Assembly (NCBI GenBank): GCA_963922205.1
Contig: CAWUHX010000098.1
Coordinates: forward strand, 62,001 to 126,000
Direction of reading: 5' to 3'
Origin: Romanomermis culicivorax
Lineage: Eukaryota; Nematoda; Enoplea; Mermithida; Mermithidae
DNA: 64,000 nucleotides
Part shown: piece after piece, positions 1 to 64,000 of the stretch
How positions within the stretch are numbered: the stretch's first letter is position 1
Layout of the letters: every line of letters begins with the position of its first letter
Position numbers and translations under genes: made by a program
Notes under the pieces: generated by a model
Seen by the model: only the letters and a program-made list of their open reading frames with translations
What the model was told of the DNA's origin: nothing
The model's database searches: none

Positions 1-57
1 AAAAAAGCTTCGAGAAGAAATTTAGATAAAAGATATCACGAAATTGTGGTAAAAAAT

Positions 58-200
58 TAAGCATCGTTGTTTCTACAAATAAAAACTTCGTCAATTTCCT
101 CATTCTCTTCGTTACTTCTACTCAGTGAATGATAGTGGCTCGAATCTGAATCATCGTCGGCTCGGCTCTAACTTCTTGGACACTACTTGCGTAATTTGAA
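58..200 (-). pseudogene. acidic Ser/Glu-rich terminal exon-like fragment, copy 1
   Basis: On the minus strand a reading frame rich in Asp, Ser and Glu (including DSDSSHYHSLS and NEENEEIDE) runs to a TAA near 58. It is preceded by a plausible splice acceptor in the shared string GTCCAAGAAGTTAG. A diverged copy lies on the plus strand at 2481-2600 inside a hAT element, and the flanking non-coding sequence reappears at about 60490-60810. I do not recognise the protein. It could be the last exon of a host gene that a transposon copied, or part of a transposon gene. Its orientation matches the ZCCHC4-like gene to the right, but nothing links the two. Confidence 0.3.
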
Positions 201-867
201 AACAGCAGTTTTTACCTATACTGATGTTTACGCAAATCAGTAATTGTGAGTAGCTACGTTTCTGAAAAAATCAATCGAGAACTTATTTCGTTCATCCGCA
301 CTTCCAGATACGGTGAAAGCATATAAACTTTTACACAAATAGAAAGTGACTTTAGCGATAGCTAATAGTTTTACTGTCAAACTAACCACTGAGTATTTTC
401 TTGTCGGTTAACTAACCAAGTGCATAATGTAGGAAGGAGCTAATTTAATTAGAATCAGATTGGAGTTTTATTCCTTTTGGAAGTACTAGCATGAGGCAGG
501 ATTTCATGGGTTGATAGTACCAGAAGATCATGTAATTAGAGTTGACAACTCACACATTAGTTTGACACCAACAAAGTAACATTTGTCAACCGTGCTAATG
601 AAATATTTTTTCATTAGCACGAATACTAATGGGGCTAGTGCTAAAAAAACCTTGGTAAAAAATATCAACTTTTTGGCTATCGCGACATAAATAGATTTTT
701 TCAGTATTCTTAGACAGAAATTACCATTTTTCGAACTTTTTCAATGGAAAAAAACATATTTTTTTTGTTCAGAGATCCCCTAAATATTTGAGCAATCGGT
801 GATTCTCTGCTCGAAAAAAATCGCCTGAGCCCCCACCCCCAGGGGCGGTTATATATGTGTGGTAGAA
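201..867. other. non-coding, repeat-derived
   Basis: No coding potential is visible. Parts of 540-640, around the string CAACCGTGCTAATGAAATA, recur at 60735-60800, so this is a diverged dispersed repeat. Confidence 0.5.
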
Positions 868-1268
868 GGGTCTGAATTTAAGCCCGAAAGTCCGACCCGA
901 AAAACGGGCTTCGGGCTGCCTGAGAAAATTCTCGGGTCGAGTCGACCAATTTGAAGCCCGAGAAAGCCCGAAAAATTTTGATGTGCAAGTTATAGTTTGT
1001 GATTATGTTCGTTGTGATTACTGCATCAAATAAAATTTGTTCGTGACACCTACTTTTTTTCAGAGTACCTGAAGAAAACCAAAAGATTTTCGATTTTTCA
1101 ATTTTTTTCAAATCAAAAAAAATGGACAAAGTAGACAACGCTCGGCCCGACCAACTGCGCTCTTTACTCACACTCGTTCTTCTCTGCTTCCGTTTTTTGC
1201 TCTACCAAATCACTTACACAGAATTTAAAGACACGATTTCTGAGAGAATTTAACTGAGTTCTGATAAG

Positions 1269-1885
1269 TAAAAAATTAACCCTACTTGAAAATCACATAT
1301 TTGGTGTAACTTGATGCGCTAGGAACGATGTCTCATTTTTAAAATGTATCAAATTTTGATTCTCTCACGATAGAGGTCGCAATTATCAGAAAATGTAACT
1401 ATAAGATGGGATTCATACTCCAAGTATTGCGACCCTCTAACAGTACATGAATTTCCGTAATCATTTGTCCGCAGGTAGAAGACATCGTAAACTATCTATT
1501 GAATAGGGAATCTTTTGGTGCTTCTGAGATTTAGCGACAGATACTATGACTTTGGTAAAAAATGACAATTTTTGCTCTCAAAATTTGATGTTTCGAGCAC
1601 CACTGTATTCTTAATACATACTTTACACAAGTGAATCTTACAGTAAATTGTGACTCTTCAATTGGCCTAATATTGGGTAAGTTTTCGGAACACGATGCCT
1701 GACGTAGCTAAACTCGCAAAAGTTGAAGGAACTGTATGTCAAAAATCGAAAAGGTTGAAAATTGTCAAGCTTTGTCTTACTGTAGCTATGCGAGTTTTGA
1801 TTTTCAGACGAAATGAGTATTATTTTCGTTCCTAGCGCATCAGGTTAGACCAAATATGTGATTTCTAGGTAGGGTTAATTTTTTA
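1269..1885. repeat. 617-bp unit with ~75-bp terminal inverted repeats
   Basis: The left arm begins TAAAAAATTAACCCTAC and reaches GATGCGCTAGGAACGA near 1330. The right arm at about 1805-1885 is its inverted copy with few mismatches, and the middle shows no coding sequence. It flanks a TA on the left, so a Tc1/mariner-type MITE is possible, but the TA duplication is not clear. The arms could instead be subterminal repeats of the surrounding element. Confidence 0.5.
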
Positions 1886-1896
1886 TCCATTACAAT

Positions 1897-1913
1897 TCTC
1901 TCTCTCTCTCTCT
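1897..1913. repeat. (TC)n microsatellite
   Basis: About eight uninterrupted TC dinucleotides. Confidence 0.9.
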
Positions 1914-2101
1914 GTATGAGAAGCTGAATTTTCTCAGATAGTGTGTCTTAAAATCGGACTGCTTCGGGCCTGGTTTTCTTTAATCGGGCCAGGCCTCAAG
2001 GTTAAAGCCCGATTCCGGACCGGGCCGGGTTCGAGCTTCTAAAAAAAATTTTCGGGCCGGGTCGGAAATTCCAAGCCTGATTCAGGGCCTATGCTCTATA
2101 C

Positions 2102-3639
2102 TAGGGATGTCCCAAGTCCCGGCCCCGGCACTGGGGCAGCTGCTCCGGCCCCGGGCCGGGGCTAGGGCTGCCCCGGTTCGGGGCAAGACTACAAAAAATT
2201 AGTATTTTTGATAGTATAACAAGCTCGATTTATAATAAAATTGAAGTTTAGACTGTGACAAGTAAATATTCAGTAGTTAGTTTGACAGTAATACTTTTAG
2301 GAATCACTAAATTCATGTTCTATTTGGATAAAAGTTTAAAAGTTTTCATTATATCCGGAACTGCACTTCAACTTCAATTGATTTTTTCAGAAAACGTACA
2401 ATTATATTAGCTATTCATTATTACTGATTCGCCTAAACATTTGAAAACATGTTAAAACATGTTTTAAAATTATCTAAGTAGTGTCCAAGAAGTTAGAGCT
2501 GAAGCGAATTCAGATTCGAGCTACAGTCATTCACTATGCAAAAGTGACAAAGAGAATGAGGATGTTGAAAAAGTTGCTATTTGGGAAAATGGCGATTTTT
2601 GATTTTTCGCGACAATTTTGTGATATCTCCAACTTTCTTCTCGAGCATTTTTCAAAAGTTTCTCCCTTCCAGTCAGGGTTTTTTTCCGTACCAGACAGAG
2701 TTTTTTGGGCTGGTACGGATTTTTTACAGATTTTTTGATGCACAGTGCAAACTAAAGCCTGACGATTCTTTTGATTACGTTATAGGATTCCCTGTCTGGA
2801 AAGTCATTTTCATGCATTTTAAAACAAAAAATCCTGAAAATTTTCCGGCGCTTTGCGCCGGATTCAAATTATTTATAATTTTGAATGTTAGTTCTGGTTC
2901 ACGGTTGAAAAATGTCGTCCTATCTCGTGGATGATGTTCAATCTTGTATTGTTTCTTGACATAGTTGAAAAAAATCAAGATTTTTCTCGATCCTTTTGCA
3001 GTGTTTGAATATTTTACTGTTTTGTGAACATAAACTTCCCATTTGAAATATGATTCAAACATCATCACAGCAGAAAAATGATAGATATTTCATCTGTTTG
3101 GGGATCTAAACTATCGGGTGCGTGCATAATTTTTGTATTAAACATGTTGAGAAAGATACATTTTCCTGCACTCTAGAACATTGAAATTTGAAAAATTTTC
3201 GACGAAAAGATTGAAAGTTGCTGCTGAATTTTTTGCAACCTTAATTCTCGTGGTTTCATTGATCTGAAAAGACTGTTTATTATTATGATTACCTATGCTG
3301 ATAAACGGTGATTACGATCGATAGCACCATGCTAAAAACCCTGCAGATGAATCGATACAAGTTCAAGTATGCAATGCAGTTTCTTCGGGAAAAGAATGAG
3401 TTTCCTAATTTTTAGTAATGACAATTATCTTAAAAATTTAATTTTTTTGTCTGCATCAGACCCTATCTAACCTATCAATCAATGCAGTATCATAGCTGAC
3501 ATGAAATAAAAAGAAAAAGAATCACCTTAAACATTTTTCGATGTGATACATGGAGTATGGTACCACTAGTGGCGTATATGTTAATATGTTATATGTCTGC
3601 CCCGGCCCCGGCTAAAATGTCTGCCCCGGGACAACGCTA
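2102..3639. mobile_element. hAT element with TAGGGATGTCCC ends and 8-bp TSD
   Basis: The left end TAGGGATGTCCC and the right end, reverse-complemented TAGCGTTGTCCC, are imperfect inverted repeats. The element is flanked by the exact 8-bp duplication CTCTATAC at 2094-2101 and 3640-3647. TAGGG-type ends and 8-bp TSDs are typical of hAT. Both termini are rich in CCGG/GGCC. It carries the plus-strand exon-like fragment at 2481-2600 and the GC hairpin module near 2848. No transposase is recognisable. Confidence 0.85.
2481..2600 (+). pseudogene. acidic Ser/Glu-rich exon-like fragment, copy 2 (inside a hAT)
   Basis: A plus-strand frame different from the annotated-looking one encodes DSSYSHSLCKSDKENEDVEK and ends at a TGA near 2600. 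It follows the same GTCCAAGAAGTTAG acceptor-like string as the minus-strand copy at 58-200. The two peptides are clearly homologous but have diverged by indels. Its place inside a TSD-bounded transposon suggests gene-fragment capture, though a transposon-encoded peptide is also possible. Confidence 0.3.
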
Positions 3640-3647
3640 CTCTATAC

Positions 3648-4224
3648 CCCTCCTGGAAATCGTCTAACAAATACCCGGTGAACTTTTTTGATTACTCCAA
3701 GGATATTATATGTATGATAAACATGCTTATGGTGCTCTCTTTTTCTCTGACCTTCACTCGACGAAAATCCACAGGACGCTCCGGCGGAAAATTCTTGCCG
3801 TGCGTGTCTGTGTCGGGGATGGACATAGTACAAATTAATACATCAGGACTCTTCCTGTAAAGATGTGAAGTAGTGGAGAAGGGATTAAGTGCTATATTCT
3901 CTAACTTAACCAAGGTCCCATTCCGACATATGCTTCAGATCACAGTTATTTTTTCCTCAATCGAACATTTTTGAGGAATTTTTTTTTGGAATTGAGGCAA
4001 ATTTTTTTGTACTTAAGCACCAATTTGAGGAAAATTTTTTTGATAGTTTCCTGTTCGGAGGAAAATTTCTGCAATCAAAAATTGCAGAAATTTTCCTGCG
4101 CTTCGCGCCGGATTTTAATTATGTAATAACTTTTTATATTATTCCAACGCGCGGTTAGAAAATGTCATTATGGCTAATGCTTATAGCTTTTAATTATCAA
4201 GATATTATGGATAAATGTTTGATC
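3648..4224. repeat. left part of an older GTTGCA-type hAT repeat
   Basis: Non-coding. It includes a TTCCTC/GAGGAA-rich stretch at 3950-4080 and the hairpin module near 4098. The same family resumes after the younger insertion that ends at 7092, and runs on to about 7650. The ORFs here are short and unlike known proteins. Confidence 0.5.
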
Positions 4225-5028
4225 CAGGGTTGTTTTTTTCACAAAGCAACCAAATTTCGGGCTGTGCAACCAAATTTTTTGTGTCAAGTTGCACAGTGCA
4301 ACTTGAGGCCTGACTGCTCTTTTGATTAGATAACAGGGTTTTCTGTCTGGAGATGCATTTTTATGCGTTTTAAAATGGAAAAAAGTGAAAATTTTCAATT
4401 CATGTATATAGTTTTCCATATTCTAGTGCTCGGTTAAAAATGCCATTCTAGTTAGTGCTTATAGGTTCTAGTTATCAATATATTATAGGGATGGGTCGGG
4501 TATCCGGATCCGGATCCGCGGATATCAGCCTAAATTTTAGGATCCGGATCCGCTAAACCAGATTTTTTTGGATCCGGGGCCGATCCGATCATAATCGGAT
4601 TTTTATTCATTATTATTCACATAAAATTTTGCGGTATTAGAAAACATCAAAAATTTTCCGGCGCTTCGCGCTGGATCTTATAATTCAATGCAATACTATT
4701 TTTCTACAAATCGTGCTTTCTGGAGAAAAAATTTCCGGTAAAGGGAAAAAATGTTGGTGGTCCTCCTGTATGGAAAAGGCAAATTTTGATCCATTTCAGA
4801 ACGTCAAAATCTATTTTTCCAACTTTCTTGCAACTGTAATTTTAAACATGAAGCTGAGTTTGAATTGAGAAGCATCATGGAACTAACTTTCAGAAATTTC
4901 AGATTTAACTTGAAGTTTTTCAGATCTGTGAAAGTTATGAGAATCTTTTCTTAATTTATAAGATGATTATGAAGGGCGGGAACTCGAGTGCTATTAGGAA
5001 GAAACTTTGTGCGAAAATACATAAAAGA

Positions 5029-5289
5029 TCATGGTTTTTTTAGTGTACAAAAAAATTTTCTTCGTACAAAGACTTTTTGGCCGATCTTTGTACAGGTACA
5101 AAGAGGCTTGTACAAAAAGAACACTGCAATGGTAGCAAAGTTATACTTGAGAAACAGTAATTTTTCAACAGTATCACCCTTCAAACGATTTTTGGTAGGA
5201 TCATAAACTTGATCAGCACCACTGAATAGCTGTTCATAGGGGACACTTTTCGCTGGTGCTAATTTAAGTTTACTTTCTGCATGAAGCAA
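5029..5289 (-). pseudogene. hAT transposase C-terminal (hATC) fragment
   Basis: The minus-strand peptide contains SVPYEQLFSGADQVYDPTKN followed by RLKGDTVEKLLFLKYN. This matches the hAT C-terminal dimerisation region, in which a Ser/Pro-rich segment leads into an NRL...LLFLK core. The C-terminal tail reads into low-complexity sequence. It belongs to the BED-hAT at 4486-6020, and nearly identical fragments occur in the other two copies. It lacks the catalytic core and is non-functional. Confidence 0.75.
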
Positions 5290-5439
5290 TTGTCCAGAGA
5301 CGTTTGAGATTTGAGTTTATGCTCTAATTTGGTTTTTGAGTTGCTAGGTTCATTTTTTTGGCTATCTTTGAAGAAAACACACAAATTAATTCTTTAACAT
5401 AACTATACTAGTAGAACTTTGTTCCACAATTACTTCTAT

Positions 5440-5665
5440 TTTCTTTATCTTCTTTTTATTTAGCCGCAAACTGCTTATACTCGCATATTGCCATATGTTT
5501 CTTCTCCAAATGTTTTCTCTGACATCCAGTAGCACAACCTTTTCTGGAGAACTGTATTCAGCATTTATTGCACTTTGCCTTGTCTTCATCATCTGAGGAC
5601 ACTGTGAAGTAGTCCCACACTCTGCTAGTGAAAGAAGAACTTGAATCCATAATTTCTGAAAAAAG
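5440..5665 (-). pseudogene. BED zinc-finger fragment of hAT transposase
   Basis: On the minus strand the sequence corresponds to the cleaner BED fingers at 42864-43052 and 49694-49888, with the CNKC pair and a HLE-type histidine pair. Here it is broken by substitutions and a frame change. The BED finger is the DNA-binding N-terminus of many hAT transposases. Confidence 0.65.
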
Positions 5666-6470
5666 TTGTCATTTCTATTCTTTTCTGATGAAATCAATAT
5701 TAACCTAAACATGAATACAATTTAATGAAAGGAAATTATCAATTAGTATACATGTGAACTATTTCAATACACGAACACCTGAATCATTAATAATCTATTA
5801 ATCTATTGACACCAATGAATATAAATTCATACAACTCAATTTTAGATAAATTAGACATAGTACATATACTTATAGAAAGATCCGGATCCGCTCGGATCTG
5901 TTCCTGAAGATCTGGATCCGCTCGGATCTGTTCCTCAAGATCCGGATCCGGATCCGCTGAACCAAATTTTCCAAGATCCGGATCCGCTGTCGCCAAAAAA
6001 GTCGATCCGGCCCATCCCTAATATATTATGGATAAATGTTTGATCCTGTATTGTATTTTGGCGAATTTGATGAAAACTAATATTTTTCTCGGTCAAAATC
6101 AAAACCAAAATCTTTTTGCTATCTTCATAAAAATTTTGACTTTAACTCAACAACTTTAACAACTTTGATTAAAACATTTTGAGTGTAAGACAATGCTAGA
6201 TATTCTTGCCGGCTGAAAGATATAAATTCTTACTCGTTTGCTTAGTTTCTGAATTTTAGTTTGTCCGACCGAAAATTAACTAAATAAATTTGCTGAGAAA
6301 TCAAACTTTCTGTCTGGGAAATAAAAGTTGGAAAAATTCATTCTCCAGCGTTCTAGAATATTGAAATTCAGAAAAAATTTTCGGCGCTGCGAGCCGAACA
6401 AATCATCTTAGTCTAGCAATATTAATCTTTTCATTTTCTCACCAAAACCCAGAAAATTGGGTTTTAAAAG

Positions 6471-6910
6471 CATACATGTAACAGAGCTCCGAGGTCTGAG
6501 GGGGGGTTGGAGCACTTTTTTGGGGCCGGGGGTCAGTAATTCCCAAAATTTTGGGGGGAGGGGTCCCTGAAGGAGCAAAAATTCGATTTTTTCCATGAAA
6601 AATGTCCGAAAAAACGGTTTAAAAAGTAGTAATTTTTGTCTAAAAAATGATAAAATATGTACTTATGGCGCGAAGCGCCGAGAAAATTGACGTTTTTGAC
6701 CATTTTTTGTTCAAAAATTGACATTTTTCATTTAAAAAATGACATTTTTCAGTATTTTTCCGACTAAAACTATGGGGGTCCCTAGGGCTACCATATGGCT
6801 AGCCATAGGATTGGGAAATCCTGGGGGGGGTCGCCCAATGGCTAGCCATATGGTCGACGATTTCTGGGGGGGGGGGTTCCCATAGCACTTCCCCCCCAAT
6901 TATATGTATG
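6471..6910. mobile_element. hAT MITE family M1 (CATACATGTAAC ends), 440 bp
   Basis: It starts CATACATGTAACAG and ends AATTATATGTATG, with the exact TSD TTTAAAAG at 6463-6470 and 6911-6918. A paralogous stretch of the host repeat near 7470-7490 has a single TTTAAAAG and no insertion, so the empty site is visible in the same window. The interior has long G-runs near the left end and in the right half, and the GC hairpin module near 6667. A nearly identical copy is at 29078-29518. Confidence 0.93.
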
Positions 6911-7100
6911 TTTAAAAGCCTAAAACCGACGCGCATCGAAAGAAATACAAGAAAAGTAGTTTAGAATGGTTTTTCCGATAAAATTATACAAATTTATTGA
7001 TTTTAGAGTGAGCAACCCCAAATTTGTCTGTGCAACTTCAAATTTTCCCCAAGTTGCACATTGCAACTTGGCCTGTGCAAAAAAAAACCCTGGTTTGATC

Positions 7101-7655
7101 CTGTTCGTTTCTTGAAAATTTGACGAAAAGCAAGATTTTTCTCGGTTATTTTCCTAAAGTCTTTTTGCAGTCTTTAAAAAGATTTCGACATTTGTGTGAT
7201 TAAAGCATATTGAGTTCAAGTGGGAATTCTTGATGGTTGAGGAATGAAAACTCTTGGTTGCTTTCCTAGTTTTTGAATTGTAGTCCGCCCGACTGAAAAT
7301 TCATTGGATTCACTGAAAAATTAAACCTTCTGTCTAGGAAATAAAAGTTGAAAAGGTTAATTTTCCAGCGTTCTAGAATATTAAAATCCTAGAAAAATTT
7401 TCGGTGCTAAGCGTCCAACAAATTACTCATACCAATCTTTTCATTTTCTCTTCAAAACACAGAAAATTTGTTTTTAAAAGCCTAAAACCGACGGGAATGA
7501 AATAGAAGAAAACTAGGTTTTGGTGGTTTTTCCGATGACATTAGGCTAATTTATTGATTTCAGAAAGAACAACTAAAAATTTATCTGTGCAACCAAAATT
7601 TTTCTCCAAGTTGCACATTGGAATCTGGCATTTGCAGAAAAAAAGGCCTGTGGTC
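7101..7655. repeat. right part of the older GTTGCA-type repeat
   Basis: Sequence parallel to 6050-7092, including the motif TAAAAGCCTAAAACCGACG. It ends near a GTTGCA-word-rich terminus at about 7600-7650. Non-coding. Confidence 0.6.
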
Positions 7656-7838
7656 CATATCTGTAAGAGGTCCGACCAGTTGGGGGGGGGGGGGTAAAAA
7701 GTCAAAATTTTTGCCAAAAAAGGCCAAAAACATACACTTTTTTGCTAATTTTTTCTATTTTTTTCCAAACTACGGGGGGTGTATGGTTAGCCAAGTTATG
7801 GGGGGGTTCCCCCCCCAACCCCCCGAATTACAGGTATG
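7656..7838. mobile_element. hAT MITE family M2 (CATACCTGTAAG ends)
   Basis: The ends read CATATCTGTAAGAGGTCCGA and TACAGGTATG, with the exact TSD CTGTGGTC at 7648-7655 and 7839-7846. The left half carries a G12 tract and the right half a C-tract, so the element can fold on itself. Confidence 0.9.
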
Positions 7839-7846
7839 CTGTGGTC

Positions 7847-8422
7847 AAGTTCATACCTTCATGTCAGATTGTCAGCTGTTGGGAATCAGTTTTAAAATTT
7901 TATTTTTCATTGTTATCTTTTTATCAAAGTTTACTGTTTGTTCGATTTACCTTTTAAGTCAAAATTAGGTTGCTTTATGGCGTCAAAGAAATATAAGAAA
8001 TAAAGGTTATGCCGTCGAACTATTCTCTTGCTTTTTCTCATGTAAACTCACTTGAATATTTATTTACAAGCAGATCATAGCTCGAAACTTTTTGCAAAAA
8101 AATGTCGCTTCTTTGGCGGAATAAGATGCAAATTAATGATACACGTCCAAAAAACACATCAGAAATGATTTTGAGCGATTTTTAAGCAATGAAACTAAAA
8201 AAATTGATTTTTCCTCATGAGAAAAAATTTTTGGGGTTTTTCCTCAAATGGGGCAAAAAGTTTTCAGCAAAAAAAGACTGCTTCAGATCCCCCCCCCCCC
8301 AAAAAAAGGCGGTTAACCCCACCACCAGCGAGCGTTACACGCAATCAAATATTAAAAATTCAACCATGCTCAATTTCCAAAAAATTTAAAACCAAAGCAA
8401 CATCGCAGGCAATTCCTCTTAC
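7847..8422. other. intron-like, non-coding
   Basis: No gene is seen. A relic rich in TTTTTCCTCATGAGAAAAAA sits near 8205-8230 and a C-run at 8289. If the ZCCHC4-like gene continues to the left, this is part of the intron after its last visible exon. Confidence 0.4.
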
Positions 8423-9858
8423 TTGATAAGCCAACATTTTGATTTGTGGGTAATTTTCTATGATTTTTGGTTGCAAAAAATACGGCGATATCCAAATGCA
8501 TTCACAATTCTTCAGATTGTTGTCAACTCCATTGCTTGCTTTTCGCTTCACTGCGAAAGTTTCTTCTAAAAACTTTACACTCTTAGCGATTTGACAACAC
8601 AACGTTCCGAAAGGTGGATCGACGACTATGAGTAATCGATTGACGCTTTGGAAGAAGGATTCCAATTTTTCGACGCTATGCGAACCGTAGAAATAATTGG
8701 CGACCATATTGTATTGAGCGAAAGAACGAGGGCTATAAAACTGCGCCTATAAAAGTTTTATAAAAACAAATTTCAAGTTAAATCATGAGCGAGACGAATT
8801 GCAACGAACGAAAATTAAGTAAACTGAGTTGGTTCAAAGAAGCATGGGGAAAGTTACTTTGGAGGAAGGTCTAGAAAAAAAAATTTGGAGGAGAGGAATG
8901 CGAGGGATACCCATAGAAAAATGTTAATTTTGGCGGAAAAAGAAAAACATTTTGGGTAAAATTTTTAAGATTTGGGTGGGAGTATTCGAATTCGACGAAT
9001 TATTTTAAGCCAGGGCGGGGTATGTTTAGTCCCCGATGGTGAAGCGTATCTTTCGCTACCATCCTTATGTGCGTCTAATGCTTGGTAAAAAAATATATTT
9101 TTAAATGCTCCTGAAAGGATATGATAAAATAGTTGTTACTGGTAAAGCGATTCATCAATTTAAACCTGAACCTACGAATCGAAAATCATAATCGAGCAAA
9201 AAGCTTTTTATCTTTTTTTGATAAGTTGCTCCATTCAATAATTCAAATAATCGAGGAGTTCCAACACATAGGACGCCGTCAAAATTTTGCCCCTCTATCG
9301 TGTCTAGTAAGACCTTTGACGATTCTTTTGAAAACCAGTATTGCTGGAGAGAAAAAATTGGGCAATAATTAGTAGAAGAAAAAATACAAATGAAGTGACA
9401 AACTTATAATCCGATTTACCGATTCCGCATCCTTATTATCAATGGATGTCATTAGTTTCGTAGGATTTTTTAGTTGTGCGTTTGTTATGCCCCATTCTAG
9501 TTTGTGACCGTTATGGATCGAGGTTTCTCCGTGGCAAATCAATTTCTGACAAGTGGAACAAAAACCTCGTTTACTTGGCATTATCTTTCGGAGTTGACTC
9601 AACCTAGTGAGAGAGCAATCACTTCGCTAAGTGAAAAAAATAGTATCATGAACAGCATAACGCCGAACTTAGTGTATAATTCTTTAGTTGTTACGCTATT
9701 ATCGGAAGGTTCTTGACGATACTTTTCCCTTTTTCGCTCCACGTCTTTTTCAGTTAGATAAAAATTGCAAAGTTTCCGATTTCTGTACACTGAGCAGGCA
9801 TAAAACTGTTGTACTTCGGCGGAATCTTTTTTTTTTCGCTCAAATAGCAGACAAGGGC
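8423..9858 (-). CDS. ZCCHC4: ZCCHC4-like rRNA N6-adenosine methyltransferase, partial (four exons)
   Basis: Four exons in transcript order: 9858-9669, 9603-9420, 9343-9176 and 8746-8423. The introns are 65, 76 and 429 bp. All have AG acceptors and GT donors; the first donor (GTTCGG) is weak. Exon 1 carries a GRF-type zinc finger region (FYACSVYRNRKLCNFY). Exon 2 carries a C2H2-like finger (FCSTCQ with H residues) and KNPTKL. Exon 3 carries LCVGTPRLFELL. Exon 4 carries the catalytic DPPFG and the segment IWISPYFLQPKI. This order and wording match ZCCHC4, the enzyme family that makes m6A on large-subunit rRNA in the nucleolus. The frames join in phase, as computed from the splice sites. The N-terminal exon and the C-terminal zinc fingers and CCHC knuckle are not seen. 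A hAT element begins at 9881, 22 bp from the first acceptor, and may have displaced the branch point, so the gene may be intact or newly broken. Confidence 0.85.
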
Positions 9859-9880
9859 CTGAAAAAATTACACTCTTGAG

Positions 9881-12387
9881 CAGGGTTTATTTAGGTCAAT
9901 TAGGAGCTATGGCTCCTAAAAATTTAGCGGCACAAGCCAAATTGGCTTGTAAAAATTATAGGCTAATGATCCTTTTGATTAGAAGATTTCTGTACGGATG
10001 TGCATTTTTAAACAGAAAATACCAAAAATTTTCCGGCGCTAGGCGCCGGATTTCTAATTATTTATGATTCGTAGTATCATTCTGTTGTGCGGTTAGAAAA
10101 TTTCGGCCTAGTTTATGCTTGTAGCTTTTAAAATTCAGCATGTTATGGGAGAATGTTTGACCGTGTATTGTTTTTTCGCGTATTCGACAGAAATAAAGGT
10201 TTTTCTAGATTGTTTTTACAAAATCGTTTTGCAGTGCTTTAGAATTTTCGGTTATCATGAACATACCTTTTTGCATTTGGAAAATGATTGAAACGTCATT
10301 GGCATGGGAAAATGGCAGATTTTCTTGCTATCTGAAGAAACCATCCAGATTCTTTATTGCTTGCCTAATTTTTGAATTTTAGTTTGCCAGACTGAAAACA
10401 CATTGAATTCACTGAAAAATTGGACACATTTCATGCAGGGAAAAGTTATTTAAAATATTCATTTTCCCACGCTATAGAATATCAAAACCTAAAATTTTCT
10501 CCTGGTGCTAAAAGCCGGAAATAATTATCAATATTTAAGTCGAAGTAAAAAACATATCGCACTTTTTAAAGCTTCAAATCATTTGAAAACTCTTTGATAA
10601 ATAGGCACTGGCTCCCCAGATATATCAGATTGAAAATGGAGCAAAAATTTTTAACCTCTTCTGCCTACCCAATGGCAGGGTTTTTTTTTTGACCTACGAG
10701 TCACAAGCCAAGTGGCTTGTTGGCCTAAAATTTTACAAGCCATTCCAAATTTTTACAAGCCAATTTTATAATATCAGTATACGTGAATAAATTCCAATGC
10801 TAGGTTATTTTTTAAAGAAATGTATATATTGAGCATCACGGCAATTGATCAAAAAAATGTCATTCAACATTATTCAATAACATTTTAGAGCCATTAATTC
10901 TTTAAAATTCAGGAAACATTTGAAATTTTTGAGTTTGATCGAAGTCTAATCTACAAGCATTGTGGAACAAATTTTCCAGCAAACTATCCAAGAACATAAT
11001 GACTTTGAATTACATGAGAAATCGATGGCTAAGTCCTCTATGATGACAAGTGAGAGCCCAAAAAAGCTATTAATCTTTCCTGCCTGAAACGCCGGAAAAT
11101 TTTTTTGGGTATTGACATTCTGCGATGCTGGAAAATCAATTTTCCAAACACTTATTTGGAATATTAGATTCGAATTTTCTGTTCGAAAGTCGTAATTTCT
11201 AGAATTTTATGTTTGAAAAATTTTAAAACCATTAATTTATTCACACACTCTCATAAACTTGGCCGAAAAGATATGAGTAAGAAGAGTAGAAATTTCCGAA
11301 AACTACTTCCATGAAGCTTTTGGATTGATTTTAGGTTAAGAAAGGAATAATCGCTTCAAAAAGTTTACAAACTTGACGTATTGATTTTTCTCAAAAAATG
11401 TGTCAAGGTAAAAACGTGAATCTTCATTAAATATCAAGATGAAATATTGAAGATTATCAATTAAAACATGAGATAATACGTTTAAGATGATTAAAACTAT
11501 TAAAGATTAAATGATAAGTGAAGGTAGACATGTTAGAAGCAGCGCCTGAGCTAGAAAATAAATAATGCTTATTTAAGTTATAACCGGCGCGAAGCGCCGG
11601 AAAATTTTGAGATTATGACCTTCGAAAATGCACCAAAATGCATCTTTCCTGTATCCAATTTGATCAAACACATAAATTAAAAAATTCTGACAAGCCATTT
11701 TGGCTTGTTGGACTAAAATCCTACAAGCCATTTTGTCAGTCCAACAAGCCATGGCTTGTAGAATGCTAAAAAAAAAACTATGCCCAATGGTGAAAAGGTC
11801 ATGATCGATCATCGGTAAATTCAAAAGAATATGCTGAAAACATAAATTTTCCGACATTTTAGAAGCCTAGAAATCACATAAGTTTCGAACAGGTTACTCT
11901 AGTCAGCCTTTCGATTTTTTTCTTCAAAACTCTGGAAATTCAGTTTTAAAAGTCTGAAACTATCGCGAACTGAATGAAATACGAGAGATATAACTTTTAA
12001 TCATTTTCTGATCATTTGGCAAATTCATCAGTTTTAGATTGAACAACTGAAAATTTATACGTGCAACCAAATTTTTCCTCAAGTTACAAATCAGCCTGGC
12101 TTGTGCGAAAAAACCCTGATAATTGATTTGAATAATGACTGACCTAGTTTGTGAGCCTTATTATTCTGTGTGTGATGAGGAATGTATTCGAAATGATTGA
12201 TCTGTTATGTGGGCCTCTACTGTGATTTTGAAGAGTGTTTTTGACTAAATCTGTTGAGAAAAACTGTTTTTTACTACCACATTTATTTACAAACTTTTTA
12301 GTTTTGGCTTGATGAAATTCTTATTGGCCTGTAAAATTTTGACCTTAGGAGCCAAATGGCCTGTCGAGAAACAACCAAAAAAATCCG
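9881..12387. mobile_element. hAT MITE of the GGAGCC-word family, containing a nested hAT
   Basis: The left end is CAGGGTTTATTTAGG, with GGAGC/GCTCC words just inside. The right end is degenerate (AAAAAAATCCG). The TSDs CTCTTGAG (9873-9880) and CTTTTGAG (12388-12395) agree at 7 of 8 bases. The sequence parallels the element at 51400-52773. The CAAGCC-word hAT (10676-11782) is inserted in it. It has no coding content. Confidence 0.75.
10676..11782. mobile_element. hAT MITE of the CAAGCC-word family, copy 1
   Basis: It begins CAGGGTTTTTTTTTTGACC and ends TAAAAAAAAAACTATG, with the exact TSD CCCAATGG at 10668-10675 and 11783-11790. The word CAAGCC/GGCTTG is repeated in both orientations at both ends. 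The hairpin module lies at 11584-11600. This copy is one parent of the recombination that duplicated the next 7.5 kb. Confidence 0.92.
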
Positions 12388-13637
12388 CTTTTGAGATGGA
12401 ACAAATATTTAATTGCAACGTTTGACCGAATATGATGACTCACCGTGTGCACAGAATATTGAGTATTCCCGTTGATCCAATACTCGGACCGTGCTCTTTC
12501 CTTTGGGATTTTTCATTTTGATTAAATCGTTGGTCGTATTGGCCTCTGTGGCAGACATGGAATGAAAAAAGAATGAAATATTATTACGAACAAAACAATC
12601 ACACATATATAATGCGATATAATGACGGGCCTATGAGCACGTACTTGGATTTACTTGGATTTGGAGTTGATGATGATTCACAAACATAGTAAACAGTGTG
12701 CAGCTACAGAAAGGTCAACATTTTTACCTTTTACAACGTGAGCGACAAGATGGGTATCACCCGAGTTGGATACATGGTCGAAACATATGATGGTGGAGGG
12801 TCCCAATGCTTAGATATATAGTACCAAGGTGTTCGCAAGGGGCCTCCGCCCATGCATACATGCAGAGCCGTCAGTATCTGCGGGGTGACTTTTTCGATTA
12901 AATCACTGCAAGGCAGAGCACGTTAGCCTATACAAAATTGAAACCTACACTTTTTTACTCATCACTTAAGATTTACTGTAAGATGTATTTTGATTTTTTA
13001 ATTTTGTCGTCCTTCTTTCATTAACCGTTACAAGATTTTCTATTTTCCCCACATTTTTTTCTTTATTGATAATGATATTGAGAATTTTCTTTGGCAGGTA
13101 ATAAAATATTTGATTCATCCAAGCCATGCACATGTGTACATATATGCAGCTGAAGTGCCTCATCTCCCATGCAGATACATAGGTTTGTTTGTGATGACTC
13201 ATCACAAATAAAAAAAACAGGCCAGCAACCAAAACTTGGATTCTCCAATTAGAAAGATTATTTGTCACTGTTCTAAACAGTTGGTTAATGTTTTAACTAT
13301 TTTCTGAATCCAAACTGATGGTTAATGTTTTAACCATTTGCCCAAATTTTCAACTGGAAAGAACATTTGTCACTGTTTCAAACAAATGGTTAATGTTTTA
13401 AGCATTTGCCGAATGCAGAAAAAACAACAAAAAATCATAAAAAAAATTTCGTGAAAAAAAATCGGGAAAGTTTTGATATTCGCCAAATACTTGGAGGCAA
13501 TATCAAAGATAATTGGGTTAAACCACGAGATGAGGAGTACGGGGTAACAACTATTGGATGCTGACTAGTGAGCAAAGTAGACATGCTCACGGTTGCGCCT
13601 AAGCTGGTTTATAGCGATTCATACACACACACACACA
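12388..13637. other. unassigned non-coding sequence in unit A
   Basis: No recognisable gene. The short minus-strand ORFs at 12409-12606 and 12966-13268 have no known motif and recur only because the unit is duplicated. A (CA)n run at 13621-13639 abuts the M1 MITE. Confidence 0.5.
13266..13410. repeat. three spaced copies of a TGGTTAATGTTTTAAC motif
   Basis: The motif GGTTAATGTTTTAA occurs three times at roughly 50-75-bp spacing, each with an adjacent AACCATTTG- or ACTATTTT-type extension. The same array is at 20794-20938 in unit B. Function unknown. Confidence 0.6.
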
Positions 13638-13955
13638 CATACATGTAACAGGGCCCCCGAGGTCTAGGGGGGTCGGGTAACTTTTTTGGCCTGGGGTCAG
13701 TAATTCCCAAAATTTTGGGGGGGAGGAGTCTCCCAAGTGAAAAAATTCGATTTTTTCCAGGAAAAAGTCCGAAAAATAGTTTAAAAAGCAGTAATTTTTT
13801 TCTAAAAAGACCGGAAAAATGTATTCATGGCGCGAAGCCCCAAGAAAATTCATTTTTTACCATTTTTTGTTAAAAAATTGAAATTTTTCATCATAAAATT
13901 GACATTTTTCAATATTTTCCGACCAAATGTACGGGGTTCGTACTGCTACCACACG
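13638..13955. mobile_element. left half of an M1 MITE, split by a CR1-like insertion
   Basis: It starts CATACATGTAACAGGGC inside a (CA)n run and follows the M1 sequence of 6471-6910 until about CTACCACACGACTA. The family resumes after the retrotransposon tail at 17308 with AGGATTGGAAAATCCTG. The CR1-like element therefore appears to have inserted between the two halves. Confidence 0.7.
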
Positions 13956-14031
13956 ACTAATTTTTTTACCCTAAGCCCTTTTTTTTACCCTAAAATATTA
14001 AGTTACATTCAAGAGGATTATCTTATTATTC

Positions 14032-14230
14032 GACGAAATTAGCTTCATCAATTAATTTCGTGGCAACGTCACTAAGTTCCCTGCAACATCATATTGACTT
14101 ATTATCGCCGTTGCTCATCATTATTTATTTTTTGGCGAAATTGACTTTATCGATTAATTTCCTGGCAACATCATATTTGCTTATTGTCGCCATTACTAGC
14201 TCAGCATTAATTTATTCTTCGGCGAAATTG
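14032..14230 (+). repeat. tandem repeats in the 5' region of the CR1-like element
   Basis: Two to three imperfect copies of a ~85-105-bp unit built around GGCGAAATTG, TCGATTAATTTC and TGGCAACATCATAT lie just upstream of ORF1. Tandem 5' UTR repeats can carry promoter activity in non-LTR elements, which is an inference here. Confidence 0.65.
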
Positions 14231-14248
14231 TCTTTATGGATATTCAAA

Positions 14249-15230
14249 ATGTCAATGAAGTCTACACAACAATCAGAAGTAAAGTCAAATGCCAGTTGTA
14301 ACTCATCTACCTCTACACCCACATCGACAAATATGAACATCAGGCCAAAGAATTCAAAAATTGACACCAACAACATTAAAATTTGTACGATTTGTAGCAA
14401 GAATGTCTGCAACACTGACAAAGCAATTTGTTGCGACTGCCGACTAGTGTTCTATTTGGTCCGATGCGAAATGTGTGCTGCTCATCAAGGACGAACAATA
14501 TCATATGATCTCTAATCTGGCACATAACCAGCCATTTTATTGCTCCTTCTGCATGCCAAATGTCGTCTATATTGAATTTACACTGAAAATTTGATGCCCT
14601 CGAGCAATTGATAAACAATGTTAACTAAGATTTATCGTCGAAAATCACCAATTAACTGCGAAAATTGAATCATTAGCTAAACCACCAACATTGCCCAAAT
14701 TACCAGCTGGTTTATTTGACTCAGAATCGATAACCTCAGTTTATCAAAAATCCGTCATCAATCCAGTGAGCAACAGCCCATTGATGCAGGCATTAATAAA
14801 AGAAGCCCTCGAAATCGAGATGAAAAAAAATAATGTTGTCTTGTTTGGGCTACCAATAAAAGACAATATTTCTGACTCAGATCAAATAAAACAAATTATT
14901 GACCATTATGGAGTAGATTTACAAATCGATATCGACTCATTTGTACATACATTTCATGATGGTCTACAAATTTCTGACAAACCCAAATTTAACAAAGTTG
15001 TTCTTGCAGACAGTACGTCAAAAAAACTGTTCATTAAAATGATAAATATGAATTTGAAAGGCGAAAGTATGATAGGGAGACCAGACTTGTCATACTTTCA
15101 GAGAGAAATGGGTCAAAAACTATGTGCAGAATTTGAAAAATTGGAAGATAAAGATAATATCTTTATAAATTATAGTATCTGTAAAACAGTGAAGAAAATG
15201 CCACGTCATAATCACAGTCTGCATGTTTGA
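14249..15230 (+). pseudogene. CR1-like ORF1 (PHD finger plus RRM-like region), frameshifted
   Basis: The ATG at 14249 opens a Ser/Thr-rich N-terminus, followed by a PHD-type finger: CTICSK, then ICCDC, then RCEMC, and after a frame change near 14515 FYCSFCMP. The second part (14691-15230) has the pattern of non-LTR ORF1 RRM/C-terminal domains: KNNVVLFGLPIKDN, KFNKVVLADS and GRPDLSYFQREMGQKL. ORF1 proteins bind the element RNA. The frame change between the halves means this copy cannot make the full protein. PHD-bearing ORF1s are known in CR1-group elements. Confidence 0.75.
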
Positions 15231-15264
15231 GATGGAAGCTGTGCTAATAAAAAAGTTGCGCCTG

Positions 15265-15932
15265 AAAATGTAAAGGAAGTCCTAATTAAATCTATTCTCA
15301 TAAATATTCGTAGTATAAAAAATGAGATAATTTATATGAATTCAATAGTCAATAATTATGATTTTATATTTCTCACAGAAACATGGCTAGATGAGCGCAT
15401 AAAAAATGGTTAAATTGTCTCTGATTTGTCCTTCCAGATTTTTAGGGAAGATAGAAACCCTCACAGAGGTGGCATATGTGTACTGGAGCAAAAGTCTCAT
15501 TTAATAGGAGTGGTAAATATACCACAGTGTTTCAACTGCTTGGAAACCATCGTAATTGATGTTCTAAATCTTGGGATTCAATGTATTTTAGTATATAGAG
15601 CTCCTTCAACTGATTATGAAACTGATGTAAAGTTATGTCAATTTATTGAAAAGTCTAGTCTGAATAATAAACGGACAATAGTACTTGGAGATTTTAATTT
15701 ACCCAAAATAGATTGGACATCTGAAAGTATACCAAATGATGATGTGAGTTTGATGTATTGGGATTATCTTAATAGATGTGATTTTTTCCAGTTAGTCGTT
15801 CAACCTACCCATGGCTCAAATATTTTAGATCTTATTCTAATAAATCAGGAATGTCTATGTAGAAATGTTGAAGTTCAACCACCCTTATCACATTCATGCG
15901 ACCATAATAGCATAGTTTCTGACATATTATGA
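15265..15932 (+). pseudogene. apurinic-like endonuclease domain of the CR1-like ORF2
   Basis: The motifs of the non-LTR retrotransposon endonuclease appear in order: NIRSIKNEI, FLTETWLDE, an internal stop at about 15412, the Tyr-containing ILVYRAPSTDY, the catalytic GDFNLPKIDW, GSNILDLILIN, and a DH near the end (PLSHSCDHNSI). This domain nicks target DNA for target-primed reverse transcription. The TAA after ERIKNG and the loss of the RT palm make it a pseudogene. The segment after it (KNEKILHFKSTNFDLF) is the normal linker before RT. Confidence 0.88.
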
Positions 15933-16194
15933 CCCAAGCAAAAACCCAAGAATGAAAAAATTCTACATTTTAAGTCAACAAATTTTGATTTATTTGCTGC
16001 CTATTTGAGTAGGTACTCTAGAATGGGACATTTCATTTTCAACATGTACAACTATAGATGATTTCTATGATGAGTTTCTGGCACTTATATGTAAACTGGA
16101 ATTTCTTCTTTTGTCCTTACCTAGAGAACATTGGCGAAATATTAGATAATTTAATGTTTGACCAGCCAAAAATTATGTGCCAATTGTAACAAGT

Positions 16195-16484
16195 GGTGTG
16201 CCACGTATATGTCAGATGTATTCTGGAATATGCAACTACAGAGCCATTGAAAAAGTACAGAAATACTTCACAAAAAGGGTTCTCAACTATCCTGAGATTT
16301 CTTAAAATGATCGTTTGACTATATTAAAGTTAGAGACACTTGGAAATAGAAGGCAGTTGAATGATTTGGTTATGTTATATAAGATAATAAACCATGAAGT
16401 AGACGTAAAATTGAGTCATTTCTGCACCATTAAACATTCTCAGACCCGGTCCAACCACAATTGGAAGTTAACAGATATTCCAAG
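16195..16484 (+). pseudogene. C-terminal remnant of the CR1-like reverse transcriptase
   Basis: IEKVQKYFTKRVLNYPEIS, a stop, then RLTILKLETLGNRRQLNDLV and MLYKIINHEVDV correspond to the conserved C-terminal end of CR1/Jockey RT proteins. The frame is cut by the hAT MITE at 16485 and resumes at 17150 with RSTVRAICFFDQAQ. The start is joined to the endonuclease linker by an internal deletion. Confidence 0.8.
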
Positions 16485-17141
16485 CAGGGTTTTTTTTGTA
16501 CATGACCCATTTGCACATGTACAAACGGCAGCCAATATTTCATTTGTACAATTTGTACATAGCAAAAATAGGTAGAAATAAGTAACCAGCGTTCCTACAC
16601 ATCATGGTCAAAGACTAATAACCAAATTAGTGTAATTTTCAAAATTTATTTATAATTACGAAAAAAAATTCAGAAAACTACTTCATGAAGCTTCTGAATA
16701 TATTTCAAGTTAAGAAAGGAATAATCGCTTCAAAAAGTTTAGAGTTTAGATGTATTGATCTTTCTCAAAAAATATTTCAAGGAAAAACTGTGAATCTTCA
16801 TTAAATATCATGATAAAATATTTAAGATTATCACTTGAACCATGAAATAATATGTTTGAGATGATGAAAACTATTGTACATTAAATGGCAAGTGAAGGTA
16901 GGCATTCTGAAAGCTGTGTCTGGGCTAGTTAATACATACTAATGATTAGTAAAGTTATAACCGGCACGAAGCACCAGAAAATTTTGAGATTAGGAACTTC
17001 TAAAATGCACCAAAATGCATATTTTCTGTACCTTATCCCCAAAATTTTCTTCCCTGAATGGAAAAGATACGTTTGTACATGTACAAATGAGTACCTGAAT
17101 TTCGTTTGCCCCCGAAAATTCCTCCGGCAAAAAAAACACTG
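16485..17141. mobile_element. hAT MITE of the TTGTAC-word family, 657 bp
   Basis: It begins CAGGGTTTTTTTTGTACATG and ends GGCAAAAAAAACACTG. The flanks ATTCCAAG (16477-16484) and ATTCCAGA (17142-17149) match at 6 of 8 bases. The word TTGTAC/GTACAA is repeated near both ends. Reading of the RT tail resumes immediately after it, which supports the borders independently. Confidence 0.85.
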
Positions 17142-17149
17142 ATTCCAGA

Positions 17150-17307
17150 TCAACTGTAAGAGCTATATGCTTTTTTGACCAAGCACAGCATATTCATTGA
17201 TGTATTGCATATTTATTCCGTATTTGTAATTAACTTACATTGTTTATTTCATTATATTCTCCTAACATTGCTTAGTGCCGTTGCGAATAAAATCATCATA
17301 CATCATC
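17150..17307 (+). mobile_element. 3' end of the CR1-like element
   Basis: The final RT residues (RSTVRAICFFDQAQ) are followed by a short 3' UTR with AATAAA and ending in ATCATC repeats, the usual kind of tail for CR1/L2-group elements. It runs into the resumed M1 MITE. Confidence 0.75.
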
Positions 17308-18284
17308 ATCATAGGATTGGAAAATCCTGTGGGGGGGGGTTCGCCCAGGTTTTTTTTTGGTTTGAAAACCAGGAGCCAAATGGCTCCTAGGCAGGGTTTT
17401 TTTCCGCACGCCTTCATCCGCACTGTGCGGAAATGACCCAAAATTTTTTCCGCACACGAAAATTTTTTCCCTTCGAAGTTTATATCATTTGAAAAATGTG
17501 TGAAATGAGCGAAAATTATAGATTGCTAAGAAAATAATGTAAAGTATCTGTTTTTCTACCTCAAAAAAATATATTAGCTTGATTAAACAAAATTAATAGT
17601 TGCTGCTGTCATTTCTGTGATTAGAGCCGATGACTTATAGATTTCAATCGATTTTCCAATTGACTGAATTTCTACATTTTGATATTCTAGAATGCTGGAA
17701 AATTAGCATTTTCAACCTTCATCTCTAAAATAAAAGGTTTGCACTTTCAGTCGAAAATCGTGTAGTTTCCCAATCACAAAATTTGTGTTCACAAAGTGCA
17801 GAAAACTTCAAGTGAGAGAAACAATTCATGAAGATTAGAGCTACACACGACAAAAATTTCGTACCCGGGTACCCGTTTATTCATTACCCGGGTACATGTT
17901 AAAATGAGTTGTAATGTTAATGTACATAATATATAATATTAGACAGATATATACACTGTGAAAATATAATGATGCATTACACACACTCCGTAGTCCCTAC
18001 TTACATAATATTTTTCAACACTTGTGTTGAAACACTGGTTGTGTTGTTGTATACAATAGGCTGCATAGGTAGGTATATTGCGAATATAATGCTAGAGATG
18101 ATTGATACACATCATCGACGCACCTACGCTGCAAAATACTACACATCACATCATGATAGCTCAATATTATTGACGAGACAAAGCAAAATTTGCATACCTC
18201 CAAGTTTTTTTTTTTGACCTATGTACGAGTCACAAGCCAAGTGGCTTGTTGACCTAAAATTTTACAAGCCATTCCAAATTTTTG
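17308..18284. mobile_element. left parts of three nested hATs in unit A
   Basis: In order: the resumed M1 MITE to about 17350; the left end of a GGAGCC-word hAT (CAGGTTTTTTTTTGG, with GGAGCCAAATGGCTCC inside); the left end of a CCGCAC-word hAT at 17392 (CAGGGTTTTTTTCCGCAC) preceded by the TSD half CTCCTAGG at 17384-17391; the left end of a TAGAGCT hAT near 17836; and the left end of a CAAGCC hAT at 18201. Their right ends are found only once, after unit B. Confidence 0.8.
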
Positions 18285-19309
18285 CAAGCCAATTTTATAA
18301 TATCAGTATACGTGAATAAATTCCAATGCTAGGTTATTTTTTAAAGAAATGTATATATTGAGCATCACGGCAATTGATCAAAAAAATGTCATTCAACATT
18401 ATTCAATAACATTTTAGAGCCATTAATTCTTTAAAATTCAGGAAACATTTGAAATTTTTGAGTTTGATCGAAGTCTAATCTACAAGCATTGTGGAACAAA
18501 TTTTCCAGCAAACTATCCAAGAACATAATGACTTTGAATTACATGAGAAATCGATGGCTAAGTCCTCTATGATGACAAGTGAGAGCCCAAAAAAGCTATT
18601 AATCTTTCCTGCCTGAAACGCCGGAAAATTTTTTTGGGTATTGACATTCTGCGATGCTGGAAAATCAATTTTCCAAACACTTATTTGAAATATTAGATTC
18701 GAATTTTCTGTTCGAAAGTCGTAATTTCTAGAATTTTATGTTTGAAAAATTTTAAAACCATTAATTTATTCACACACTCTCATAAACTTGGCCGAAAAGA
18801 TATGAGTAAGAAGAGTAGAAATTTCCGAAAACTACTTCCATGAAGCTTTTGGATTGATTTTAGGTTAAGAAAGGAATAATCGCTTCAAAAAGTTTACAAA
18901 CTTGACGTATTGATTTTTCTCAAAAAATGTGTCAAGGTAAAAACGTGAATCTTCATTAAATATCAAGATGAAATATTGAAGATTATCAATTAAAACATGA
19001 GATAATACGTTTAAGATGATTAAAACTATTAAAGATTAAATGATAAGTGAAGGTAGACATGTTAGAAGCAGCGCCTGAGCTAGAAAATAAATAATGCTTA
19101 TTTAAGTTATAACCGGCGCGAAGCGCCGGAAAATTTTGAGATTATGACCTTCGAAAATGCACCAAAATGCATCTTTCCTGTATCCAATTTGATCAAACAC
19201 ATAAATTAAAAAATTCTGACAAGCCATTTTGGCTTGTTGGACTAAAATCCTACAAGCCATTTTGTCAGTCCAACAAGCCATGGCTTGTAGAATGCTAAAA
19301 AAAAACTAT
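18201..19309. mobile_element. hybrid CAAGCC hAT at the duplication junction (copy 2)
   Basis: The left flank is CATACCTC (18193-18200), as in copy 3, but the right flank is CCCAATGG (from 19310), as in copy 1, so the TSDs do not match. From the start to 18284 the sequence carries copy-3 variants (CAAGTTTT start, CTATGTACG, TTGTTGACC, TTTTTGCAAGCC). From 18331 on it carries copy-1 variants (GCTAGGTTATTTTTTA). The switch lies in 18285-18330. Confidence 0.93.
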
Positions 19310-21165
19310 GCCCAATGGTGAAAAGGTCATGATCGATCATCGGTAAATTCAAAAGAATATGCTGAAAACATAAATTTTCCGACATTTTAGAAGCCTAGAA
19401 ATCACATAAGTTTCGAACAGGTTACTCTAGTCAGCCTTTCGATTTTTTTCTTCAAAACTCTGGAAATTCAGTTTTAAAAGTCTGAAACTATCGCGAACTG
19501 AATGAAATACGAGAGATATAACTTTTAATCATTTTCTGATCATTTGGCAAATTCATCAGTTTTAGATTGAACAACTGAAAATTTATACGTGCAACCAAAT
19601 TTTTCCTCAAGTTACAAATCAGCCTGGCTTGTGCGAAAAAACCCTGATAATTGATTTGAATAATGACTGACCTAGTTTGTGAGCCTTATTATTCTGTGTG
19701 TGATGAGGAATGTATTCGAAATGATTGATCTGTTATGTGGGCCTCTACTGTGATTTTGAAGAGTGTTTTTGACTAAATCTGTTGAGAAAAACTGTTTTTT
19801 ACTACCACATTTATTTACAAACTTTTTAGTTTTGGCTTGATGAAATTCTTATTGGCCTGTAAAATTTTGACCTTAGGAGCCAAATGGCCTGTCGAGAAAC
19901 AACCAAAAAAATCCGCTTTTGAGATGGAACAAATATTTAATTGCAACGTTTGACCGAATATGATGACTCACCGTGTGCACAGAATATTGAGTATTCCCGT
20001 TGATCCAATACTCGGACCGTGCTCTTTCCTTTGGGATTTTTCATTTTGATTAAATCGTTGGTCGTATTGGCCTCTGTGGCAGACATGGAATGAAAAAAGA
20101 ATGAAATATTATTACGAACAAAACAATCACACATATATAATGCGATATAATGACGGGCCTATGAGCACGTACTTGGATTTACTTGGATTTGGAGTTGATG
20201 ATGATTCACAAACATAGTAAACAGTGTGCAGCTACAGAAAGGTCAACATTTTTACCTTTTACAACGTGAGCGACAAGATGGGTATCACCCGAGTTGGATA
20301 CATGGTCGAAACATATGATGGTGGAGGGTCCCAATGCTTAGATATATAGTACCAAGGTGTTCGCAAGGGGCCTCCGCCCATGCATACATGCAGAGCCGTC
20401 AGTATCTGCGGGGTGACTTTTTCGATTAAATCACTGCAAGGCAGAGCACGTTAGCCTATACAAAATTGAAACCTACACTTTTTTACTCATCACTTAAGAT
20501 TTACTGTAAGATGTATTTTGATTTTTTAATTTTGTCGTCCTTCTTTCATTAACCGTTACAAGATTTTCTATTTTCCCCACATTTTTTTCTTTATTGATAA
20601 TGATATTGAGAATTTTCTTTGGCAGGTAATAAAATATTTGATTCATCCAAGCCATGCACATGTGTACATATATGCAGCTGAAGTGCCTCATCTCCCATGC
20701 AGATACATAGGTTTGTTTGTGATGACTCATCACAAATAAAAAAAACAGGCCAGCAACCAAAACTTGGATTCTCCAATTAGAAAGATTATTTGTCACTGTT
20801 CTAAACAGTTGGTTAATGTTTTAACTATTTTCTGAATCCAAACTGATGGTTAATGTTTTAACCATTTGCCCAAATTTTCAACTGGAAAGAACATTTGTCA
20901 CTGTTTCAAACAAATGGTTAATGTTTTAAGCATTTGCCGAATGCAGAAAAAACAACAAAAAATCATAAAAAAAATTTCGTGAAAAAAAATCGGGAAAGTT
21001 TTGATATTCGCCAAATACTTGGAGGCAATATCAAAGATAATTGGGTTAAACCACGAGATGAGGAGTACGGGGTAACAACTATTGGATGCTGACTAGTGAG
21101 CAAAGTAGACATGCTCACGGTTGCGCCTAAGCTGGTTTATAGCGATTCATACACACACACACACA

Positions 21166-21483
21166 CATACATGTAACAGGGCCCCCGAGGTCTAGGGGGG
21201 TCGGGTAACTTTTTTGGCCTGGGGTCAGTAATTCCCAAAATTTTGGGGGGGAGGAGTCTCCCAAGTGAAAAAATTCGATTTTTTCCAGGAAAAAGTCCGA
21301 AAAATAGTTTAAAAAGCAGTAATTTTTTTCTAAAAAGACCGGAAAAATGTATTCATGGCGCGAAGCCCCAAGAAAATTCATTTTTTACCATTTTTTGTTA
21401 AAAAATTGAAATTTTTCATCATAAAATTGACATTTTTCAATATTTTCCGACCAAATGTACGGGGTTCGTACTGCTACCACACG
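21166..21483. mobile_element. left half of M1 MITE, unit B copy
   Basis: Same as 13638-13955, shifted by 7528 bp. Confidence 0.7.
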
Positions 21484-21776
21484 ACTAATTTTTTTACCCT
21501 AAGCCCTTTTTTTTACCCTAAAATATTAAGTTACATTCAAGAGGATTATCTTATTATTCGACGAAATTAGCTTCATCAATTAATTTCGTGGCAACGTCAC
21601 TAAGTTCCCTGCAACATCATATTGACTTATTATCGCCGTTGCTCATCATTATTTATTTTTTGGCGAAATTGACTTTATCGATTAATTTCCTGGCAACATC
21701 ATATTTGCTTATTGTCGCCATTACTAGCTCAGCATTAATTTATTCTTCGGCGAAATTGTCTTTATGGATATTCAAA

Positions 21777-22758
21777 ATGTCAATGAAGTCTACACAACAA
21801 TCAGAAGTAAAGTCAAATGCCAGTTGTAACTCATCTACCTCTACACCCACATCGACAAATATGAACATCAGGCCAAAGAATTCAAAAATTGACACCAACA
21901 ACATTAAAATTTGTACGATTTGTAGCAAGAATGTCTGCAACACTGACAAAGCAATTTGTTGCGACTGCCGACTAGTGTTCTATTTGGTCCGATGCGAAAT
22001 GTGTGCTGCTCATCAAGGACGAACAATATCATATGATCTCTAATCTGGCACATAACCAGCCATTTTATTGCTCCTTCTGCATGCCAAATGTCGTCTATAT
22101 TGAATTTACACTGAAAATTTGATGCCCTCGAGCAATTGATAAACAATGTTAACTAAGATTTATCGTCGAAAATCACCAATTAACTGCGAAAATTGAATCA
22201 TTAGCTAAACCACCAACATTGCCCAAATTACCAGCTGGTTTATTTGACTCAGAATCGATAACCTCAGTTTATCAAAAATCCGTCATCAATCCAGTGAGCA
22301 ACAGCCCATTGATGCAGGCATTAATAAAAGAAGCCCTCGAAATCGAGATGAAAAAAAATAATGTTGTCTTGTTTGGGCTACCAATAAAAGACAATATTTC
22401 TGACTCAGATCAAATAAAACAAATTATTGACCATTATGGAGTAGATTTACAAATCGATATCGACTCATTTGTACATACATTTCATGATGGTCTACAAATT
22501 TCTGACAAACCCAAATTTAACAAAGTTGTTCTTGCAGACAGTACGTCAAAAAAACTGTTCATTAAAATGATAAATATGAATTTGAAAGGCGAAAGTATGA
22601 TAGGGAGACCAGACTTGTCATACTTTCAGAGAGAAATGGGTCAAAAACTATGTGCAGAATTTGAAAAATTGGAAGATAAAGATAATATCTTTATAAATTA
22701 TAGTATCTGTAAAACAGTGAAGAAAATGCCACGTCATAATCACAGTCTGCATGTTTGA
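21777..22758 (+). pseudogene. CR1-like ORF1, unit B copy
   Basis: Same sequence as 14249-15230, with the same frame change between the PHD half and the RRM-like half. The identical lesions show that decay preceded the duplication. Confidence 0.75.
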
Positions 22759-22792
22759 GATGGAAGCTGTGCTAATAAAAAAGTTGCGCCTG

Positions 22793-23460
22793 AAAATGTA
22801 AAGGAAGTCCTAATTAAATCTATTCTCATAAATATTCGTAGTATAAAAAATGAGATAATTTATATGAATTCAATAGTCAATAATTATGATTTTATATTTC
22901 TCACAGAAACATGGCTAGATGAGCGCATAAAAAATGGTTAAATTGTCTCTGATTTGTCCTTCCAGATTTTTAGGGAAGATAGAAACCCTCACAGAGGTGG
23001 CATATGTGTACTGGAGCAAAAGTCTCATTTAATAGGAGTGGTAAATATACCACAGTGTTTCAACTGCTTGGAAACCATCGTAATTGATGTTCTAAATCTT
23101 GGGATTCAATGTATTTTAGTATATAGAGCTCCTTCAACTGATTATGAAACTGATGTAAAGTTATGTCAATTTATTGAAAAGTCTAGTCTGAATAATAAAC
23201 GGACAATAGTACTTGGAGATTTTAATTTACCCAAAATAGATTGGACATCTGAAAGTATACCAAATGATGATGTGAGTTTGATGTATTGGGATTATCTTAA
23301 TAGATGTGATTTTTTCCAGTTAGTCGTTCAACCTACCCATGGCTCAAATATTTTAGATCTTATTCTAATAAATCAGGAATGTCTATGTAGAAATGTTGAA
23401 GTTCAACCACCCTTATCACATTCATGCGACCATAATAGCATAGTTTCTGACATATTATGA
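22793..23460 (+). pseudogene. CR1-like endonuclease, unit B copy
   Basis: Same sequence as 15265-15932, including the TAA after ERIKNG and the GDFNLPKIDW motif. Confidence 0.88.
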
Positions 23461-23722
23461 CCCAAGCAAAAACCCAAGAATGAAAAAATTCTACATTTTA
23501 AGTCAACAAATTTTGATTTATTTGCTGCCTATTTGAGTAGGTACTCTAGAATGGGACATTTCATTTTCAACATGTACAACTATAGATGATTTCTATGATG
23601 AGTTTCTGGCACTTATATGTAAACTGGAATTTCTTCTTTTGTCCTTACCTAGAGAACATTGGCGAAATATTAGATAATTTAATGTTTGACCAGCCAAAAA
23701 TTATGTGCCAATTGTAACAAGT

Positions 23723-24012
23723 GGTGTGCCACGTATATGTCAGATGTATTCTGGAATATGCAACTACAGAGCCATTGAAAAAGTACAGAAATACTTCACA
23801 AAAAGGGTTCTCAACTATCCTGAGATTTCTTAAAATGATCGTTTGACTATATTAAAGTTAGAGACACTTGGAAATAGAAGGCAGTTGAATGATTTGGTTA
23901 TGTTATATAAGATAATAAACCATGAAGTAGACGTAAAATTGAGTCATTTCTGCACCATTAAACATTCTCAGACCCGGTCCAACCACAATTGGAAGTTAAC
24001 AGATATTCCAAG
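23723..24012 (+). pseudogene. CR1-like RT C-terminus, unit B copy
   Basis: Same as 16195-16484. Interrupted at 24013 by the same hAT MITE. Confidence 0.8.
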
Positions 24013-24669
24013 CAGGGTTTTTTTTGTACATGACCCATTTGCACATGTACAAACGGCAGCCAATATTTCATTTGTACAATTTGTACATAGCAAAAATAGG
24101 TAGAAATAAGTAACCAGCGTTCCTACACATCATGGTCAAAGACTAATAACCAAATTAGTGTAATTTTCAAAATTTATTTATAATTACGAAAAAAAATTCA
24201 GAAAACTACTTCATGAAGCTTCTGAATATATTTCAAGTTAAGAAAGGAATAATCGCTTCAAAAAGTTTAGAGTTTAGATGTATTGATCTTTCTCAAAAAA
24301 TATTTCAAGGAAAAACTGTGAATCTTCATTAAATATCATGATAAAATATTTAAGATTATCACTTGAACCATGAAATAATATGTTTGAGATGATGAAAACT
24401 ATTGTACATTAAATGGCAAGTGAAGGTAGGCATTCTGAAAGCTGTGTCTGGGCTAGTTAATACATACTAATGATTAGTAAAGTTATAACCGGCACGAAGC
24501 ACCAGAAAATTTTGAGATTAGGAACTTCTAAAATGCACCAAAATGCATATTTTCTGTACCTTATCCCCAAAATTTTCTTCCCTGAATGGAAAAGATACGT
24601 TTGTACATGTACAAATGAGTACCTGAATTTCGTTTGCCCCCGAAAATTCCTCCGGCAAAAAAAACACTG
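24013..24669. mobile_element. TTGTAC-word hAT MITE, unit B copy
   Basis: Same as 16485-17141, with the same flanking ATTCCAAG and ATTCCAGA. Confidence 0.85.
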
Positions 24670-25363
24670 ATTCCAGATCAACTGTAAGAGCTATATGCTT
24701 TTTTGACCAAGCACAGCATATTCATTGATGTATTGCATATTTATTCCGTATTTGTAATTAACTTACATTGTTTATTTCATTATATTCTCCTAACATTGCT
24801 TAGTGCCGTTGCGAATAAAATCATCATACATCATCATCATAGGATTGGAAAATCCTGTGGGGGGGGGTTCGCCCAGGTTTTTTTTTGGTTTGAAAACCAG
24901 GAGCCAAATGGCTCCTAGGCAGGGTTTTTTTCCGCACGCCTTCATCCGCACTGTGCGGAAATGACCCAAAATTTTTTCCGCACACGAAAATTTTTTCCCT
25001 TCGAAGTTTATATCATTTGAAAAATGTGTGAAATGAGCGAAAATTATAGATTGCTAAGAAAATAATGTAAAGTATCTGTTTTTCTACCTCAAAAAAATAT
25101 ATTAGCTTGATTAAACAAAATTAATAGTTGCTGCTGTCATTTCTGTGATTAGAGCCGATGACTTATAGATTTCAATCGATTTTCCAATTGACTGAATTTC
25201 TACATTTTGATATTCTAGAATGCTGGAAAATTAGCATTTTCAACCTTCATCTCTAAAATAAAAGGTTTGCACTTTCAGTCGAAAATCGTGTAGTTTCCCA
25301 ATCACAAAATTTGTGTTCACAAAGTGCAGAAAACTTCAAGTGAGAGAAACAATTCATGAAGAT

Positions 25364-26965
25364 TAGAGCTACACACGACAAAAATTTCGTACCCGGGTAC
25401 CCGTTTATTCATTACCCGGGTACATGTTAAAATGAGTTGTAATGTTAATGTACATAATATATAATATTAGACAGATATATACACTGTGAAAATATAATGA
25501 TGCATTACACACACTCCGTAGTCCCTACTTACATAATATTTTTCAACACTTGTGTTGAAACACTGGTTGTGTTGTTGTATACAATAGGCTGCATAGGTAG
25601 GTATATTGCGAATATAATGCTAGAGATGATTGATACACATCATCGACGCACCTACGCTGCAAAATACTACACATCACATCATGATAGCTCAATATTATTG
25701 ACGAGACAAAGCAAAATTTGCATACCTCCAAGTTTTTTTTTTTGACCTATGTACGAGTCACAAGCCAAGTGGCTTGTTGACCTAAAATTTTACAAGCCAT
25801 TCCAAATTTTTGCAAGCCAATTTTATAATATCAGTATACGTGAATAAATTCCAATGCTGTTATTTTTTTAAAAATGTATATATTGAACATCACGGCAATC
25901 GATCAAAAAAGAGATATCATTCAACATTTATTCAATAACATTTTAGAGCCGTTAGTTCATTAAAATTCAGGAAACATTTGACATTTTTGAGTTTGATCGA
26001 AGTCTAATCTACAAGCATTGTGGAAAAAATTTTCCAGCAAACTGTCCAAGAACATAATGACTTTGAATTACATGAGAAATCGACAGTGAAGTCCTCTATG
26101 ATGACAAGCGAGAGCCCAAAAAAAACTATTAATCTTTCCGGCCTGAAACGCCGGGAAAATTTTTTGGGTATCGACATTCTGCGATGCTGGAAAATCAATT
26201 TTCCAAACACTTATTTGAAGAATTAGATTCGAATTTTCTGTTCAAAAGTCGTAATTTCTAGAATTTTATGTTTAGAAAATTATAAAACCATTATTTTATT
26301 CACACACTCTAATGAACTTGGCCAAATTAGATATGAGTAAGAAGAGTAGAAATTTCCGAAAACTACTTCTATGTATGAAGCTTTTGGATTGATTTTACGT
26401 TAAGAAAGGAATAATCGCTTCAAAAAGTTTAGAGACTTGACGTGTATTGATCTTTCTCAAAAAATGTGTCAAGGGAAAAATGTGAATCTTCATTAAATAT
26501 CAAGATGAAAAATTGAAGATTACCAATTAAAACATGAGATAATACGTTTAAGATGATTAAAACTATTAAAGATTAGATGATAAATGAAGGTAGACATGTT
26601 AGAAGCAGCGCCTGAGCTAGGAAATAAATAATAATGCTTATTTAAGTTATAACCGGCACGAAGCGCCGAAAAATTTTGAGATTATGACCTTCTAAAATGC
26701 ACCGAAATGCATCTATTCTGTACTCGATATGACCAAACACATGACTCAAAAAATTTTGACAAGCCATTTTGGCTTGTTGGACTAAAATTCTACAAGCCAT
26801 TTTGTCAGTCCAACAAGCCATGGCTAGTAAAAGGCTAAAAAAACTATGCATATCTCTACTCTCAAGTCTACATATTATAGGGGATACAAAACGGGTACCC
26901 GAATTACCCGGGTAATGGTTTTCATTTTGTACCCGGGTAATTCGGGTACCCGGTGTGAAGCTCTA
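25364..26965. mobile_element. hAT-like element with TAGAGCT ends and GGGTACCC palindromes
   Basis: The ends TAGAGCTACACAC and, reverse-complemented, TAGAGCTTCACAC are inverted repeats. The flanks ATGAAGAT (25356-25363) and GTGAAGAT (26966-26973) match at 7 of 8 bases. Just inside both ends are stacked GGGTACCCG/CCCGGGTA palindromes. Without its nested hAT it is about 0.47 kb. Confidence 0.85.
25729..26848. mobile_element. CAAGCC-word hAT, copy 3
   Basis: It begins CAAGTTTTTTTTTTTGACC and ends TAAAAAAACTATG, with TSDs CATACCTC (25721-25728) and CATATCTC (26849-26856), 7 of 8 bases. It is several percent diverged from copy 1, which provides the markers that map the recombination point in copy 2. 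Confidence 0.9.
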
Positions 26966-27599
26966 GTGAAGATCAATATTAAATCTCAACTTTCAACAAA
27001 ATCCGAACCTAATACTGAAGATTTCTAATTGATGAATGGGATGAGGAACTTCAAATGATGAAAACCATGCACTCTTGACTTCCGATGCGTCACACCAGAC
27101 AATTTTTGAACAAAGGAGCTACTGAAATGTTGGAAAATGTATTCTAGAGATAATTTGTAATGCTTTCGGTTTAGATTTTTCCTAGAAAAATGATGGTATT
27201 AAATAAATGTGTGGAGAAATCTGGGAAAAATCAGCAAATTCGTATGAAAATTCCAATTCACACTACAAAGTGACGAGTTTTACTCACTCTAGCAGAGACA
27301 TATAAGATTGATGGAAACAATCAGGGACAACCGAGAAATCAAAGTGAACTTCTTTTTGGCTGCGCTTCAGCTAAATTGTAGTTAATATTATATATTATTT
27401 TCTTTGAAAAATTTGAGATTTTGACCATCTAAATTTTGAGATTTTGACCATCTAAATTGCACCAAAATGCACCTTTTCATCAATGCCAGCAGTAGAACCG
27501 CCCAAAAAAATTTCCGTTCTGTGCGGGAAATGCCCAAAAATTTTTCCGCACAGCCCAAAAAAAGTCCGCACTGTGCGGAAAAAAAACCCTGCTCCTAGG

Positions 27600-28867
27600 C
27601 CTAAATTTTTAGGGGCCAAATTAAAATTTTGGGAGCCAAAAATTTTTATTTAAAGAATATTGAAAAACGTGCTTGTAACACACTGTAGAACGTACTATAT
27701 AATCAAATTATATGTAGATATTCAATCAGTTGATACGAGTTTTAAAAAATCACTGTTCAAAATTTGATTTCCACCCAGCGTTTTCAGTTACAGGCATCTT
27801 TCCACACGTACAAACATCGGCTGACAAATCTTTGTGGGAAGAAAATTTTTTATGCAGAAAACGCGATATTTTGTTTAATTTTGCACAAATCTTCATCCAA
27901 GATTGCACTTGAATTCATTTCCTTCCGACTCAAAAGTATAGGGTTTTGAAATTGCAGCTTCTGTCCTCATTTTTCTGTTGTTTCCTATATCTTTCCGGCG
28001 CTATGCAACGATTTTTTTCAGATTTTGACATTCTAAATGCTGGAAAATCATTTTAAGGATAACTTATTCGATAAACATACAAGGTTCGAAAACATGTATT
28101 ATATCATTTAACAAACTAAAAAATATGTTCATTCTTTCATAAGTTTGACAAGCTTAAATTAAACTTGAAATTTATGAACATCACCTCCATTGTAATCATA
28201 CCTGTAAGACTTCGGACCAGTTGGGGGGGGGGTAAATCCGAAATTTTTGGGGGGTAGAAAAAAGTCGAAATTTTTCCCAAAAAAAACCGAAAAATACACT
28301 TTATTGAAAATTTTTTCAATTTTTTTCAAACTGGAGGGGGGGGTTGGGGGGAATGATTTTGGGTACAGGGTTGGCCAAGTTGGGGGGGGGTCCCCCCCAA
28401 CCCCCCCAAGTACAGGTATGATTATAATCATGAATTCAAACTCGGCTCCATATTTAAAATAATAGTAACAAAAATGGAAAAATTGAGATATTTATCACCA
28501 GAATTCTTTTGCACCAAATGCACCAAAATTCATCTTTTCCATTTCGAACCCGCATGTTTTTCCCCTTCATCCAGAATTTTTTTCCAGAAAGTTTGATTTG
28601 TAGAGAAACAGTGAATAGACTAATTAAAAAAATTATATAATAAGATCGGGTGCGAAGCGCCCGAAAATTTTTGATGTTTTATGATTATACAGCCTGTAAA
28701 ACACTTACTTCAAATCTAAAATTGAATGAAAACAGCTACAATTCACTATAATATAAATGAATATGTCAAAATTTTAGGAGCCAAAATGGCTTCTAGTCCT
28801 AAAATTTTAGGAGCCATTTCCAAACTTTTAGGGGCCCAGGCCTTTAAAATGACTAAAAAAAAGCCTG
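27600..28867. mobile_element. right part of the GGAGCC-word hAT
   Basis: Non-coding remainder of the element whose left end is near 17354 (and 24882). It ends CTAAAAAAAAGCCTG at 28867, with GGAGCC/GGCTTC words at 28770-28840 and a hairpin module near 28647. An M2 MITE is inserted at 28197. Confidence 0.65.
28197..28420. mobile_element. M2 MITE, 224 bp
   Basis: The ends are CATACCTGTAAGAC and TACAGGTATG. The flanks ATTGTAAT (28189-28196) and ATTATAAT (28421-28428) match at 7 of 8 bases. G- and C-tracts form the subterminal regions. Confidence 0.9.
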
Positions 28868-28945
28868 GGGTTGTCCAATAGCTAGCCTTATGGCCAACAA
28901 TTTCTGGGGGGTTCCCGTAGCACTTCCCCTCCAATTACATGCATG
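28868..28945. mobile_element. right end of the split M1 MITE
   Basis: GGGTTGTCCAATAGCTAGCC to AATTACATGCATG completes the M1 element that begins at 13638. An equivalent M1 right end is at about 34407-34460. Confidence 0.7.
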
Positions 28946-29064
28946 CACGAACATAAGGGGCCAGGGGAGGTAGACCCTCCTAACCTCAAACCCTAGAACA
29001 CATCTCCCTGACTCAAAATAATCATGAAACACCCTTATCTGAACTTTTCAAGGACAGGTTTTTT
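28885..29064. repeat. 180-bp direct repeat, left copy
   Basis: An M1 right end plus about 115 bp (CGAACATAAGGGGCC to CAAGGACAGG and a T-run). It recurs with few changes at 34407-34590, on the other side of the decayed coding block. Confidence 0.8.
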
Positions 29065-29077
29065 TGGCGTTATAGAC

Positions 29078-29518
29078 CATACATGTAACGGAGCTCCAAG
29101 GTCTGGGGGGGTTGGAGCACTTTTTTGGGGCCGGGGGTCAGTAATTCCCAAAATTTCGGGGGGAGGGGTCCCTGAAGGAAAAAAAATTCGATTTTTTTCA
29201 TGAAAAATGTCCGAAAACGGTTTAAAAAGTAGTAATTTTTGTCTAAAAAATGATAAAATATGTACTTATGGCGCGAAGCGCCGAGAAAATTGACGTTTTT
29301 GACCATTTTTTGTTCAAAAATTGACATTTTTCATAGAAAAAATGACATTTTTCAGTATTATTCCGACTAAAACTATGGGGGTCCCTAGGGCTACCATATG
29401 GCTAGCCATAGGATTGGAAAATCCTGGGGGGGGCGGTCGCCCAATGGCTAGCCATATGGTCGACGATTTCTGGGGGGGGGTCTCCCATAGCACTTCCCCC
29501 CCCCCAATTACATGTATG
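29078..29518. mobile_element. M1 MITE, full length
   Basis: The ends CATACATGTAACGG and AATTACATGTATG are flanked by the exact TSD TTATAGAC at 29070-29077 and 29519-29526. It is almost identical to 6471-6910, so this family moved fairly recently. Confidence 0.93.
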
Positions 29519-29526
29519 TTATAGAC

Positions 29527-31526
29527 CCGAGGCTTTCGAAAAGCATGTTGCACGCGATCATGCGCGACGAAATATTGGCGTTGAACCGAATCATATTCTA
29601 TGATTATAAGGTTCCGAATATGGGATATTGTTTGTACAACTACACGAATGTGGAACACTCCACTAAATCATTGGGCCAAAAAATGCACCCTTCGAAACTA
29701 CCGTCTATAAGGGGTAGCAGGCAAAACACGTCATCTTTGACTGATGACGGGAAAATCAAACGGTACAACGACGCCGCTATATGTGCTAACGTTATAGACA
29801 GAGCTCTACGCTCTAATGACATAACCAGCATTCATCACTGTCGGTGCACCTATGTCGCTCCTATTTCTGTCCGAAAAAGACCAAAATATGGTTATGAGTG
29901 ACGAAGTAAAGCAAACAAACTTCAATTTAGTCGTGAACAATCCGTTTCCAACGTACGGCCCCTCCGAAACTTGGCTGGTATACGAAATGATGTTTGATCA
30001 TCAAATCGCCGAAACGCTGGCTTTAACACCACTATACTCGCTTCCTAACCATCACGAATGGATGAACGTCATTCGAGGAACCATGCCGTTAGTCGCACAC
30101 GTTTTTTCTCCACATTCCGAAGTGGAATTGCGAGCGATAATCAAAAACGAGATTCCAAAACTAATGTCGAAAAGCGATAGTATTGATATCGATCTCATAT
30201 GCGAACAAAATTGGGTAAAGAGAGACAGAACGTTCGAATTAGAATAGATCGAATGGGCTAATTGTTTACCATTTAACAAAAAGAATCGTTGCGACAACAA
30301 ATGATCTAAGAAACGTCACAATTCACAATGATCTAAGAAACGTTGCGATTCAACAAACGATCTAAGAAACGTCACAATCATAGCGACAACAAACGATCTA
30401 AGAAACGTCGTGATCCATCTAAGAAACATTGGGATTCACGAGAAGACACGCGAAGTAGAGAACACAAAGAAACTGACTCGTGAACACGAGAACGACCTTC
30501 ACAGTCTACTGCACAAAAAGAAAGTGACGATTATGACAGCTGAAAATATCGTCATGGTGAATAGGCGTCGAATGAACGACCAAGAAAATATCATCATGAT
30601 CACGACTTTAGAGGAGAACATCCTAGCGATTCGAAAGATTATCAAAAGAGAATCCAATGGGCTAGCGCCTTAAAACGAGATGAGTTATGAAAAGAAGAAT
30701 TAAAGGGTCAACAGCCTCCATCGGCTGACTCTGAACAAATGATTGATGAACCAATGACGTCACAACAAGCCGAAGTGGCTAGCGATCAACAAAAATCACA
30801 GCGAATCGTTTGAGAATATAAAATACCGCATCGAAGATTCAGCAAATAACGAACCCCACCTGAAGAACGGTACCCAAGCGTACCTACTGTGCCTATAACG
30901 GCTCAAATACAACCACGAACTACCGATGAAGTAATTATCATCAATTACTTCAATCGCGCTCATTTGAACTTCGATCCTACGATTTTACGGCAAGCCACCG
31001 CGGCTTCGCAGCAAATAGCTCAGGATTTTCCTGACTATTTTCAAGCACGATACTTGCGTCGAGATCCACATTGTACGGAAGAACTCACAGCAGTTCTCCT
31101 AAGCTGGATGTGCGATTACTACAGATACTACAGCGCCGAAAATGCTATTGTCATAACACAGCTTACGCTGTTCTTATTCCATGCCCGACAAGCCTACGAC
31201 TATAAAACGACTGATAATTCGTATTCGATGGCTCTATGCTACATTTTGCAATGATTGACCCATACGAGAGCTCCGAATTATCCAGCAACCGAAGAAAGAA
31301 AGGCCATCATTCGAGAAATTCACCGTGAATACCAAATTGAAATGGATAAAAGAGCCGAAGAAAAGAAACAAAAAGACGCGATAGAGTCGGCAAAAGCGGC
31401 TGTACCTCCAAAGTATCAAATGACGCCAGCTCCGATCATCACTATGACCACAACCACGACAACTCAACCGCCAGTTATTGGAATACGAACATCGTTGGGA
31501 GCCGCGCAACGAGCTCTAGCCCCATG
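29527..31526 (+). pseudogene. unrecognised decayed multi-frame coding region, possibly gag-like
   Basis: Base composition and codon use change sharply here to a coding-like pattern. Long open stretches follow each other on the plus strand in shifting frames: 29527-29901, 29852-30247, a basic stretch near 30250-30450 with repeated SKKR, a charged Arg/Asp/Glu/His stretch to about 30700, then 30889-31254 and, in the same frame after one stop, 31258-31526. Several in-frame stops are TGA where CGA would fit, consistent with CpG decay. I do not recognise any domain. The basic repeat region and the PPT/LTR-like sequence downstream suggest a retroelement structural gene. A captured or viral gene is an alternative. 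The copy is clearly broken. Confidence 0.5.
30297..30440 (+). repeat. imperfect tandem repeat encoding SKKR motifs
   Basis: About five spaced copies of GATCTAAGAAACGT, with GACAACAAA or CACAAT spacers, inside the decayed coding region. The copies differ at the CGA/TGA position at their start. Confidence 0.75.
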
Positions 31527-31978
31527 AGCACCGACTACGAGTCAATTGATACAGATGCCTCCACCCCACATTCTGAAGACGAGCAAAACTCCAAGGAAAG
31601 TTTTGCCGAAAGGTCGTGGATTCCCGCCGAAATGATTCGAAAAAGGATGAGTATCACGATGCTAAATGCATCTCTTTTCTTTCACTAGTTTATTGTATTT
31701 TTCCACTGGAATCTTTTGTTTTTCAAAATCTCTAAAATTTTTAAATTTCTCAGTATAAAATACTAGTTTTGATTTGCTCATTGCTTTGTGCCTTAACATT
31801 TGTGATAATATTGTTAATATTTTTCTTTGTTTATTTCTTTGTGTAGTGTGTGCCCCAGCATAGGAGACAGAAAGAGACGCCCTCAAAACGAAAATTGCCG
31901 AAAAACGAGCTAAATGCTCTCATGTGATCAAAACGTCAACTCACCACGACACATCGAAATCGCTTAAGGCGATTTACA

Positions 31979-31993
31979 TCGAAACGGGGAGGA
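31979..31993 (+). other. polypurine tract candidate
   Basis: The purine-rich run GAAACGGGGAGGAG sits directly before TGTTGTGG. This arrangement is normal at the 3' LTR border of LTR retrotransposons. Confidence 0.5.
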
Positions 31994-33226
31994 GTGTTGT
32001 GGAGCGATTTGACGTATTTGTAAAGTTTGTGTCGCGTTTGAGAAAAGATCTGCAAGTTTGAGGAAGAAAGATTGTGACGAGACCCGGGGAGAGGCGTGGC
32101 TACGATGTGGAGAAATTGTGAAAATGTTTTTGATCAGAGTTTGTTTTGTACTGTAGCCAGACGGTTGTGTTTTCCTGTTTGTCTAGAGAGTGAGAGGCGG
32201 CGATTTGTATATTAGTAAATTGTGCTGAGAAAGTGTGTTCTAGATTGAGTCAAACTATTTGGAAAATAGTTTGAGTATTCAGGTGAAACTCCTAGCGGTT
32301 AAGATAGTACGGCCCGAGTTTTCGGCATCCGAAAACCTTTGACGACCTGAGCAAAGATCCCTGGATAAATTGACACAGCGCTCTCTACGAGCCCGTCAAT
32401 CTCCTGCGTACGATTATCATTGCATTAAATTCGTCTAACACTCCGAGTCAGGGCCGTGCGCAGGATTTTTTCATGGGGGGGGCGGACTAGATTTTTTCAA
32501 TGAATAGCCCCAGAAAATGTTGATCATACGCGGATATACTGTGTGCATCACCGTTTTTTTTCCTCGAAGATTTTTTTCACATGAGAACCGGAACCAAAAT
32601 TTTTTTCCTCATTTTCCAAAAATTTTCCACATTTTTAAAAACGCTTATAATGTGGCTACGGATGCTTTTTTATGCATTTTAGGAGCATACCCAAGCATTT
32701 TGTTGTATTTGTAGTCAGAAACCTGCAAAAATGAGGAAAAAAATTGAGAAAATTCTGTTTATGTTAGTCAAAATGAGCTCATGAAGAATATATTGGTGTT
32801 CTATAGAATGGTGCGGCGCGGAGCGCCGGAAAAATTTTTTGATTTTCACTTTCCAAAACGCTGGAAAATGAACCTTCATAACGTTGTGAAATAAATTAAA
32901 ATCAGAATGATGAAGCGTAATTTGCCTCCCATTCCGGCGCGAAGCGCCGGAAAAATTTTCGGGTTTTTGTATTCTAAAACGCTGAAAAATAAATCTTTCC
33001 AACAGATAATTCGTGAACAAATGTTTTGAAATCGCGTTCTAGAGTAATGTCTTCAATTTCCACCTTCAATAAACGCAAAAGTTCAGATTGCAAACGTTTA
33101 AAAAATTCCAATCATCGAGGGAAAAAATTGAGAGACTTGATGAAAAATCTCTATTTTCGGCGACATAATTGACTGTAAACGATTAGAAAATGAAACGAGC
33201 TAGCTTGATTGATAGAAACTGTTGAG

Positions 33227-33944
33227 CAGAGCACCCCATGGGGGGGGGTATGGGGGGGGGTATTACCCCCGTCTTAGATTTGGAAATTCATTTACTACCC
33301 CCATAAAAACAGCTCACTATAGCAAAAAATTTTGGTAGACTTCATCCTCTCCCCAGTAGGTTATACTAATTCGAGAAAAATTGCAGAATGTGTGATTCTG
33401 AGGAATTACTCACTGCTCTTTTTGACACATTTACTGAGCAAATGATAATGGGAAAGTATGCAACTTCTGTGCCATATAGCGATTTTTAGGAAAGGATATC
33501 AGTACATTAATATATACTACTTGGTCTGTTGACGTGGATCAGGAGTGGTACTTGGTTTCAAACTCGTAGTTCATAGTCTAATGGGATTAATAATACTAAA
33601 GCCACATTCAGCATCAGGATTTTCAATTGGAAGCACTTTTCCAAGCCTAATCAGTGATGGGATAAACCCATACTGCTGAAGATGCTGGTTGAAACAATGT
33701 TTCCAACCGTTTGTGCCCGATTCTTGAAATGTGCAGGAATCAGTTGGCACAACAGTCTTCAAAGTGTGACTATTCTGTACGTATAATTAGTGCTTTGTTG
33801 CAGGATTGGGAGCTGGAAAATGGAGTTAAATCAGTAAATGTTTTTTGACTGTAAAAAGCATAAAGTAGGGGCATTATTCATTTATGTAAGCCCTATGTGG
33901 TTAGAGTACTACGACTCCCCCCTCCTTGGCAAAAAGTTGTGAGG

Positions 33945-33975
<31 letters not shown>

Positions 33976-34054
33976 TCACGGCATATTTCAAGTACTACCC
34001 TTAAAATTTACGATTTTACCCCTACCTAAATTTTCGACCTTGGGGACCTCTGCT
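33227..34054. mobile_element. hAT element X (CAGAGCACCCC ends), copy 1
   Basis: The ends CAGAGCACCCCATGG and, reverse-complemented, CAGAGGTCCCCAAGG are flanked by the exact TSD CTGTTGAG at 33219-33226 and 34055-34062. The unoccupied site with a single CTGTTGAG is visible in the inverted copy of element Y near 45765. A poly-A run of about 30 lies at 33944-33973. A short transposase C-terminal remnant lies on the minus strand. Confidence 0.96.
33571..33762 (-). pseudogene. hAT transposase C-terminal remnant in element X
   Basis: The peptide VLPIENPDAECGFSIINPIR matches the start of the hAT dimerisation region and closely resembles the better fragment at 58103-58549. The rest of the transposase is absent. 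Confidence 0.7.
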
Positions 34055-34406
34055 GTTGAGCATTAATTAGTAAGTCGAAGTAGATATGCTAACGGCCGCG
34101 CCTGATAGAATATAGTTATAATTATACCCATGACCGGCGCGAAGCGCCGGAAAATTTTTAGATTTTGACCTTTTAAAGTCCACCAAAACGCATGTTTTCG
34201 GTTTAGAGTTACTGCCTCAATGGGGGGGGCGCGGCCGCCCCCCCGCCCCCCCCCCCCTTGCGCACGGCCATGCTCCGAGTGTTCCATTTCTAGCGTTCTG
34301 CACGCTGTTCTACGTTCTGTACATCTCTTCTTAAAAGCACACGATAAATCGTCAAGCTACACAGCCTAAAAACGTCTACTCCTTGTCTATTCTTATTTTC
34401 ACGCAT

Positions 34407-34590
34407 GACATTATGGCCGACAATTTCTGGGGGGTTCCCATAGCACTTCCCCTCCAATTACATGTATGCACGAACATAAGGGGCCAGGGGAGGTAGACCC
34501 TCCTAACCTCACACCCTAGAACACATCTCCCAGACCCAAAATAATCATGAAACACCCTTACCTGAACTTTTTCAAGGACAGGTTTTTTTG
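34407..34590. repeat. 180-bp direct repeat, right copy, with M1 right end
   Basis: Matches 28885-29064. It starts inside an M1 terminus (TTATGGCCGACAATTTCTGG) and ends CAAGGACAGGTTTTTTT. Confidence 0.8.
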
Positions 34591-35158
34591 ATGACTTTTA
34601 TGCACAGGTACAGTTTTTTTTGCATACAAAAATGCTTCTAGAGCTGTTTTTGTTCTTTTGCTCACCTATTCCAACCTGCCTTGTTGAAAAACCCAAGAAC
34701 CCTCCCCCTGGAAAATTGCATGTCTGAAGCAAACCATGATGAAAATAATGATTACACACTCGTAGCACCGAAAACTTGGAGATTTTGACCTTCTAAAATG
34801 CACCAGAATGCACCACTATATCTTTTTCGACCAAATCGGTATTTTTGGTGAAAAAAATCCTGAAATGCGAAAAAATTTTCGGGCGCAAAAATTTATTAGC
34901 ACGAAGCTTTTTAGGGATTAGAGGTCGAAAAGATGCATTTTTGTGCATTTTAGAAGGTCAAAACCTAAATGTTTCCCTCCCACGCTTCTCCCCGGCTATG
35001 ATTGTGATAAACATTCTAAGAATGATAGTAATTATACTGATTTATTCATCAAGAAAAATATTATGGAAAAAAATTAAAAGAAAGGCGGAGTGGGCTATTA
35101 AATAGCACGCAAGACTACATCACTTAAGAAGGAAAATCCTCTTGTTTTGTTTAATAAG
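34591..35158. other. non-coding relics
   Basis: Fragments with CACCAGAATGCACC- and TGCATTTTTGTGCAT-type motifs of the shared module are present. No gene is seen. Confidence 0.4.
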
Positions 35159-36210
35159 CACTGTTTTTTTCCACACTTGCACTATAATGTGGAAAAAAAT
35201 CAGGAATGTGGAAAAATTAATGAGGTCTTTCCAAAAATTTGGAAGAAAAATTTGGGATTTTCATATTGAAAAAATACATTTTGGTGCATTTTAGGAGGTC
35301 CAAATCTCAAAATTTTCTGGCACTTTGTGCAGGTTATACAGTCGAACACGGTTAATGAACACCAAGAGCGGACCAAAATAAAAGTGTTCACTATCCGTGT
35401 GTTCATTATCAGAACTCCGTCAAATTCAACATAAATTTTACTTCAACATGAATCACCTATCATCATTTAAAAAATGACGTTATTTTAGACTGTTTCAACG
35501 AAGCAATATGACTTGTATCTGATGTTACCAGAAGTTTCTGGAAGTTTCTGTAATCGATAAGGTGTACATATTATCTGTACACATCGTGTTTACTAAGCGT
35601 AGATTAAAGGGTTTTCAATATCCCTCAACACGTGTTCATTAAACCTAGAATTTAACGTGTATTTTAATAATCATTATTTACTACCAAGCTCAGGCGCGGC
35701 TTTTAGCATGTCTATCTTCACTTACCATTTAATCTTTAATAGTTTTCATCATCTTAAACTGGGCAATCTTGCATATTGAAGTTCCACATTTTTTCCTTCA
35801 TAGATTTTTTTAGGATGATCGACACGTCAACTTTCTCAACTTATTGAAGCGTTTGTTCTTTCTTAATGTAAATTGTATTCAAAAGCTTCATGGAAGTAAT
35901 TTGGAAAATTTCTACTCTTTTGACACATAGCTTTCGGCCAAATTTATGAAAGGTTACGAACAGATTAATGGTTTTAAAATTTTTCGAATGATAAATTTCT
36001 AGAAATAACGATTTATGAACACAGAATTTAAATCTAATTTTTGAGATATATGATCAGAATGATTATCAGAATGCTTTAAAAAGCTCAAAAACACTTAAAT
36101 AAAGCGTTTAAGAGCATTTTCAAGCGAAATACCGAGAATTTTAAGATGAAAAAATTTTTTCCACATTTGGAAAAAATTTGACTCCTTTCCACATTTGTGG
36201 AAAAAAGTTG
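35159..36210. mobile_element. hAT MITE of the TTCCACA-word family
   Basis: It begins CACTGTTTTTTTCCACAC, with TTCCACA/TGTGGAA words repeated near the left end, and ends in CCACATTTGTGGAAAAAAG near 36207. It carries an unoccupied site (GAACAGATTA near 35961) corresponding to the insertion at 41311. Its own TSD is not clear, so the borders are approximate. Confidence 0.65.
35339..35659. mobile_element. pogo/Tigger-like MITE (CAGTCGAAC end, TA target)
   Basis: TA is followed by CAGTCGAACACGGTTAATGAAC, and the right side carries the inverted GTGTTCATTAAACC followed by a TA. The host hAT sequence resumes after it, as seen by comparison with 41123-41145. CAGTC...TTAA-type ends with a TA duplication fit the pogo group. 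The right end is diverged. Confidence 0.55.
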
Positions 36211-37061
36211 ATCTTTGATATTGTGTTGTGTTCAGCGTTCTTCTTTGTGCACGGACATTTGTGCCAATGGGCACAAGAGGCCAAGAAAATTTGTGCCAAT
36301 GACACAAAAAATTTTTTTCTACTAGAAACATGCTGAAAACTGCGGAAAAGTTTTAGGCCAAAAGGTTTGAAAAAAAGTTAACGTTCAATGCATAGTTTTT
36401 TTGTAAAAATCGTGCCCCACCTATTTTCCAGCTAACCATGTCAGTGAGATAAGAAAAAACTGTGCATGAAAAGAGTTCACGACGACTCGAAAAGAAATGG
36501 ATGGTGAGAAAATTTAAATAACTCTAGAATTGTTCAGGAAATTCAAACTGAGGCAGGAATTTACAATACGGTAAGTTCGACTTTTTACCAAAAACCCCCA
36601 TTTTTCAATGTTTCAAATCCAGTAATTTCCAAAAAAAAACTATAAAAAAAATTTGAAAATTTTTCATGGAAATTACAGTAATCATACCTTTCTACCAAAA
36701 TATATCAAGTTTTTGACTAAGCCTAAGCCTAAGCCTGAGCCTGAGCCTAAGCCTAAGCCTAAGTCTAAGCACTTGAAATGCATAATACAACCTCAAACAC
36801 AATCAAATCCAAGAAATTTGGTTTATTCTCATTTATATACACGAGTTTTTATTTGAGACCAAAGATGCACCTTTTTGACCTCGCCATTCACCATTCCACT
36901 CCGACCGCCCTAAAAACCAAACTAATTCTGTACTTTTGAGCAACCACCAACAAGGAAAACACAACTTTAGGCAATTTTGATTACTTACCGTATTGTTAAA
37001 ATTAGCCGAGAAAATAAAGATATCGATTTCTCTATCTTATTCTATTTGAATCAATCAAACA
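36211..37061. repeat. GTGCC-word hAT relic and low-complexity sequence
   Basis: TTTGTGCCAATGGGCACAAG and GTGCCAATGACACAAA at 36255-36310 mark an end of the GTGCC-word family. The rest is non-coding. Confidence 0.5.
36717..36764. repeat. (CCTAAG)n, i.e. (TTAGGC)n on the minus strand
   Basis: About eight hexamers with CCTGAG and TCTAAG variants. Confidence 0.9.
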
Positions 37062-37302
37062 CATACCTGTAAGACCTCCGACCAGTTGGGGGGGGGGGGT
37101 AAATCCGAAATCTGGGGGGAGGTGGTCGAAAAAAGTCGAAATTTTTCCCAAAAAAGGCCAAAAAACATACACTTTTTGGCGAATTTTTTTAATTTTTTCC
37201 AAACTGGGGTGGGGGTTGGGGGGAGGGGTTGGGTGATGTTGGGTATATGGTTGGCCAAGTTGGGGGTCCCCCAACCCCCCCCCCCCCCCCAGTACAGGTA
37301 TG
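37062..37302. mobile_element. M2 MITE, 241 bp
   Basis: The ends CATACCTGTAAGACC and TACAGGTATG carry the exact TSD ATCAAACA at 37054-37061 and 37303-37310. Confidence 0.93.
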
Positions 37303-37310
37303 ATCAAACA

Positions 37311-37682
37311 CAAAAAGTGAGAATTTCAGTTTTAAATCCGAATCTGACTGAATGAACAGAGAATATTCAGAATTTCTTTTCATTCATCAGTCGTTGACAA
37401 TGATAGCCTGTAGAGTTTGCTGCAACGATACTAATACACTGTTCGATGAAAAATCGTTCGCGTTCGGGTCAAAATATATGAATAGAAAATATTATATTCG
37501 TTGACTCGGGGCGAAGCGCCGAAATTTTTTTGCGTTTGCCCAGCCCCTAGAACGTCTAAAAATTAAGGAAATTTAATGTTTGACCAGCCAAAAATTCTAT
37601 GCCAATTGGCACAAACGCTCAAAATTTTTTGTGCCATTCCAAATTTTTTAGCGCCAAAAACCATGTTTTGGCACAAAAAAAA
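37311..37682. repeat. GTGCC-word hAT relic
   Basis: Homologous to 39230-39590 over its length, including TTCGCGTTCGGGTCAAA and the hairpin remnant near 37508. It ends GGCACAAAAAAAA where the palindrome begins. Confidence 0.6.
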
Positions 37683-38381
37683 GGTATTACTGCTTCTGGT
37701 TCACACCCACCCTATAGCGTTAGCAACGCAAAAGGTACCTACAGTAAACGTAGTAGCATGTTGACGTCATACAATAAACGCAAATACTTGTTAATTGCGT
37801 TGTTTGCGCGCGAAATTCAAAGCAGCTATTTGGTTACGCATCGCGGTTTCGGACGCGATGACCAAAATTTAGTCAACCTTTGACCCGAGTGACCTAAATG
37901 CTAACTTTACGAGTATAATGCCTGTGTTATATTGTGAAGAATAATGAACAAAGTAATTATATGTTGTGCTGTATTATATCGAGATTCAGACCAGTGGTCC
38001 TCCGAATGACCAGTGGTCAACCGAGTGACCAGTGGTCACTCGGTTGACCACTGGTCATTCGGAGGACCACTGGTCTGAATCTCGATTTAACACAACACAA
38101 CATATAATTACTTTGTTCATTATTCTTCAAAATATAACACAAGCATTATACTCGTAAAGTTAGCATTTAGGTCACTCGGGTCAAAGGTTGACTAAATTTT
38201 GGTCATCGCGTCCGAAACCGCGATGCGTAACCAAATAGCTGCTTTGAATTTCGCGCGCAAACAACGCGATTAACAAGTACTTGCGTTTATTGTATGACGT
38301 CAACATGCTACTACGTTTACTGTACGTACCTTTTGTGTTGCTAACGCTATAGGGTGGGTGTGAACCAGACGCAGTAATACC
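37683..38381. mobile_element. 699-bp near-perfect palindrome (foldback-type element)
   Basis: Two ~349-bp arms begin GGTATTACTGC and meet at base 38032 with no spacer. The arms differ at only a handful of positions, many of them C/T or G/A changes. The centre stacks the word GACCAGTGGTC. The arms are richer in CG dinucleotides (GCGCGCGAAATTC) than the surroundings. The left flank is a GTGCC-word hAT and the right flank a CAAGCC-type repeat. No clear TSD was seen. Confidence 0.85.
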
Positions 38382-40940
38382 ACATTCATTTTGGGTTCTC
38401 ACTTGTCATCATACTGAGCTTAACCATCGATTTCTCATGTAATTCTCAAAGTCATTATGCTTTTGGATAGTTTGCTTGAAAATTTGTTCCAATGCTAGTT
38501 ACATTAAATTTTGAACTCGAAAATTTCAATTTTTTCCTCAATTTTAATGAATTAACGGGTCTAAAAACACCAGGAGGCATGAAAAGGCTCAAAAACACCT
38601 AAATAAAGCGTCTGTGAGCATTTTAAAGCGAAAAAAACGACTCCGGGAAAATGGGGAAAAAAATTTTGACCCCTTTCCCCATTTGGGGAAAAGGCCCGGG
38701 AAAAAAAAACAGTGACAGCGACCAGCGTTTTTTTGTGCACGGACAGGACATTTGTGTCAATTGGCACAAGACGCCAAGAAGATTTGTGCCAATGGCACAA
38801 AAAATTTTTTTCTACCAGAAACATACTGAAAACTGCGGAAAAGTTTTAGACCAAAAATTTTGATGGAAAGTTAACGTTTTACACATTACTTTTTTTGTAA
38901 AAATCGTGCGTGCCTTACCTATTTTTAAGCTAACCATGTCAGTTAGATAAGAAAAAACTGTGCGGGAAAATAGTTCACGACGACTTCAAAAGGAATGGAT
39001 GCTGAGAAAATTTAAATAACTCTAGAATTGTTCAGGAAATTCAAACTGATTCAATTTTTGACGACGAATATGAATATCTTTAGGTAAAATACATTCAATA
39101 ACAATGTTAAGACTATAGAGAAAATAAAGTCAAAAATTGTGGAAATTTTCGATCGGAACATTGTACCATTACCAACGATATCGATTTTTCCATTATTCTA
39201 ATTGAATCAAGTAAACACAAAAAGTGAGAATTTCAGTTTTAAATCCGAATTTGACTGAATGAACAAAGAATATTCAGAATTTCTTTTCATCCATCGTTGA
39301 CATTGACAGCCTATAGAGTTTGCTGCAACGATACTAATACACTGTTCGAAGAGGAATCGTTCGCGTTCGGGTCAAATATACAAATAGATATAGAAAATAT
39401 TATATTCGTTCACTGGGCGCGAAGCGCCGAAATTTTTTTTACATTTTCAGCCCCTAAGACGTCTAAAAACCAAGGAAATTTAATGTTTGACCAGCCAAAA
39501 ATTTTGTGCCAATTGGCACAAACGCTCAATATTTTTTGTGCCATTCCAAATTTTTTTGTGCCAAAAACCATGTTTTGGCACAAAAAAAACACTGACAGCG
39601 ACCCGCGTTTTTTTATTCGCGGATATTTGTGCCAATTAGCACAGGAGACCAAAAAAATTTGTGCCAATGACACAATAAAATTTTTTCTACTAGAAACGTA
39701 CTGAAAGCTGCAGAAAAGTTTTAGGCCAAAAAGTTTGATAAAAAGTTAACGTTTAACGCATCAATTTTTTGTAAAAATCGTGCCCTACATATTTATCAGC
39801 TAAACATGTCGGTGCACATTTATCAGCTAACCATGTCAGTTTTTCCACGGAATTCTTTCCACAAATGTGGAAATGGGTCAAATTTTTTTTCCTCATGTTG
39901 AAAAAAAATTTTTTTTTGGTCTTAAAATCTTCGTTTTTCGCTTGAAAATGCTCATAAACGCTTTAAGTGTTTTTTAGCGTTTTAAAGCATTCCGATAATC
40001 ATTCTGATCATATATCTCAAAAATTAGATTTAAATTTTATGTTCATAAATCGTAATTTCTAGAAATTTATCATTCGAAAAATTTTAAAACCATTAATTTG
40101 TTCGTAACCTTTCATAAATTTAGCCGGAAGGTTATGAGTCAGAAGCGTAGAAATTTTTAAAAATTACTTCCATGAAGCTTTTAAATTGAATTTTCGTTAA
40201 GAAAAGAACAAACGCTTCAAAAAGTTGAGAAAGTTGACGTATTGATCTTTCTCAAAAAATCTCTGAAGGAAAAAATGCGGATCTTCATTAAATATAATAA
40301 TATAATATGCAAGATTGCCCATCATTAAACACGAAATAATACGTTTAAGATGATGAAAACTGTTAGGATTAAATGGTAAGTGAAGGTAGACATGCTAAAA
40401 TCCACGCCTGAGCTTCACAATAAATAATAATGATTATTAAAGTTATAACCGGGGTGAAGCGCTGAAAATTCTGAGATTCGGGCCTCATAAAATGCACCAA
40501 AATGCATCTTTTCGATATGAGAACCTCAAATTTTTCTTCTACATTTGTGGAAAGACCTCAAAAATTTATTCCACATTCCAGATTTTTTTTCCACATAGTG
40601 CAAATGTGGAAAAAAACAGTGCAGCGACAGCGACCAAATTTCGTGCAACCAGATTTTCGCTGTCAAGTTGCACAACGCAACCTGAAGCCGACAGCCCTTT
40701 TGATTAGGTTGGTAGGGTTTTTTGTCCGGAGATGCATTTTTATGCGTTATAAAATGGGAAATAAGAAAATGTTCCGCCGCTTTGCTCCGGATTTACCTAT
40801 ATAATTTTTTAATATAATTCTTCTGCGGGTGCGAGTGGGGTTAGAAAATTGCATTCTAGCTAATGCTTGTAGCTTCTGATAAATATTTGGCCTTGTGTTG
40901 TTTTTCACGAATTTGACGAAAAGCAAGCGTACCTACCCGT
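38382..40940. repeat. mosaic of hAT relics (CAAGCC, GTGCC, TTCCACA, GTTGCA words)
   Basis: 38385-38500 matches the CAAGCC-family body in inverted orientation. 38570-38870 and 39475-39700 have GTGCC/GGCAC words with an AAAAAAAACACTG end at 39593. 39840-40620 has TTCCACA words and runs inverted to 35159-36210. 40628-40700 has GTTGCA words. No coding sequence is convincing. Confidence 0.6.
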
Positions 40941-41405
40941 CATACCTGTAAGAAGTCCGACCACTGTTTTTTTGCACATTTGCACTATAATGTGGAAAAA
41001 AATCTGGAATGTGGAAAAAATTTTTGAGGTCTTTCTACAAATGTGGAAGAAAAATTTGGGATTTTCATATTGAAAAGATGCTTTTTAGGGCGTCCAAATC
41101 TCAAAATTTTCCGGCGCTTCGCGCCGGTTATAACTTTAGTAATCATTATTATTTATTACCAAGCTCAGGCGCGGCTTTCAGCATGTCTACCTTTACTTAC
41201 CATTTAATCTTTAATAGTTTTCATTACCTTAAACGTATTATTTCATGTTTAACTGGCAATCTTAAATATTATATCTTTATATTTAATGATGATAGGTTAC
41301 GAACAAATTAAAGAAAGCATTGCGCAGCGAGATCTGTCATCAATTTGATTGGTCGAAAAAATTTATTGATTTTTTCAGTTGTTCTGGTAAATTTTCTTGC
41401 TTACA

Positions 41406-41443
41406 TAGGCTTAGGTTTAGGCTTAGGCTCGGACTCACGGTTA
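41406..41443. repeat. (TTAGGC)n-like run
   Basis: AGGCTTAGGTTTAGGCTTAGG with degenerate continuation, just outside the MULE-like element. Confidence 0.7.
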
Positions 41444-41491
41444 GGCAGTGGCTAGATGGACTCGAGTCGATCTAGCCGAAACCCACATAAT

Positions 41492-41706
41492 CATACCTGT
41501 ACTCGGGCGGCTGGGGGACCCCCCTCCCCCAACTTGGCCAACCATATACCCAACTCCCCCCCCCCCCCCAGTTTGGAAAAGATTAAAAAAATTTGCAAAA
41601 AAGTGTATGTTTTTGGCTTTTTTGGGGAAAATTTCGGCTTTTTTCGCCCCCCCCCCCCAAATTTTGGATTTACGCCCACTAACTGGTCGGACCTCTTACA
41701 GGTATG
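41492..41706. mobile_element. M2 MITE, inverted, 215 bp
   Basis: CATACCTGTACTCGG to CTTACAGGTATG. The flanks CACATAAT (41484-41491) and CACGTAAT (41707-41714) match at 7 of 8 bases. Confidence 0.9.
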
Positions 41707-42403
41707 CACGTAATGGCTAGATGGACTCGAGTCCATCTAGTCAAAAACACGCAAAACGGCTAAATGGACTCGAGTTTTACCGTAGTACAGTAAATGTGTG
41801 AATGTTGAAAGTTGTGAGCCCATTTTTAAAACGTGCTGATCTGAAGGTTTAAGTTACAAATAACTAGGGATGAGCCGGGTATCTGGATCCGGATCCGCGG
41901 ATATCCGCCTAAATTTTAAGATCCGGATCCGATCCGGATCTGCTAAACCAGATTTTTTTGGATCCGAATCCGGATCCGCTGTTGTCAATGATTAAGATCC
42001 GGTCATAATCGGATCTTTATTCCTTATTATTCACATAAAATTTTGCAGTATTAGAAAACACCAAAAATTTTCCGGCGCTTGGCGCCGGATTAAATAATTC
42101 TTTGCAATACTATTTTTCAACAAATAGTGCTTCCTGAAGAAAAAATTTCCAGTAAAGGAAAAAATGTTGGCAGTCCTCCTGTACGGAAAAGGCGAATTTC
42201 GGTCCATTTCAGAACGTCAAAATCTACTCCAACTATTTTGCAACTTAAATTTTAAACATGAAGCCGAGTTTGAATTGAGAAGCATCATGGAACTAATTTT
42301 CAGAAATTTCAGGTTTAACTTGAAGTTTTTCTGATTTATGAAAGTTATGAGTATATTTTCTTAATTTGTAAGATGATTATGAAGGATGGAAACTCGAGTG
42401 CTA

Positions 42404-42697
42404 TTAGGAAGAAACTTTGTGCCAAAATACATGAAAGATCATGGTTTTTTCAGTGTACAAAAAAAATTTCTTCGTACAAAGACTTTTTGGCCGATCTTTG
42501 TACAGGTACAAAGAGGCTTGTACAAAAAACACTGCAATGGTAGCAAAATTATACTTGAGAAACAGTAATTTTTCAACAGTACCACTCTTCAAACGATTTT
42601 TGGTAGGATCATAAATTTGACCAGCACCACTCAATAGCTGTTCATAGGGGACACTTTTGGATGGTGCTAATTTAACTTTACTTTCTAGATGAAGCAA
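42404..42697 (-). pseudogene. hATC fragment, BED-hAT copy 2
   Basis: SVPYEQLLSGAGQIYDPTKN followed by RLKSGTVEKLLFLKYN, equivalent to the fragment at 5029-5289. Confidence 0.75.
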
Positions 42698-42863
42698 TTG
42701 TCCAGAGACTTTTGAGATTTAAGTTCATGCTCTAATTTGATTTTTGAGTTGCTAGAATCATTTTTTTGGCTATCTTTAAAGAAAACACAAAAATTAATTT
42801 TTTAACATAACTCTACTAGTAGCAATTTGTTCCACAATTACTTCTATTTTCATTATCTTCTTT

Positions 42864-43052
42864 TTATTTAGTCGCAAACTGCTTATATATTGCCTTATGT
42901 TTCCTCTCCAAATGTTTTCTCTGACATCCAGTAGCACAACCTTTTCTGGATAACTGGATTCTGCATTTATTGCACTTTGCCTTTTCTTCATCATCTGGGG
43001 ACACTGTGAAGTAGTCCCACACTCTGCTAGTGAAAGAAAAACTTAAATCCAT
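42864..43052 (-). pseudogene. BED zinc-finger fragment, BED-hAT copy 2
   Basis: VWDYFTVSPDDEEKAKCNKC, then CQRKHLERKH. The CxxC pair and the HxxxxH pair are the BED zinc ligands, and VWDYF is the typical aromatic start of the fold. The protein stops soon after, so this is only the DNA-binding head. Confidence 0.85.
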
Positions 43053-45216
43053 AATTTCTGAATAAAGTTTCCATTTCTATTCATTTCTTTTCTGATGAAA
43101 CCAATATTAATCTAAACATGAATACAATTTAATGAATGAAAATTATCAATTAGTACATGTGAACTATTTCAATAAACGAACACCTCATTAATTAATAATC
43201 TTTTAATCTATTGACACCAATGAATATAAATTCATTTAACTCAAGTTTAGACAAATTAAACATAGTACATATACTTATTGAAAGATCCGGATCCGATCCG
43301 GATCCGCTCGGATCTGTTCCTCAAGATCCGGATCAGGATCCGCTGAACCAAATTTTTTTGGATCCGGATCCGATCCGGATCCGCTGAACCAAATTTTCCA
43401 AGATCCGGATCCGGATCTGGATCGGCTGTCACCAAAAAAGTCGATCCGGCCCATCCCTACAAATAACTATATAAACAAAACATGTGAGTGAATTTTCATA
43501 ATGTTCGCGAGTGTCTATGCAATGATGCACGCGTTGCATGTAAGTTGTTCATTAATTTAAAAATTTTTAAAATTCAAAATTAGAAAATTTTAAAATTGAA
43601 AAATTTTTAAATTCATAATCGAAAATTTTCAAAATTTAGAATGAATAAATTCAAAAAATTTAAATTTAAAATTTATGATTGAAAAATTTTTAAATTTATA
43701 ATTAAAACATTTTAAGATTTCATATAAACAAAGTTAAGAAAATTGAAATTTAAAATTAAAAAATTTCAAGATTTCAAATAAACAAAGTTGAAAAATTGAA
43801 ATTTGAAATTAAAAAATTTTGGAATTTAAAATTGAAAAAAAATTAATTAAGTAGCATTGAAATATAAAAAATAAACAAAAACGACCGCAAACAAAATGAT
43901 GTAAACACATGTATGTAAACATGTGCAACGTAGAGGCAAACAAAAAATAATCAATATCATTATATCATTCTTTGTATATACAACTTACTCATCTCAATAT
44001 CTAATCTTACTGTAAAATATTTGTCATGTAGTCTTCCCGATCCTTAAATTTAGGAACGTTAAGGACAACTTTACCTGGTGCTTTCCTCTCCTGATCCTTA
44101 TTGGGTCAGGAACTCAGGATTAAGGATCATCGGCCTTTACATTGTTCTAGTACAATGACTATTTATAACATTGTCTCTACACGCCCCCACATCAGTGCAA
44201 ATCTCAGCAGTGTAAACCTTCCCTGTATATTACACATTGAATAAATCATTTTATTGTTTTTATCCTATTGAATAATACATACTTTTGTAATGCTGTTGAT
44301 ATGTATCACAATATTTAAAAATGAAATAATATCACATATCATCATCTTCCAATCCAGATTGATCGATCCACTATAGGCATGAATGTCTACTGTAAACGAG
44401 TGTAAGTGGCGCTGAAAAAAATATAATATAATATATCGCAAAACGTATCAGAAATCAAACCGCATAGTCTGACTGGAGTCCTTTTCAATTCATAGTTTAT
44501 CGTTAACTTTACTGTTTATCGTCAAGTTTATCTTTTTACTCAAAACTACATTCAATCGATCTGACTACTGTATTCTGAGAACGCGAGTCCATTTAGCCAT
44601 TCTGTGTATTTTTGGCTAGATGGACTCAAGTCTATTCAGCCATTCTGTGTATTTTTGGCTAGATGGACTCAAGTCTATTTAGCCATCTTGGGGGCTTTGG
44701 CTAAATTGACTCAAGTCCATCTAGCCACTGCCCTCACAGTTAAGAAGGAGTAGACTAGAATTTTCGACCAATTAAATTGAAGGTATAAAATTTTTCGACC
44801 AATCAAATTCATGACAGATTTCGCTCCGCAAGGCTGTGTACAAATTAATGGTTTTAAAATTTTCCGAATGATAAATTTCTAGAAATTACGATCTATGAAC
44901 ACAAAATTTAAATCTAATTTTTGAGATATATATGATCAGAATGATTTTTAGAATGATTTAAAAAGCTGAAAAACACTCAAATGAAGCGTTTATGAGCATT
45001 TTCAAGCGGGACAAGAAGATTTTAAGACGAAAAAAAATTTTCGACATGTGGAAAAAAATTTGATCTCTTTCCACATTTGTGGAAAAAAGTTCGTGGAAAA
45101 AAGTGGGTCCGACCAGTTGGGAGGGGGAGGTCGGAAAACGTCGAAATTTTGGGTACAGGGTTGACCAAGTTGGGGGCCTCCCCCTAGCCCCCCCCAATTA
45201 CAGGTATGCTACAGGT

Positions 45217-45430
45217 ATTGTTATTCCGGATTTAAAAAAAGGCTAGAATTTCCCAAAATTTTTCTAGAATTAACTGAATAAAAAGAAAATCATTTTCGCA
45301 GTGGAGACGACTTATTTTGTAAGTAATATAATAATTTAATTTGTAATATAATAATTTAATTAAGGAATTGTGATGTATAATGATTGCTGAAAATTTTATT
45401 CTAAAATTTATCATTGAAATGAAAAATATT
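45217..45430. other. AT-rich non-coding spacer
   Basis: Contains a short duplicated ATAATTTAATTTGTAATAT stretch at 45320-45360. Nothing else seen. Confidence 0.4.
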
Positions 45431-45544
45431 TATTGCTGTTACGCAGAATAAAATAAAAAAACAGAAATGCGAAATGAAATACTGTACTGATCTCTGTAAA
45501 CTGAATCCTTCCCTCGCCTTGTGTCCTGACGGGTTATGTAGTAC

Positions 45545-46497
45545 CATGGCCGTGCGCAAGGGGGGGCGGAGGGGCGGCCGCCCCCCTCCCCCCCCCCATT
45601 GAGGCAGTAACTCTAAACCGAAAAGATGCGTTTTGGTGGACTTTAAAAGGTCAAAATCTCAAAATTTTCCGGCGCTTCGCGCCGGTCATGGGTATAATTA
45701 TAACTATATTCTATCAGGCGCGGCCGTTAGCATATCTACTTCGACTTACTAATTAATGCTCAACAGTTTCTATCAAACAAGTTAGATCGTTTCATTTTCT
45801 AATCGTTTACAGTCAATTATGTCGCCGAAAATAGAGATTTTTCATCATGTCTCTCAATTTTTTCCCTCGATGATTGGAATTTTTTAAACGTTTGCAATCT
45901 GAACTTTTGCGTTTATTGAAGGTGGAAATTGAAGACATTACTCTAGAACGCGATTTCAAAACATTTGTTCACGAATTATCTGTTGGAGAGATTTATTTTT
46001 CAGCGTTTTAGAATACAAAAACCCAAAAATTTTTCCGGCGCTTCGCGCCGGAATGGAAGGCAAATTACGCTTCATCAGTCTGATTTTAATTTATTTCCCA
46101 ACGTTATGAAGGTTCATTTTCCAGCGTTTTAGAAAGTGAAAATCAAAAAATTTTCCCGGCGCTCCGCGCCGGACCATTCTATAGAACACCAATATATTCT
46201 TCATGAGCTCATAACCAGAATTTTCTCAATTTTTTTCCTCATTTTTGCAGGTTTCTGACTACAACAAAATGCTTGGGTATGCTTCTAAAATGCATAAAAA
46301 AGCAACCGTAGCCACATTATAAGCGTTTTTAAAAATGTGGAAAAAAATTTTGGTTCCGGTTCTCATGTGGAAAAAATCTTCGAGGAAAAAAAACCATGAT
46401 GCAGACAGTATATCCGCGTAAGATCAACATTTCTGGGACTATTCAGTGAAAAAATCTAGTCCGCCCCCCCCATGAAAAAATCCTGCGCACGGCCCTG
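45545..46497. mobile_element. hAT element Y, copy 2, inverted, without X
   Basis: CATGGCCGTGCGCAAGG to CCTGCGCACGGCCCTG, with the exact TSD TGTAGTAC at 45537-45544 and 46498-46505. It is inverted relative to 32449-34272 and shows the unoccupied target of element X near 45765. Confidence 0.96.
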
Positions 46498-46884
46498 TGT
46501 AGTACCTATTTTCTGAAAAAACTATCCAACGGTTCGGCTAACCCACTTCTCATATCTTCGAGGTTTCTTCCAGGTTTGGAGCATTATCATCTAATGTGGA
46601 AAACTGCTAATGTAATCCCAGTATGGAAAAAAGGTGACTCATCATCAACTTCAATTTACCAACCAATTTCCCTTTGCTGTAGTTTGTAAAATCATGGAAA
46701 GCATCATTAATTCTTCTATTATAGAATACATGAAAAAAACTTCGTATTAACACATTTTCAGTTTGGGTTTTTGCCAAAAAAAGTCCTGTGACTCACAGTC
46801 ATGCAAAAATACTTGGACCAAACTTATTGACTCAGCTCCTTCTATTGATTTGGTCTACATTGATTTTAAGAAAGCTTTTGATTC

Positions 46885-48195
46885 CAGAGTTGGGAAAAAA
46901 CCCATTTTCAAAATTTCAAATTTGTGTTTATTAGGGTTTTTATGGGTTTTTCTGGGTTTAATCAGGGTTTTTTTATATTTCAGAATTGTGGATCTGAATT
47001 AAGTATAAAACTACATCTCTAAAGTTTTATTCTCCATAAAGCAAAACATTTTCAGATCATTTTTCCTGATTTTAAGCAAAAATACACAGATTCCTTATCA
47101 TAATGAATAGAATCATATACTAATTCACCATCAAGAAAATTTTTGACATTGAATTTTATGAAGACTAGCTTTTCGACTGACGAAGATGACAATCGATTAT
47201 GCAACTTGGTGTGAACAAAGCCAAATGTTGAAAAATTACGCTCTGATGAGGCAGTGGACACCAACATGGAAAACACCTGATTATAACATGACAAAAAATT
47301 TCGCTTGCTTGCCATTATTAGTCTTAAGAAACGTACTCTCAAAGCAATTTTTTGGAACAAAGGCCACGTTCTGAATTCCATCAACCAATATTGCATAAGC
47401 AGATTTTTGACTGCTCCAGCATTTCGTAACGAAACGCATTTTTTCTTCATCTTCACTTGCCGAGATCTTTTACTCATTGAGTTGTTTGTAAATTGTGACT
47501 TTGAATGGTGAAAAAAGTTTGATGTTTCTTTCTTCAACATTTATACTGCTTACAGCCATTCAACCAGCATACTTGGCGGTCCATTTTCAGCCCATTTTTG
47601 GACTCAAAAAGCCGTTAGCTGTCTCTTTTTCCAGTGAGTCTGCTGTCTCCATCAAAATTTTAGAGCTGCTCAAGTCAGCTCACGAAATGCTGATGGCTGT
47701 GAGCAGTAGGTATAACAAAAACTTTAGCAGCACTAGCACTGCTCATAAGTGCTCGGGATCCATGAGCAGTAAAATTTGCCTAATATTCAGATAAACTACC
47801 AAATCAAATCAACTTCAGCCAAAAGACAATTCAAACATAAGTTAAATTTATTGAATATGAATCTAGCTTTTCGATTAGAATAACTCAACTCAACAGAACA
47901 GTCATAGGAACCGAATCAAATAGCACTAAAAAGTCTCCTGAATTGAAAATTTATCATAGCATTTGATTTGTTTTTTGTGTTGTGTGTGATCTCATCTCAA
48001 ATCTGTTGTCATGTCAGTGTCAGAGAAGACTGCATTTCGTAACTAAAGTTAACTCAACTCTCAATTTGATTGTTAAATCAGGGAGAAACTTGTATTCCAG
48101 AGAACTAATAAAAAAATGATTTTTTTCCTTAAAAAACCCAAAAACCTAGAAATGTCCAATTTTCCAACCCAAAAATCCAATGCCCGCCAACCCTG
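46885..48195. mobile_element. hAT inserted in RT motif A, with transposase remnant
   Basis: The ends CAGAGTTGGG and, reverse-complemented, CAGGGTTGGC carry TSDs TTTGATTC (46877-46884) and TATGATTC (48196-48203), 7 of 8 bases. The RT reading frame continues across it. Subterminal AACCC/GGGTT words are abundant. It carries a hATC coding fragment on the minus strand. Confidence 0.92.
47052..47540 (-). pseudogene. hAT transposase C-terminus (hATC domain), 162 aa
   Basis: Residues 94-130 contain VSTASSERNFSTFGFVHTKL and RLSSSSVEKLVFIKF, the canonical hAT dimerisation motif (SSERNFS...NRL..EKLVFI). Residues 1-93 are frame-shifted or poorly conserved. The catalytic DDE residues are not present in this fragment. 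It lies inside the TSD-bounded hAT at 46885-48195. Confidence 0.88.
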
Positions 48196-48281
48196 TATGA
48201 TTCCGTCTCCCACAGTAAGCTTGTCCTAAAGTTAAAAAATTATGGCATCTCTGGTTTTCTTGAAAAATGGAAAACAATCTT

Positions 48282-48550
48282 AGCCTAGGGGAGCGCCTTA
48301 ATCTGGGTTCACCTCATGGTGTGGTGGTCTAGTGGGGAGGACATCAGCCCGGAATGCTGGTAGGTAACCCAGGTTCGGCTCCTGGCTGTACCCTATTTTT
48401 CAAATTTATTTTCACTCCAAAAATTCCATATAATTTTATTTCTGAAAAATTTAGCAACTTCATTGGTCGGCGTTCAAAAAGCAGCAGGTACGCTGCTACT
48501 TGCCAAAACGTAGTAGATTCACGACCACCATGCATTGGAGTTGTGTGCTG
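48282..48550 (+). mobile_element. tRNA-derived SINE, copy 1
   Basis: GGTGTGGTGGTCTAGTGGGG holds a box A (TGGTCTAGTGG) and GGTTCGGCTCC a box B about 45 bp later, followed by a CTGTACCCT segment and a non-tRNA body. The head is tRNA-like, but the arms do not all pair. It sits in the RT relic. Confidence 0.75.
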
Positions 48551-48555
48551 AAAAA

Positions 48556-48680
48556 ATCGTAACCTAGAGGAGCACCTAAATCTGGGTTCACCTCGTGGTG
48601 TGGTGGTCTAGTGGTGAGGACATCAGCCCGGAATGCTGTTAACCCAGGTTCGACTCCTGGCTGTACCCTATTTTTCAAAT
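48556..48680 (+). mobile_element. tRNA-derived SINE, copy 2
   Basis: The same head as copy 1 about 283 bp downstream, with box A TGGTCTAGTGG and box B GGTTCGACTCC. An 8-base deletion near GAATGCTG separates it from copy 1. RT sequence resumes after it. Confidence 0.75.
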
Positions 48681-49268
48681 GTCAACTCGAGATCTCTGCC
48701 GAAAAAACACTTTTTTCTATATGGGCCATGCCAATCCAAAGTTTTCCTACAATTTAGGATTGTCTGTCATTCTTGGGGAAAATCTCTATGTCAGAGACTT
48801 GGGTGTACATATATTCCAAAGCTTGAGTTTTAGAGATCATTAATTTCAATTACTAAGAAAGCTCACAGTTTAAGTTCCTTGATAATTAGAGCTTTCACAT
48901 CCCGTGATACATCTAACCTGGTACATGCTTTCTGGAGAAAAAATTTTCAGTAAAGGAGAAAATGTTGGCAGTCCTCTTGTATGGAAAAGGCGAATTTTGT
49001 ATGGAAAACTGTATGGGTATGGAAAATGTAATGTATGTATGAAAACGCACCTGTATGGAAAAGGCCACTTCAGAACGTCAAAATCTATTTTTCCATTTTT
49101 TTGCAACTGTAATTTTAAACATGAAGCCGAGTTTGAATTGAGAAGCATCGTGAAACTAATTTTCAGAAATCTCAGGTTTAACTCGAAGTTTTTCAGATTT
49201 ATGAATGTTATGAGTATATTTTCTTAATTTGTAAGATAATTATGAAGGACGGGAATTCGAGTGCTAGA

Positions 49269-49529
49269 TCATGTTTTTTTCAGTGTATAAAAAAATTTCT
49301 TCATACAAAGACTTTTTGGCCGATCTTTGTACAGGTACAAACAGGCTTGTACAAAAAAAAACACTGCAATAGTAGCAAAATTATACTTGAGAAACAGTAA
49401 TTTTTCAACAGTATCACCCTTCAAACGATTTTTGGTAGGATGATAAAATTGACCAGCACCACTGAATAGCTGTTCATAGGGGACACTTTTCGCTGGTGCT
49501 AATTTAAGTTTACTTTCTGCATGAAGCAA
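49269..49529 (-). pseudogene. hATC fragment, BED-hAT copy 3
   Basis: SVPYEQLFSGAGQFYHPTKN followed by RLKGDTVEKLLFLKYN. Confidence 0.75.
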
Positions 49530-49693
49530 TTGTCCAGAGACGTTTGAGATATAAGTTCATGCTCTAATTTGGTTTTTGAGTTGCTAGGTTCACTTTTTGG
49601 CTATCTTTAAAGAGAACACAAAATTAATTCTTTAACATTTCTATACTAGTAGCAATTTGTTCCACAATTACTTCTATTTTCATTATCTTCTTT

Positions 49694-49888
49694 TTATTTA
49701 GCCGCAAACTGCTTATACTCGTATATTGCCATATGTTTTCTCTCCAAATGTTTTCTCTGACATCCAGTACCACAACCTTTTCTGGACAACTGTATGCTGC
49801 ATTTATTGCACTTAGCCTTTTCTTCATCATCTGGGGACACTGTGAAGTAGTCCCATACTCTCCTAGTTAAAGAAGAACTTGAATCCAT
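49694..49888 (-). pseudogene. BED zinc-finger fragment, BED-hAT copy 3
   Basis: 64 codons starting MDSSSSLTRRVWDYF, with zinc ligands C27, C30, H47 and H52. It is the cleanest of the three BED remnants. Confidence 0.85.
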
Positions 49889-50372
49889 AATTTCTGAAAA
49901 AAGTTTCCATTTGTATCTATTTCCTTTCTGATGAAACCAATATTAATCTAAGCATGAATGCAATTTAATGAATAAAAATTACTAATTAGTACATATAAAC
50001 TATCTCAATAAACGAACACCTAAATCATTAATAATCTATTAATCTATTGACACCAATGAATATAAATTCATACAACTCAATTTTAGACAAATTAGACATA
50101 GTACATATACTTATTGAAAGATCCGGATCCGCTCGGATCTGTTCTTCAAGATCCGTATCCGGATCCGCTGTCGCCAAAAACGTCGATCCGGCCCATCTCT
50201 AGTTTTTATTATGCACAAATGTAAAAGTATGTCATGCAGATTAGCGTTTTGAAACATATAATAGACTGGTATCCGAAATAAGACCCGAAATTACCCGACT
50301 ATTTTGCTGGACCTGAACCCGATATTCTTGAAATTTTGGACATGATATACATCTCTAGTGAAAATTGTACCC

Positions 50373-50775
50373 AGCCCGGTCGTGGTCTAGTGGTTATCGC
50401 CTCTGACTGCTAGTCTTTAGAACCAGAGGCCAGATTCGATTGCGGGTATAACCCGAATTGAATTTCTGGTGGCTGGCCCGGGCAGACACAGCCTTTCATC
50501 CTCTTGGGGTAGATAAATTGTGTAGGCGAGCTTGGAACGCTGCTTGCCAGGGTTTACTCAGCCCAGTTAGCATATTGGCGATAGTGTGGCCAATGAGGAG
50601 GTGGGTCTATTCTATCATGACTGAGGTAGATAGCCGATCAAGTCCTGCTTGTCAGGTAGACGCCAGTCTGTGGAATGTGGCCTCCACTAGGCGGTTAAAA
50701 GCACCCAAAGAGCACCTCTGGGCACTTATGTGACCGTATAGTCCTGTAAAGCCTGCCTTTCCTGCTATAGGAAAA
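50373..50775 (+). mobile_element. second tRNA-derived SINE family, ~400 bp
   Basis: Box A CGTGGTCTAGTGGTTATC and box B AGATTCGATTG lie in a tRNA-like head (50373-50452), followed by a GC-richer body (50460-50770) unlike its neighbours. A plain tRNA gene is unlikely because the acceptor arms do not pair and the body continues. The ORF across it is not protein-like. Confidence 0.7.
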
Positions 50776-51399
50776 TGGTCAGGTATACTCGCAAAAATTC
50801 TGTAAAAAAATTGTACCCACTCTATTTTCCATCTATATTCACGTTGGTAAGATAAGAAAAAATGTTCAATCAGTTCGCGATTCAGAGAAAAATTGAATTT
50901 CAAGCTCGAAAATTTTTATTTACTCCTTTTTTGACGAATCTAAGGCAGAAAAAACAAAAAACGACATAGATAAAGGGAAAATGAGCAGGAAAACTACTTG
51001 AGGAAATAGAGAAAATATTCAACTCCCTTCCATGTATGGGGAAATGCCGGTGAGAAAAAAACAGTAATTCTGAAAAATGAAATGGATAGCTGCGTAAATT
51101 TTCGGTCCAAAAATTATGGCAACAATTTAATTTTTTCTACTCTGATCAAATACCAAAAATAAGAATTTCATTCCCAATCCCACCGAATAAATAGAAGAAG
51201 TTCAAAATGTCTATTCATTTATAATCATGGACAACTTAAAGTCCGCTGCAATAGTACAAATATACCTTCGATTCGACAAAAATTTGCTCGCGTTCGGGCC
51301 GAATTATAATAGTTAATTTTATATCCATAAACGGGACAATTTTGTGTTTTACACTGCTATAATGCCTAAAAATCAGGAAAATTTAGCATCTGACCAATG
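50776..51399. other. non-coding relics
   Basis: Resembles the body of the GTGCC-family repeats (for example TTCGGGCCGAATTATAA). No gene. Confidence 0.4.
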
Positions 51400-52773
51400 C
51401 AGGGTTCTTTTGGCCAATTGGGAGCCATAACTCCCAAAAAATTGATTGGCTCCTAAAAATTTAGCAGCACAACCCAAATTGGCGTGTAAAAATTGGTGTT
51501 TAACGACCGTTTTTGATTAGTTTAAAGAGTTTTCTGTCCGGAGATGCATTTTTATGCGTTTTATAAAAACACATGAATTTTTCGGCGCTTCGCGCCGAAT
51601 TTCAAATCATTTATGATTCTTGGTATCATTTCTGTTGTGCGGTTAGAGAATGTCGGCCTAGGTTGTGCTTATAGCTTTTAAACACCAGCGTGTTACGGTG
51701 AAATGTTTGACCTTTTCTTGTTTTTTTCGCGTATTTGACAAAAATCAAGATTTTTCTAGATCATTTTCACAAAATTGTTTTGTTGTTTTTAAGAATTTTA
51801 GGCTTTTGTGAACATAACTTTTTGCATTTGGAAAATGATTAAAACATCATCAGCATGGGAAAATGGCAGAGATTTTTGTTGTCTGAAGAAGCCATCAAAA
51901 TTATTTGTTGCTTGTTTAATTATTGAATTTTAGTTTGCCCTATTGAAAACACATTGAATTCACTGAAAAATTCGACCTTTCATGCAGGAAATACAAATTA
52001 AAAATATTCATTTTTCAACGCTATAAAATATCAACATCCAAAAGTTTCCTCCGGTGCTAAGCGCCGGAATTAATTACAGATAATCGAACCCGAGTAAAAT
52101 ACCTATCGCGCTTTTTTATGCTTCAAATTAGTTTGAAAACAATATCTTTGGATAAATATAATTAAGAAAATGTTCGATCACTTTCGTCAACCAAATAGTG
52201 AAAAGATCACTATCGATCATCGGCAGTTGCAGGAGAATGTGCTCAAAAAACGAATCTAGGTACCGAACCAGTTACTTTAGCCAGCCTCTTGGTTTTTCCT
52301 CCAAAACTCAGAAGATTCGGTTCTAAAAGTCAGGAACTGATGCTATGTGAATGAAATACAAGGGAAGTAACTTTTAATCATTTTTCGAGTGAAACTTTAA
52401 GTGAATTTATCAGTTTTTGAGTGAGCAACTACAAATTTATCTACTATGCAGCCAAATTTTTTCCCCAAGTTGCACATTGCAACCTGGCTTGTGCAAAAAA
52501 ACCTGATGATTGATTTGAATAATGACTGATCTAATGTGAGCCTTATTATTCTGTGTGTGATTGACAATGTACTCAAATTGATTGATCTATTATGTGGGCT
52601 TTTACTGTTATTTTGAAGAGTGTTTCTGAATAGATTTGATGAAAAAGCGTTTTTTTACTACCGCCTTCGTTTACAAACTTTTTAAATTTTGACTTGTTGA
52701 AATTTGGATTGGCCTGTAAAATTTTGACCCTAGGAACCAATTGGCTTGTCGAGAAAAAATAGAAAAAACCCTG
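51400..52773. mobile_element. hAT MITE of the GGAGCC-word family, 1374 bp
   Basis: CAGGGTTCTTTTGGCC to GAAAAAACCCTG. The flanks GACCAATG (51392-51399) and GACCAATC (52774-52781) match at 7 of 8 bases. Words GGAGCC/GGCTCC and CCAATTGG lie near the ends. It is the uninterrupted relative of 9881-12387 and has two hairpin modules (51582, 52062). Confidence 0.88.
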
Positions 52774-52781
52774 GACCAATC

Positions 52782-54505
52782 ATAAAACTTGTGCCAATAG
52801 GCACAAACGTTCAAATTTTTTGGTTCGACAAACCACGTTTTGGCATAAAAACACTGTTCTTCTGCTTCCCGTCGAATTCCAATAATTCGCAATGCTGGCC
52901 CGTAGATGTTGAGAAGTTCTGTGAAAATTTTCGACAATTTTTTAAGTATATTTATGTACGATTGAATATTTTGGGGAGATGACCGCCCCCTCCAATCACC
53001 CAACTATAGGTATATCATAGATAAACGTTTGATCTTGTATGTAGTGATCGACCGATGCTGATTATCAGGCGTTTTGGTCATCGGTCGATGGGCCAATGGT
53101 TTATGAAGAAAAGGCCGATGGTTCTTTCGTGGTTTATGCCTGTTACCTATTTAGAGTGAATGAGTCTGTGCTTGCTTGCATAAAAATGAAGTGTTCTTAT
53201 ACTAAATCGATTTCACGAGTTCCATTCAGAATTATAGTCAAACTTGTATACCCAATTTTCCCCAATATGTTTGGAAGTGTAAACTGCAGATAAATAAACT
53301 TGTAGGATCATTGTTCCTTGTACTGTTTTGGTTTCATTGTGAAAAAAACAATGTCAAAGGTCTTCCACCAAAAAAATAAGATGTCATTTTATATATTCTA
53401 GCGTCATAGATGGAAGCTGATGAACCACAATCACTCATATTTGAAACTAATGTTAATGGACAGTCTTTTCATCAACCTTCAAATTTTAGGTCACCTCATC
53501 GATAAATTTAGCTTTTTGAACATAGTCAATTTATGGGTTTTTTTGTTGTGAATGACCTTGACTATTTAACAAAGAAACCAAGACAATATAAAGAAAATGA
53601 TTCATGACTGGATTTGCCACAATTGGCTTATCTGCGTATAGTTTGCACTTCCAAAAAAACTGTAGATCCGGTAACTGCGTTGGCGGCTGCTGGTGACTCC
53701 GATAAAATCAACATTTTTAGAAAATAATTTTCAAGATTAAAAATGTGAAGGATAAACTCGAAAGAATGCAGGAAACAATTTAGGCAATGAGAGGAAGAAA
53801 GAATCAACCAAATTTTGAGTCAATCAACTAATAAGAGAATCAACTTGCTAATCTGTGAAACCAATCTATTTGTATCTGCGGGTATTTTATATTTAAAAAA
53901 CTTTTTTGCATCAATATTCAAAGCAGACATGCACGGCAAGAATTCTCCAGGGGGGAGGGTCCTTGGACTTTTTCCCTCGGGGGTAGGGGTGTGGGTGAGC
54001 AAAAAAACAAAAAAAGTTCTGCAAGCCCGTTTTTCATACGAAATATGCACAAAAATCATGAAAAAAACTGTCTTGGAAAAATTTCAGGTAGGGTTGTCTG
54101 ACGGTTTTTTTTGGCCAGGGCGGGTGGCCAGGGTCTCAGGTATGGGGGTTTACCCTTTATGTGCATGTATGATCCAAACAACCTACATATATTTGGAAAA
54201 TGCCAACCTGAAAACTGCGCAAAATAACTTCTGCTCAAGTATACAATGTATGAGTATGTCTGCTGTTCAAAATTACTTTGAAAAACCGTGAAACCTTAAG
54301 AAACACTAAACTTGTAGATAAGGGATTTGCCAGGCTCCTTTGTGGTCTTCACGTGAAAAAAATAAAACAAAAAGGAAACACAAAATGAAAGAAGAAAAAG
54401 AAAGAAGAGAGAAAAGCATGATCATCTTCAACAAATTGCTCATAGGGAGGCATACCTGGACAATAGATTCAACTGGATGCAATTCGTTACCAGATGAGGC
54501 GACCT
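52782..54505. other. unassigned sequence
   Basis: 52790-52860 has a GTGCC-word hAT end. 53045-53105 has the inverted pair ATCGACCGATG and CATCGGTCGATG. The 158-codon plus-strand ORF at 53815-54291 has no recognisable domain and low-complexity ends. I see no supported gene. Confidence 0.35.
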
Positions 54506-54690
54506 CATACCTGTAATTGGGAGGGTTAACTACCCCCACCCCAGTTTCGAAAAAATCAGAAAAAATTGGGAAAAGAAATGTATGTTTTTGGCCTTTTTTG
54601 GGGAAAATTTCGAATTTTTTCGACCTCTTCCCCCAAAATTTCGGATTTACCCTCCCCCCCCCCCAACTGGTCGGACCTCTTAGAGGTATA
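54506..54690. mobile_element. M2 MITE, inverted, 185 bp
   Basis: CATACCTGTAATTGG to CTTAGAGGTATA, with the exact TSD GGCGACCT at 54498-54505 and 54691-54698. Confidence 0.92.
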
Positions 54691-54769
54691 GGCGACCTCA
54701 GTACCAGATGATTAGATTCTCAGCACCAGATCATGTTTTGTGTATTAATCGATTTTAATCAAGAATTCA

Positions 54770-56030
54770 AAGGTTAACCAAGTAAGCAGGGAATCGGCCA
54801 ATCAACCAGAGAATCAACTAACCAACCAATCAGTCAGGGAATCAGTGAACCAATCAGTCGCAGTGAACTAACTATAATCAGTAAATCAATCAACAAACCA
54901 GGGAATCAATGAACCAATCAATCAATCCGGTAAACAACCGATCATGAAATCAACGAACCAACCAACCAGAGAATCGATGAAACAACCAACCAACCAATCA
55001 GAACAACAACTAACCAACCAACCCGGGAAACAACCAACCAACTAATCAGGCAAACAACCAACCAACAACCAGGAGATCAGCCAACCAACCAGAGAATCAA
55101 TTAATCAATCAACTAACCAATCGAGGCGTCAATCAACTAGCTAATCGGGGAATCAAACAACCAACCAACCAACCAGAAAACCAATGAACCAACCAATCAG
55201 GGAAACAACCAATCTATCAACCAACCAGGAAATGAACTAAGCAACCAATCGGGGAAACCACCAATCAGAACCTAACCATTCAGGGGATCAGCCAACCAAA
55301 CAGAGAATCAATGAATCAACCAACCTACTAATCAGATAATCAATAAACCGACCAACCAACCAGGGGATCAGCCAGCCAACCACAGAATCAATGAATCGAC
55401 CGACTAACAAATCGAAGCACCAATTAACCAACCAAGGAATAAGTGAACTAAACAGCCAACCAATCAGGGAATCAGTGAACTAACCAAACCAATCGAGGAA
55501 TCAATCAATCAACCAACTAACCAATTGAGGAATCAATCAACCAACCGATCAAATAGGGAGTCAATGAATCAACCAATGAAGGAATCAATTAAACAACGAA
55601 CCAGGAAATCAATGAGCCAACCAACTAGTCAATCAAGGAGTCAACCAACCAACCACCCAGTGAATCAGGAAATCAATCAATTAACCACTAATCCGAGATA
55701 AAACCAAAATCCAACTGCAGAGAGATCAACCAACCAACAAGGAAAAGCAACTTACTTTGATTTCCTTGTTGGTTGGTTGATTCACTAGGTGAATAAACGT
55801 AATAGTAGTAATTATAATTCGCAGGTAATTTCTCAACTGGCTGTTTAGTTGAATCAGCCAACTTAACAGTCAGTTATGAAATTGTCGTTCGAATCACAGT
55901 GTCAATGAACCAGCTAATCCGGAAACCAATCTCAACTAACCAATTCATTAACTTGAGAATCAAGCAATCAGCCAAAAAGGGAATCAAGGAAACGAAACCA
56001 ATAAATCAAGCAATTAGCCATTATGATCAC
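54770..56030. repeat. degenerate AACC/AATC minisatellite, ~1.25 kb
   Basis: Irregular repetition of 4-bp blocks (AACC, AATC) grouped into 20-40-bp units such as CAACCAACCAATCAGGGAAT. Order is lost towards 55700-55880, where an inverted CAAGGAAA/GGTTGGTTGATT segment occurs. The strand bias (pyrimidine C, almost no G runs) is constant over a kilobase. No protein is likely. Confidence 0.9.
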
Positions 56031-56093
56031 CAACCGCCAATGAAATCCAGGGAAGCATTTATGCATGACTCAGTCGTGATATAATTGTTTAAG

Positions 56094-56296
56094 CATACCT
56101 GTAAGACATCCGATCACTGGGGGGAGGTAAGCCCTAAATTTTTGGGTGGGGTCCCATAATTTTGGGGATCCACAAAAAACCGAAAATTTCCCCAAAAAAC
56201 TCAAACAAGCTAATTTTTTAATTTTTCCGAATTGGGGGTCCCAATATTACGGCATAGGGTTCGACCAATTTGGGGGCCCCCCTAGTTATAGGTATG
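56094..56296. mobile_element. M2 MITE, 203 bp
   Basis: CATACCTGTAAGACATCC to TATAGGTATG. The flanks TGTTTAAG (56086-56093) and TGCTTAAG (56297-56304) match at 7 of 8 bases. Confidence 0.88.
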
Positions 56297-56514
56297 TGCT
56301 TAAGCAGACGAGTATATATATTTTTATCTGATGATTTGGTTTTCGCTCGCATGGTCAGACCATCACTTCTAAACTGGGCCATTGAGCAGTATTTTTTTGG
56401 ATTGAAATTTTCAGTTGTGAACCATTGATTTTGATCCCCATGAATTCATTAGGATGCACAAGGCTTGATTAGAAGCTAGTTATTATCTTGTTTATAATTA
56501 AAAATAGATGCAAC

Positions 56515-56635
56515 TCCGCTGTTTTTTTTCATGAACATTTTTGTACATATGTATACAAAGATCAGCCAAAAAAATTTTTGTACTCTATAAAAATCATGAT
56601 TTTCAGTGTATTTTTCCGCAAACCTTCTTCCAGAT
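56515..56635. repeat. TTGTAC-word hAT end relic
   Basis: CTGTTTTTTTTCATGAAC, then TTTTTGTACATATGTATACA and TTTTTGTACTC. This is a truncated terminus of the family seen at 16485-17141. Confidence 0.5.
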
Positions 56636-57870
56636 CAGGGTTATTTCCGCATGCTTCCATCCGCACCGTGCGGAAATGACCCAAAATTTTTTTCGCACGC
56701 AAAAATTTTTTCCATTCGATGTTGAAATCATTTTAAAAATGCGTAAAATAAGCGCAATTGTAGATTGCCAGGAAAAGCTTGAAAATTATCTAGTTTTCTA
56801 GCTCACAAAAATTATTTTAGGTTGTTTGAACAAAATTAACAGTTGCTGCCATCATTTCTGTGATTAGAGCTGAAGATTTATAGATATAAATTGGTTTTTC
56901 AATTGACTCAATTTCTAGATTTTGATGTTCTAGAACGCTGGAAAAAATGGGTTTTTCAACCCTTATGCCTAAAATAGAACCGTTACATTTTTAGTCGAAA
57001 ATCGCGTATTTATCGTTTCTCAGCAACAAAATTTGTGTTCACAAAGTTCGGAAAACGTCAAGCGAGAGAAAGAAGTCGTGAAGATCAATAATAAATCTCA
57101 ATTTCTAACAAAATCTGAACATACTTAAGATTACTGATTGATAAATGAGATGAAGACCTTTAATTAATGTAACCAGAGAATTTTTAAACACAGGAGCTAG
57201 GTACTGAAATGTTGGAAAATGTATACAATTGTAGAGAACAAGCCTCTAGCCTAGCCAGGAATTTTTTTCCGGGGGGCACACGTTTTTTCACTCAATTGAC
57301 TGTAAATTGGCATTTCTGACGTGACTTTTTCCTGAAGAAAAAACCGGAGGTCTTTTTTTACACCTACTTTTTTTAACGCTTGAAACATTTCGGGGAGGCA
57401 TGGCCCCAGCCCCCTGCTACAGACCTGGTAGAGATAATTTGTAATACTCTGAGTGCAAATTTTCCCTACAGAAATCATGGTTATTAAGTAATTGTATGGA
57501 GAAATGTGAGAAAAATCAACAAATTCATATTAATCGTAAAAATTATATTCCACTATGAAAAGCAACGAGTTTTACTCACTCCAGCAGAGACATACATAGC
57601 AGATTCATAGAAACAATCATAGATAACTGAGGAATGAAACTTCACATCTTTTTGGCTGTGCTTCAGCTTAGTTGCAGTGAACATTATGAATTGCCATTGC
57701 CGGAGCGGAGCGTCGGAAAAATTTGAGATTTTGACCTACTAAATTGCACCAAAATGTACATTGTCATCAATGCCAGCAGTAGAAACGCAAAAAAAAACTT
57801 TCTGTTCTGTGCGGAAAATGCCCAAAAATTTTTTCGCCCAGCCCAAAAACAGTGTACTGAAAACACCTTG
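56636..57870. mobile_element. hAT MITE of the CCGCAC-word family, diverged copy
   Basis: It begins CAGGGTTATTTCCGCATGC and runs parallel to 24920-27591 without the nested elements. The proposed right end GAAAACACCTTG is degenerate, and the flanks TTCCAGAT and TTCCAGGA agree at 6 of 8 bases. Confidence 0.65.
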
Positions 57871-57922
57871 TTCCAGGAAGCACATGAGTTCATGATCTTA
57901 TTATACCACAAAAGTACACGGT

Positions 57923-58637
57923 CATACATGGCCACAGGGTATACATAGGGTATACATTATCCCTACCCTAAACTTTAGAGTAACCATTTGCTATCTGGCG
58001 ATTTTTGGACAAAATTACAAAAATTACAAAGAAAAATACATTGACAAAAAATAACTGATGCAAGCAATGCACAGTATATGGTTGACAATAAGTATGAGAA
58101 CATCAAAATAAGTTACTGGTTGGCAAATACACATCATCTTCCATTTCAGTATCATCCAATTTCATTTCCTTTCTTGTTTTCTTTTTTCGATTATGAGGGT
58201 CATCAGTGCGCATGTGGTTTTCTGCAACCCATGCCTTTGCATATTTTGATGCTTTGAACTGTTCCAAATCATTTGGGCCATTTATTCTTAAGCGCATCAA
58301 AGCATCCAGGCTTATTCCTTCGAGTCTTGATCGCCTTGATGTGCGTATATGGTTCATTATTGAAAAGCCTCGTTCGGCATCAGCACTGCCAATAGGCAAA
58401 ATCAGGACAATATGGATCAGCTTCTTGATATTTTCTCCCCAGATAATGCCACTGTCTTTTTTTAGAAAATGCTGCCAGAAAGTAACAGCTGTAGTCTTCT
58501 GAAAGCGGCAAAAACATAATCCAAAAAATACGAAAAGCAAAGCAAACACATCTAAAATTGACTTTTATCATTGTCACAAAAATGATTTGCTATATGTCAA
58601 TTTTAGGATTTTTCCCTACCCTAAAATTTTGACCGTG
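57923..58637. mobile_element. hAT element with CATACATGGCCAC ends, 715 bp
   Basis: The ends CATACATGGCCAC and GTGGCCATGTATG are perfect 13-bp inverted repeats flanked by the exact TSD TACACGGT at 57915-57922 and 58638-58645. It holds a hAT transposase C-terminal fragment on the minus strand. It is an internal-deletion derivative. Confidence 0.95.
58103..58549 (-). pseudogene. hAT transposase C-terminus, 148 aa
   Basis: Residues 51-70 read LPIGSADAERGFSIMNHIRT, the start of the hAT dimerisation domain in the ZMYM/ZNF862-like group. LEGISLDALMRLRINGP completes the domain, and the acidic/basic tail ends at a stop. Residues 1-25 are probably out of frame. Only the C-terminus remains, so it has no transposase activity. 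The fragments at 33571-33762 and near 61980-62160 belong to the same group. Confidence 0.85.
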
Positions 58638-58645
58638 GCCATGTA

Positions 58646-59755
58646 TGTACACGGTATTGAAAAATGTAGCTTCATGCTGGAAAATCGGTTTCCTGATAAC
58701 TTATTCAAGAAACATGAGGTTCAGGTTTTCTGTTCGAAGACCTGTCTTATTTTAATATTGAAAAATGTACTCATCCTTTCATAGTTTGAAAAACTACTTT
58801 TCAAAATTTTTGGAAATTACTTCCATGATGCTTTTAAATTCAGACTTGCTCAAAAGTAAAGTTACAAAAAGATGGAAAAATTGAGATTTTGGTTTTTATA
58901 TATGCACGACTATTCGTGTTTTTCGAACGGTTTGCTCCAAAAGGAACGGGGAAAATCATTGGATGGACCATTCCGAAAATTATAAAGTAGAAACTGTGCT
59001 AAAAAAATGTCGGCGTTTTCCGATTTTAGAGCTTTGATAACCGTTTTCCGACTAGGTAATGCTGCAAAATCTTTTTGTACGTTGAACAAATATGCAAAAA
59101 AGATCTTTGTGCGGAACCAAGAATGTTTGCCTCGGACAGAAATCTTCAAAGTTAAATTCTGAGGCTTTTCCGGATCATTTTCCTAGAATTTTCCATTTTT
59201 TTAGATTTTTTTAACCATGTTGTATAATGTTAAAAAGTATGTAATGTACAAAGCACACAGCAAAATCTTAATTACAGTGATTTTTCATGTTTTAATCTGT
59301 TTATAACTATCATGATTAACACTCACTGAGGGAGAAAATATATAGATAAGTTCGACAGAAAAATCAAATTAAATGTTAATTGGATAATAGTATTTGACTT
59401 TTGGAGTGTCGTGCTTGAGCCAAATCCGATGAATAAAAATCGGTATGAGGCAACAGGAAATTTTGATCTTTTAGAGTGCACAAAAATACACTTTTTCAAG
59501 TTCTCAGACGTTTCCAGATTTCCCAGGCGTAATTTTTTCTTCTGACTTTCCAGGTTTTCCACTGAGTACACTGGTATGTCCTAAAAAGTATGTAGACTCT
59601 TGAATAAACTTGAAAGATTTCGTTATGTCCCTTTTTTACAAGATAAATTTACTATGCATCTGCTTCCCTACCATCATTTGGCATGGCAACCATAAAAATG
59701 ATTCGGGAACCAACCAATTTTTTGGCCTGGCAGGTACCAGATGAACCGATAGAGT
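58646..59755. other. non-coding, relics only
   Basis: No supported gene. Some stretches resemble the hairpin-module repeats (TGCACAAAAATACACTTTTTC near 59478). Confidence 0.4.
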
Positions 59756-59940
59756 TTGTCCAGGTATGTAGGGACGGGTATGAGGGGGTATTACTTCTAC
59801 CTTAAGTCATATAAATTCATCACTGGGTGTCAAATTTTTCGGCAAATAGCGTGTTTAGTGGACATTTAGCTAGGCTATACCCACAAATTTTTAAATTTGC
59901 TCCTATCTTAAAATCTGATCTTAGAGACCTCTGTTATTAT
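59756..59940. mobile_element. truncated relic of hAT element X
   Basis: GGTATGAGGGGGTATTACTTC near the left and CTTAGAGACCTCTG at the right echo the two ends of element X (33227-34054), with most of the middle missing. Confidence 0.55.
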
Positions 59941-60489
59941 TTTCTGGTTGTTTATCGACCCCATACCTAGGACAATAGACCCATACCTAAGACAATAGCT
60001 CCGTGCAACTCGATACTAGACGACGACAACAAATTGGCGGGGTTCAAATACCAGATCATTCTTCATGTGAAGGGTTTCAGCATGATCGAAAAAGGGAAAA
60101 AACAAAATATATACCTAATAAGAACATTGTGTCCAGCAACGTGAAAAACCTGAAAAGTCGGGGATTTACCCTATAAAAAGTAAAGAACAACATGTTATCG
60201 TGTCATAAACTAACAAAAACGCCAACCAGCCAACTATGCAACCAACGTTTAAGCCTGACTGATACCAGATGATCCAATAAGGCTTATCCAAATATGGTGG
60301 ACCTACTATGATTGGAAGACTTTTGGTTGATTTCATGTTTTTTCATGTTAGATTTTGCTTCGTTAAAAGGTTTCAACTTACATAAGCAAAGCATGCCAGA
60401 TGCCTCTAGTAGGTTTGTTGGATGAGTGAAAACATCCTGATATATTGACAGAATTTTTATTGACGTTAGCGCGCATGCTAATGACTGGA

Positions 60490-60810
60490 CGTTATAAATT
60501 TTCCAGAAAAATTCGAGAAAAAAATTGGACAAACGATATCAACTAATTGTGGTAAAAAATCAAGAATCGCCATTTTATAACATTTATTCCATAACTTTCA
60601 CAAAATAAAAAATTTATTCTGAAAGTTTTTTTCGCTCAAATTCCTTTTTAATGTACCAACATCATTCATGATTTCACGAATCGATAATGCTATAAAAGCA
60701 GGTTATTAAAATCGAAACACTGACGCTTCAGTTTCAGACCAAAGAAGTATCATTTTTCAACCGTGCTAACTGTGCTAATGAAATATTTTTCGATTAGCGT
60801 GAGTGGTAAT
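60490..60810. repeat. diverged copy of the repeat at 1-640
   Basis: AATTGTGGTAAAAAATCAAG and CAACCGTGCTAA match parts of 30-620. The acidic peptide itself is not preserved. Confidence 0.5.
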
Positions 60811-61446
60811 GGACTCACACTATGGTTTGTACCTATTCTTATGAATTATTGACTCTCGTAACTTCAGAATGTTTGAGTAAGTTCGAACAACAAAATTGAG
60901 TATAGTTCTCATCATGTAGAAAAGATCTTGGAGGTAAGAACGGTGGTGACTGGTGCGCACTATTGTTTTCTCCAGAATTACGGTTTTGTGGGGACTACGA
61001 TGTTGCAAATGAGAATAAATTTTTGGATTGGGTACCAAAATAGACAACAAAATTTTGGGATCGCATGTTACACGAAACATGCATTTAGTGCGTCTTAGAG
61101 GCTTAACATCTCATAATTTTGCCGCGCTTTAATATTCACTATAATTTAGCTTAATGCGGGTTTCATTTCTCCATCAGTTATCCTATATTGCGTAGATGCA
61201 TATGTCATGTTTCATTTCATACTATATTGAGTAAAACTCAACACTCCAGTTAGAACAATGATAAATTCGAATTCTTGATTGCGATCAATATGAAAAAGTT
61301 GATTTAAGCTGAAAGCCCAGCATCAGAGATATTGCAAGTTATCGCTACAATCATACCTGTTAGTGCTCCGGTCAGTTTCCTACTTTAGTAAAGGCCGTTT
61401 TATGGAGGATGAAATATTTTCCAAAATTTTGTGGAAGGGAGTCAAC

Positions 61447-62451
61447 CAGAGCACCCCATGGGGGGTATGGGGGGTATTACCTCGGTCTTAGATTTGGAAA
61501 TTCATTTACTACCCCCATAAAAACAGCTCACTATAGCAAAAAATTTTGGTAGACCTCATCTTCTCCTCAGTAGGGTATAGTAATTCGAGAAAAATTGCAC
61601 AATGTGTGCTTGAGAGGAATTACTCACTGGTCTTTTTGACACATTCACTGAGCAAATGATAATGGGAAAGTATGCAACTTACGTGCCATATAGCGATTAG
61701 GATTATTATATACTACTTGTAGGAAATCATTATATATATAATTGGGAGATGAAATAATGACTTATGTATGCGATTCATCAAAAAATCGCCCCTTGGGAAG
61801 AAAAACATGTTCTTAAAATTCTTCATCTTCATGCTCTCCTTTCCTTTTCCCCGCTTTTGGGTTGGATCTTCTGTGCGCATATGGTTACCCATGCTGTGGC
61901 ATACTTTCCTGCTATGAGTTGAGACATGCTAGGTCCGTTGATGTGGATCAGGAGTGGTACCTGGTTTCAAATAGTTCATAATCTAATGGGATAAATAATA
62001 GTATAGCCACATTCAGCATCAGCACTTTCAATTGGAAGCACTTTTCCAACCCTTATCAGTGATGGAATAAGCTCATACTACTTAATATGCTGGTTCAAAT
62101 AATGTTTTCAAAAGTATGTTGTGCCCGATTCTTGAAATGTGCAGGAATCAGTTGACACAACAATCTTCAAAGTGTGACCATTGTCTGCGTATAATTAGTG
62201 TATTCAAGTTGCATGATTGGGAGCTGGAAAAATGGGGGTTGAATAGTAGATGGTGTTTGACCATAAAAAGCGTAAATTAGGGGCATTATTCATTCTTGTA
62301 AGTTGAGAATTGTTTTGTTGTTAGAGTACTGCAACACCCCCCTCTGCAGAAAAACTGGGAGCAAAAAAAAAAGGTCACGGCATATTTCAAGTACTACCCT
62401 TAAAATTTACGATTTTACCCCTACCTAAATTTTCGACCTTGGGGACCTCTG
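61447..62451. mobile_element. hAT element X, copy 2, 1005 bp
   Basis: CAGAGCACCCCATGG to CCTTGGGGACCTCTG, with the exact TSD GAGTCAAC at 61439-61446 and 62452-62459. It is longer than copy 1 and retains more of the degraded transposase C-terminus on the minus strand (about 61850-62160). Confidence 0.95.
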
Positions 62452-62459
62452 GAGTCAAC

Positions 62460-63484
62460 AACAAGTCACTTTTTTGTTTTTTTAGAACCATGCCCAAAAC
62501 TCTTTTCTCATTTTCCAAATATTTTCCACATTCTTAAAAACGTTTATAATGTGGCCACGAATGCTCTTTGCCCAAAAACCTGATATTTTTTCTCGATTTC
62601 CGGCCTACTGGGGAATAGGTAATTGACGATCAGGCGGCCCGGCCGATCTTCTCAGTGTCCAGCTAAAAATGACCGGGCCCGGTGAAAAAAAGGTCCAGCC
62701 CAACCGAGCCTTCTCGGATTTTATGACGTGATATATTACATCAAATATAGTGTAAACTATTAAAATTCTCACAATCTCTTGATGCATTAATTCTACAATT
62801 GACGAAAAGCAGCCGAATAAAAAGTTTTATATTTATCTTTAAATTATACGTGATTGGGGGAAGTGTCATAAGAATCCCCTCTTGGAAATCGTCGGTAATA
62901 TTTGCCAGCCATATGGCGACCCCTCAAGATTTGTGAAACATATAACTGAAATAGGCTAGCAATAGGGAACCCATTTTTTGATCGCAGAAAATACTGAAAA
63001 ATATAAATTTTAGGTGGAAAATAGTTATTTTTCAACAAAAATGAAACTTATTATTTTATTCCCGCATAAATACACGTTTTTATGGTTGGTTTTTAGACAA
63101 AAATTTCTACTTTTTGAATCGTTTTCCAGTTTTTACATGAAAAAGTAGAAATTTTGCCTATAATAATCCCATATAATTTTGGGCAATCGATAACCCTTCC
63201 ATAAAAAGAGGCGCTTTACCTCTTCCAGGCTTAGGAACTCTGTCACATGTGTAATGTCTGTTATATCAAAAAATTGGACTGACATATTCTTCCATTGAGA
63301 AAAAATTTAGTCATGTATTCTTTACTATTGAACCTATGAACTAGGAACTCCATGGTAATGAAAATAACTCAATTCGATCTTGAGTTACGGTCGATTTGCA
63401 AAAGGTTTTTCATGCGGCCGAATGTGTTGAATTTTAAATATATTACACTGCTTAACCCTTTTTTCGCATCGGCTTTGTTTATAG
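62460..63484. other. upstream region or intron of the myosin gene
   Basis: Non-coding. A GGCCCGG/CCGGGCC-rich patch at 62630-62705 resembles the GC-rich hAT ends at 868 and 2091. The last 40 bases before 63485 have a pyrimidine-rich tract and end in TATAG, a plausible splice acceptor. Confidence 0.5.
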
Positions 63485-63515
63485 AACCTTGCTTTATCAT
63501 TACTTAAAAATCGCG

Positions 63516-63884
63516 ATGACCACGGGTGATTCAGCGGCTAACGGCGGTGATCCGACATTAACCGACGAACTGAAGTATTTACGCGTCGCTAAGTCCGACG
63601 TCAACGATCACTTATTGCAAGCCGATTGGACAAAGAAACGTTTAATATGGGTGCCACACGAAACACAGGGCTTTATATTGGCCAGTATCAAAGAAGAACG
63701 TGGCGACGATTTAGTCGTCGAAGTTTTAGAAAGCGGTAAGCGTCAAGTATTCAGCAAAGACGACGTTCAAAGACCCAATCCTCCAAAATACGACAAGGTC
63801 GAGGATATGGCCGAATTGACTTGTTTAAATGAAGCGTCCGTTTTACATAACTTGAAAGGACGTTATTATTCGAATTTGATTTAC
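63516..63884 (+). CDS. zip: non-muscle myosin II heavy chain, first coding exon
   Basis: 123 codons from the ATG at 63516 to a GT donor (GTAAGT) at 63885, ending in phase 0. Residues 17-80 hold the N-terminal SH3-like segment of class II myosin ([26 protein letters not shown], with [14 protein letters not shown]). Residues 88-123 carry the near-invariant [20 protein letters not shown] and end YYSNLIY. This protein is the actin-based motor heavy chain of the cytoplasm and cell cortex. The similarity is to zipper-type non-muscle myosin, not muscle myosin. The motor core with the P-loop would be in later exons beyond the window. The exon probably starts at 63485 after an AG acceptor, so a 5' UTR exon lies upstream. 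An upstream in-frame TTG at 63489 is not needed. The gene symbol is by analogy with Drosophila. Confidence 0.93.
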
Positions 63885-64000
63885 GTAAGTTGTTCAAACA
63901 AGGAATACTTTGGATTAGATCCCCGGAATGAATCCATTGTGTAGAATGTCATTTTCCTGGCCCTAAATGTCTCAATCGTCAGTATTATTTTCTGTGAAGG
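63885..64000 (+). other. start of the myosin intron 1
   Basis: GTAAGTTGTTC begins a canonical intron. The reading frame runs on for 19 codons only by chance, to a TAG. Confidence 0.85.

Follow-up and report, generated by a model that had tools for sequence, protein, structure and literature searches.

It is already known, one element at a time, that the subterminal words of hAT transposases differ. In Hermes, according to the parts of the report drawn on here, the binding of BED domains to subterminal repeats that form a quasi-palindromic pair is cooperative and strictly phased, inner sites can be mutated with about 70% of activity kept, and the right-end sites show no BED-domain engagement (PMC10368747). 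The available portions of the work on Herves hold that the regions bound differ among hATs and give specificity, and the motifs of Ac and Tol2 are said there to differ between ends (PMC3143072). Because of the Hermes right-end sites and the end differences of Ac and Tol2, an array of the same word at both ends is not, on these partial sources, a general hAT rule.

Here we describe many small hAT-type elements of one genome that have tips, layout and innards in common and differ in the word near both ends; this subterminal word resembles an address, rewritten or swapped as new families arise. As in Hermes STR1/STR2, short repeated sites lie near the end, form a palindromic pair and are phased to the tip, but Hermes is one element with one word (AAGT/C) and asymmetric ends, and the excerpted text presents no family set with rewritten words (PMC10368747). 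Herves likewise repeats a subterminal motif (CG/AATTCAT) at both ends; that work, in the portions available, compares separate elements, whereas here families of one genome have tip, layout and interior in common (PMC3143072). With maize Ac/Ds (AAACGG) the elements share hAT membership, 8-bp duplications, subterminal hexamers and filler interiors; Ds elements, as excerpted, combine the same ends with different interiors, while here the same interior also occurs with different ends and changed words (PMC3260210). The coral CMITEs and Wuneng-Microuli are also MITE families linked by common parts, but the CMITE group was searched against piggyBac-like transposons and is described without word arrays in the part of the text seen (PMC2872659). 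Titles and the beginnings of abstracts in the open-access literature contained no such word changes among sister families, which is weak evidence of absence, since subscription journals and bioRxiv lay outside that scope.

The window is a 64,000-nt stretch of Romanomermis culicivorax contig CAWUHX010000098.1, and genome-wide counts refer to the 359-Mb eukaryote assembly. A myosin II heavy-chain exon was also seen, which fits an animal. The analysis confirmed that the hAT MITEs of the window carry CAGGG/CAGTG-type tips, a T-run, 8-bp duplications and their own word near the ends (Table 1). The terminal inverted repeats of the T-run MITEs are short and start with CA(G), with CACTG, CACCG, CAGCG and CATAG tips occurring too. 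Target duplications agree at 7/8 positions or better in a set of 12 elements, eight of them at 8/8, and the element at 10676 likewise agrees at 8/8, where flank agreement of at least 6/8 is found in 0.9% of pairs by chance. The elements are short (326 to 2868 bp, nested insertions included), non-coding and high in copy number; one MITE interior gave 3038 first-look candidates genome-wide, 40 of which were scored. A preliminary description had given all families a common CAGGG or CAGTG followed by T, which holds at 4225, 10676, 16485, 24920 and 51400, while the TTCCACA tip at 40962 reads CACTG; the GTGCC that it placed in the 39475 region proved to belong to a TTGTGCC-word element. Its GGAGCC family at 51400 does not stand as a clean example and is weak, because the word occurs in two copies at one end and CAGGCC/CAAGCC-like sites occupy the other.

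Table 1. hAT-type elements and element ends in the window (positions in the 64,000-nt stretch; TSD, target site duplication)
Feature	Position	Strand	Remarks
GTTGCAC-word hAT MITE	4225..7092	+	TSD GTTTGATC 8/8; interrupted by nested hAT
Nested hAT remnant, TAGGGATG tip, GGATCC words	4486..6020	.	TSD ATATATTA by eye
TTGTAC mini-element, about 100 bp	5030..5131	+	nested in GGATCC hAT
CAAGCC-word MITE	10676..11782	+	TSD CCCAATGG 8/8; chimera; duplicate copy about 18205-19310
TTGTAC-word MITE	16485..17141	+	flanks 6/8; chimera; duplicate copy 24013-24669
AGGAGCC-word element	24874..28867	+	split by CCGCAC insertion; boundaries approximate; no clear TSD; by eye
CCGCAC-word MITE	24920..27591	+	TSD CTCCTAGG 8/8
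TTCCTCA-series end, mixed sites	32549..32680	+	
TTGTGCC-word MITE	38723..39594	+	TSD ACAGCGAC 8/8
TTCCACA-word MITE	39837..40621	+	left tip degenerate (by eye)
TTCCACA-word end	40962..41320	+	inner limit approximate
Another TTCCTCA-series end, mixed sites	46398	-	
hAT remnant	46885..48195	-	GGGTTTTT-type repeats near one end; flanks 7/8 by eye
Mixed MITE: GGAGCC left, CAGGCC-like right	51400..52773	+	TSD 7/8
Second CCGCAC-word copy	56636..57854	+	right end decayed; left p 0.0015, right p 0.03
Further hAT, 3' portion, with CAGGGTATAC repeats	57923..58564	-	tip inferred by eye from L049-L052

The GTTGCAC-word MITE has three words per end (shuffle p 0.004 and 0.0015), and the GGATCC hAT nested in it has the same tip and word as transposase lineage NLATVGLKFL. 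Mini-elements similar to the TTGTAC one inside that hAT have ends at 42534 and 49366. The CAAGCC and TTGTAC MITEs were counted once because a near-exact duplication (offset 7528-7529) doubles both. A further CAAGCC copy, located by eye at about 25733-26848, is nested in the first CCGCAC MITE. In the AGGAGCC element the GGAGCC array is better than that at 51400, and by eye the spacers between its sites resemble those of the CAAGCC family. The two minus-strand hATs, at 46885 and 57923, contain dimerisation-domain ORFs at 47052-47540 and 58103-58564, respectively.

Eighteen word-by-end tests set the number of words in the outermost 120 bp against dinucleotide shuffles, and the proposal that each family repeats its own word within about 100 bp of its ends was borne out, with 14 tests at p<=0.005, two at p about 0.03 and two failing. 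Both failures fall in the 51400 element, where neither GGAGCC at the right end nor CAAGCC, a word added in the analysis, at the left end exceeded shuffles. For elements chosen without regard to the word, by tip, T-run and a duplication of at least 7/8, the two ends of one element have 12.5 six-mers in common, compared with 4.7 for ends of different elements (p 2e-4, n=12); two of the 12 lie in loci that a GTTGCA pattern had retrieved, and leaving them out gives 12.2 against 4.0 (p 1e-4, n=10). A blunt scan of T-run ends, many of which are not element ends, reached p<=0.02 in 16/74 cases against 11/150 control T-runs.

The sites also follow a layout. Of 26 aligned ends, 18 have an exact 5-nt palindromic pair, and these represent 8 of 13 word lineages. 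Among them the pair is centred 30.5-36.5 nt from the tip, S1-S2 spacing is 14-15 nt in each of the ten whose S1 is exact, and S2-S4 spacing is 31-33 nt in each of the 15 whose S4 is exact; S2-S4 best-6 identity is 5.92 within ends against 3.99 between (p 5e-5, 13 lineages); these spacing and site-agreement figures are inflated because the 26 ends were hand-picked from 101 for at least two word matches. Six-mer end-matching, the genome-wide layout counts, TTCCNCA letter agreement and the mixed-word layout counts lie outside that selection. Genome-wide, the TTGTAC layout has 940 matches and the TTGTGCC layout 1729, with none for either reversed, and mixed-word layouts have 21 and 19; CAGGG with GTTGCA 18 nt on gives 349 against 120 reversed, weaker than the fuller TTGTAC and TTGTGCC patterns. 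Not all spacers are kept: same-column identity in the S1-S2 spacer is 0.33, below that at word sites. Chance as the origin of the words is rejected by end-matching, by the layout matches against the reversed control and by the shuffle tests, and the tips, spacings and layout matches support the proposal of a word peculiar to each family, carried on a tip and layout that scarcely vary.

Two kinds of relationship connect the families. What separates the TTCCACA, TTCCCC and TTCCTCA families is one letter change, repeated at most of the sites along a scaffold that can be aligned: their right ends align over bp 15-110 at 56/77, 65/80 and 52/69 positions (0/300 shuffles as good), including the right end of the TTCCACA MITE at 39837, which aligns with the other two from the tip inward. 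Among TTCCNCA matches the three free letters agree in 48/62 (16.9 expected, p 5e-5), and in 25/38 distinct strings (7.2 expected, p 5e-5); 14 of the 62 are mixed in letter. These p-values, like the others given here, overstate independence since element copies are related. The CAAGCC and TTGTAC elements, by contrast with this alignable series, are multicopy chimeras with other outer ends over a TTCCCC interior. In the CAAGCC right end, similarity to a TTCCCC element starts no nearer the tip than bp 124 (181/201, 90%, from there inward), and over bp 15-110 it is no better than shuffles (106/300 as good). The TTGTAC right end matches only from bp 75 inward (211/256, 82%), with a weak match over bp 1-72 (26/300 as good), while its bp 34-72 match another TTGTAC end at 30/39 (0/300 as good); a decayed older site remains in the TTCCCC-like part of the element at 16485. 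For each junction query all 40 scored matches span the junction, two being the window's own copies. Interiors common to several families were thus correctly anticipated, and modular swapping survives for these two families, whose outer blocks differ on a common interior; the TTCCNCA series is instead a change of letter on one scaffold, and its alignment rejects exchange as the only mode of family origin.

Other hATs are abundant in this genome, and in them each transposase lineage has its own word. Repeat-word cosine is 0.61 within and 0.04 between lineages (p 5e-4, 45 loci), the 11 lineages having been delimited by eye once the words were known, and 15 of 60 loci left out; clustering all 60 transposase-bearing loci by peptide alone gives 0.68 against 0.04 (p 0.001), agreement that is partly plain copy identity. 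The search for partners of the T-run families proceeded through the dimerisation domain and the window's own hAT at 58103, and none of 80 transposase 3' flanks yielded a transposase assignable to the CAGKG-T-run tip. By eye, a T-run-type 3' tip lies downstream in four of these flanks, beyond the transposase's own tip in L032, L035 and L043 and, in L083, beyond a stretch that L037 also has, no family word accompanying it. The suggested pairing of word and transposase is therefore shown for the other hATs only. By eye, the 905-aa-type hATs have CATACATG...CAGGGTATAC ends and not T-run ones. A BED finger is readable in two of 11 stretches; L115, flagged only by a loose regular expression, was judged a chance match.

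Our preferred reading, to which we give a probability of about 0.72, is that the ends of these non-autonomous hATs are addressed by word arrays, that the words are putative BED sites, and that new families arise by concerted rewriting together with end exchange or interior capture. The address would consist of one short word, present in several copies whose spacing is near-fixed, following a tip that is near-constant. In left-type ends the T-run is followed by a single site, then by a palindromic pair whose centre lies 30-37 nt in, and a fourth site stands about 32 nt past the second. By analogy with Hermes, the word most likely serves as the site for the transposase's N-terminal BED zinc finger, and two fingers may bind the palindromic pair. 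The word could be rewritten in concert across the sites of one scaffold, probably while transposase specificity shifts; as a second route, the outer 75-125 bp could be traded for the end of another family, or an interior captured between other ends, which would bring an old interior under a new address. BED binding, family isolation and the driver and direction of change are what we infer from these patterns.

In the chimeras, interiors rather than ends may have moved, as pieces of other MITEs taken up by interrupted gap repair, and we consider this a serious possibility at somewhat under even odds. Its topology would not differ from that of end exchange, the excerpts available describe filler DNA in Ds2 and Ds-l4 elements (PMC3260210), and about 455 bp of the CAAGCC element's left lie outside the part common with TTCCACA. 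It competes only with end exchange and is compatible with in-place word change, but leaves the concerted change on one scaffold unexplained. That same scaffold makes it unlikely that words never change in place and that ready-made end cassettes are merely swapped by recombination or template switching; two multicopy chimeras and the frequency of nested elements fit such swapping, but the TTCCCC, TTCCACA and TTCCTCA right ends can be aligned all the way from the tip into the interior, most of their sites carrying a changed word letter, mixed-letter strings exist, and by eye the S1-S2 spacers of TTGTGCC and one TTGTAC lineage are similar.

Two further explanations deny the word an addressing role. 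If one promiscuous transposase moved all T-run families, the words drifting without effect on specificity, the failure to find distinct partners in the 80 flanks would follow, and Ds1 elements can indeed move with few hexamers, as the excerpted source reports (PMC3260210); words under free drift would, however, lose their match across sites and both ends, and we hold this to be quite improbable. Least probable of all, in our judgement, is that the words are no transposase sites but hairpins or selfish palindromes, with local template switching as the process that keeps them alike. Palindromic pairs do lie near the ends and copying between arms could produce concert, but the direct copies beyond the palindrome (S1, S4) agree too, spacing from the tip is fixed, and in other hATs word and transposase cluster go together.

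Going beyond our preferred reading of addressed ends, it is tempting to see here a readable history of transposon speciation, in which a rigid site grammar has its word rewritten at all its sites together, one position using all four letters (TTCC[A/C/G/T]CA), and in which whole address blocks are also exchanged, bringing old interiors under a new transposase; the 11 words of the 11 transposase-bearing hAT lineages would then supply a natural BED-finger recognition code; we put this at slightly less than an even chance. Sister families that hold the layout while the word changes in concert would allow one to study how a protein and the many scattered copies of its site change together, and such a series could yield a BED-finger code. 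The chimeras, in turn, suggest a way for a non-autonomous element to persist beyond its transposase, through the acquisition of a different address.

The T-run MITEs of this window, non-autonomous hAT elements with a CAGGG- or CAGTG-type tip, a run of T and 8-bp target duplications, each carry their own subterminal word. Pairing tips (CAGGG-type plus a T-rich stretch) whose flanks agree at at least 6 of 8 positions yielded 10 pairs among the 254 tip pairs tested in the window, where about 2 are expected; two of these repeat others through a duplication at an offset of 7528-7529, and three look unlike these MITEs. As the preliminary description had proposed, words are enriched near the ends: of 18 tests on fixed words within the terminal 120 bp, 14 surpass dinucleotide shuffles at p<=0.005; for GGAGCC at 51400, the right end fails this test. 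Among 12 elements picked regardless of their words, an element's own two ends share 12.5 six-mers as against 4.7 with the ends of others (p 2e-4), and 12.2 against 4.0 (p 1e-4) once two elements from loci fetched with a GTTGCA pattern are dropped.

From 101 T-run ends, 26 of the left type and 19 of the right type were selected by hand and aligned to compare the arrangement of the words. On left-type ends the word stands after the T-run (S1), in a palindromic pair (S2 and S3) and further in (S4), a scaffold found in 13 lineages (TTCCACA, TTCCCC, TTCCTCA, CCGCAC, TTGTGCC, TTCTGC, three TTGTAC sub-lineages, GTTGCA, CAAGCC, CAGGCC and TTAGCAC). An exact 5-nt palindromic pair occurs in 18 of the 26 ends and 8 of the 13 lineages, centred in those ends 30.5-36.5 nt from the tip; the S2-S4 distance is 31-33 nt in all 15 ends with an exact S4, and the S1-S2 distance 14-15 nt in all 10 with an exact S1. 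Between lineages, same-column identity reaches 0.87 for the T-run and 0.58 for the spacer preceding S4, with 0.42, 0.45 and 0.37 at S2, S3 and S4 but just 0.33 in the S1-S2 spacer: spacing is conserved better than spacer letters. Across the assembly (359 Mb, 595 contigs), TTTTTTGTAC-gap-TTGTAC-gap-GTACAA has 940 matches and its TTGTGCC version 1729, while the reversed patterns have none genome-wide; although gaps were left free, all but two of the matches listed per pattern show, by eye, one of two gap lengths.

Within an element, the letters of the word change in concert. On ends chosen for having words, S2 and S4 agree at 5.92 of 6 within lineages and 3.99 between them, S2 and the reverse of S3 at 5.69 and 3.90, and S1 and S2 at 5.00 and 3.88. 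Independent of any hand choice of ends, a pattern of three TTCCNCA sites, each with its own free letter, has 62 matches, against none for the control; two of the 62 overlap at a single palindromic position (C7:115363), and in some the gaps exceed those of the left-type layout. All three letters are identical in 48 of the 62, where 16.9 would be expected, and among 38 distinct strings in 25, where 7.2 would be; 35 matches carry A, 10 C, 3 G and 14 are mixed, four of them C-A-A. T is confined to mixed strings here, and a TTCCTCA family is present in the fetched loci. Layouts mixing TTGTGCC and TTGTAC gave 21 and 19 matches (gaps 4-14, versus 6-14 in the TTGTAC single-word pattern), and in many the spacer is the one that normally accompanies the word in the palindromic pair, the outcome expected of a single-letter mutation at S1.

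The preliminary description had envisaged families that share internal sequence and swap words as modules. The sharing is borne out, and in two families different outer ends lie on a common interior, as swapping would give; in the TTCCNCA series, words were altered in place. Right ends of TTCCCC, TTCCACA and TTCCTCA elements align from tip to interior (256/325, 223/296 and 191/257); the alignment persists when restricted to bp 15-110, where 0 of 300 shuffles do as well. In these families the word changed in place, at most sites but not all. In the TTCCTCA series, an inner site of some right ends still reads TGTGGAA, against TGAGGAA in others, which would fit a rewriting of the outer sites before the inner ones. 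By contrast, similarity of the CAAGCC and TTGTAC elements to the TTCCCC element begins only at bp 124 and bp 75, respectively, and runs inward from there (181/201 and 211/256). For their outer parts, shuffles score equally well in 106 of 300 cases (CAAGCC bp 15-110) and in 26 of 300 (TTGTAC bp 1-72), while bp 34-72 of the TTGTAC element do align with a different TTGTAC end (30/39), a match that 0 of 300 shuffles equal. A decayed site of the older type is retained in the TTGTAC element just within the breakpoint. For each junction the best 40 copies were scored, from 1365 (CAAGCC) and 1428 (TTGTAC) candidates, and these 40 include two from the window itself. Every one spans the junction, at 96-100% and 90-100% identity, respectively; the chimeras are thus families, formed by movement of either ends or interiors.

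Transposase-bearing hATs were examined in 80 3' flanks: 60 drawn from matches to the hAT C-terminal dimerisation domain (the best 150 of 1837 candidates were scored, those listed being over the cut-off) and 20 among 151 matches of the window's 58103-58564 hAT. Autonomy cannot be claimed for each of the loci, many of which are not intact, and in none of the 80 flanks could a T-run tip be assigned to its transposase. Repeat-word cosine is 0.61 within lineages (85 pairs) and 0.04 between them (905 pairs; p 5e-4) for 45 loci placed by eye in 11 lineages, 15 of the 60 being left out; when all 60 are clustered solely by peptide score, the values are 0.68 and 0.04 (19 clusters, p 0.001), or 0.43 and 0.03 at a looser threshold (13 clusters). 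Identity between copies explains part of the agreement within clusters; what is informative is the difference between clusters. The lineage words are GGATCC, ACTCGAA, CCGAGTC, ACCCGAA, ATCYGGATCC, CGGTTCC, CGGTTTC, CCGGGTA, GGATATCC, AAACCT and GGTGCC, and several lineages have a TAGGGATG-like tip in common. BED fingers are readable in two lineages (loci L118 and L119) and differ in their helix, a difference that alone proves nothing. The 58103-58564 C-terminus has genomic copies about 95% identical to it, six of which lie in 905-aa open frames; judging from these sequences, the family may have been recently active.

The window, C98:62001-126000, also holds a myosin II heavy-chain exon, a non-LTR type endonuclease domain, hAT transposase remnants and many nested MITEs, besides the features tabulated here. 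Its internal duplication is either a very recent segmental duplication or an assembly artefact. The 100-bp TTGTAC mini-element lies within three GGATCC hAT copies, as if multiplied as a passenger of its host; near such mini-element ends on contig C9 there are two BED hits, at distances of 493 and 497 nt.

Features and their positions (window coordinates unless a contig, C, or fetched locus, L, is named)
Feature	Position	Strand	Remark
MITEs with perfect target duplications	4225; 10676; 24920; 38723		
Pairs unlike these MITEs	2271; 13178; 20706		20706 is a copy of 13178
TTGTAC mini-element	5030-5131; 42440-42534		
TTGTAC mini-element	49366	-	
CCGGCGCTTCGCGCCGG-type hairpin	11584-11600; 41111-41127		examples; recurrent in many MITE interiors with differing end words
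Duplication	at least 10695-18330 and 18224-25858		exact run 6562 nt
Inverted repeat	37683-38381		349 bp, nearly perfect (97%), 1 nt between arms; repeated GACCAGTGGTC palindromes
Short tandem repeat array	54886-55701		strong base skew
N6-adenine methyltransferase family	8360-8746	-	weak Pfam match, under curated cut-off
905-aa frames around 58103-hAT copies	C299:25799; C25:1785910; C31:465093; C277:104903; C420:63171; C177:606858		
Right ends with inner site TGTGGAA	L039 672; L015 3460	-	TTCCTCA series
Right ends with inner site TGAGGAA	L024 6159; L026 8807	-	

In one study of Hermes (PMC10368747), two BED domains cooperatively bind a quasi-palindromic pair of subterminal repeats, a one-base-pair shift impairs cleavage, inner sites can be mutated with about 70% of activity kept, and right-end sites do not engage the BED domains. 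A study of Herves (PMC3143072) describes a repeated motif bound at both ends, and says of Ac and Tol2 that their two ends differ. Titles and abstract openings in the open PMC literature, a library outside which many papers lie, yielded no account of sister MITE families whose subterminal words change in concert or are exchanged. The layout described here, a site, a palindromic pair and a site about three helical turns further, fits a Hermes-like BED reading. By inference, the word would be a BED site, families with different words would be isolated from one another, and their concerted change could be driven by a transposase of shifting specificity.
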